From Pseudorhodobacter wandonensis (GTDB lineage: Bacteria; Pseudomonadota; Alphaproteobacteria; Rhodobacterales; Rhodobacteraceae), in NCBI RefSeq assembly GCF_001202035.1, contig NZ_LGHT01000014.1, positions 1 through 32,912 on the forward strand: DNA of 32,912 nt, in the 5' to 3' direction. Each line of letters starts with the position of its first letter. Positions within the stretch are counted from its first letter, which is position 1. The translations under genes and the position numbers were made by a program. The notes under the pieces were generated by a model, which saw only the letters and a list, made by a program, of their open reading frames with translations, made no database searches and was not told the DNA's origin. This document shows positions 1-32,912 of this stretch, one piece after another.

Positions 1-82
1 GGTTGCCCTGGTCGTGGTCGGCGCTATCCTCGTCTTCGCGGGTCCGGCCATCGTTGCCAACCTGCGCTCGTCCTTCAGCTGA
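1..82 (+). pseudogene. virB2: VirB2 C-terminal fragment (inverted duplicate)
   Basis: The reading frame from base 2 to the stop at 80-82 encodes the last 26 residues of the VirB2-like pilin that is complete on the other strand at 437-736. The only amino-acid difference is Ile for Phe, caused by the arm mismatch at base 26. It has no start inside the window, so it is a piece of the left arm of the palindrome. If the palindrome is an assembly artefact, this fragment does not exist in the genome. Confidence 0.6.
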
Positions 83-97
83 AGCAGGGCAAGAACC

Positions 98-259
98 ATG
101 GAGAAAAGCGCGGTCATCCTCGGGCTCTCGCGGCAAGCCAAGTTTCTTGGCCTGCCGATGCCCTATGCCATGGCAGTGGGAGCGATGACCGTGCTGCCCT
201 TCATCCTCTTCAAGCCAGTCTGTTGGTTCCTGACCGCCCCGGTCTGGTATGGCCTCGCG
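98..259 (+). pseudogene. virB3: VirB3 N-terminal fragment (inverted duplicate)
   Basis: The left arm of the palindrome repeats the ATG and the first 54 codons of the VirB3-like protein found on the opposite strand at 260-421. Past the palindrome centre the frame runs into antisense virB3 and virB2 sequence, so the ORF that continues to about 772 is a chimera and not a gene. It follows the virB2 fragment with the same 15-base spacing as on the other strand. Confidence 0.55.
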
Positions 260-421
260 CGCGTGGCCATACCAGACCGGGGCGGTCAGGAACCAACAGA
301 CTGGCTTGAAGAGGATGAAGGGCAGCACGGTCATCGCTCCCACTGCCATGGCATAGGGCATCGGCAGGCCAAGAAACTTGGCTTGCCGCGAGAGCCCGAG
401 GATGACCGCGCTTTTCTCCAT
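260..421 (-). pseudogene. virB3: VirB3-like T4SS inner-membrane protein, truncated
   Basis: The ATG at 421 follows virB2 by 15 bases on the same strand. The first 54 residues contain a charged start and a long hydrophobic stretch (residues about 22-48), as in VirB3 proteins. VirB3 is a small inner-membrane component of the VirB/VirD4 type IV secretion system that works with the VirB4 ATPase. Family members are usually about 90-110 residues, so this copy loses roughly its second half where the palindrome turns at 259/260. No virB4 follows. The assignment rests on gene order after virB1 and virB2, plus the hydrophobic profile. Confidence 0.6.
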
Positions 422-436
422 GGTTCTTGCCCTGCT

Positions 437-736
437 TCAGCTGAAGGACGAGCGCAGGTTGGCAACGATGGCCGGACCCGCGAAGACGAGGAAAGCGCCG
501 ACCACGACCAGGGCAACCCAGGCCCAAGAGATCCGGTTGAAGGCGGCAAGGAACCCTGTCACCACAAAGGCGATGCCGAAGAAGGCAGTCGCGAGGGTGC
601 CGCGGAACGAGGCCAGAACGCCGGTCGCGACCGTTTCGGCTTTGGTGAAGACCACCTGCGCCAGCGCAGGCTCGGACTGCGCCAGAAAAAGGGTGCAAAG
701 GGTCAGGCCCAAAAGAGCCACGTGTTCGTTACGCAT
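437..736 (-). CDS. virB2: VirB2-like pilin (TrbC/VirB2 family)
   Basis: This 99-residue protein begins MRNEHVALLG, with a signal-peptide-like segment ending near SEPALA. It then has two hydrophobic helices, FGIAFVVTGFLAAF and VALVVVGAFLVFAGPAIV, separated by a short polar turn. That is the classic TrbC/VirB2 layout: a processed inner-membrane protein that polymerises into the conjugative pilus. I chose the ATG at 736 over an upstream in-frame ATG at 784, because 784 lies inside the virB1 reading frame and would precede the signal peptide with a charged 16-residue extension. It sits 22 bases after the restored virB1 stop and 15 bases before virB3, so it belongs to one operon. The gene looks intact, but its last bases lie inside the palindrome arm. 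Confidence 0.8.
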   Translation of the reverse strand: MRNEHVALLGLTLCTLFLAQSEPALAQVVFTKAETVATGVLASFRGTLATAFFGIAFVVTGFLAAFNRISWAWVALVVVGAFLVFAGPAIVANLRSSFS

Positions 737-758
737 GAGGGGAGGTTTCCTTCTTGGG

Positions 759-1477
759 TCAGAGTTCGGTGAGGATTCGGTCATAGATCGCCATCACCTT
801 TACGATGTGGGATTGGGTCTCGGCGTAGGGTGGCACGCCGTCATATCGCGCACGGCTTCGGGCCCGGCATTGTAGGCGGCGAGGGCGAGCTCGAGGCTGC
901 CGAAGGTCGCCATCTGCTCGAGAAGATAGCGCGCGCCGCCGTCGAGGTTTTCGATGGGGTCGGCAGGATCAACGTTGAGGTAATCAGCCGTGCCGGGCAT
1001 TAGCTGCGCGAGACCGAGGGCACCGGCATGACTGACAGCTCCTTGGGTGTAGTTGCTCTCGACCTTGATCATCGCCTGGAAGAAGGCCGCCCACTCGGCT
1101 GGCGAAAGCTCAAGCCGCGCCAAGACCGGATGGTCCTGATAGCGGGTGGCAATCAGCCGGATCGACGGCAGGACATCCCCAGGGGCTGCAACCCCCTTGG
1201 TGCTGTAGGTCACATCGGCGGCGGCCTCAGTCCCCTCCCGTTCCCGGGTGTCTTCTTCTCTCTGTTCGGGACGCACTGGAACAATCGGCTGCCCCTGGCC
1301 GTCATAACGCAGGACGGATGTGTTCAGCGACGCAAGTTGATCGTCACACCCCTGCCCTGCAGGCTCATTCCAAAGGATCACTTCCGCCCGGGCGGCTCCG
1401 CATGCCAGTGCAGACAGCGCCAGCGACAGCAGGCACGTCGAGATGGTCGAGGTTGAGCTTGCCGAACGCGAGACCAA
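759..1477 (-). pseudogene. virB1: VirB1-like lytic transglycosylase, frameshifted near the C-terminus
   Basis: The protein has a signal peptide ending ALACGAARA and a C-terminal SLT domain. The catalytic-Glu motif IKVESNY, the [10 protein letters not shown] segment and AYNAGPEAV are all clear. VirB1 opens the peptidoglycan for assembly of the type IV secretion channel. The frame breaks near 846-851: after PEAVR the open frame gives an unrelated tail ending at 800. Restoring one base gives the expected family ending ([23 protein letters not shown], split here only by my description) with a stop at 759-761, 22 bases before virB2. There is no ATG in frame near the signal peptide; a TTG at 1477 is the best start, but it is uncertain. 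The break is either a real lesion or a sequencing error. Confidence 0.8.
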
Positions 1478-1703
1478 ACATGCCGATCGGCGAGTTGACG
1501 ATGCGTTCCCGCGCCAGAGCCGTGACCAGCAGGAAACGCTCGCCGGTGGGACCGACAACGTAAAACAGCCATTCCCCCGAAAACCGTTCGTCGGGGTTGG
1601 GCGCAGAAACACACTCGATCTCAACAGTCGCTCCTTCGGATGCGGCCAGTTTGCGGAAATCGCGTTCCAGCAAGACAGGCAATGCGCGCCGTTTGGTATT
1701 CAT
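1365..1703 (-). CDS. Unknown small protein upstream of virB1
   Basis: This is a 112-residue soluble protein of unknown function, with no membrane segment or signal peptide. The start at 1703 ([12 protein letters not shown]) has a purine-rich GAGGGG ribosome-binding site a few bases upstream; an ATG six codons earlier is less well placed. A central stretch ([18 protein letters not shown]) suggests a small beta-rich fold. Its 3' end overlaps the 5' end of virB1 by more than 100 bases in another frame, which is unusual. Either virB1 starts later or this frame is shorter than it looks. It is the first gene of the minus-strand T4SS operon. Confidence 0.5.
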
Positions 1704-2015
1704 GGGGTCCCCTCGGATCATCTGTTGGGAACGTTGTATCGCAGATTTCTTTATGAAGCGATGCCTAACAGAAAGTATGGCGCATTCAACCTAAAAATGA
1801 CAAACACGATAAAGGAGGTGTAATTGGCCGAACCGGCGGTTGATCTGGCCGATGTGCGAAAAGGGCAGCCACACCCGTCGTTGCTCGGAAGAATGGAGCC
1901 GGGAAGTGAGACGTAGACGTTGAGAAAAACCCAAGAAATATTGGCAGTTTTGCGGCTTCTAGGAGCCGGCCCATGGTCCGGTCTGGCACGCCCGATACGC
2001 AGGCGAGCGCAGATT
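1704..2015. promoter_or_regulatory. Divergent intergenic region between T4SS operon and exported-protein genes
   Basis: About 310 bases separate the minus-strand T4SS operon from the plus-strand genes, and promoters for both should lie here. A strong ribosome-binding sequence, AAAGGAGGTG (1811-1820), is followed four bases later by a TTG (1824) that opens a 30-codon frame ending at 1916. This could be a leader peptide or a gene remnant. I recognise no operator. Confidence 0.35.
1824..1916 (+). CDS. Possible 30-residue small ORF or leader peptide
   Basis: The frame starts with TTG, preceded at good spacing by the strongest Shine-Dalgarno sequence of this region (AAAGGAGGTG). The peptide is hydrophilic and begins MAEPAVDLADVRKGQ if TTG is read as Met. 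I know no homologue. It may be a degraded gene start rather than a functional peptide. Confidence 0.2.
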   Translation: MAEPAVDLADVRKGQPHPSLLGRMEPGSET

Positions 2016-2303
2016 ATGTCCGTGATCTGCTTCGCCGCATCAGTGAACTCGGCAGCCTTTGCACAACCTGAGGTGATTCGCTGTCTGGCACCTGAAGTGC
2101 CGATCACGGACCTCCCCGACAGGGTTCTCTCCGAGTACCGCGCGGAAATCGCCGCTGAGTTCGAGGCCTACTTTGCGGCCGTCAGCACCCACATCGCCTG
2201 TCTCGACACAGAGCGCAGTCGCGCTTTGTCGGAAGCCCACAGGGCGACCGAGGCCTATTCAGCCTTCCTCAACATTCCCCCAGCCCAGAAGGATCTCCCG
2301 TGA
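2016..2303 (+). CDS. Small exported protein of unknown function
   Basis: The frame encodes a hydrophobic leader ending SAAFA before QPEVIRC, followed by an about 80-residue, mostly helical, acidic mature part with two cysteines (VIRCLAPEV and HIACLD) that could form a disulfide in the periplasm. The start is uncertain. ATG 2016 gives a short signal without positive charges, while a TTG at 1920 would give a long positively charged n-region. The stop overlaps the start of the next gene (GTGA), so the two are translationally coupled. Its position beside virB genes suggests a periplasmic accessory role in the conjugation locus, but nothing in the sequence proves it. Confidence 0.5.
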   Translation: MSVICFAASVNSAAFAQPEVIRCLAPEVPITDLPDRVLSEYRAEIAAEFEAYFAAVSTHIACLDTERSRALSEAHRATEAYSAFLNIPPAQKDLP

Positions 2304-2941
2304 AACCTCTCCTCCCTGCCCTGTTCCTTGGTCTTGGCCTCTCAACCGCAACCATCACACCTGCAGCCGCCTACCCTGTTGATTGCGCGATCCTCTTATG
2401 TCTTTCGGGGGGCTGGCCCGCATCCGCCGAATGCGCCCATGCCCGCGCGGTCTTCATCCGCCGCATCACGCCTTGGCCGATCGAACCGCCGCTGCAGATC
2501 TGGAATTGCCCCATGCGGGCAAGTTTCCGGGGCCAGCAGCGACCGATTGAGCGTCTCTACGACATCGCTTTCCGGGCTGATGTGCCTCTGGCAGACTTGT
2601 CGCTCCCGGAAGTCTCGGCCGGACTGATCCCTGTCGACGCTCAGGCCGATGTCGACATTTCCGACGCCGCTTTCGACTTCGTCCGCTCGATCCGGGTGTT
2701 TGAAATCACTTACCAGCAACGCCGCAACTCAGATGGCGACTGCAACAGTTGGGGGACTGTGTACATGGGCAGCTACGGTGAACAGGGGGACTACAGCCGC
2801 AGGCGCAGCAGCATTTCCGCCGTGCCAGAGGCCTCAGACTTCGGCATTCCGGCCAGTTGCGGCAACTACTGGCACCGCTCGGTCTTTGTCGAATGGCGAG
2901 ACTATGAGGGCACTTACGGCCATGAGGAGGTGCACTACTAG
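2300..2941 (+). CDS. Exported cysteine-containing protein of unknown function
   Basis: This is a 213-residue protein with a clear Sec signal peptide (MKPLLPALFLGLGLSTATIT...AAA). The mature part begins YPVDCAILLCLSGGWPAS and has conserved-looking cysteines (DC, LC, EC, NC, DC, SC) and a Tyr/Ser/Arg-rich C-terminal part. The GTG start overlaps the previous stop. The cysteine pattern fits a disulfide-bonded periplasmic or outer-membrane-associated protein. The operon context beside virB1-virB3 suggests a conjugation accessory, but I do not recognise a family and assign no function. Confidence 0.55.
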   Translation: MKPLLPALFLGLGLSTATITPAAAYPVDCAILLCLSGGWPASAECAHARAVFIRRITPWPIEPPLQIWNCPMRASFRGQQRPIERLYDIAFRADVPLADLSLPEVSAGLIPVDAQADVDISDAAFDFVRSIRVFEITYQQRRNSDGDCNSWGTVYMGSYGEQGDYSRRRSSISAVPEASDFGIPASCGNYWHRSVFVEWRDYEGTYGHEEVHY

Positions 2942-3329
2942 CCGAAGCGATCTCCGCCTTTAAACAAACCGGAAAACCACCCCCCAGAAACAGAAACGAC
3001 GCCAGACCATAGGTCGGACGCCGCGCTGAATTATCTCGTGAGAAAGGGAAATTAGCGTGAGTAACGGGCCCGTTCAACCGGCAAACCGCCTTGCCCGAGC
3101 TAAATTTTGCATCCTACGATCCGGCGTCCTTTGCCCAAGGACGATCCTTCAGAGAAACTGACCACCTGCGCTATCCTGCGCTTCATCACCGAAACCTAGC
3201 TCTCAGCTTCTGTCCACAAGTTTGCCGTAACCTTCCTCGATGGTATTGCTGCTCGCCATCCACGCCCAAGGAACTGTTTCGCTTGGTTTCGCAGCGATTA
3301 GCTTTGAAAGTCCATCGTTGCCGCTCTCG
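2942..3329. other. Intergenic stretch without a supported gene
   Basis: Some 390 bases lie between the end of the exported-protein gene and the end of the Rieske gene on the other strand. A minus-strand frame continues here for about 40 codons past the Rieske stop (to 3203), but it has no separate start outside the Rieske gene and no recognisable domain. I see no convincing terminator. The junction between the conjugation locus and the catabolic island must lie here. Confidence 0.5.
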
Positions 3330-4457
3330 TCAACTTTTTTGGCCCTTGACGCGTCTGTAAACATACTGGGCAAATTCGAAATTGGGTCGTTCAAGATGCG
3401 AAAGATGGCCGGGCATGGCCGCATGCGAGCTTAGACCACGATACACTTTTTCAGTGCAACCCTTATCCTCGACATTCACATCGTCCAAAAGGGTCTTCAG
3501 TTGTGCGAAATGGGCTTGCGCGTCGGCGTCATCGACATAGTCGGGAGACATGCCGCCGCCAAACCCAATCCTGACTTGACCGACACCCTGAGGATGCAAC
3601 GTGAGGTACCAAAAATAACCAGGCGTCAAGGTGATAAGCAGGCTTGGATAGATCGCCAGAAGATAGGTCGTCCGCCTGCGTTCCCCCTCCAGACGGGTGT
3701 TGTTCGGATGTGCCAACGCAATCTTCAGCGAGTCGTTCTTCAGAATTGTGTGATAATTGAAAGCTGCTTCACCCGGCGGGCAGATCATCTCGTCGAGTTT
3801 GGACAGACCGCCGATCGTTCCCGAATGGCAGACGGGTAAGTGGTAGCTTTCCATGAAATTCTCGGCCAGAACCTTCCAATTGGTGTTCCAGACGTGGGTT
3901 TCGAAAAAGGTTTCAGTGTAGGCACCCATGTCGTAGTCACCGACAAGATCTTCAACCTTGGCAAGCTGGCCTGCTACCGGACCAGCCTCTGAGTTCAACG
4001 TGACAAAAACCCATCCGAGCCATTCTTCGCATCGAATCTCCGGCAACCGGTAGTCGTCTTTGCAAAACCCATCATTCCTGGTCATCGCCGGCGCGCCACG
4101 AAGTGACCCATCCAAGTTGTAAGTCCAAGCATGATAGGGGCAGACTATGCTCGACTTATTGCCCCGCCCTTCCAGCAAAGTCGACATGCGGTGACGGCAT
4201 ACGTTGGACATTGCCCTGAGCTGGCCTTCCTTGTTCCGCAAGACGATAATGGCCTGCCCCGCCAGTTCAACGGTCACATAGTCGCCCGGCTTGGACAGGG
4301 CACTCGCTCGCCCGACACAAAACCAATCTTGTGCAAAGATTTCACGCAGTTCATGTGCGAGAAAATCCTCTGATGTATAAACTGACGGCGGCATCGCGCG
4401 CGCCCTTTCAAAAGGCACCGATACATTTTGGCGGAGTTCTTCGACGGCATCTTTCAT
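3330..4457 (-). CDS. Rieske-type ring-hydroxylating/N-demethylating oxygenase alpha subunit
   Basis: This 375-residue protein has an N-terminal Rieske [2Fe-2S] domain (C87-x-H89 and C106-x2-H109; CRHRMS and CPYHAW) and a C-terminal catalytic domain with the mononuclear iron site (NFMESYHLPVCH: H206, H211, bridging acidic residue E203). The type resembles the choline-monooxygenase, glycine-betaine and stachydrine demethylase branch of Rieske oxygenases, which hydroxylate N-methyl groups so that formaldehyde is released. It has no reductase of its own and probably shares the one at 11438. It is the last gene of the minus-strand operon, 93 bases after the permease, with its own strong AGGAGAG ribosome-binding site. 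Family resemblance is firm; N-demethylation of a histidine derivative is inferred from the neighbours. Confidence 0.85.
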   Translation of the reverse strand: MKDAVEELRQNVSVPFERARAMPPSVYTSEDFLAHELREIFAQDWFCVGRASALSKPGDYVTVELAGQAIIVLRNKEGQLRAMSNVCRHRMSTLLEGRGNKSSIVCPYHAWTYNLDGSLRGAPAMTRNDGFCKDDYRLPEIRCEEWLGWVFVTLNSEAGPVAGQLAKVEDLVGDYDMGAYTETFFETHVWNTNWKVLAENFMESYHLPVCHSGTIGGLSKLDEMICPPGEAAFNYHTILKNDSLKIALAHPNNTRLEGERRRTTYLLAIYPSLLITLTPGYFWYLTLHPQGVGQVRIGFGGGMSPDYVDDADAQAHFAQLKTLLDDVNVEDKGCTEKVYRGLSSHAAMPGHLSHLERPNFEFAQYVYRRVKGQKS

Positions 4458-4550
4458 TATGCTCTCCTGTCTTGCGTCTTCGGACCGTGGCCCCGAAAGG
4501 CAGCTATCTTCGATGTGGTATGCTGAGGGGCGGCATTGAATTGCCCGGTC

Positions 4551-5270
4551 TCAGCTCGCTTGTGGGATAGCGACTGGTCGCGTTTGCGGTGCTGGCCCGG
4601 TGTGGCGCATCAATCGGCGTTCGACCAGCCGGATCACGCCTATCAAGACCAGATTCAGCGCCAAATAGAGCACCCCTGCGATGGCGAATACTTCGAAAAT
4701 CGCAAATGTCTGGCTCATCAGGCGCTTGGCGTAGCCGGTGATTTCCAGCACGGTGATGGTCGATGCAAGGCTTGTTCCCTTGACCATCAGCACAAGTTCA
4801 TTCCCATAGGCGGGCAGCGCCTGCCGGATGGCCAGTGGGAACTCGATGCGACGAAACCGCATGGCGCGCGACATGCCGCAAGCTTTGGCCGCCTCAGTCA
4901 GACCAGCGGGCACCGCAACAAGTCCGCCGCGCAAAATCTCGGATGTATAGGCTGCGGTGTTCAGCGCCAGTGCCAGCACCGCACAACGCGAACCTTCGCT
5001 GACAACCCACCACAGGGCCGGTACATCGTGAACGAATCTAATCTGCCCAAGACCGTAGTAAATCAGGAAGATCTGCACCAAAAGTGGCGTGCCCCGAAAC
5101 GCGATACTGTAGTAGCGCGCGAACCCAGACACCCAAGCCTTGTCTGACCCGCGCATGATCGCAAGACCAAGGCCAAGGTTGAACCCGATGGTGACGGAGA
5201 TGGCCGTCAGCGACAGGGTCATCCATAGACCTTTGAGCAGCACCGGCACGGCAAGCTGAATAAGTTCCAT
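4551..5270 (-). CDS. Polar amino-acid ABC transporter permease (HisM-like)
   Basis: This 239-residue integral membrane protein has about five hydrophobic segments and the cytoplasmic EAA loop (LTEAAKACGMSRAMRFRRIE) that docks on the ATPase. It belongs to the polar amino-acid uptake family (HisJQMP/GlnHPQ type). It starts three bases after the stop of the second permease, and the two should form the heterodimeric channel. With the binding protein (6058) and the ATPase domain fused to a hydrolase (6941), it completes one importer. Substrate is inferred only: the surrounding enzymes suggest a histidine-like compound. Confidence 0.9.
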   Translation of the reverse strand: MELIQLAVPVLLKGLWMTLSLTAISVTIGFNLGLGLAIMRGSDKAWVSGFARYYSIAFRGTPLLVQIFLIYYGLGQIRFVHDVPALWWVVSEGSRCAVLALALNTAAYTSEILRGGLVAVPAGLTEAAKACGMSRAMRFRRIEFPLAIRQALPAYGNELVLMVKGTSLASTITVLEITGYAKRLMSQTFAIFEVFAIAGVLYLALNLVLIGVIRLVERRLMRHTGPAPQTRPVAIPQAS

Positions 5271-5273
5271 GGT

Positions 5274-5984
5274 TCAGGCCCCTTTCCGCGGTGACAAAAC
5301 GGCTTCGACCTTATTGAAGCCAACTTGGCTGATCAGCGTGATCATCAGGTAGACCAAAGCGGCAATTGTATAGAAAATCAGGGGATTATGGGTTGATCCC
5401 GCGCCTATGAAGGCGGTCCGCATCAGCTCTTGCAGGCCCACCACCGACACCAATGCCGTGTCCTTGATCGTAGTTTGCCAAACGTTGTTGATGCCCGGGA
5501 AGGCAATGCGCAGCATCTGTGGGGCGATGATACGCGCGAATATCCGGCGGCTTGGAAGGCCAAGTGCCACGGCCGCCTCGATATGCCCTTTCGGGATCGC
5601 GGCAAGCGCACCACGGATAACTTCGGTCGAATAGGCGCCCGAAATGGCGCTGATCGCGGCCACGGTGATGAAAAACGCGTAGCCCGCATTGGCTAGTTCA
5701 GCGAAGCCGAAGACGGTGGCAATTTTGGTGACGAATTCGACTGATCCGAAAAACAGCAGGTAGATGATCAAAAGTTCCGGCACACCGCGGATGACCGATG
5801 TATAAAGATCGACCAGGTGCGACAGCCCGAACACCGCGCGCCATTTGATCAGGCCGCAGATCGTCCCGATGATCAGCCCAAAGATCATGCTGGCCACACC
5901 GACCCCGATGGTGACGGCTGCACCACGCAGGATCGCACCGATCCAGCCACCCTCCCAGACCTGCAACAAACCGAATTCCATCAT
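5274..5984 (-). CDS. Polar amino-acid ABC transporter permease (HisQ-like)
   Basis: This 236-residue membrane protein carries the permease EAA motif (HIEAAVALGLPSRRIFARII) and about five transmembrane helices. It pairs with the next permease gene to form the translocation channel of a HisQM-type importer. It lies downstream of the binding-protein gene, from which it is separated by 73 bases containing a strong hairpin. That spacing is common where the binding protein must be made in excess over the membrane parts. The start at 5984 opens MMEFGLLQ; the second Met is equally possible. Confidence 0.9.
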   Translation of the reverse strand: MMEFGLLQVWEGGWIGAILRGAAVTIGVGVASMIFGLIIGTICGLIKWRAVFGLSHLVDLYTSVIRGVPELLIIYLLFFGSVEFVTKIATVFGFAELANAGYAFFITVAAISAISGAYSTEVIRGALAAIPKGHIEAAVALGLPSRRIFARIIAPQMLRIAFPGINNVWQTTIKDTALVSVVGLQELMRTAFIGAGSTHNPLIFYTIAALVYLMITLISQVGFNKVEAVLSPRKGA

Positions 5985-6004
5985 GCCATCCTGTTCTCTG
6001 ATGC

Positions 6005-6031
6005 CCGCGCCCGATCTGATGTCGGGCGCGG
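6005..6031 (-). promoter_or_regulatory. Intercistronic mRNA hairpin after the binding-protein gene
   Basis: CCGCGCCCGA (6005-6014) and TCGGGCGCGG (6022-6031) form a perfect 10-bp GC-rich stem with a 7-base loop. It sits between the binding-protein stop and the permease start. No U-run follows, so it is more likely a 3' stabilising or partially terminating hairpin that raises binding-protein expression than a full terminator (inference). Confidence 0.6.
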
Positions 6032-6057
6032 CCTGTTCCTGAAAGCCCGGTCCGGCC

Positions 6058-6852
6058 TTATTGGCAGGGGCGCGAGATATCCATGTTGAACCATTTCTCG
6101 CTGGACGCTTTCATCGAGCCATCCGCGATCAACTCGCAAAGCGCGGTGTCGATTTTCGCTTTCAGGTCTGTGTCGTCCTGACGAATGCCGACGCCCACGC
6201 CTTCGCCCAAAGTCGCATCGAAGGTGGAGATGATGTTCACATCGACAAACTGGAAGTTTGCGCCTTCGGGCTTGTCGAGGAAGCTTTGCAGTGCCGAGAC
6301 ATCGGCAAAGCCCGCATCCACGCGGCCGTTAGCAAGGTCGATCTGCATTTCATCCAACGTGGCGTAGGATTTCAGCGTTGCAGTCGGGGCCAGCTTTTCC
6401 ATGAAATGGGCATGGGTGGTGCCAGCCTGCACGCCAACCGAATGGCCATCAAGTGCGGCCAGTAGCGCCGGGATCTCGGTGATGCCAGCAAGGTCGGAAT
6501 CCTTGGCGACGACAACCTTGTTTGCCAGTTCAGCATAACCGATCGAGAAGTTGATTTCTTTCTTGCGGTCGGCAGTGATCGACATGCCAGAGATGATGAT
6601 GTCGAACTGTTTGGCCTGCAATGCCGGGATCAGGCCGTCAAATGCCTGAACCACAAACACGCATTCCATGGCCAGCTTAGTGCACAACATGTTGCCCACG
6701 TCGGCGTCAAATCCGGTGACCGCTCCATTGGCGTCGGCCATGCTCCACGGGGGATAGGCGCCTTCGGTGCCGATCTTCAGCTGGCCTTCGGCCTGCGCCC
6801 CAGAGGCTGCCCCAGCGAGCAGCGCGATGAGCGAAAGAACTTTCAGTTTCAT
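6058..6852 (-). CDS. Periplasmic amino-acid-binding protein (HisJ/ArgT-like)
   Basis: This 264-residue protein has a 22-residue signal peptide (MKLKVLSLIALLAGAASGAQA) and a bacterial extracellular solute-binding family 3 fold. The start of the mature protein (LKIGTEGAYPPWS), the segment GFDADVGNMLC and FDIIISGMSIT with the following Arg are typical for polar amino acids, where the Arg binds the ligand carboxylate. The ATG at 6852 has an AAGGAGA ribosome-binding site; the longer open frame upstream is not part of the protein. The family-3 type argues for a ligand with an alpha-amino-acid head rather than a betaine. The ligand itself is not known; a methylated histidine or its dipeptide is my inference from the operon. 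Confidence 0.9.
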   Translation of the reverse strand: MKLKVLSLIALLAGAASGAQAEGQLKIGTEGAYPPWSMADANGAVTGFDADVGNMLCTKLAMECVFVVQAFDGLIPALQAKQFDIIISGMSITADRKKEINFSIGYAELANKVVVAKDSDLAGITEIPALLAALDGHSVGVQAGTTHAHFMEKLAPTATLKSYATLDEMQIDLANGRVDAGFADVSALQSFLDKPEGANFQFVDVNIISTFDATLGEGVGVGIRQDDTDLKAKIDTALCELIADGSMKASSEKWFNMDISRPCQ

Positions 6853-6940
6853 GTCCGTCTCCTTGTTGAACTTCGTTTCATTTTGGTCTTCACCGCACCG
6901 ATTTGGCCCTGTTCTGGCTTGCCGGGTCGCGATGTCAGTC

Positions 6941-8893
6941 TCAGAACGTCCGGGCCAGGAACTGGCGCAAACGCTCGGATTTCGGTTGGCCGAACAGATC
7001 GGCAGGCGTGCCTTCTTCCTCAACGCGACCTTGGTGCAGGAACAAAACCTTGTGGCTCACCTCGCGCGCGAACTGCATCTCATGCGTCACAAGGATCATG
7101 GTGTTGCCTTCCTCGGCGAGTTGGCGGATGACGCGCAGCACCTCGCCCACCAATTCAGGGTCAAGCGCCGAGGTGGGTTCATCAAACAGCATCACTTTCG
7201 GGCGCATCGCCAGCGTCCGCGCAATGGCGGCGCGTTGTTGCTGGCCACCCGAAAGCTGGCCCGGATAATGCGCTTGCTTTTCGGACAAGCCGACCTTTTT
7301 GAGCAGGGCATGCGCATGCTCCACCGCATCGGCGCGCGCCTCTTTCAGCACATGGATCGGCGCCTCAATGATGTTTTCCAACACCGTCATGTGCGGCCAA
7401 AGATTGAAGTTCTGGAACACCATCCCGACCCGCGCGCGGATGTGTTCGATCTGACGCGGATCGGCGGCTGTCGTGCCGCCCTTGGCGTGCGGCTTCATCC
7501 GCACCAGTTCGCCGTCGATCACGACCCGGCCAGAGTTTGGCTGTTCCAGCAGGTTGATGCAGCGCAGCATAGTGCTTTTGCCCGACCCCGATGATCCGAT
7601 CATCGATACCACTTGGCCCGGACAGGCCGTCAGGTTCACACCCTTCAGAACCTCCAACTGGCCAAAGGATTTATGCAGATCAACCACTTCGACTGCGGGG
7701 GTGCCCTTGGGGGCAACCTCCACCTTGGCTGCACGTACTGCCGCAGAACCGGGTTTTGCTTCGACCTTTTTCAGGGCCGTCAAGGCCGTATCAAAATGAC
7801 GAAGGCTGGTCGAAAGGCAAATCTGTTGCCAACTGGCGTCCTGCGGAATGAAGCCGTGCGCGAGGTCGGTCTTGATGCGCTGGCCACGCTCTGACTCGGG
7901 CTTGCCGTAAAGATGCAGCCAGTTGTCATCCACAACACGTCGCTGCATCTCGGCGCTGCTCAGCGTGCCACATTCCATCACCAAAGGCAGTACGCGCGCC
8001 TGGCCCATCGCGGCGCGCACAAAGGCCGAGATATAACCAGTGGCCGTGGCCGCAATGCCGGTGTTTGTCGTCGCAGCGGCACCCGTGATCACCGGCACCA
8101 TCGCGGGGCCGAACATCTCGGCCCCCCAGGCAAGGCCCACATGATCCACCGGGCTGACCGACAACAGTGCCGGATAGCCGTAAGGCCCGGCGCCCGTGTG
8201 CAGGTCAAACACAATGACTTGCCCGGCCTTTTGACCAAATTCTTCCAGCACGGCCGTCAGCACGCGGTTTGACCAAACCGGGGCGTTACCGCCATAGAAC
8301 AGGCCATCGGCAAAGGCGTATTGCCCAGCTTCGATGATCAAGGACACTGCCGTCTGACCCTTGGCTTTGGTTAATTCCGCCAAGGCCTCATCCGCCGCGA
8401 TCCGCTCCGGCCCATCCCATGCTGGCACAACCAAGGCCGGATGCAGATCTTCGTAGGCGGGGTTTTCGGGCGGCTTTGCGGTCCAATCAATGAAGTTGCG
8501 GTTCAAATCGACGTTGTCTTCGTTCACCCGGCGCGACCATGCCGTGCCCCAGGGGTTGATCAGATGGATCATCAAAACCGCAGTGTCGTCCGGCAGCGCC
8601 CAATTGGCCTTTTGCCCCAGCCATGCCGTTTGGCAAGCAGAGCCATAGGCTCCTTCCACCCCGTGCGTGCCGGAAATCATCACCATCAGTTTCGGTGCAT
8701 CCGCCTTCCCGATCAGCGCCACATCAGTGGCGATCGGCTTGCCATCGGGCCCGTGCAGCGGGTGGATGTGCTCGGAAAGTGCCGCCCCTGCCGCCCGGGC
8801 GGCTGTCAGGAAACGCTGACGCATCGTTGCGTAGTCCAACGCGAACGGCAGGCTGGTGTCGGCGGATTGCGTCAGGTCGCGCGGCTGCATCAT
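6941..8893 (-). CDS. Fusion: M14-like (DUF2817) amidohydrolase + HisP-type ABC ATPase
   Basis: One uninterrupted 650-codon frame joins two proteins normally encoded apart. Residues about 1-375 are an M14/DUF2817 zinc hydrolase: GTHGVEG (H77, E80), NVDLNRNF (127-134), FDLHTG (H232) and VMECGT (E307) match zinc ligands, substrate Asn/Arg and catalytic Glu. A linker rich in Ala, Lys and Pro (about 376-398) leads to residues 399-650, a complete polar amino-acid ABC ATPase: Walker A GSSGSGKS (433-440), Q-loop Gln494, LSGGQQQR (547-554), Walker B VMLFDEP (567-573), His604. M14-like enzymes of this branch cleave peptide or acyl-amide bonds, so the protein may energise import and split an amide (for example a methylhistidine dipeptide or N-acyl derivative). 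It starts four bases inside the FAD-oxidase gene. No second ATPase gene exists in the operon. Confidence 0.9.
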
Positions 8894-10299
8894 TGGAATT
8901 TCTCGCGAGCTAAGGGCTGAGACGGCAGAACTTTGCCGGGATTGAGGGTCTGGTCGGGGTCAAGCGCCTGCTTGATGCGCATCATCGTGGCGAACTTCAC
9001 CGGGTCAGATGTGGCGACCAAGGCGGCTATGCGTTTGGTCCCGACCCCGTGTTCGGCAGAAAATGATCCGCCAAGGGCACGCAGGTTTGCGTAAAGCACA
9101 TGCTCTACTGCGCTGGACATGGCGTCATCCAGCGGACCGGTGCGGTTCAGAACGATATGAAGATTGCCGTCGGCCAGATGCCCAAAGACATAGGGAACCA
9201 GATCGGCGTCGATCCGGGCCAGACCGCTTTTCACATGATCAACATAGGCCCCGATTTCGGACAGCGGCACCGAGACATCATAGGACGGCGCCGCCGCATG
9301 GGCGCGGTACAACTGATCGGTATCCTCGCGCAGCCGCCACAAATCGGCCTCTTGCCGTTTGGACGCAGGGATGATGCCGGTGGCAGTTGGGTGGCGGTCA
9401 AGGATCTTGCCAAAGATCTGCTCGATACCCTCGTTCAGATTGGCTTCATTGGCGCCGCCCAGCATCAACAACAGACAGACCGGCTGATCCAGTGGAAAGC
9501 TTGGTTCCGACCAGCCCTGCGCCTGAGCGGTCAGTTGAATATAAGACTGCCAAAGCCCTTCAGCCGCGCGCAAATGCCCAGCATCGGAGCGCAACGCGAG
9601 GTTGATTGCCTCCAACGTCGCAGCCACCGATGGCAGGCCCAGCATCACCGTGGCGGTGCATTGCGGTAGCGGCTCCAACTTGATCACCACCCGCGTAACG
9701 ATGCCAAGCGTGCCTTCCGCGCCGATGAACAGGTGCTTCAGATCATAGCCCGCCGTATTTTTCACCACGCGGGTCATGTCGGAATAGATGGTCCCATCGG
9801 GCAAAACCGCCTCCAGCCCCAACACGCGATGCCGCATCACCCCATAGCGGTGCGCCATGATGCCGCCCGCGTTGGTCGACACCATGCCGCCGATGGTAGC
9901 GGTGCCCCGTGCCGCGAGGTCGATTCCGGGTTCCAGTCCATGCGCGATTGCGGCACTCTGCAAGGCCTCCAGCGCCACGCCCGCCTGCACGACGGCCACG
10001 CACTCTTCGGGGTATATCGCCTCAATCAACGCCATCCGCGTCATTGCCAGCACGATCTGGCCGGGATGAGACTGGCAACCGCCGACCAAACCGGTATGAC
10101 CGCCTTGCGCCACGATGCTGACGCCATGTACCCGGGCAATGGCCACGACAGCGGCCACCTCGGCGGTGGATGCGGGCAGGACCAAAAGCTCGGCTCCGTG
10201 ATCAGGGCCAGCATTATTGCGCACATGGCCAGCGCCAACGGCGGCGACCAAGGCTTGCTGCAAGCCAGTCGGCTCTGGGGTTGCTGCCAGAGCCTTCAT
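8890..10299 (-). CDS. FAD-linked 2-hydroxyacid dehydrogenase (GlcD/D-LDH type)
   Basis: This is a 469-residue flavoprotein. The PCMH-type FAD-binding domain includes [27 protein letters not shown] and [10 protein letters not shown]. The C-terminal FAD-oxidase domain has the [10 protein letters not shown] metal/substrate motif and [10 protein letters not shown]. The family includes glycolate oxidase subunit GlcD, D-lactate dehydrogenase and D-2-hydroxyglutarate dehydrogenase, all of which convert a D-2-hydroxyacid to a 2-oxoacid. It overlaps both neighbours by four bases (aminotransferase and fusion gene), so it is co-translated. Beside a HisC-like aminotransferase, the tempting substrate is an imidazole-lactate that becomes imidazole-pyruvate and then the amino acid; this is inference. 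Confidence 0.85.
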
Positions 10300-11438
10300 C
10301 CCGCCACCTGCCTTTTCAGCGAGGCGATCAGCCGATCATTGTCGGCAGGCTTGCCGATAGTGGCGCGCAGCCATGTCTCATATCCCGCCTCGCGCCATGG
10401 CTTGACGATGATGCCGTCTTGCAGAAGTGCCGCCGCCACAGTGGAACTGTCGCGCCCGGTGTCAAAGAACAGGAAATTGGTTTGCGACGGAGCAGCGTTC
10501 AGCCCCATTGCGGCCAAGGCAAGCGCAACACGGTCCCGTTCGGAACGGATGCGCGCAACCGAGGCCTTCATCCAGGCATCATCTTCAAGGGCCGCCAACG
10601 CGGCGAGTTGTGCGGCCCCATTCACGTTGAACGGAGTCTTGGCCGAGGCGATCACCCGCGCAATTTCAGGGTCTGAACATACCGCATAGCCGACGCGCAA
10701 CCCGGCCAGGCCGTAGGCTTTGGAAAAGGTCCGCAACACGACAAAAGCGATGCCACTGTCACGAAGCACCTCGATCCCGTCGGGCGCGTCCGCGTCGGCG
10801 AATTCGAAATAAGCCTCGTCCAGCACGAACAGGGTGCCCGGACGAACCGTCGCGATCAGGCGCTCCAAGGCGGCGCGATCCAGCGCAGGCCCAACCGGGT
10901 TCCAGGGCGAAGACAGAAACACCACGCGCGGCCCGGCGGCAATTGCCGCCTCCAGTGCCACCAGATCAAAACCTGCCGCTGGCGTCATCGGCACTTTCAC
11001 AACCGTTGCCCCTGCGGCCAAGGGTTCGATCTCGTGCAGGCCAAAGCTTGGCACCACGGTCACGACCTGCGTGCCAGCTACCAGAACGCCGCGCGAAATG
11101 GCGGCAATCATTTCCTCGGAGCCGTTGCCAACGACAATCACGCCTGCATCAACCCCGAGCCGCTTTGCCAAAGCTTCGCGCAGCGCGGTGCAGGCCGGAT
11201 CGGCATAGCGCCAAGGCTCAAAACCACCACCGGCCAACGCGGCCAGAACGGCGGGCGAACAGCCATCGGGGTTTTCATTGCTGGCCAACCGCGCCAGATC
11301 GTCATGCCCGCTCAACGCCCGGGCGCGGGCCAAGGACATTCCGGCGTTGTAAGGCGGAAGGGCGGCCACATGCGGATTGACCAACAGTGCCGCAGCCGCG
11401 CTACCAAGGTTTCGTGCGGTTTCGGGTGCAGTAGTCAT
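10296..11438 (-). CDS. HisC-like class I/II PLP aminotransferase
   Basis: This is a 380-residue fold-type-I aminotransferase from the ATG at 11438, which overlaps the stop of the reductase gene (ATGA). Motifs, numbered from that start: SPWNPVG (N180), DEAYFEF (D207, Y210), the Schiff-base lysine in TFSKAYGLAGLRVGY (K240) with the following Arg248, and the C-terminal WLRATIG carboxylate-binding Arg. It is closest in type to histidinol-phosphate aminotransferases, which bind an imidazole side chain. A biosynthetic hisC role is unlikely inside a catabolic operon. It may interconvert a (methyl)histidine with the matching imidazole-pyruvate. No upstream extension is needed: an in-frame start at 11480 lies inside the preceding gene. 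Confidence 0.85.
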   Translation of the reverse strand: MTTAPETARNLGSAAAALLVNPHVAALPPYNAGMSLARARALSGHDDLARLASNENPDGCSPAVLAALAGGGFEPWRYADPACTALREALAKRLGVDAGVIVVGNGSEEMIAAISRGVLVAGTQVVTVVPSFGLHEIEPLAAGATVVKVPMTPAAGFDLVALEAAIAAGPRVVFLSSPWNPVGPALDRAALERLIATVRPGTLFVLDEAYFEFADADAPDGIEVLRDSGIAFVVLRTFSKAYGLAGLRVGYAVCSDPEIARVIASAKTPFNVNGAAQLAALAALEDDAWMKASVARIRSERDRVALALAAMGLNAAPSQTNFLFFDTGRDSSTVAAALLQDGIIVKPWREAGYETWLRATIGKPADNDRLIASLKRQVAG

Positions 11439-12556
11439 CACAGGTCCAATACAATGGCGGTTTTCGGGCGCGAGCAGCACAGCAGCAGTTCGCCCTGCGC
11501 CAAGTCTTCCAGCGGGTCTTCAAAATAGCTTACGTCACCAGAAAGTATCCGCGACGTGCAAGTGCCGCAGATGCCCGCGCGGCAGCTGAATTCCGGAGCA
11601 AGGCCCTGATCTTCGGCAAAGGACAAAAGCGACTGGGCCGCGCCGTCCCACTCAACCACAATGCCTGACTTGCGAAACTCTACAGTGATCGCCCCGACTG
11701 CGGGCACGGGAGAGGCACCGGCTGTCGGGGCGACCGGCTTCGGCTTGACCTCGGTGTCAAGCACAGTGGCCGGGCCGAAGAATTCGTAGGCGATACGGTC
11801 TTTGACCACACCAAGACCGCGCAGGGTTTGATACATCGCCTGCATGAACGGCGGTGGGCCGCAAAGGTAGAAATCGTAATCGTCGAGGCACAGCAGGCTT
11901 TGCATCACGTCGCGGGTGATGAACCCTTCGCTGTCAAATCGGCTTGCAACGCGATCTTCGTCACTGGGCGCACGATAGCAATAATGGGCCAACAGGCCGG
12001 GACGCTGACCGATCAGACCGTTGACCTCATCGCGCAGGGCGTGCACGTCGCCGTTTTCGCAGGCATGCAGAAACAAGGTGCGACGGGTCGACCGATGCGC
12101 CAGCGCATGCAGCATCGACACCATGGGCGTCAGTCCCACGCCGCCGCTCAACAAAACCACCGGACGGTCGCTGACCTCATCCAGCACAAACTCGCCACGC
12201 GGGCCGTCGGCCGTCAAGACATCGCCAACCCTGACGCTGTCATGCAGGTAGTTTGAACTTAAGCCAACCGGCAGGCCCGGACCCGCTGAGGGCTCGCGCT
12301 TGACCGAGATGCGGTAATGGCTCAAATCCTCGGGCGTACCGGACAGGCTATAGTTACGCAGCACATAGCCTTTGGCATCGCCCGAGGGGATCTTGAACAC
12401 CAGGAACTGACCGGGACGGAACGTTGGCAGAGACGACCCATCCGCCGCTTCCAGATGAAACGACGTGATCAGGCTGCTTTCGACGATTTTCGCGACGACC
12501 TTCAGGTCGCGAAAACCGCCTTTGCCTTGCGCAGACTGGTCAATGTCGAGCATCAT
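11438..12556 (-). CDS. Rieske oxygenase reductase: FAD/NAD(P)H domain + C-terminal [2Fe-2S] ferredoxin
   Basis: This 372-residue electron-transfer protein is ordered FAD domain (RNYS 67-70), NAD(P)H domain (GGVGLTPM 138-145; YLCGPPPFM 230-238) and plant-type ferredoxin (CRAGICGTC: C325, C330, C333, plus C360 or C361). A Pro/Ala-rich linker at about 268-288 joins the last two. Class IA/III reductases of this layout feed electrons to Rieske oxygenases such as the vanillate and glycine-betaine demethylases. It overlaps the VanA-type oxygenase gene by four bases and is the only reductase in the operon, so it probably serves both oxygenases. Two tandem Met codons begin the protein. Confidence 0.9.
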   Translation of the reverse strand: MMLDIDQSAQGKGGFRDLKVVAKIVESSLITSFHLEAADGSSLPTFRPGQFLVFKIPSGDAKGYVLRNYSLSGTPEDLSHYRISVKREPSAGPGLPVGLSSNYLHDSVRVGDVLTADGPRGEFVLDEVSDRPVVLLSGGVGLTPMVSMLHALAHRSTRRTLFLHACENGDVHALRDEVNGLIGQRPGLLAHYCYRAPSDEDRVASRFDSEGFITRDVMQSLLCLDDYDFYLCGPPPFMQAMYQTLRGLGVVKDRIAYEFFGPATVLDTEVKPKPVAPTAGASPVPAVGAITVEFRKSGIVVEWDGAAQSLLSFAEDQGLAPEFSCRAGICGTCTSRILSGDVSYFEDPLEDLAQGELLLCCSRPKTAIVLDL

Positions 12557-13590
12557 TCAGCCGCGACCTCCTGGGCCTGCTCTGCTTCAATCAGCTTGGC
12601 CAGATTGCGCCGAAAGCGCATCGGGCCGACGTCGATCTTCAAATCAAGGTTCGGCGTGCGCTTGTTGGCCATGCCCTTGTGGACAGCCGTCAGAACGGCA
12701 CGGTCCTCGTCAAAGGCACCGCGCACCGAGGTGGCAAATTCAGCCGAAATCTTTGCATCATGGGGTGCGAAATTGCGCATCTGGAACCAGTAGTACTTGG
12801 TCGTGTTCTCGTCGATCGGGGTCATGAAGTTATAGCTGTCCATCAGGAAGGTGTCCTGATGCAGAGGGCGGCCCTCGCCGCCGGTGCCTGCGGGCGCAAA
12901 GATCGCCTTGATGATGGCGTGGCTGGGATAATGCACTTCATAGTGCTGCTTGCGGTCGGTGTTGCCCTTGAACTTGAGGTAGGGCGCATAGAAGGGTGCA
13001 GGCTCGACATCCAGCATCCAGCGCCAGACCGTGACGCCATTCTCGCCGATCGTGGTTTCCAGCGGTGCCTCTTCGGTTGCAGCATTGCCGAAGGACGTCT
13101 GATGAACCCAGGCCACATGCGACGGGTCCAAGAGGTTGTCGGTCATGTAAAGGTAGTTGCAGTTGATCGCCATCGAGTCGCCGCGATTCAGGCCCCAAGC
13201 CGGATCGCCCCAGTGGTCCACCTGAAAAATCAGCGCCGGATCGGCCTTGTCGGCGTCGCCCATCCAGACCCACAGCAGGCCATAGCGTTCGTGAATCGGA
13301 TAAGAGCGCACACAGGCGACATGCGGGATTTTCTCGACGCCGGGAACCCGAGTGCAGGTGCCGGTGCCATCAAAGGTCAGTCCGTGATAGCCGCATTCGA
13401 CGGTGTCACCCTTGATGCGGCCCATCGACAGCGGCAACTTGCGATGCGGGCAGGCGTCTTCAAGCGCCGCGACTTCGCCGTTGGTCTTGCGGTAAAGCAC
13501 GATCTCTTCACCCAGCATCTTGATGGGGAAAAGGCCGCTGCCAACCTCGTGGTCCCATGCTGCGACATACCAACTGTTGCGTAGGTACAT
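12553..13590 (-). CDS. VanA-type Rieske oxygenase (demethylase)
   Basis: This 345-residue oxygenase resembles vanillate O-demethylase VanA and related demethylating, non-ring-cleaving Rieske enzymes. It has an N-terminal Rieske cluster (CPHRKLPLS: C47, H49; CGYHG: C66, H69) and a catalytic iron site (DNLLDPSHVAWVH: D155, H158, H163). It is the first gene of the operon and the one right behind the shared operator, with an AGGAG ribosome-binding site. Family knowledge says such enzymes hydroxylate a methyl group, which then leaves as formaldehyde. The formaldehyde-handling genes in the adjacent hut operon fit that. The natural substrate (perhaps an imidazole N-methyl group) is inferred. Confidence 0.9.
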   Translation of the reverse strand: MYLRNSWYVAAWDHEVGSGLFPIKMLGEEIVLYRKTNGEVAALEDACPHRKLPLSMGRIKGDTVECGYHGLTFDGTGTCTRVPGVEKIPHVACVRSYPIHERYGLLWVWMGDADKADPALIFQVDHWGDPAWGLNRGDSMAINCNYLYMTDNLLDPSHVAWVHQTSFGNAATEEAPLETTIGENGVTVWRWMLDVEPAPFYAPYLKFKGNTDRKQHYEVHYPSHAIIKAIFAPAGTGGEGRPLHQDTFLMDSYNFMTPIDENTTKYYWFQMRNFAPHDAKISAEFATSVRGAFDEDRAVLTAVHKGMANKRTPNLDLKIDVGPMRFRRNLAKLIEAEQAQEVAAE

Positions 13591-13605
13591 GATGTGCTCC
13601 TAGAA

Positions 13606-13621
13606 TTATGTGTAGACATAT
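13606..13621. promoter_or_regulatory. Palindromic operator upstream of the Rieske operon
   Basis: TTATGTGTAGACATAT contains the inverted repeat TATGT-N4-ACATA (13607-13620). Read on the minus strand it is followed four bases later by the AGGAG ribosome-binding site of the Rieske gene. Fifteen of its bases recur exactly, in the opposite orientation, in front of hutF (21792-21806). The TGT-N4-ACA core suits a GntR/HutC-type dimer. HutC binding is inferred; the divergent LysR protein is the alternative. Confidence 0.7.
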
Positions 13622-13710
13622 TGCTAACTTGCATTTACCGATTCAAAAAGCACTTGCTTCTGCGTTCTATTTTAGAAAAACTAAACTGTGCTCCTGCCGG
13701 ATTAACGAAT

Positions 13711-14637
13711 TTGCAAAAACTTCCCTCCATGCGCGCGATACAAGCCTTTGAGGCATTTGGCCGACTTGGCAGTGCGACGGCGGCCGCAGCCGAACTGGGT
13801 GTTACAGTCGGTGCTGTCAGTCAACAGCTGCGCAAAGCCGAGGCAGAAGTCGGGCTGCGACTAGTCGAGCGCAAAGGCAAGTCGATCGCCTTGACGACAC
13901 GTGGGCGGCACTATCATGATGATATCAAATCCGCGTTTGATACGCTTCGCGAGGCACAAACCAAGGTCGAGCGGGCACGGACAGCCGCCACGCTGACGAT
14001 TTCATGTCTGCCGTCGCTGGCCTCCAAATGGATCGGCGCGCAGTTGTTCGATTGGCAATCCTCTCATCCCACCACAACAGTGCGCTTGATTGGGGATGAC
14101 ACCGAACCCCGCTTTGGGGCCGATGACGTCGACTTCCGGCTGTCCTACGGTGATCTGATTACGCGCTTTGATCACCGAACCGAGCTTTTCACGGATTGGG
14201 TCGTCCCAGCCTGTTCCCCTGCACTTCTTGCAAGACTGAAGCCGCCAGCGCCTGCGGACATCCTTGATGCGCCGCTTTTGGGGATCGAATGGGATCGCGC
14301 GCAGGGTGCGGCACCCGGCTGGGGCGATTGGGCTGCGCATGTGGGCGTACCCCGCCGCGAGGCCTTGGGCGAGGTTGCGTTTTCGATGTCCAGTGCTGCG
14401 ATTGATGCCGCGATCAATGGCCGGGGTTTCGTCTTGGCGCAGCTTTCCATGGCAGCCGAAGATATCGCGTCGGGGCGGCTTGTCGTGCCTTTCGACATCC
14501 GGCTAAAGCTATCGCAGCCCTATTCCCTGGCTTGGGATCCGGCAGCGCTGGAAAAACCGTTCGGGGCAGAGTTGCGCAGCTGGATTCAGACAATCTCCCG
14601 CCGTCAAAAGGCGATTTCGGCGCCGCAGGCAGGTTAA
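13711..14637 (+). CDS. LysR-family transcriptional regulator (GcvA-like)
   Basis: An N-terminal winged helix-turn-helix (AFEAFGRLGSATAAAAELGV then TVGAVSQQLRKAEAEVG) is followed by a LysR substrate-binding domain. The layout, opening with LPSMRAIQAFEAF, is that of the GcvA-like group that often controls amino-acid genes. The start is uncertain: a TTG at 13711 gives MQKLPSMRAI as in relatives, while the ATG at 13729 would give MRAI and trim the helix start. It is divergent from the Rieske operon, the usual arrangement for a LysR activator of its neighbour. A methylated histidine or downstream metabolite is a possible inducer (inference). It is convergent with gfa across a palindromic terminator. 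Confidence 0.85.
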   Translation: MQKLPSMRAIQAFEAFGRLGSATAAAAELGVTVGAVSQQLRKAEAEVGLRLVERKGKSIALTTRGRHYHDDIKSAFDTLREAQTKVERARTAATLTISCLPSLASKWIGAQLFDWQSSHPTTTVRLIGDDTEPRFGADDVDFRLSYGDLITRFDHRTELFTDWVVPACSPALLARLKPPAPADILDAPLLGIEWDRAQGAAPGWGDWAAHVGVPRREALGEVAFSMSSAAIDAAINGRGFVLAQLSMAAEDIASGRLVVPFDIRLKLSQPYSLAWDPAALEKPFGAELRSWIQTISRRQKAISAPQAG

Positions 14638-14648
14638 CCCGCCTGCGG
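14623..14648. terminator. Bidirectional palindromic terminator between lysR and gfa
   Basis: CCGCAGGCAGGTT pairs with AACCCGCCTGCGG, giving a 26-base palindrome with a single A/C mismatch. The TAA stop of the LysR gene lies within it. It separates two convergent transcription units and can fold on either strand. No long U-run follows, so I infer terminator function from position and stem strength. Confidence 0.65.
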
Positions 14649-14664
14649 TTAGTTCTGTCGAGGT

Positions 14665-15225
14665 TCAGGCGCGGTGCTGAACGGTCCAGGTTGCGATATA
14701 GTCCATCAAGCCAGTGTTTAGGCAATCAGAAGGCTCCAGCCCGATTGCCTTGAGTTGGCCGCGAATGGCGTCCATTTGCGACGGATCAACGCCTGCTTCA
14801 ATCACAGATGACACAAAAGCCGCAAAGCCGGGTTGTGCCCAACCCTTTTCCTCGAACCGCTCCGGATGGATGAAATCCAGACCCTGGAACGGGTGCGCGC
14901 GGGTAACAGGGCCATACATGTGAACGCCGCAATCCTTGCAAGCATGGCGCTGGATCAAAGCAGCCGGATCGACGACGGCAAGCTTGTCACCGTTTTCCAG
15001 CACCGTCACCTTGTCGTGCGGCGCAACTGCCACGACAGAGAAGATGGCTCCTTCCGGTTTCCAGCACTTGGTGCAGCCGCAAGCGTGGTTGTGGGCAATT
15101 TGGCCCTCAACCCGCACGCGCACGGGCTTGTCGGTGCAGGCACAAACAAGCGTGCCGCCGGTGAAATCCGGTGACGTCGCGGCGATGCCGTTGTCCAGTG
15201 CCGGGTGCAGTTTCGGTTTGGTCAT
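14665..15225 (-). CDS. gfa: Glutathione-dependent formaldehyde-activating enzyme (Gfa)
   Basis: This is a 186-residue Gfa/CENP-V-fold zinc protein. Its cysteine pattern ([36 protein letters not shown]) matches S-(hydroxymethyl)glutathione synthase, which speeds condensation of formaldehyde with glutathione in the cytoplasm. It has a GGGAGG ribosome-binding site, lies 60 bases after frmA and is the last gene of the hut operon. Ordinary histidine breakdown makes no formaldehyde, so its presence here is best explained by formaldehyde released by the neighbouring Rieske demethylases. Confidence 0.92.
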
Positions 15226-15285
15226 TTGGTGTTTCCTCCCTTTTTTCCGGATGCAATGCGCCGGTCCGGTTCCGGTATTGCGATG

Positions 15286-16416
15286 TCAGAAAACGACGAC
15301 GGACCGGATGCTCTCGCCCGAATGCATCAGATCAAAACCCTTGTTGATGTCTTCCAAGGGCAGGATATGGGTGATCAGACTGTCGATCTCGATCTTGCCG
15401 TCCATGTACCAATCCACGATTGTAGGCACATCGGTGCGGCCGCGCGCTCCACCAAAGGCGGTGCCTTTCCAGACCCGGCCGGTAACCAGTTGGAAGGGCC
15501 GGGTTTCGATCATCGCCCCCGCAGGGGCCACGCCGATGATGATGGACTGACCCCAGCCCCGGTGCGTACATTCCAACGCGTCGCGCATCACCTTGACGTT
15601 GCCGGTGCAATCGAAGGAATAATCCGCGCCGCCGATCTTGTCGAAAGGCGTCTTGGTCAGGTCAACGATGGCTTGGACGACGGAGCCTTCGATTTCCTTG
15701 GGATTGACGAAGTGGGTCATCCCGAACTTCTCGCCCCATGCCTTTTTGTCGTTGTTCAGATCAACGCCGATGATCATCCGCGCCCCGGCCATTTTGAGAC
15801 CCTGGATCACGTTCAGCCCAATGCCGCCCAGCCCAAAGACCACGGCGGTGGCGTCATGCTCGACTTTTGCTGTGTTCAGCACAGCACCAATCCCGGTGGT
15901 AACCCCGCAACCGATGTAGCAAATCTTGTCAAATGGCGCGTCGTCCCGCACCCTTGCCATTGCGATCTCGGGCACAACCGTGTGGTTGGCGAAGGTTGAG
16001 CAGCCCATGTAGTGATGGATCGGCGTGCCATCCAGCATGCTGAAACGGCTGGTGCCATCGGGCATCAGGCCTTGGCCTTGGGTGGTGCGGATCGCGGTGC
16101 AGAGGTTGGTTTTGCGCGACAGGCAGGACGGGCATTCGCGGCATTCCGGCGTGTAAAGCGGGATCACATGGTCGCCAACCTTCAGCGATTTTACGCCGGG
16201 GCCGACAGCGATCACCACGCCCGCGCCTTCATGGCCCAGAATGGCCGGAAACAACCCTTCGGGATCAGCCCCCGACAGCGTGAATTCGTCAGTGTGGCAA
16301 ATGCCGGTGGCCTTGATTTCGACCAGCACCTCGCCCTCTTTCGGGTCGGCCAGGTTCACTTCCATGATGACAAGCGGTTGGCCTGCGGCAATGGCAACGG
16401 CGGCGCGGGTGCGCAT
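15286..16416 (-). CDS. frmA: S-(hydroxymethyl)glutathione dehydrogenase (class III alcohol dehydrogenase)
   Basis: This 376-residue zinc-dependent dehydrogenase has the catalytic zinc residues in GICHTDEFTLSG and GHEGAG, the structural zinc cluster CRECPSCLSRKTNLC, and the NAD-binding GLGGIGLNVIQG. Class III enzymes oxidise the glutathione-formaldehyde adduct to S-formylglutathione, which a hydrolase turns into formate. No S-formylglutathione hydrolase gene is present here; one elsewhere in the genome would be needed. It lies 76 bases after hutU with a hairpin between, and 60 bases before gfa. The name adhC/adhI is also used for this gene. Confidence 0.93.
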   Translation of the reverse strand: MRTRAAVAIAAGQPLVIMEVNLADPKEGEVLVEIKATGICHTDEFTLSGADPEGLFPAILGHEGAGVVIAVGPGVKSLKVGDHVIPLYTPECRECPSCLSRKTNLCTAIRTTQGQGLMPDGTSRFSMLDGTPIHHYMGCSTFANHTVVPEIAMARVRDDAPFDKICYIGCGVTTGIGAVLNTAKVEHDATAVVFGLGGIGLNVIQGLKMAGARMIIGVDLNNDKKAWGEKFGMTHFVNPKEIEGSVVQAIVDLTKTPFDKIGGADYSFDCTGNVKVMRDALECTHRGWGQSIIIGVAPAGAMIETRPFQLVTGRVWKGTAFGGARGRTDVPTIVDWYMDGKIEIDSLITHILPLEDINKGFDLMHSGESIRSVVVF

Positions 16417-16443
16417 GGGGATATCCTTTCTACGGGGATAGCA

Positions 16444-16464
16444 AGCCGGAGTTTTTCTCCGGCT
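16444..16464 (-). promoter_or_regulatory. Intercistronic hairpin between hutU and frmA
   Basis: AGCCGGAG (16444-16451) and CTCCGGCT (16457-16464) form a perfect 8-bp stem with a 5-base loop. It may lower or protect expression of one side of the operon (hut versus formaldehyde genes), or partly terminate transcription. On the coding strand no U-run follows the stem. Confidence 0.5.
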
Positions 16465-16492
16465 GCCTTAACGGAATGGGGTCGAGCGGCGA

Positions 16493-18175
16493 TCAGTTGC
16501 CCAGAATGGTCGGCAGCCGAAGGCCTTGCTCTTTGGCGCAGTCAATTGCCGTCTCATACCCCGCATCAGCATGGCGCCAGACGCCCGAGGCCGGATCGTT
16601 CCACAACACCCGCTCTAAACGCTTGGCGGCATCATCGGTGCCGTCGGCCACAATGACCACGCCAGAATGCTGCGAAAAGCCCATGCCAACGCCGCCGCCG
16701 TGGTGGATTGATACCCAAGTTGCCCCCGACGCCGTGTTGACCAGCGCGTTCAGTAGTGGCCAGTCCGATACCGTATCCGAGCCATCCTTCATCGCCTCGG
16801 TTTCGCGGTTGGGCGAGGCGACCGAGCCGGAATCGAGGTGGTCACGGCCAATCACGATTGGGGCTTTCAACTCGCCCGACTTGACCATCTCGTTGAACAT
16901 CAGGCCCGCGCGATGCCGATCCCCCAGCCCGATCCAGCAGATGCGGGCGGGCAGGCCCTGAAACGCGATGCGGTCGGCGGCCATGTCCAGCCAACGGTGC
17001 AAGTGTTCATTCTCCGGGAACAGTTTCTTCATCGCGGCATCGGTTTTGTAGATATCCTCGGGGTCGCCAGACAGCGCCACCCAGCGGAACGGGCCGATGC
17101 CTTTGCAAAACAAAGGCCGGATATAGGCAGGCACAAAGCCGGGGAAGGCAAAGGCGTTCTCCAACCCTTCTTCCTGTGCGACCTGCCGGATGTTGTTGCC
17201 ATAATCCAGCGTGGGAACCCCGGCATTCCAGAAATCCACCATGGCCGCCACATGGGTGCGCATGGACGCACGAGCGGCCTTTTCGACCGCTTTCGGATCA
17301 GTTTCTTGCTTGGCACGCCACTCGGCAACACTCCAGCCTTGCGGCAGATAGCCGTGCAGCGGGTCATGGGCCGATGTCTGATCTGTGACGATATCGGGGC
17401 GCGCGCCGCCCGCTTTCATGCGGGCCACCAGTTCGGGGAACACATCCGCGGCGTTGCCCAGCAGGCCTACCGACTTTGCTTCGCCCTTGGCGGTCCATTC
17501 GGCAATCATCGCCAGCGCTTCGTCCAACGTCTTGGCCTTGGCATCGACATAGCGGGTGCGCAGGCGGAAATCGATCCGCGTCTCGTCGCATTCCACAGCC
17601 AGACAGCAGGCCCCTGCCATCACCGCCGCCAAGGGCTGCGCCCCGCCCATGCCGCCAAGGCCCCCTGTCAGGATCCATTTGCCCTTGAGCGACCCGCCAT
17701 AGTGCTGACGACCGGCTTCGGCAAAGGTCTCGTAGGTGCCCTGCACAATGCCTTGGGTGCCGATGTAAATCCATGACCCGGCGGTCATCTGGCCATACAT
17801 CATCAGGCCCTTCTTATCGAGCTCGTTGAAATGGTCCCAGGTCGCCCAATGCGGCACGAGGTTCGAGTTGGCGATCAAAACGCGCGGAGCGTCCTTGTGG
17901 GTACGCACCACGGCAACCGGACGGCCGGATTGCACCAGCAGGGTTTCATCATCGTTCAGGTCTTTCAGCGTGGCGACGATGCGGTCGAAATCGCCCCAGG
18001 ACCGCGCCGCGCGGCCAATGCCGCCGTAAACCACCAACTCATGTGGGTTCTCGGCAACATCAGGATGCAGGTTGTTCATCAACATCCGCATCGCGGCCTC
18101 GGTCTGCCAGGACTTGGCAGTGATCTCGGTGCCGGTGGCAGGATAGACATCGCGGCTATTCTTGCGATCAAGCAT
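16493..18175 (-). CDS. hutU: Urocanate hydratase (urocanase)
   Basis: This NAD-dependent enzyme of about 560 residues hydrates urocanate to 4-imidazolone-5-propanoate, step two of histidine breakdown. Family segments are obvious: [15 protein letters not shown] at the N-terminus, [45 protein letters not shown] and the [17 protein letters not shown] region. An ATG at 18190 overlaps the hutG stop, but the sequence AAGGAG lies just inside it. The second ATG at 18175 is spaced six bases behind that ribosome-binding site and gives [13 protein letters not shown] as in relatives, so I prefer it. Confidence 0.97.
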
Positions 18176-18186
18176 GGAAGGCTCCT

Positions 18187-18993
18187 TCATGGGGTAAGAG
18201 CGCCCGAACGGGCAAGGGTATCTAGGGATTGCAGGATTTTTGCCAGAACCGCACGCAACGGTGCGGCGATCTGGGGAGCGTAGGTCCAGGGTGCGGCCTC
18301 GGCGGCCAGATAGGCGCGTTGGACCAGTTCCATCTGGATGGCATGAACGCCTGTTTCGGGCTGTCCATAGTGGCGTGTCGTCCAGCCACCCTTGAAGCGG
18401 CCATTCAACACGGCATCAAACGGCTTGGCTGCAAAACAGGGGGCCGAGACTGCATCCGACACCTGCGCAGCACAGGTCTGCCCGTCATTGGTGCCAATCG
18501 AAAACACCGGCAGCAGCCCCGGAAACAGGAATGGGATGGTCGAGCGGATCGAGTGGCAATCATAGACGATGGCCACGCCATGCCGGGCTTTCACCCGCTC
18601 CACTTCGGCAGCCAATGCGGCGTGATAGGTAGCGTGGTATTGCGCCCGCCGTGCGGTAATCTCGTCAGCGCCGGGTTCCTGCCCCTCTGCCCAGATTTTC
18701 AGCCCGTCGAAATCTGTCGTCGGGCACAGGGAGGTTGTGTTGGCACCCGGATAGAGCGAAGCCCCCGCCGGATCACGGTTGGCGTCGATGACATAGCGGT
18801 GAAACGTAGCCTCGACCGTCGTGATACCGGGCAAAAGCTCATGATATAGCTGCGCAATATGCCAATCGGTGTCTGACAGCGCCCGCCCACGGTCATTCAA
18901 CCGGGCCATCAATGCGTCTGGCACATGGGTCCCCCCATGTGGCATGCCCAAAATGACTGGGCTGTCGCCTTGTTTGACAACGACCGGCATCAT
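18187..18993 (-). CDS. hutG: N-formylglutamate deformylase
   Basis: This is a 268-residue protein of the N-formylglutamate amidohydrolase family. It opens with [14 protein letters not shown] and [10 protein letters not shown] and contains YDCHSIRS with metal-binding residues. Together with HutF, which releases ammonia and leaves N-formylglutamate, it completes the two-step branch: HutG yields glutamate and formate. The start overlaps the hutH stop (ATGATG at 18993-18988; either Met is possible) and its own stop overlaps the next frame, so the genes are translationally coupled. An upstream in-frame start at 19023 lies within hutH and is not needed. Confidence 0.95.
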
Positions 18994-20528
18994 GCAGAAA
19001 GCTCGGGCAGTGCCAGACCACATGACTGCGCCAAGGCGCCGTTGCCAATCAGACGCGCGACGGCGGCCAGATCGGGGGCAAGGTAGCGATCATCGCCCAG
19101 CGTGGCCACGTCTTGCCGCAGGCGCGCGACGACGCTCTGCAACGGCGCGCTGGTGTGCAGCGGCGCGCGGAAGTCGATGCCTTGGGCGGCACACATCGCC
19201 TCGACGCCGAGGATCACGTTCAGGTTATGCACCATCTTGCCCAAACGCACGGCACCGTGGGCGGCCATGCTGACATGGTCCTCCTGATTGGCCGATGTCG
19301 GCGTGCTGTCGGTCACGCAAGGCATGGCGATATGCTTGTTTTCCGACATCAGCGCGGCGGTGGTCACCTCGGCGATCATCAGGCCGGAGTTCAGGCCAGG
19401 GCGCGGGGTCAGGAAGGCGGGCAGGTTGAACGACAGCACCGGGTCCACCATCAAGGCGACGCGGCGCTGCGCAATCGCGCCGATTTCAGCCAAAGCCAGC
19501 GCGATCATGTCGGCGGCAAAGCCCACGGGTTCAGCATGGAAATTACCGCCAGACACGATCAGCCCGGCCCCCGTCAAAACCAAGGGATTGTCAGTTGCGG
19601 CATTCGCCTCGATCTCCAGCGTATGGGCCGCTTGGCGCAACACGTCCATCGCGGCCCCGGTCACCTGCGGCTGACAGCGGATGCAGTATGGGTCCTGCAC
19701 GCGCGCATCACCCACCATGTGGCTCTCGCGGATTTCAGAACCGGCCAGCAGCGACCGCATGAAGCTTGCGGCCTCGATCTGTCCGGCATGGCCTCGCAGC
19801 GCATGAATTTCCGGCTGTAAGGGGGCGGTAGACCCCATTATAGCGTCGGTCGACAGCGCCGAAGTCACCAGCGCCGACTGCGCCGCATTCCAGCCGTCAA
19901 ACAGGCCCGCTAGCGCAAAGGCGGTGGAAAACTGTGTGCCGTTAATGAAGGCCAGTCCTTCCTTGGGCCCGAGCGGAATGGGGGTCAGGCCAGCCGCAGC
20001 CAAAGCCTCGGCACCCGGCATCACGCGGCCTTGATACTCCGCCTCGCCCTCGCCAATCAGAACGGCAGTCATATGGGACAAGGGGGCCAGGTCGCCCGAC
20101 GCCCCGACCGACCCTTGCGCAGGAATGACCGGCGTCACGCCACGGGCCAACATCGCCTCCAGCAGTTCCACAAACACCCAGCGCACGCCTGACGCGCCGC
20201 GCCCGAAGCTGAGCAGTTTCAGCACCATCAGCAACCGCGCATGGGCGCGCGGGATGGCATCGCCCACACCGCAGCAATGCGACAGGATCAGGTTGCGTTG
20301 CAGGGTAGCCGTGTCTTCGGGGGCGATGCGCAGGGACGCCAGTTTGCCAAAACCGGTGTTTACCCCGTAGACTGGAACGTCGCCAGCAGCAGCAGCACTG
20401 ATCGCAGCAGCGGCGGCCTCGATCCCCGGACGGGCAGCGCGGTCAAGCGTGACAGCCAGTTCCTCGCGGTAAATGCGCGCGAGTTGCGCCAAGGTGGTCT
20501 GGCCGGGAACAAGGATAAGAGCGGTCAA
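18990..20528 (-). CDS. hutH: Histidine ammonia-lyase
   Basis: This 512-residue enzyme makes urocanate and ammonia from L-histidine. The Ala143-Ser144-Gly145 triad in [14 protein letters not shown] cyclises into the MIO electrophile, and the YGVNTGFG segment near residue 54 is the conserved active-site loop. The start is TTG (20528), which overlaps the hutI stop (TTGA), and a GGAGG ribosome-binding site lies just upstream. It is the second gene of the hut operon. If the neighbouring demethylases yield free histidine, this is the entry point to the Hut pathway. Confidence 0.97.
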
Positions 20529-21736
20529 AGGACGCCTCCAATAATGCGTTGGGATAGGGGATTAAAGCCGATGCGGTAGGCAAGATCGGCCGGGTGGCCG
20601 CAGTTCCAGACGGCAATATCGGCGATCTGACCCGACGCCAGCGTGCCGCGATCCGTCAGACCAAGGGCGCGGGCGGCATGGGTGGTGGCCCCGGCCAAAG
20701 CCTCGGCCGGGGTCATGCGGAACAGGGTGCAGGCCATGTTCATCGCCAACAAAAGCGAGGTCATGGGGCTGGAACCGGGGTTCATATCGGTCGCCACGGC
20801 CATCGGCACGCCGTGTTTGCGCAGCAAATCAATCGGGGGCATTTGCGTTTCGCGCAGAGTATAAAACGCACCGGGCAGGATCACCGCCACGGTTCCAGCC
20901 GCGGCCATGGCGACCACGCCCGCCTCATCCAGATATTCCAGATGATCGGCAGACATCGCGCCATAGCGCGCAGCCAATGCCGCACCGCCCAAGTTAGAAA
21001 GCTGCTCGGCATGCAGCTTGACCGGCAGTCCAAGGCTCTGGGCCACCTGAAACACCCGTTCAATTTGGGCAGGCGAAAACGCGATGCCTTCGCAGAACCC
21101 ATCAACGGCATCGACCAGCCCTTGGGCATGGGCCGCGTGCAGTGCGGGAATGCAAACCGCGTCGATATAGGCGTCGGCCCGGCCTTTATACTCCGCAGGC
21201 ACGGCATGGGCGGCAAGATAGCTTGTCCGCACCAGAACGGGGCGCAACTGGCCAATCCGCCGCGCGGCACGCAGCATCCGTAGTTCGGTGTCCTGCTCCA
21301 ACCCGTAACCGGACTTGATCTCGATCACAGCCACGCCTTCTGCAATCATCGCATCGACATAGGGCAGCGCCGCCGCAACCAGATCGTCTTCATGAGCCTT
21401 GCGCGTCGCGGTCACGGTCGAGACGATCCCGCCCCCAGCCCGCGCAACCTCTTCGTAGCTTGCCCCTTGCAGCCGCATCTCGAATTCCGTCGCACGGCTG
21501 CCGCCATGGACGACATGGGTGTGGCAATCAATCAGCGCCGGAGTCACCAAACGTCCGCCCATGTCTCGCCGGGACAATCCGGCGTAGTCGCTTGGCAAAT
21601 TCGCCTGCGCCCCAACCCATGCGATCTTGCCCCCGATCAAAACAAGCGCGGCATCGTCAACCAAGCCGTAGGGATCAGCACCCGGTATCATCGTTGCCGC
21701 CCGAAGTGAGGTCAAAACGACAGAAGGATTCTGCAC
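20525..21736 (-). CDS. hutI: Imidazolonepropionase
   Basis: This is a 403-residue amidohydrolase. The metal-binding [10 protein letters not shown] motif (H72, H74) and the segments EIKSGYGLE and ADHLEYLDE are typical of imidazolonepropionase, which opens the ring to N-formimino-L-glutamate. The start is GTG at 21736 with GGAG upstream. It is the first gene of the minus-strand hut-frmA-gfa operon and is divergent from hutF. The 82-base gap between them carries the palindromic operator. Confidence 0.96.
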
Positions 21737-21790
21737 GGTATATGCTCCGCAAAAGGTGTTGCCTGCGGGTTATTTATGCAACTATAAGCA

Positions 21791-21806
21791 TTATGTCTAC
21801 ACATAA
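21791..21806. promoter_or_regulatory. Perfect palindromic operator between hutI and hutF
   Basis: TTATGTCTACACATAA has perfect 6-base arms (TTATGT/ACATAA) around CTAC. Its last two bases run into the AAGGAG ribosome-binding site of hutF (21805-21810), so a bound repressor would sit on the transcript start or block elongation. It is shared with the Rieske operon (13606-13621) and half-conserved before hutD (23740-23755). HutC, encoded 2 kb away, is the likely ligand-responsive binder (inference). Confidence 0.75.
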
Positions 21807-21818
21807 GGAGTCGTCATC

Positions 21819-23177
21819 GTGATTTTTGCAGAACGCGCCTTGCTGCCCGACAGATGGGCCGAACAGGTCAGGATCACCGTGGCCGATGGGCATATCACCG
21901 GCGTGGCCACGGCAGCGGCCCCGCAGTCCGGCGATGCGCGAGTGTCGGCGCTGCTGCCCGCGCTTTCAAACCTGCACAGCCATGCGTTCCAACGCGCGAT
22001 GGCGGGCATGACCGAACACCGCATCGCGGGCCGTGACAGTTTCTGGACATGGCGCGATCTGATGTACCGTTTTCTAGACCGGTTGACGCCCGAGCAGATG
22101 GAGGCGATTGCCGCCCTTGTGTTCATGGAAATGCAAGAGGCAGGCTACGCCGCCGTTGGCGAATTCCACTATGTGCATCATCAACCGGGGGGTGGCACCT
22201 ATGCCGACATCGCAGAACTGTCGAACCGCATCTTCGCCGCCGCCCACCTGACGGGTATCGGCCTGACGCATCTGCCGGTTCTGTACACCTATGGCGGCGC
22301 GGGGCAGCAACCCCTTGCCGCCGGGCAGCTGCGGTTTGGCAATACGGTCGACGGTTTTGCAGACTTGCTGGAGGCCACTCGCACAGCCGCACGCGCTCTG
22401 CCCGCTGACACCCGCGTCGGGATTGCGCCGCATTCGCTGCGCGCCACCAACCCCGCCGATCTGGCCCGCGCTTTACCTTTGGCTGCGGGAAATCCCATTC
22501 ACATCCACGTCGCCGAACAGCCCAAGGAAGTGGCCGATATCTCGGCATGGCTTGGTGCGCGGCCTGTGGAATGGTTGCTGGCCAACACCCCCATCGGTGC
22601 GGATTGGTGTGCGATCCACGCCACCCACATGACAGCGCAAGAAACGGCAACACTGGCAAAAAGCGGTGCGGTTGCTGGGCTGTGTCCGATCACTGAGGCC
22701 AATCTTGGAGACGGGCCGTTCAACGGGCCGGGCTGGCTGGCAGCAGGCGGGGCGTTTGGGATCGGTTCCGACAGCAACGTCCGCATCAGCCTGACCGAGG
22801 AGCTGCGCACCTTGGAATACAGCCAGCGCCTGCGCGACATTGCCCGCAATGTCATGGTTGAAAAAGACGGCTCGGTCGGTCAGTGCCTTTATGTCGGTGC
22901 GGCACTGGGCGGGGCTCAGGCTTTGGGGCGCAAATCGGGGCAGATTGAGACTGGCTTTCTTGCCGATCTGACAGCGATCGACCTGTCTCACCCGACGCTT
23001 TGTGCGCTTGCCCCCGATCAAATTCTTGATGGTCTGGCCTTTGCGGCACCCGATACCGTGATCACAGACCTGTGGTCCGCGGGCAGGCATCAAGTGAAAG
23101 AGGGGCGTCACCTCCACCGCGACCAGATCATCACCACCTGGCGAAAAGCTGTGAAAGCCTTGATCGACGCGGTTTGA
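21819..23177 (+). CDS. hutF: Formimidoylglutamate deiminase
   Basis: This is a 452-residue amidohydrolase. The zinc motif NLHSHAFQRAMAG (H53, H55), the segments HIHVAEQPKEV and IHATHM, and FGIGSDSN are diagnostic of HutF, which deiminates N-formimino-glutamate to N-formylglutamate plus ammonia for HutG. It starts at a GTG (21819) behind AAGGAG. It is divergent from hutI and preceded by the palindromic operator, so it is likely under the same control as the rest of the pathway. Its presence shows that the five-step pathway ends in formate, not formamide. Confidence 0.96.
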   Translation: MIFAERALLPDRWAEQVRITVADGHITGVATAAAPQSGDARVSALLPALSNLHSHAFQRAMAGMTEHRIAGRDSFWTWRDLMYRFLDRLTPEQMEAIAALVFMEMQEAGYAAVGEFHYVHHQPGGGTYADIAELSNRIFAAAHLTGIGLTHLPVLYTYGGAGQQPLAAGQLRFGNTVDGFADLLEATRTAARALPADTRVGIAPHSLRATNPADLARALPLAAGNPIHIHVAEQPKEVADISAWLGARPVEWLLANTPIGADWCAIHATHMTAQETATLAKSGAVAGLCPITEANLGDGPFNGPGWLAAGGAFGIGSDSNVRISLTEELRTLEYSQRLRDIARNVMVEKDGSVGQCLYVGAALGGAQALGRKSGQIETGFLADLTAIDLSHPTLCALAPDQILDGLAFAAPDTVITDLWSAGRHQVKEGRHLHRDQIITTWRKAVKALIDAV

Positions 23178-23183
23178 CCCCTT

Positions 23184-23723
23184 TCAGGCCCGATCCCGCA
23201 GGGTAATCAGTATCCCGGTGGCATCAGCCTCAAGTGCTATGTCTGCGCCAGTTCCCAAGGCGAACGCCCCGACAGGCAACCCATCGCCGGAAACGGTGAC
23301 GGCGCCTGAAAGGCACAGGAACCCAGCGGTTCCAGCTTCACAGTTCACCGTGGCTGGCCCAAGAATCACGTTCACCGCAGCCTCGACGGCCGTCGCGTCA
23401 TAGATCAAATTCAAGTCATGGACTGGTCCACTGACCAACTTGGCATTTACGTCTTGGTCACCGGAGAAATGAACCGGCCGGTGCAGGCGCGCCTCCAGCA
23501 AGCCACCTACGGCAAGCAAATCAATCCCTGCACCATCAATCACCGTCAAAATCCGTGTCATGCCGGGAAACAGCGAAAACGGCCCGTCCGTACCGACCTC
23601 GGCAATGCTGATGCGCCATTGCCAATCCTCACCAACTGGGTGGCGCGCAACCTCACGTGTGATACCGCCCCCGTTTTTCCACGGGTTGGTCTGGAATTCA
23701 TCTGGGTTCATGATGCGAAACAT
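23184..23723 (-). CDS. hutD: HutD family protein
   Basis: This is a 179-residue cupin-like protein. The N-terminal MFRIMNPDEFQTNPWKNGGG then ITREVA is the HutD signature. HutD occurs in many hut operons and is thought to help limit or govern histidine use; its exact role is not settled. The ATG at 23723 has an AAGGA ribosome-binding site; the long frame upstream is antisense to hutC and is not coding. It is convergent with hutF (six bases between them) and divergent from hutC, with the third operator-like site in the gap. Confidence 0.9.
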   Translation of the reverse strand: MFRIMNPDEFQTNPWKNGGGITREVARHPVGEDWQWRISIAEVGTDGPFSLFPGMTRILTVIDGAGIDLLAVGGLLEARLHRPVHFSGDQDVNAKLVSGPVHDLNLIYDATAVEAAVNVILGPATVNCEAGTAGFLCLSGAVTVSGDGLPVGAFALGTGADIALEADATGILITLRDRA

Positions 23724-23739
23724 GGGACCAATCCTTGCC

Positions 23740-23755
23740 TTAAGCGTACACATAA
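23740..23755. promoter_or_regulatory. Degenerate operator copy between hutD and hutC
   Basis: TTAAGCGTACACATAA keeps the right arm (ACATAA) and 11 of the last 12 positions are close to the hutF site, but the left arm is changed. It lies three bases upstream of the hutD ribosome-binding site, the same placement as the other two copies, and 41 bases upstream of hutC. This suggests weaker control of hutD and autoregulation of hutC (inference). Confidence 0.5.
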
Positions 23756-23796
23756 CCTTATCAAGGGTTTCACACGGGGCCAAGAGGCAGACCTGA

Positions 23797-24507
23797 ATGG
23801 CGACAACACCGATCTTTGAGAAGACCACCTTCAGGGAGGTCATGGCAGAAATCCTGCACCGCATTACCGAAGGCCCCTGGGGCCCCGGAACCCTGCTTCC
23901 CGGCGAAGTGGAATTGGCGGAGGAGTTTAGGTGTTCGCGCACGACGATGAACCGCGCCCTGCGCGAAGTGTCAGAGCTTGGCTTTCTGGACCGAAAGCGC
24001 AAAGCCGGAACACGGGTTCGCATGGCACCGATCCGGCAAGCGCGCTTTGAGACGCCCATCGTGCGCGCGGAAGTCGAAAAGACCGGCGCGTCTTACCGTT
24101 ATGCGTTGGTTAGTCGCGAAATCCTTGTTGCGCCTGACTGGCTGCGGGCACGGATGAACCTTCAGGTTGGCAGCGAGGTGGTTCATCTGGTATGCTTGCA
24201 CTCTGCCAATGGCGAAGCCTTTCAGCTTGAGGACCGCTGGATTAACGGCGCGGCGCTGCCGCAAGCGTTACAGCAGGACTTTGCCGCGATCGGCCCGAAT
24301 GAGTGGCTAGTTGCGACGGTCCCGTTTTCCGAGGTGGAGATCAGCTTTTTGGCGGCTGCCGCTGATGCAATCACCGTTACGCACCTTGACCACAAACTTG
24401 GCGAACCGGTGTTCTGCGTCGAACGCGCGACGTGGTGGCAAAACGCTGCGATTACTCTTGTGACTCTAAGCCACCGGCGCGGCTATCGCATGACGACGCG
24501 CTATTGA
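23797..24507 (+). CDS. hutC: HutC, GntR-family histidine-utilisation repressor
   Basis: This 236-residue regulator has an N-terminal GntR winged helix (PWGPGTLLPGEVELAEEF then RCSRTTMNRALREV, recognition helix around residues 48-60). A C-terminal UTRA ligand domain includes the LQVGSEVVHLVCLHSANGEA and FQLEDRWING segments. HutC proteins repress hut genes and release DNA on binding urocanate. It stands at the end of the hut cluster and is divergent from hutD. The TGT-N4-ACA core of the three palindromes in this window fits the general GntR operator form, so I infer that HutC controls both the hut genes and the Rieske/transport operon. Confidence 0.93.
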   Translation: MATTPIFEKTTFREVMAEILHRITEGPWGPGTLLPGEVELAEEFRCSRTTMNRALREVSELGFLDRKRKAGTRVRMAPIRQARFETPIVRAEVEKTGASYRYALVSREILVAPDWLRARMNLQVGSEVVHLVCLHSANGEAFQLEDRWINGAALPQALQQDFAAIGPNEWLVATVPFSEVEISFLAAAADAITVTHLDHKLGEPVFCVERATWWQNAAITLVTLSHRRGYRMTTRY

Positions 24508-24574
24508 CGTTTGCCTTCCGCTCCTGCGACCGTTTCACTCCATCCAATCGCAGAACCAAGCAGCGAGGAAGTCC

Positions 24575-24593
24575 GGTGTCGCGTTAACCTTAA
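24575..24593. repeat. ISL3-type terminal repeat beside transposase remnant
   Basis: GGTGTCGCGTTAACCTTAA lies just downstream of the ISL3-like transposase remnant. It shares GGTGTCGCGT and a TTAA ending with the 19-bp inverted repeats of the element at 32094-32336. I read it as the right end of the dead ISL3-family element and as the boundary of the mobile zone. Confidence 0.55.
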
Positions 24594-24605
24594 CGAGGGT
24601 CATCC

Positions 24606-24878
24606 TCAATTTGTGTGGTGCAGTGGAAGCATTCGGGCCCTGAGCAAGTTCGGGCCGGCTCGCCCATACATCGCGCGCTTCAAGGTCTTCAATCGGTTGA
24701 TCTGGCCTTCGGCTTGACCATTGCTCCACTCCATTTCGATCGCATTCCTGACCGCATCAATGTCTCTGTTCAAGGTTCGGGCGAACCGCACGATGGGCGC
24801 TAGCTTGGGGTCTGAGTAGCAGCGGAACAGAAAACCTAGGTAAGGGTCGCGGCGAGAGCTGATCGATGTAATCATCAC
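24606..24878 (-). pseudogene. ISL3-family transposase, C-terminal remnant
   Basis: The last 90 or so residues of an ISL3-type DDE transposase survive. The segment EWSNGQAEGQINRLKTLKRA then MYGRAGPNLLRARML is the typical C-terminal stretch of that family, including the terminal catalytic Glu in the NGQAEGQ motif. Upstream the frame is closed and no N-terminal or central catalytic part is found before the Tn3 res region. It is therefore a dead remnant, with its terminal repeat at 24575-24593. Confidence 0.75.
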
Positions 24879-24984
24879 TGTTTCTGGGCCATTTGGTCGG
24901 AAATCATCGCTATTCCGATCAGTCGTTCCGTGTGGTCGGGTCCTCTGTGCGTCTTTTTCGGGTATACCTATACAATGCGGCTCC

Positions 24985-25066
24985 TCGAGACGGATTATTG
25001 TGTCTCATTTGGGTAGTTTTCCGCACCGTAGGACGCTACCGTTTGTCGATCTAGAGGCAAACGAGA
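24985..25066. other. Putative Tn3-family res site upstream of resolvase
   Basis: Two inverted-repeat subsites precede the resolvase gene: GAGAC (24987-24991) with GTCTC (25002-25006), and CGTTTG (25040-25045) with CAAACG (25058-25063). Their position directly in front of tnpR is the usual place of the resolution site, where resolvase also represses its own gene. Subsite limits are not exact. Confidence 0.5.
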
Positions 25067-25072
25067 CAAGAC

Positions 25073-25629
25073 ATGGCGGTTTATGGCTATGCCCGCGCTT
25101 CGACTCTGGAGCAAGACGTCACAATTCAGGAAGAGGCGCTCCGTAGCGCCGGATGTGAGATCATCCGATCGGAAAAGGTCAGCGGTGGCTCGCGTGCTGG
25201 ACGATCGGAGCTCGCCCTGCTGCTCCAGTTCCTCAGACGCGGTGACACTCTGATGGTGACGCGCGTCGATCGGTTGGCGCGCTCGATCAAAGACCTTCAG
25301 GATATCGTCCATGAACTGCGGGCGGCGGGCGTCGCCCTGAGGGCGACGGAACAGCCGATCGACACCTCGACCGCCGCCGGAAAGGCGTTCCTGACATGCT
25401 CGGCGTGTTTGCGGAATTCGAGACCAATCTACGCCGGGAACGGCAAATGGAGGGAATCGCTCAGGCGAAGTCCAAGGGCGTCTACACCGGACGCAAGCCG
25501 TCGATTGATCCTGCGGAGGTTCGGCGTTTACAAACTGAGGAAAAGCTTGGAGCGACTGCAATTGCTGAACGCTTGGGCATCGGGCGCGCGTCGGTCTACC
25601 GGGTGCTTGCCGGCAATGATCAGAGCTGA
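25073..25629 (+). pseudogene. tnpR: Tn3-family serine resolvase, frameshifted
   Basis: The N-terminal catalytic domain of a serine resolvase is clear: YARASTLEQD with nucleophile Ser10, then VTRVDRLARS. The frame breaks after GKAFL near 25393. The rest of the protein, MLGVFAEFETNLRRERQ and a C-terminal helix-turn-helix (ATAIAERLGIGRASVYRVL), continues in another frame to a stop at 25627-25629. Adding one G restores GKAFLDMLGVFAEFE, the family consensus. The stop overlaps the ATG of tnpA by one base, the co-directional order of Tn21-like Tn3 elements. The lesion means the transposon could not resolve cointegrates, unless it is a sequencing error. Confidence 0.88.
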
Positions 25630-27338
25630 TGCCGGTCGGTTTCCTCACGCTCGAGCAAGAGCGGCGCTACGGGCGATTTCCAGACGACGTTTCAACCGAG
25701 CAACTGGAGCGATATTTTCATCTCGATGATAGCGATCAGGCATTTGTGCTGACCCGTCGCGGCGCCCACATGCGTCTTGGATTTGCCATCCAGCTCGGCA
25801 CGGTCAGATTTCTCGGAACTTTCCTGGAAGACCCCTGCGATGTGCCCGCGAGTGTTGTCGGCTTCATCGGCGGCCAGCTCGGCGCGTCAATTGACGGCGC
25901 CCTAGAGGCCTACCAGGCAAGCCAGTGGCGATGGCGGCATCCGCCGGAAATCCGCGAGCGGTACGGCTACCGCGACTTCTCCAACGCGCCGGCCCAATGG
26001 CGGCTGCTTCGATGGCTCTATGCTTTGTGTTGGACAGGGACGGATCGGCCGAGCGCATTATTCGATCAGGCCACGGCCTGGTTGGTGACGCACAAGGTTT
26101 TACTGCCCGGCGCGAGCGTGCTGGAACGGGTGATCGCCCGCGTGCGTAGCCGCGCGAATAGTCGCCTTTGGCGCTTGCTGGCGGCGCGGATCACGGCAGA
26201 TCAGAAGGAGCGTCTGGCCTCCCTGACAGTCGTTCCCGAGAATGCGCGGCAGAGTCCGATGGACCGGCTCCGATCGGGACCAACGCTTCAAAGCGCGCCC
26301 GAACTCGCGCGGGCGATCAAACGTCTCGACGAAATAAGGCAACTCGCCACGGGGCTGCCGCGAACCGATAAGCTGCCGAAGACGCGCATCCTCGCGCTCG
26401 CGCGGTTTGCCAATGCCGCCAAAGCGCAAGCGGTCGCCCGAATGCCGGACGAGCGTAGAGCCGCCACCTTGTTGGCGTTCATTCGGGCGCTCGAAGCAAG
26501 CGCCCAAGACGATGTCCTCGACCTCTTCGACGTGATTGTCACAAAAATATGGTCGGACGCCGCCCAAAAGGGTCGAGCCGCGCGGCTGCGCGGGCTGGGT
26601 GATCTCGATGCCGCAGCTCTGACCTTGAATGCGGCCTGCTCCGTCGTGGTCGATAAACAAATCAGCGACGCCGATCTCCGAAACGCGGTCTTCGCCGCCG
26701 TCCCCACAGCCCTGCTGGAAGCCGCAATGGCTCAGGTCGACACGCTCGCTCGGCCGCCGGAAGATCCCTATTTCGAGGAATTGCTCGATCAGCACCAACG
26801 AATTCGCCGGTTCCTGCCGCACTTCGCGCGCAGCGTTGATCTTGGCGCCATGCCGGGCGGGCAGCCCGTACTCAAAGCGTTGCAGCACCTGAAAGAGATG
26901 GAAGACGGCACGGTGCGCGGCTTGAAGATGCCCACGGACTTCGTGCCCAAATCGTGGCGGCAGCGGGTCATCAAGAATGATTTGGTCGATCATCGCGCAT
27001 GGACGCTGTGTCTCGTCGATCGGTTGCGCGGGGCGATCAGGCGGCGCGATATTCTCGCCGCACCCAGCTTGCGCTTCGCCGATCCGCGCATCGGCATGCT
27101 CGACGGCGCCGCCTGGGAAGCGGCCCGCCCTACCATATGCCGCACACTCGGAAGAACCCAGAATGTCGCCGAGGAAATCACCCGCCTCTCCGAACGGCTT
27201 GGCCAGGCTTACCGTTCGGTCGCGGGCAACCTGCCGGACAACGCCAGCCTCCGCATCGAACAGACTGCCGCCGGAGACGACCTCGTATTGACCGGCCTCG
27301 ACCGGCTTGAAGAACCGCCCAGCCTCGTTGGCTTGTGA
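25629..27338 (+). pseudogene. tnpA: Tn3-family transposase TnpA, N-terminal part cut by IS3 element
   Basis: The 569 codons begin MPVGFLTLEQERRYGRF with the DUF4158 DNA-binding region of Tn3 transposases and continue through the linker region. Full-length proteins are about 950-1000 residues, so the C-terminal half with the DDE catalytic centre is missing. The frame stops exactly at the first three bases of the inserted IS3 element (TGA, 27336-27338). The remainder of tnpA is not found on the far side of the element, so DNA was lost next to the insertion. The protein, if made, cannot transpose. Confidence 0.88.
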
Positions 27339-28273
27339 CGTTGCCCCCAACTTTTATCTAGCGTGAGCGAGACTCCGAGTTTGAGTTTTGCCCATTTGGG
27401 CGGGTTGGGCAAAGGGGGCTGGCGCGGATTGCGCAGCGTCAGGCCCCTTTGCGGGGTGAATGTCTGGGCGAACTCGGCGGGGGTCTGCCAGCCGAGGCGG
27501 GAGTGGGGGCGTTCGGTATTATAGTCCGTGCGCCATGCGGCCAACGTGGCGCGGGCGTGGTTCAGGGACGGGAACAGGGTTTCGTTCAACAGTTCATCTC
27601 GCAGGCGACCGTTGAAGCTTTCGATGAAGGCATTCTGGGTTGGCTTTCCGGGGGCGATGTAGTGCCAGTCAAACTTGTGATCATCCACGAATTTCAGAAT
27701 AGCGTTCGAGGTGAACTCGGTTCCATTATCACTGACCACCGTCTGAGGCTTGCCGCGGGTGTCGAACAGGATCGTCAGTTCTCGCGCCACCCTTGCGCCT
27801 GACAGCGAAGTATCGGCAATCAGGGCGAGGCATTCGCGGGTGCAGTCATCGACAACGGTCATAATTCGGAACCGGCGGCCATCGGTCAACTGGTCGGACA
27901 CAAAATCCAGCGACCAACGCTGGTTTGGCATCAATGGCAGCACCATCGGGGCCCGCGTGCCCATGGCCCGCTTGCGCCCACCGCGACGGCGCACATGCAA
28001 CTTCTCTTCACGATAGATGCGGAACAGCCGCTTGTGATTAACCTCATGGCCCTCACGCCGCAGGAACACATGCAGCCGACGATAACCGAACCGTCTTCGG
28101 ACTTTTGCCAGTTCTTTCAATCGTTCCCGCAGCACAGGGTCATCCTGGCGGATCACCTCATACCGCATGGTCATCCGGCAACAGCCAATCACCCGACACG
28201 CCCGCCGTTCGCTCATCCCGTGATCTGCCACCAGATGCGCGACCGCTTGCCGCTTGCCAGCGGGCGTCACCAC
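27209..28273 (-). pseudogene. IS3-family transposase OrfB, separated from OrfA
   Basis: An rve-type DDE integrase core is present: [11 protein letters not shown] (first Asp), [12 protein letters not shown] (second Asp) and [17 protein letters not shown] (Glu). It starts at [20 protein letters not shown], the usual beginning of this OrfB group. At the 3' end the frame runs through the IS end at 27336 and 42 residues into antisense tnpA, because no stop lies inside the element. Its 5' end is cut off from OrfA by the IS110-type insertion. A GTG at 28273 could still start it, but the OrfAB fusion protein needed for transposition cannot form. Confidence 0.85.
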
Positions 28274-28280
28274 TAATGGG

Positions 28281-28294
28281 ATGGTCCGCCCCGC
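28281..28294. repeat. Left subterminal inverted repeat of the IS1111-like element
   Basis: ATGGTCCGCCCCGC recurs as its exact reverse complement at 29614-29627. It lies eight bases inside the left end, as in the IS1111 group of IS110 elements, which have subterminal and not terminal repeats. Confidence 0.8.
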
Positions 28295-28342
28295 ACCCCA
28301 GCGTCAATATTGCGGCATCGCAAGAAAGGAAGGAGAGAAAAG

Positions 28343-29395
28343 ATGCGAACCAAACCAATTCCTGAGACTGCAGCCTTCGGCATCGATATCGGCAAGAAGG
28401 TGTTCCACGTTGCAGCCTTGAATGCTGCCGGCGCCGTGATCCAGCGCGCCAAGTTCTCGCGTGACACGCTGATGGCCTTCTTTGACGCGGCGCCGAAGGT
28501 GCTGATCGGCATGGAGGCCTGCCCTGGCTCGCAGTGGCTGGCGCGGCAGCTGGCTGCAATTGGGCATGATGCACGGATTATCCCGGCGCGCTTCGTGAAG
28601 CCCTACGTCAAATCGAACAAGACCGACACCGTCGATGCGGCGGCGATTGCCGAAGCCGTGACGCGGCCGACAATGCGCTTTGTCGAAGTTCGGACGCCAG
28701 AGCAGGTCGATCTCCAGGCGCTTCATCGCATCCGCGACCGGCTTGTCGGGCAAAGAACCGCGCTGATGAACCAGGCGCGCGCCTTCTGCCTCGAATACGG
28801 GCTGGCGATGCGTGTCGGGGCGGGCGGCTTCCATGCTGACATCCGTCGGCATCTGGCCAATGCGCAGAACGATCTGACACCTGCCATGCGGGTGCTGCTT
28901 GAAGAACTGCTCGATGACCTCGCTTATGTCGAAGGGCGCATCAAAGCCGTGAACGCCAAGGTCGAGGCTTATGCCAGCGAACATGAGGCCGTCAGCCGTC
29001 TTGTTACCATTCCGGGCATCGGGGCACTTGGTGCAACCGCGCTGGTTGCTGCAGCAGGCGATGGCCGGCAATTCCGCAAGGCGCGAGACATGGCGGCATG
29101 GCTGGGGCTGGTGCCAGCAGAGCATTCGACTGGAGGCAAGCAGACACTGCTGGGCATAAGCAAACGCGGCAACCGTTACGTGCGACGTCTCATCATACAC
29201 GGCGCGAGGTCATGCCTTTTACATCTGAACCGCGCGAACCACGCGCTCGGTGGTTGGCTCTCGGCGCTTGAGGCGCGAACGCACCGCAACAAGGCCGTGG
29301 TCGCCTTGGCCAACAAGCTGACCCGCATCGTCTGGGCCATCCTGACCAGGCCCGGCACTGTCTATCTGCAGTCGAAAGGCGCAGCTGCAAGCTGA
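28343..29395 (+). CDS. IS110-family transposase (DEDD recombinase)
   Basis: This is a 350-residue protein with the N-terminal RuvC-like DEDD domain (FGIDIGKKVFHV; LIGMEACPGSQWL; KTDTVDAAAIAEA) and the C-terminal Tnp20/IS116 domain (LVTIPGIGALGATALVAAAG; AEHSTGGKQTLLGISKRGNR, with the putative nucleophilic Ser). The ATG at 28343 follows an AGGAGAG ribosome-binding site; a TTG at 28310 is a longer but unlikely start. IS110-family recombinases act with an element-encoded non-coding RNA that pairs with both donor and target DNA. The gene looks intact, so this is probably the youngest and perhaps the only active element in the window. Confidence 0.92.
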   Translation: MRTKPIPETAAFGIDIGKKVFHVAALNAAGAVIQRAKFSRDTLMAFFDAAPKVLIGMEACPGSQWLARQLAAIGHDARIIPARFVKPYVKSNKTDTVDAAAIAEAVTRPTMRFVEVRTPEQVDLQALHRIRDRLVGQRTALMNQARAFCLEYGLAMRVGAGGFHADIRRHLANAQNDLTPAMRVLLEELLDDLAYVEGRIKAVNAKVEAYASEHEAVSRLVTIPGIGALGATALVAAAGDGRQFRKARDMAAWLGLVPAEHSTGGKQTLLGISKRGNRYVRRLIIHGARSCLLHLNRANHALGGWLSALEARTHRNKAVVALANKLTRIVWAILTRPGTVYLQSKGAAAS

Positions 29396-29613
29396 CCTCT
29401 TCACCGCAGAACCGATTGCAGGGGACGTGATGACCAAACGATTGATCGACCACGGGTAAGCCACGCGCAAAAAAACGGGACGGTATCCCGCGCCACTAAT
29501 CTGGAACCCGAGGGGCGGATCTCATCAAGGCCTTGTCGCCAAAAGCGGCTGACTGATCAGAGGCCGGATACATTTACGCAAGCCGGTGCGTCACCAACTC
29601 AAACCTTGCAATA
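29396..29613 (+). ncRNA. Putative bridge (seek) RNA region of the IS1111-like element
   Basis: The 218 bases between the transposase stop and the right subterminal repeat have no ORF. Three short segments match the element's own junctions: CACTAAT (29494-29500) equals core plus left end (28271-28277); GCGTCACCA (29588-29596) equals the left target flank plus core (28264-28272); ATACATTT (29568-29575) equals right end, core and right flank (29626-29633). A small stem CGGGA/TCCCG (29477-29491) precedes the first. This is the arrangement expected for donor- and target-binding guide segments. The matches are short, and the RNA boundaries are unknown. Confidence 0.5.
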
Positions 29614-29889
29614 GCGGGGCGGACCATACATTTTTCCCAGAAGGTCTTTCAGCGCGGCATTATCGAGCATCGCATCCGCCAACAGCCGTTTCAGACGGGC
29701 GTTCTCGTCTTCAAGCCCCTTCAGGCGCTTGGCCTCGCTGACATTCATGCCGCCATACTTGGCTTTCCACTTATAGACGGTCGCATCGCTGACGCCGTGC
29801 TTGCGGCACAGATCGGCAACGGAAATCCCCGCCTCATGCTCCTTTAAAATGCCAATGATCTGATCTTCAGTAAATCTGCTACGCTTCAT
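29599..29889 (-). pseudogene. IS3-family OrfA, C-terminus replaced by IS110 insertion
   Basis: This is an HTH_Tnp_1-type OrfA: MKRSRFTEDQIIGILKEHEA, the helix-turn-helix SVADLCRKHGVSDATVYKWK, and a leucine-zipper-like coiled coil (LKGLEDENARLKRLLADAML). The genuine part ends at LLGKM near 29629; the last residues (YGPPRYCKV) are read from the inserted element. In the uninterrupted IS the run of five A residues would place OrfA and OrfB in the same frame instead of requiring a programmed frameshift. The start ATG at 29889 lies 64 bases inside the IS end. Confidence 0.88.
29614..29627. repeat. Right subterminal inverted repeat of the IS1111-like element
   Basis: GCGGGGCGGACCAT is the exact reverse complement of the left repeat (28281-28294). 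It lies one base inside the inferred right end at 29628. The unequal spacing to the two ends is usual for IS1111-like elements. Confidence 0.8.
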
Positions 29890-29955
29890 CTCTGGTCCTT
29901 TCGGTTGGGCCAGAGTCTATCTCAAACTGGATTAGATCGAGGGGGCAATGTCACA

Positions 29956-30324
29956 TCAGTGATAGCGTCGACATACCGCATTGAACGTCGATGGTGGCAC
30001 AAATGCCTCAATAATCGGAAAGCCGGTCTTTTGGTTTCTGACGGATCTGGTCACAAACAGAAGCGGGCTATCGATTGCGCGTTCAGGCCGCTTAGCGTTG
30101 AGATCTCGGCACAAAGCTAAAATTCCTTCAGGCCCAGACATCGCGGCGAAAACGGCTGCTGAATTCTTGGATAGCTGCTCCCACGACACTGGCGGCGATT
30201 GTCGTCGGGTAAAAGAACCGCGCCTACACCCCCTGGACCAAATTGGTTTCAGTGCGGGAATAGGGCGATGTTTGCACCACTGCAGCGCTTCCTCAGGTCT
30301 TTTATCAAGGTATCTGCCGTGCAT
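29956..30324 (-). CDS. Unknown protein behind the GntR regulator, at the IS boundary
   Basis: This is a 122-residue frame whose ATG (30324) overlaps the GntR stop (TGATG), implying translational coupling. I recognise no domain, signal peptide or membrane helix. It ends three bases before the IS3 terminus, so the natural C-terminus or further genes of this operon may have been removed when the element inserted or flanking DNA was deleted. It could also be a non-coding open frame; codon use is less regular than in the regulator. Confidence 0.35.
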   Translation of the reverse strand: MHGRYLDKRPEEALQWCKHRPIPALKPIWSRGCRRGSFTRRQSPPVSWEQLSKNSAAVFAAMSGPEGILALCRDLNAKRPERAIDSPLLFVTRSVRNQKTGFPIIEAFVPPSTFNAVCRRYH

Positions 30325-30971
30325 CAATATCCGTGCCTTGCCCTGCTTGACACGGTGGCGAGAGCGAAGCGAACAAGATAATCATTCAGAGAAAGTGACG
30401 CAGCACAAGCTGCATCTGCATCGCGTTCCACTATTGCTGAAAGGATGGCTGCGTGCAAAACCTTTCCAGCACCAATTTCCTTCACCTCGTCGTGCACATG
30501 CAGAAACCAAAACCGACGCGACAGGCTTTGCAGCGGGATGAGCGCGTCTTCGAGATAGGGATTACCCGTTGCGCGAATAATCAATGAGTGGGTTTGTCGC
30601 ACGGTTTCGGCATATCCGCGCAGTTCGAACTCACCAGTCAAAGCACTCATCAATTGGGCCATTTCGCCGATATCTTTCGATGTCGCGCGCTGGCAGGCCA
30701 GCATGACAACCAAGCGCTCCATTTCGCGACGAACCTCAAGCCCGTTCACCTGGTCCTCAACCGACACAGCTGGTATCTCGATGCCCTTACTGGCATGAAT
30801 CCGCAGCATTCGGGTTAGCGCGAGTCTTTGAAGCGCCTCACGCACCGGTGTTCTTCCCAACCCCGTCACTTCAACAAGCACACGTTCCGATACCATCGAA
30901 CCGGGTTTTAGCTCCCCCCGTTCGATCATGTTTTGCAGCAATTCAACGGCCTGATCCGATTGACTACTCAT
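30324..30971 (-). CDS. GntR-family regulator with FCD ligand domain
   Basis: This 215-residue regulator has an N-terminal GntR helix-turn-helix (SERVLVEVTGLGRTPVREAL, then QRLALTRMLRIHASKGIEI) followed by an all-helical FCD domain. His residues in RQTHSLII and LHAAIL are likely metal or ligand contacts. FadR/FCD regulators usually repress carboxylate-catabolism genes and are relieved by the substrate. It is divergent from the flavin-reductase gene, with 128 bases between them holding palindromic AT-rich sequence, so it probably controls that gene. It is not obviously linked to histidine. Confidence 0.88.
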   Translation of the reverse strand: MSSQSDQAVELLQNMIERGELKPGSMVSERVLVEVTGLGRTPVREALQRLALTRMLRIHASKGIEIPAVSVEDQVNGLEVRREMERLVVMLACQRATSKDIGEMAQLMSALTGEFELRGYAETVRQTHSLIIRATGNPYLEDALIPLQSLSRRFWFLHVHDEVKEIGAGKVLHAAILSAIVERDADAACAASLSLNDYLVRFALATVSSRARHGY

Positions 30972-31050
30972 GGTTTCCCTCGCCCTTTCGTAAGACCCGA
31001 CTGCCCGACAAGGGCGATGATCGCAAGGAATCGCTTGCCATGCAACCGAT

Positions 31051-31063
31051 ATATCGATGATAT
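31051..31063. promoter_or_regulatory. Candidate GntR operator in the divergent gap
   Basis: ATATCGATGATAT (ATATC-GAT-GATAT) is a perfect 13-base odd palindrome in the 128-base gap between the GntR gene and the flavin-reductase gene. The AT-rich run that follows (TATGTTATATAGTATGC, 31061-31077) can hold a -10 element. Autoregulation and control of the divergent gene are inferred. Confidence 0.45.
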
Positions 31064-31099
31064 GTTATATAGTATGCATTCACCAAGGACAAATACCCG

Positions 31100-31759
31100 A
31101 TGAAATATTCCCCACACACCGAACCAAGCCCGTTGCCCTTTTCGCCATTTAAAAGTTGCACCATCCCGAGGCCAATCGGATGGCTGTCCTCAGTCAGCAC
31201 TACGGGTGTCGAAAACATCGCGCCTTACAGTCAGTGGCAGAACTTGTCCTTTGATCCGCCCATGGTGATGTTTTCGGCAAATCAATATCCAGACGGTCGG
31301 CGCAAGGACACTGTCGTCAACGCAGAAACCATGGGCTGGTTTGTATGGAACATGGCCACATGGGATCTTCGTGAGCAGGTCAATCTTAGTGCAATGGCAT
31401 TGCCGCCTGGCGAAAGCGAATTTGACCATCTGAATATTACACGCGACTATGCCGACAACGCACCTATTCCGATGGTTCGTGAAAGCCCCGTCAAGTTTGA
31501 GTGCCGCTACCTTTCGACGCATAGGATAAGAGGAAACTCACCCGTAGGGACGATTGACATCGTGTTTGCGCGTGTCGAAAAGATTCACATCGACGACCGC
31601 GTTATCCTTCCCGATGGGCGCCTCGACATTCCCGCCATTCGGCCAATCGCGCGGCTGGGGTATTTCGACTATACTGTGATCGATAACGTGTTCGAGATGC
31701 GCGTTCCGGGGTCAGATGGCGATGCGCAAGCTGGTCTTGAGGGACGTTCTGGGATCTGA
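31100..31759 (+). CDS. Flavin reductase-like protein (FMN-binding split barrel)
   Basis: This is a 219-residue protein of the flavin-reductase-like family. Near the N-terminus PRPIGWLSSVSTTGVENIAP and SQWQNLSFDPPMVMFS are the typical FMN-binding stretch. Such proteins either supply reduced flavin to a partner monooxygenase or bind FMN themselves. No flavin-dependent monooxygenase gene is in the window, so the partner may have been lost in the neighbouring rearrangements. Its divergence from an FCD-type regulator suggests a role in breakdown of an organic acid or aromatic compound; the substrate is unknown. Confidence 0.85.
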   Translation: MKYSPHTEPSPLPFSPFKSCTIPRPIGWLSSVSTTGVENIAPYSQWQNLSFDPPMVMFSANQYPDGRRKDTVVNAETMGWFVWNMATWDLREQVNLSAMALPPGESEFDHLNITRDYADNAPIPMVRESPVKFECRYLSTHRIRGNSPVGTIDIVFARVEKIHIDDRVILPDGRLDIPAIRPIARLGYFDYTVIDNVFEMRVPGSDGDAQAGLEGRSGI

Positions 31760-32093
31760 CCAATTTGGTGGCGAGGGATTTGGTAAGCTGAATAGTGGGA
31801 GAAACTGACACAGCTGCTCATTTTATTTCCGACGACCAAAGCGAAGAAGCCGAAATCCTTTGCGTTGGGTGCGGCCTCTCTCGTGTGTCAATTTGAACAA
31901 TCTGGGGAGGCAATTGAGAAGCTCGATTCATCGCTGCGGCGTTCCGGACGAAGATTGGAACCTCTACCGCACGGCGCAGCGACCGAGCAATCCAGCCAAA
32001 ACGCGCAAAGCCCTTCGGGCTTCGGGGGGACTCGCCAAACGTTGACCAGGTGTTGACAAGAATTTGGAATGATAAAAGCCGAGCGTTTAGCTC
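31760..32093. other. Degenerate intergenic DNA with two small hairpins
   Basis: I find no supported gene. AAGCCC-TTC-GGGCTT (32008-32022) and CCGAGC-GTTTA-GCTCGG (32079-32095) can form stems; the second runs into the first two bases of the next element. Either could terminate transcription from the flavin-reductase gene, though neither is followed by a T-run. Confidence 0.4.
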
Positions 32094-32336
32094 GGTGTCG
32101 CGTAGCCCTTAAATCTGAGACGCGGCGCGTTCGACGTCCTTTTTGGCCTTTAAAGGTGAGATTTCGCAGTCATCCGACGGAAATTCCCCGTTTTTCTGCA
32201 ACAAGCTGCTCGAACTCTGTCTCAGGTTTATGGGCAAGAATATCCCATTTAGGGGTAACATTTCATATTTTAGGGCAAAGCAAGGTTGTTGATTTCGTTG
32301 AATTTCTAATGTCACAATTAAGGGCTACGCGACACC
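32094..32336. mobile_element. 243-bp MITE-like element with perfect 19-bp terminal inverted repeats
   Basis: GGTGTCGCGTAGCCCTTAA (32094-32112) recurs as its exact reverse complement at 32318-32336. The interior has no coding frame of note. The repeat resembles the end next to the ISL3 remnant at 24575-24593 (GGTGTCGCGT and TTAA shared), so an ISL3-type transposase could have moved it in trans. The eight flanking bases on each side differ, so no target duplication is visible. Confidence 0.6.
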
Positions 32337-32457
32337 TGCACAAGCCGCGGCTGCTTTCGGACAACGGCGCCAGTTACATCTCGGGCGAGTTGGCCGACTG
32401 GCTGGAAGACCGGCAGATGGGACATGTCCGCGGTGCCCCGTATCACTCGCAGACCCA
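32333..32457 (+). pseudogene. IS3-family transposase OrfB scrap
   Basis: About 41 codons of an rve-type integrase core survive: KPRLLSDNGASYISGELADW, then LEDRQMGHVRGAPYHSQTQ. It includes the second catalytic Asp (SDNG) and the HVRGAPYH stretch typical of one IS3 group, different from the OrfB at 27209. It is bounded on both sides by copies of the GGTGTCGCG repeat pointing outwards from it. Confidence 0.75.
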
Positions 32458-32570
32458 GGTGTCGCGTTGCCTTTAAATCCGGCACACTGCGCGTTGAGCG
32501 ACGTTTGTTGCCCTTAAACGTGGCATTCAGTCGCCGCTCGTCAGTGTCTTTCCCTGTTTCGCAGTACGAT
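32458..32570. repeat. Diverged second copy of the MITE-like left half
   Basis: Starting with GGTGTCGCGTTGCCTTTAA, this stretch can be aligned by eye with 32094-32205 over about 110 bases, with shared blocks such as TTAAATC, GCGCGTT and a CCCTGTTT/CCCGTTTTT region. The matching right end is not seen. It overlaps the 3' end of the gene running off the window. The limits are approximate. Confidence 0.5.
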
Positions 32571-32912
32571 CCGGTCAACTGCGGCAAGAAGGCGGGGCTC
32601 TTTTTCGAACGCACGAAGCAAGGCAACTCTTGCGTAGCCATCGAGGCCAGTGCTGAACATTGCCGCTTTGGCCAGTGGACGTGACTGAGCCGCGGCGATT
32701 GCGGCAAGGCAAAAGAGTCTCACGTCGGGTCTGGGACTTTGAAGGGCAAAGGCCGTATCGGCGCGAACGGACTTGAGCGCCTTGGCATAGGTGGCCGCCC
32801 GCATGGCGCGTCTAAGTTTGTTGGCGCAGTTGGACGTTACCGCACTTTCGAGCAGCCCTGCCCCGCTTCGAGCACGACGAACCAGCTGTTCGGATATTCG
32901 ACTGCGATCAGG
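32541..32912 (-). CDS. Unrecognised protein, C-terminal part, running off the window
   Basis: An open frame enters from the right edge and ends at 32541, at least 123 codons. The visible part is helical, alanine- and arginine-rich (SVRADTAFALQSPRPDVRLF, CLAAIAAAQSRPLAKAAMFS), without a motif I can name. An internal Met at 32804 is probably not the start, since the frame stays open to the edge. The last 10 or so codons lie in the diverged repeat, so the original C-terminus may have been replaced by the insertion. Confidence 0.4.
   Translation of the reverse strand, partial: PDRSRISEQLVRRARSGAGLLESAVTSNCANKLRRAMRAATYAKALKSVRADTAFALQSPRPDVRLFCLAAIAAAQSRPLAKAAMFSTGLDGYARVALLRAFEKEPRLLAAVDRIVLRNRERH

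Follow-up and report, generated by a model that had tools for sequence, protein, structure and literature searches.

What does a histidine utilization (hut) operon consume when a Rieske oxygenase, an amino acid importer, and genes of formaldehyde oxidation are attached to it? The stretch of DNA analyzed here (the window; 32,912 nucleotides) comes from Pseudorhodobacter wandonensis, order Rhodobacterales (GCF_001202035.1, contig NZ_LGHT01000014.1, positions 1-32,912, forward strand). Our data point toward a route in which a histidine compound methylated on the ring is imported, hydrolyzed at an amide bond, and N-demethylated to feed the Hut pathway, a reading to which we give a probability of roughly one half.

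The island and its hut set

Domain and family profile matches place a conserved front end and a hut set with frmA and gfa at positions 4551-24507 (Table 1). HutH, HutU, HutI, HutF, HutG, HutC, FrmA, and Gfa each score above the curated NCBIfam cut-offs. The complete set H, U, I, F, G, D, and C read by an earlier note on this DNA was indeed found by profile matches, including all enzymes of the five-step pathway (HutF/HutG route). The known Hut pathway lacks the Rieske/importer/hydrolase front end and the frmA/gfa genes joined to it here, a combination on which we found no paper in the literature searched. The gene order after the LysR gene is gfa, frmA, hutU, hutG, hutH, hutI, hutF, hutD, and hutC. 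The description of frmA and gfa as embedded in the hut operon holds insofar as both are collinear with hutU, but hutF and hutC lie opposite in strand to the other hut genes. Both enzymes of glutathione-dependent formaldehyde oxidation exceed their model cut-offs; Gfa is single copy in this genome (E ≤ 1e-40), and two FrmA copies score over the cut-off, the second on contig C32.

Table 1. Features of the island and its edge (positions in the window)
Feature	Position	Strand	Basis and remarks
GbcA-like Rieske oxygenase	3330-4457	-	PF00848 + PF00355; same strand, 93 bp beyond the final permease gene
Permease, HisM/ArtM-like	4551-5270	-	PF00528; conserved block ends here
Permease, HisQ/ArtQ-like	5274-5984	-	PF00528; NCBIfam ArtQ/HisQ scores under cut-off
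Substrate-binding protein, LAO/HisJ/NocT type	6058-6852	-	PF00497; start is Met of MKLKVLSL
DUF2817 (M14-type Zn hydrolase, ~1-385) fused to HisP-like ABC ATPase (~400-650)	6941-8893	-	PF10994 + PF00005, one ORF
GlcD-like FAD oxidase, predicted 2-hydroxyacid (imidazolelactate) oxidase	8890-10299	-	PF01565 + PF02913
HisC-like aminotransferase, predicted imidazolepyruvate/histidine transaminase	10296-11480	-	PF00155
Reductase, FAD + NAD + 2Fe-2S domains, GbcB/BenC-like	11438-12556	-	PF00970, PF00175, PF00111
Van-type Rieske oxygenase of 345 aa; central component, putative N-demethylase	12553-13590	-	PF00355 + PF19112 (VanA_C)
LysR regulator, GcvA-like	13594-14637	+	PF00126, PF03466; divergent from Rieske gene
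Gfa, S-(hydroxymethyl)glutathione synthase	14665-15225	-	TIGR02820, 306 bits (cut-off 235)
FrmA, S-(hydroxymethyl)glutathione dehydrogenase	15286-16416	-	TIGR02818, 588 bits (cut-off 544)
HutU, urocanate hydratase	16493-18190	-	TIGR01228, 957 bits; second copy on C36
HutG, N-formylglutamate deformylase	18187-19023	-	TIGR02017, 350 bits; sole one over cut-off in genome
HutH, histidine ammonia-lyase	18990-20528	-	TIGR01225, 657 bits
HutI, imidazolonepropionase	20525-21736	-	TIGR01224, 459 bits
HutF, formimidoylglutamate deiminase	21819-23177	+	TIGR02022, 572 bits
HutD	23184-23790	-	PF05962, 141 bits; ORF to 24059, Pfam match from ~23699, start uncertain
HutC, histidine-utilization repressor	23797-24507	+	TIGR02018, 253 bits (cut-off 220)

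The front end had been described as one operon with two Rieske oxygenases. All the named genes are present, but five relatives (L003, L004, L005, L008, and L012) cease to be collinear with the window at 4551-4592, short of the GbcA-like gene, and two Rieske proteins as one conserved unit were therefore rejected. We read the block 4551-24507 as a mobile catabolic island that is largely self-contained; the GbcA-like gene is probably a separate acquisition at its edge; an 80% paralogue lies on contig C36, near a second hut. The protein is a homologue of the betaine and carnitine monooxygenases GbcA and CntA, from which it probably differs in substrate. An assignment as glycine betaine monooxygenase GbcA itself was rejected (148.4 bits versus an equivalog cut-off of 670).

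The Van-type Rieske oxygenase

The Van-type protein has the Rieske 2Fe-2S motif and the 2-His-1-Asp iron site. In an alignment of 25 sequences, the Rieske residues C47/H49/C66/H69 and the presumed metal ligands H158, H163, and D296, assigned as in the family, are invariant or nearly so (a single row, L075, has Phe for C66). Domain layout, metal-ligand motifs, and fold are shared with the VanA/DdmC/guaiacol O-demethylase group and with the methylxanthine N-demethylases NdmA/NdmB. However, identity is ~30% to DdmC and guaiacol O-demethylase (7qwt) and ~20% to NdmA, and, unlike these groups, the protein belongs to a conserved, hut-linked clade of its own. Closest in fold to its AF2 model (pLDDT 85) are dicamba monooxygenase (DdmC) and 7qwt, followed in the ranking by the saxitoxin hydroxylases SxtT and GxtA and, lower, by NdmA. 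Demethylation is favored because the top folds are demethylating monooxygenases, with an N-demethylase further down. Nevertheless, 7qwt and DdmC, the best solved relatives by sequence and fold, take off O-methyl groups, which speaks against N-demethylation.

A reductase homologue is present in 65 of the 80 relatives' loci and directly adjoins the Rieske gene in 62; in hut-only contexts such as L091 and L097 no gene is labelled as reductase, a point against our reading. A related LysR gene is found in 71/80 loci; in the window, its true start is probably ~120 bp further in.

Linkage to hut and to formaldehyde oxidation

The earlier note had proposed a search for the gene set in other genomes and had named a Rieske operon beside hut solely in this strain as an outcome that would refute the reading. 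We looked for this outcome, and it did not occur. Hut enzymes lie within 10 kb of the Van-type Rieske gene in 17 of 80 relatives; in the other 63, some on short contigs, none was seen within this distance, which counts against our reading. Within Rhodobacterales, genomes that have hutU contain 54 homologues (identity of at least 48%), and 21 of these are no more than 15 kb away from hutU. For the GbcA-like Rieske family, the control in largely the same genomes, this holds for 3 of 131 places. Ten of the 21 follow hutU on its 3' side, in the same orientation and at a distance of 20-160 bp. Hut linkage occurs in several lineages with differing gene orders. Mapped on a tree that joins the window to the 80 relatives, it requires 10 or more label changes, of which starred branches force 6, with gains not distinguishable from losses. 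These label changes and the excess over the control indicate linkage beyond chance. The idea of a loose collection, in which a mobile element happened to bring to hut a Rieske operon that acts on some unrelated methylated aromatic compound, agrees with the mobile flanks of the island and with most Rhizobiales loci, which have the operon without hut nearby. It is very unlikely, given that the linkage recurs and far exceeds that of the in-genome control, that at least six label changes are forced, and that a Rieske gene directly follows hutU in 10 genomes.

Linkage to FrmA/Gfa stood in part. FrmA/Gfa occur within 10 kb in 14/80 relatives, in several arrangements for which the tree requires 11 or more changes. 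This linkage is confined to the nearest clade and to some members of Rhizobiales and Burkholderiales, and the Rhodobacterales clades of 48-62% identity do not show it; the 66 loci without it count against our reading. Just 9 of 69 homologue-bearing genomes of the order have Gfa. In the two genomes with a Rieske protein of 95-100% identity, the sole Gfa lies in this hut block.

These 66 loci would suit an oxygenase of imidazole compounds that is no demethylase and instead attacks imidazolelactate or a histidine conjugate by hydroxylation of its ring or side chain, with FrmA/Gfa as passengers. Hut linkage by itself fits any imidazole compound, HisC and GlcD point toward imidazolelactate, and SxtT and GxtA are among the near folds. 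We consider this unlikely: the top folds are demethylating monooxygenases, FrmA/Gfa recur across the tree, and HutH would not be expected to accept a product hydroxylated on the ring.

The importer and its fused hydrolase

If the Rieske protein is an N-demethylase, which methyl group does it remove? The importer comprises an SBP_bac_3 protein, two permeases, and a HisP-like ATPase, and its binding protein, for which NocT, LAO, and HisJ are the closest solved proteins, retains Arg77 and Asp161 (LAO numbering). Subunit set and ligand-head residues are thus those of the HisPQMJ/LAO/NocT importers, but the ATPase is fused to a DUF2817 hydrolase; compared to LAO, position 11 is Glu instead of Asp and position 70 Gly instead of Ser in the main binding-protein group. 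Arg77 and Asp161 are kept in 52/52 proteins of the binding-protein cluster, which includes two proteins of other importers, and in 4/4 plasmid cases. In such proteins, the Arg and Asp hold the alpha-amino acid head, Asp161 pairing with the primary ammonium. Both residues bear out the earlier view of an amino acid-type binding protein and speak against hercynine for this importer. Asp161 would disfavor N-acylated ligands such as anserine, which counts against our reading and bears on what DUF2817 may cleave. Asp161 is also common in plain amino acid importers, a point against our reading.

An alpha-N-methylated substrate (hercynine or mono/dimethylhistidine), demethylated by the Rieske pair, is quite improbable. 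Genes for GbcA-like Rieske proteins, kin of betaine demethylase, do lie beside hut or a Van-type Rieske gene in G540, G042, G359, G415, and L108/L109, and ~20 bp after hutH in L094. However, the GbcA-like genes beside the Van-type Rieske gene in the four G genomes belong to another clade (33-37% identical), the GbcA-like gene of the window is outside the conserved block, and the importer retains Asp161, the partner of a primary ammonium. Ring methylation remains our preferred reading.

The predicted amidohydrolase is present as an M14-like enzyme (Pfam DUF2817), but hydrolase and importer ATPase are a single fused 650-aa ORF instead of separate proteins. DUF2817 occurs in 49/80 relatives' loci, fused in 45 and standalone in 4. 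H77, E80, N131, R132, H232, and E307, each conserved in no fewer than 49 of 50 sequences, match the pattern of the M14 peptidase/AspA-AstE clan, i.e., HxxE ... H zinc ligands, Asn-Arg, and a catalytic Glu. Zn-site pattern and fold class are common to AspA/AstE-type deacylases and the cyanophycin dipeptide hydrolase CphZ, but TM-scores are low (0.29-0.48 by query length, top 50), and DUF2817 is a separate Pfam family joined to an importer ATPase. In favor of our reading, four unrelated amide hydrolase families adjoin the Rieske gene: DUF2817, a creatininase family (identified in L067; cluster in 4/80 loci, also L099), FmdA/AmdA (L063), and an ArgE-like deacylase (L095).

Proposed pathway

From genes, motifs, conservation, and linkage we infer substrate, reaction, direction, and regulation as follows. 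The importer would take up an N-methylated histidine compound, most likely histidine methylated on the ring at the tau or pi position, either free or as an amide/isopeptide conjugate, and the DUF2817 hydrolase may cut the amide where present. The Van-type Rieske protein and its reductase would hydroxylate the N-methyl group, which would then be lost as formaldehyde to give histidine. The formaldehyde would be oxidized via glutathione by Gfa and FrmA, and the private hut copy would convert histidine to glutamate.

tau- and pi-Methylhistidine are produced in large amounts (actin, anserine, and balenine) and are used to monitor muscle turnover. We found no paper, in the literature searched, on a bacterial enzyme that demethylates either. 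Tentatively, and with the odds somewhat against us, we propose that the island exemplifies the first bacterial route for protein- and muscle-derived methylhistidine: import-coupled DUF2817 would split a dipeptide or isopeptide to free methylhistidine, which a dedicated Rieske N-demethylase would turn back into histidine. This cassette would move on plasmids among Alpha-, Beta-, and Gammaproteobacteria and dock onto hut as one arm of an imidazole hub (methylhistidine, imidazolelactate, and imidazolepropionate). If true, the Rieske family is a predictable, widespread histidine N-demethylase, DUF2817 gains a function, and hut becomes a hub for modified imidazoles.

HisC- and GlcD-like genes

The earlier note had placed HisC and GlcD in the same operon as the demethylation genes, but direct demethylation requires neither, which counts against our reading. 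They more likely serve an imidazolelactate branch, in which imidazolelactate would be converted via imidazolepyruvate to histidine. The start of the HisC-like ORF overlaps the reductase gene, so that translation probably begins at a later codon; the protein scores just over the cut-off of TIGR01141 (281.4 versus 276.55 bits) and under that of PRK05166 (429.2 versus 540). GlcD glycolate oxidase itself was rejected for the neighboring gene (231.7 bits versus an equivalog cut-off of 567.9).

Could the use of imidazolelactate or imidazolepropionate be the main role, with the Rieske module secondary? The HisC cluster is present in 55/80 and the GlcD cluster in 45/80 relatives' loci, hut- or HisC-linked importers with Asn replacing Asp161 occur (8/8), and some hut clusters contain CoA-transferase and acyl-CoA dehydrogenase. 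We nonetheless regard this as improbable, since the window importer retains Asp161 and three Pseudomonas plasmids keep a cassette of LysR, importer, DUF2817, Rieske, and reductase, with no HisC or GlcD within the stretches read. One of the cassette plasmids belongs to a meat-derived Pseudomonas fragi.

Linkage of the Van-type Rieske oxygenase to histidine utilization

The linkage of the Van-type Rieske oxygenase gene to the hut genes is real. The window spans all of contig C14 of a 3.89-Mb genome whose nearest named relatives, according to the homologue search, belong to Gemmobacter, and HutH, HutU, HutI, HutF, HutG, HutC, FrmA, and Gfa passed the curated cut-offs. The neighborhood sought in other genomes recurs: among the best 80 of 425 relatives, each taken with a flank of up to 10 kb (some contigs are shorter, so absences are uncertain), 17 loci have hut enzymes within the flank (any of HutU, H, I, G, or F, at a minimum of 45% identity). 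These come from Rhodobacterales, Rhizobiales, a Geminicoccaceae MAG, Acidovorax, Rhodoferax, Pseudomonas taeanensis, and MAGs labelled Marinimicrobia and Rhodospirillaceae. A tree joining the window to these 80 relatives, built by a quick method without bootstrap and unable to separate gains from losses, requires at least 10 changes in hut linkage, 6 of them forced by the starred branches; with 12 extra hand-chosen rows, at least 15 are required and 8 forced, two L090 rows being labelled hut linked though hutU is 16 to 23 kb away.

Within the window's order, taken as Rhodobacterales (292 genomes searched), a homologue at E ≤ 1e-60 was present in 69 genomes, at 76 places. At 56% identity or more (28 places, 23 in genomes with hutU), 12 of the 23 lie within 15 kb of hutU; at 48 to 54% (34 places), the figure is 9 of 31, and at 45% or less (14 places), 0 of 5. 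Six homologues follow hutU on the same strand at 20 to 23 bp and four at 120 to 159 bp. As a control, Rieske proteins matching the GbcA-like gene were located at 134 places in 62 genomes, most of them shared with the homologue set; 131 of these places are in genomes with a listed hutU place, the remaining three genomes being outside the hutU search. Only 3 of the 131 have hutU within 15 kb (the window genome itself accounts for two), far below the Van-type homologues (Fisher p about 2e-10, a value that ignores genome relatedness). The class sample also yielded three homologues of at least 53% identity from outside the order; in two of these genomes (G042 and G213, but not G040), hutU is no more than 15 kb away. 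The central idea of the earlier note, a catabolic island for an N-methylated histidine derivative, survives a fair linkage test, while its details change.

Features of the window and of relatives' loci (L numbers)
Feature	Location	Strand
VirB3-like gene, one flank	98-772	
GbcA-like Rieske gene, past the last permease	3330-4457	-
Van-type Rieske, reductase, HisC-like aminotransferase, GlcD-like FAD oxidase, DUF2817::HisP-like ATPase fusion, binding protein, two permeases	13590 down to 4551	-
LysR gene, divergent from the Rieske operon	13594-14637	
gfa, frmA, hutU, hutG, hutH, hutI, beyond the LysR gene		-
hutF, hutD, hutC, with the rest of the hut set		+, -, +
Resolvase, presumably Tn3 type, other flank	25073-25729	
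Transposase N-terminal domain (DUF4158), other flank	25629-27338	
Integrase, presumably IS3 type, other flank	27209-28273	
CoA-transferase III and acyl-CoA dehydrogenase, in or near hut	L053:1392-3700, L030:627-2880, L055:18860-20997, L025:6619-8873, L090:12788-15131, L094:11652-14008	
Creatininase-family gene beside Rieske	L067 (identified there; cluster of 4 loci), also L099	
FmdA/AmdA beside Rieske	L063	
ArgE-like gene beside Rieske	L095	
Asn161 binding proteins, near hut, HisC, or HutC-like genes	L025, L034, L047, L055, L066, L070, L078, L079	

The GbcA-like gene and the formaldehyde genes

The earlier note had combined two Rieske oxygenases in one unit. In a BLASTN comparison of the window with five relatives, collinearity stops at 4551-4592, just after the last permease and before the GbcA-like gene, which therefore falls outside the conserved block, and a two-Rieske pathway as a conserved unit of the island was rejected. 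We take the GbcA-like gene as a putative separate module. Among the 80 relatives' loci, GbcA-like genes were found in L048 (31%) and L074 (36%) only. The window genome has a paralogue of about 80 to 81% identity on contig C36; it lies in a group of LysR, DUF1028, RidA, GbcA-like Rieske, GntR-FCD, and YCII genes, with a second hutU 6.5 kb away. The second hut set itself (within L087:6329-17644) comprises HutC, U, H, I, and F; HutG was not seen there. In Paraburkholderia, a 60% GbcA-like homologue lies about 7 kb from a Van-type Rieske gene and adjoins a different importer; locus L109 also has RidA, DUF1028, and ArgE-like genes. A two-enzyme version thus stays alive for other genomes, in which the Van-type and GbcA-like pairing recurs. 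A PhyH-type dioxygenase gene (L108:7060-7902, also Paraburkholderia) separates the binding-protein gene from the LysR-Rieske pair.

The proposed association with frmA and gfa held in part. FrmA or Gfa (at least 55% identity, within 10 kb) is near the Rieske gene in 14 of the 80 loci, in several arrangements: in the gap between hut and Rieske (Gemmobacter-like), past the permeases (Ensifer), on both sides (L024), or past GlcD (Acidovorax, L066). On the tree, this linkage requires at least 11 changes, 8 of them forced. Contig C32 of the window genome carries another FrmA, and the only Gfa of this genome is located in the island. However, of the 69 genomes in the order that contain a Rieske homologue, only 9 carry Gfa: the window genome and G540 have it in the Rieske block, and the other seven have it on a different contig. 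Gfa linkage was therefore rejected as a trait of the family in general. FrmA/Gfa linkage was not shown by the remoter clades of the order, which limits the formaldehyde argument.

Importer, hydrolase, and oxygenase

The binding protein is closest to nopaline-, LAO-, and histidine-binding proteins and keeps Arg77 and Asp161 (LAO numbering), which we take to hold the alpha-carboxylate and the alpha-ammonium group, respectively. Both residues are kept in 52 of 52 cluster relatives (two from other importers) and in four plasmid cases; NocT has Ser at the Asp161 position by alignment, whereas the window's protein has Asp. With Asp161 kept, hercynine is judged unlikely as the imported compound, in agreement with the earlier note, and an alpha-N-acylated ligand is disfavored, as is anserine among the dipeptides proposed there. 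Close to hut, HisC, GlcD, or LldD-like genes there is a second type of binding protein, in which Arg77 is kept and position 161 is Asn in 8 of 8 cases. Asn there would suit a hydroxy acid, imidazolelactate for example, and these proteins are a possible imidazolelactate importer family. Two importers can thus be told apart, one for an amino acid, with DUF2817 and Rieske, and the other probably for imidazolelactate.

In DUF2817, the M14 residues H77, E80, N131, R132, H232, and E307 are present in at least 49 of 50 sequences. Its Foldseek matches (AspA/AstE-like proteins, carboxypeptidases, and the cyanophycin dipeptide hydrolase CphZ, with low TM-scores) support the fold class only. Of the 80 loci, 45 have DUF2817 and the ATPase as one fused gene and 4 have a separate DUF2817 gene, counts that rest on hexamer-scored gene calls and on similarity clusters that may hold paralogues. 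In some loci without DUF2817, other amide hydrolases adjoin Rieske, and five loci (L007, L033, L048, L059, and L074; domains checked in L007) have an Opp/Dpp-type importer. These hydrolases and importers suggest that the substrate may be an amide or a peptide. Asp161 and the hydrolase could both be accommodated by an isopeptide whose alpha-amino end is free, or by uptake of methylhistidine in its free form. Among the literature matches listed, in which subscription journals are thinly covered, no function for DUF2817 was found. A conserved family of about 365 amino acids is also encoded near the Rieske gene (L067:8871-9968, L099:3952-5046); searches of Pfam, NCBIfam, and PDB sequences gave no match to its L067 member within the limits set. 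L067:6726-7829, without a Pfam match, resembles the desulfinase DszB and adjoins an importer with the creatininase-family gene.

The AF2 model of the Van-type Rieske protein (25 sequences) has a pLDDT of 85. Foldseek ranked dicamba monooxygenase and guaiacol O-demethylase first, followed by saxitoxin oxygenases and then NdmA/NdmB. A demethylating oxygenase is the natural reading of the model, although the fold does not distinguish O- from N-demethylation. Among the literature matches listed, with the same thin coverage of subscription journals, there was no methylhistidine demethylase or Rieske enzyme for histidine derivatives.

The substrate

A ring-methylated histidine compound is the candidate that we rate most likely, with a probability of roughly one half. 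Its direct demethylation needs neither HisC nor GlcD. HisC and GlcD pair with LldD-like, HutC-like, and Asn161 importers, which suggests a branch from imidazolelactate via imidazolepyruvate to histidine. Likewise, the CoA-transferase III and acyl-CoA dehydrogenase genes of hut clusters (assigned by domain in L053 and by similarity elsewhere) suggest a conversion of imidazolepropionate to urocanate.

Mobility of the system

LysR, importer, DUF2817, Rieske, and reductase genes are found on plasmids of Pseudomonas fragi (meat), P. bubulae (spinach wash), and P. migulae (biofilm reactor); HisC, GlcD, and hut were not seen in the plasmid stretches read (P. fragi and P. bubulae, by annotation, incomplete). 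Plasmid records with a homologue at E ≤ 1e-100 number 50 of 72,556. With its flanking genes, the island looks mobile or plasmid-borne. Plasmid copies and mobile flanks together indicate that the system moves, with import, hydrolysis, and oxygenation as its core. The product would have to be something that recipients already use, and histidine fits. On the plasmid of the meat isolate P. fragi NMC25, the minimal importer-DUF2817-Rieske-reductase cassette occupies L104:1945-9832. Methylhistidine dipeptides are plentiful in meat.

Beyond the transposon, the window has a GntR-FCD regulator and a flavin-reductase-like gene (30324-30971 and 31100-31759). A 95% homologue is located on plasmid p2 of Gemmobacter fulvus, in a block of about 35 kb that holds hut, frmA, gfa, two Van-type and one GbcA-like Rieske genes, HisC, GlcD, CoA-transferase, and acyl-CoA dehydrogenase. 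Downstream of hut on p2 (L089:6756-14547) follow genes for glutamate mutase, methylaspartate ammonia-lyase, a CoA-transferase-like protein, an HpcH/HpaI lyase, and fumarase, which probably form a glutamate-degrading methylaspartate route.
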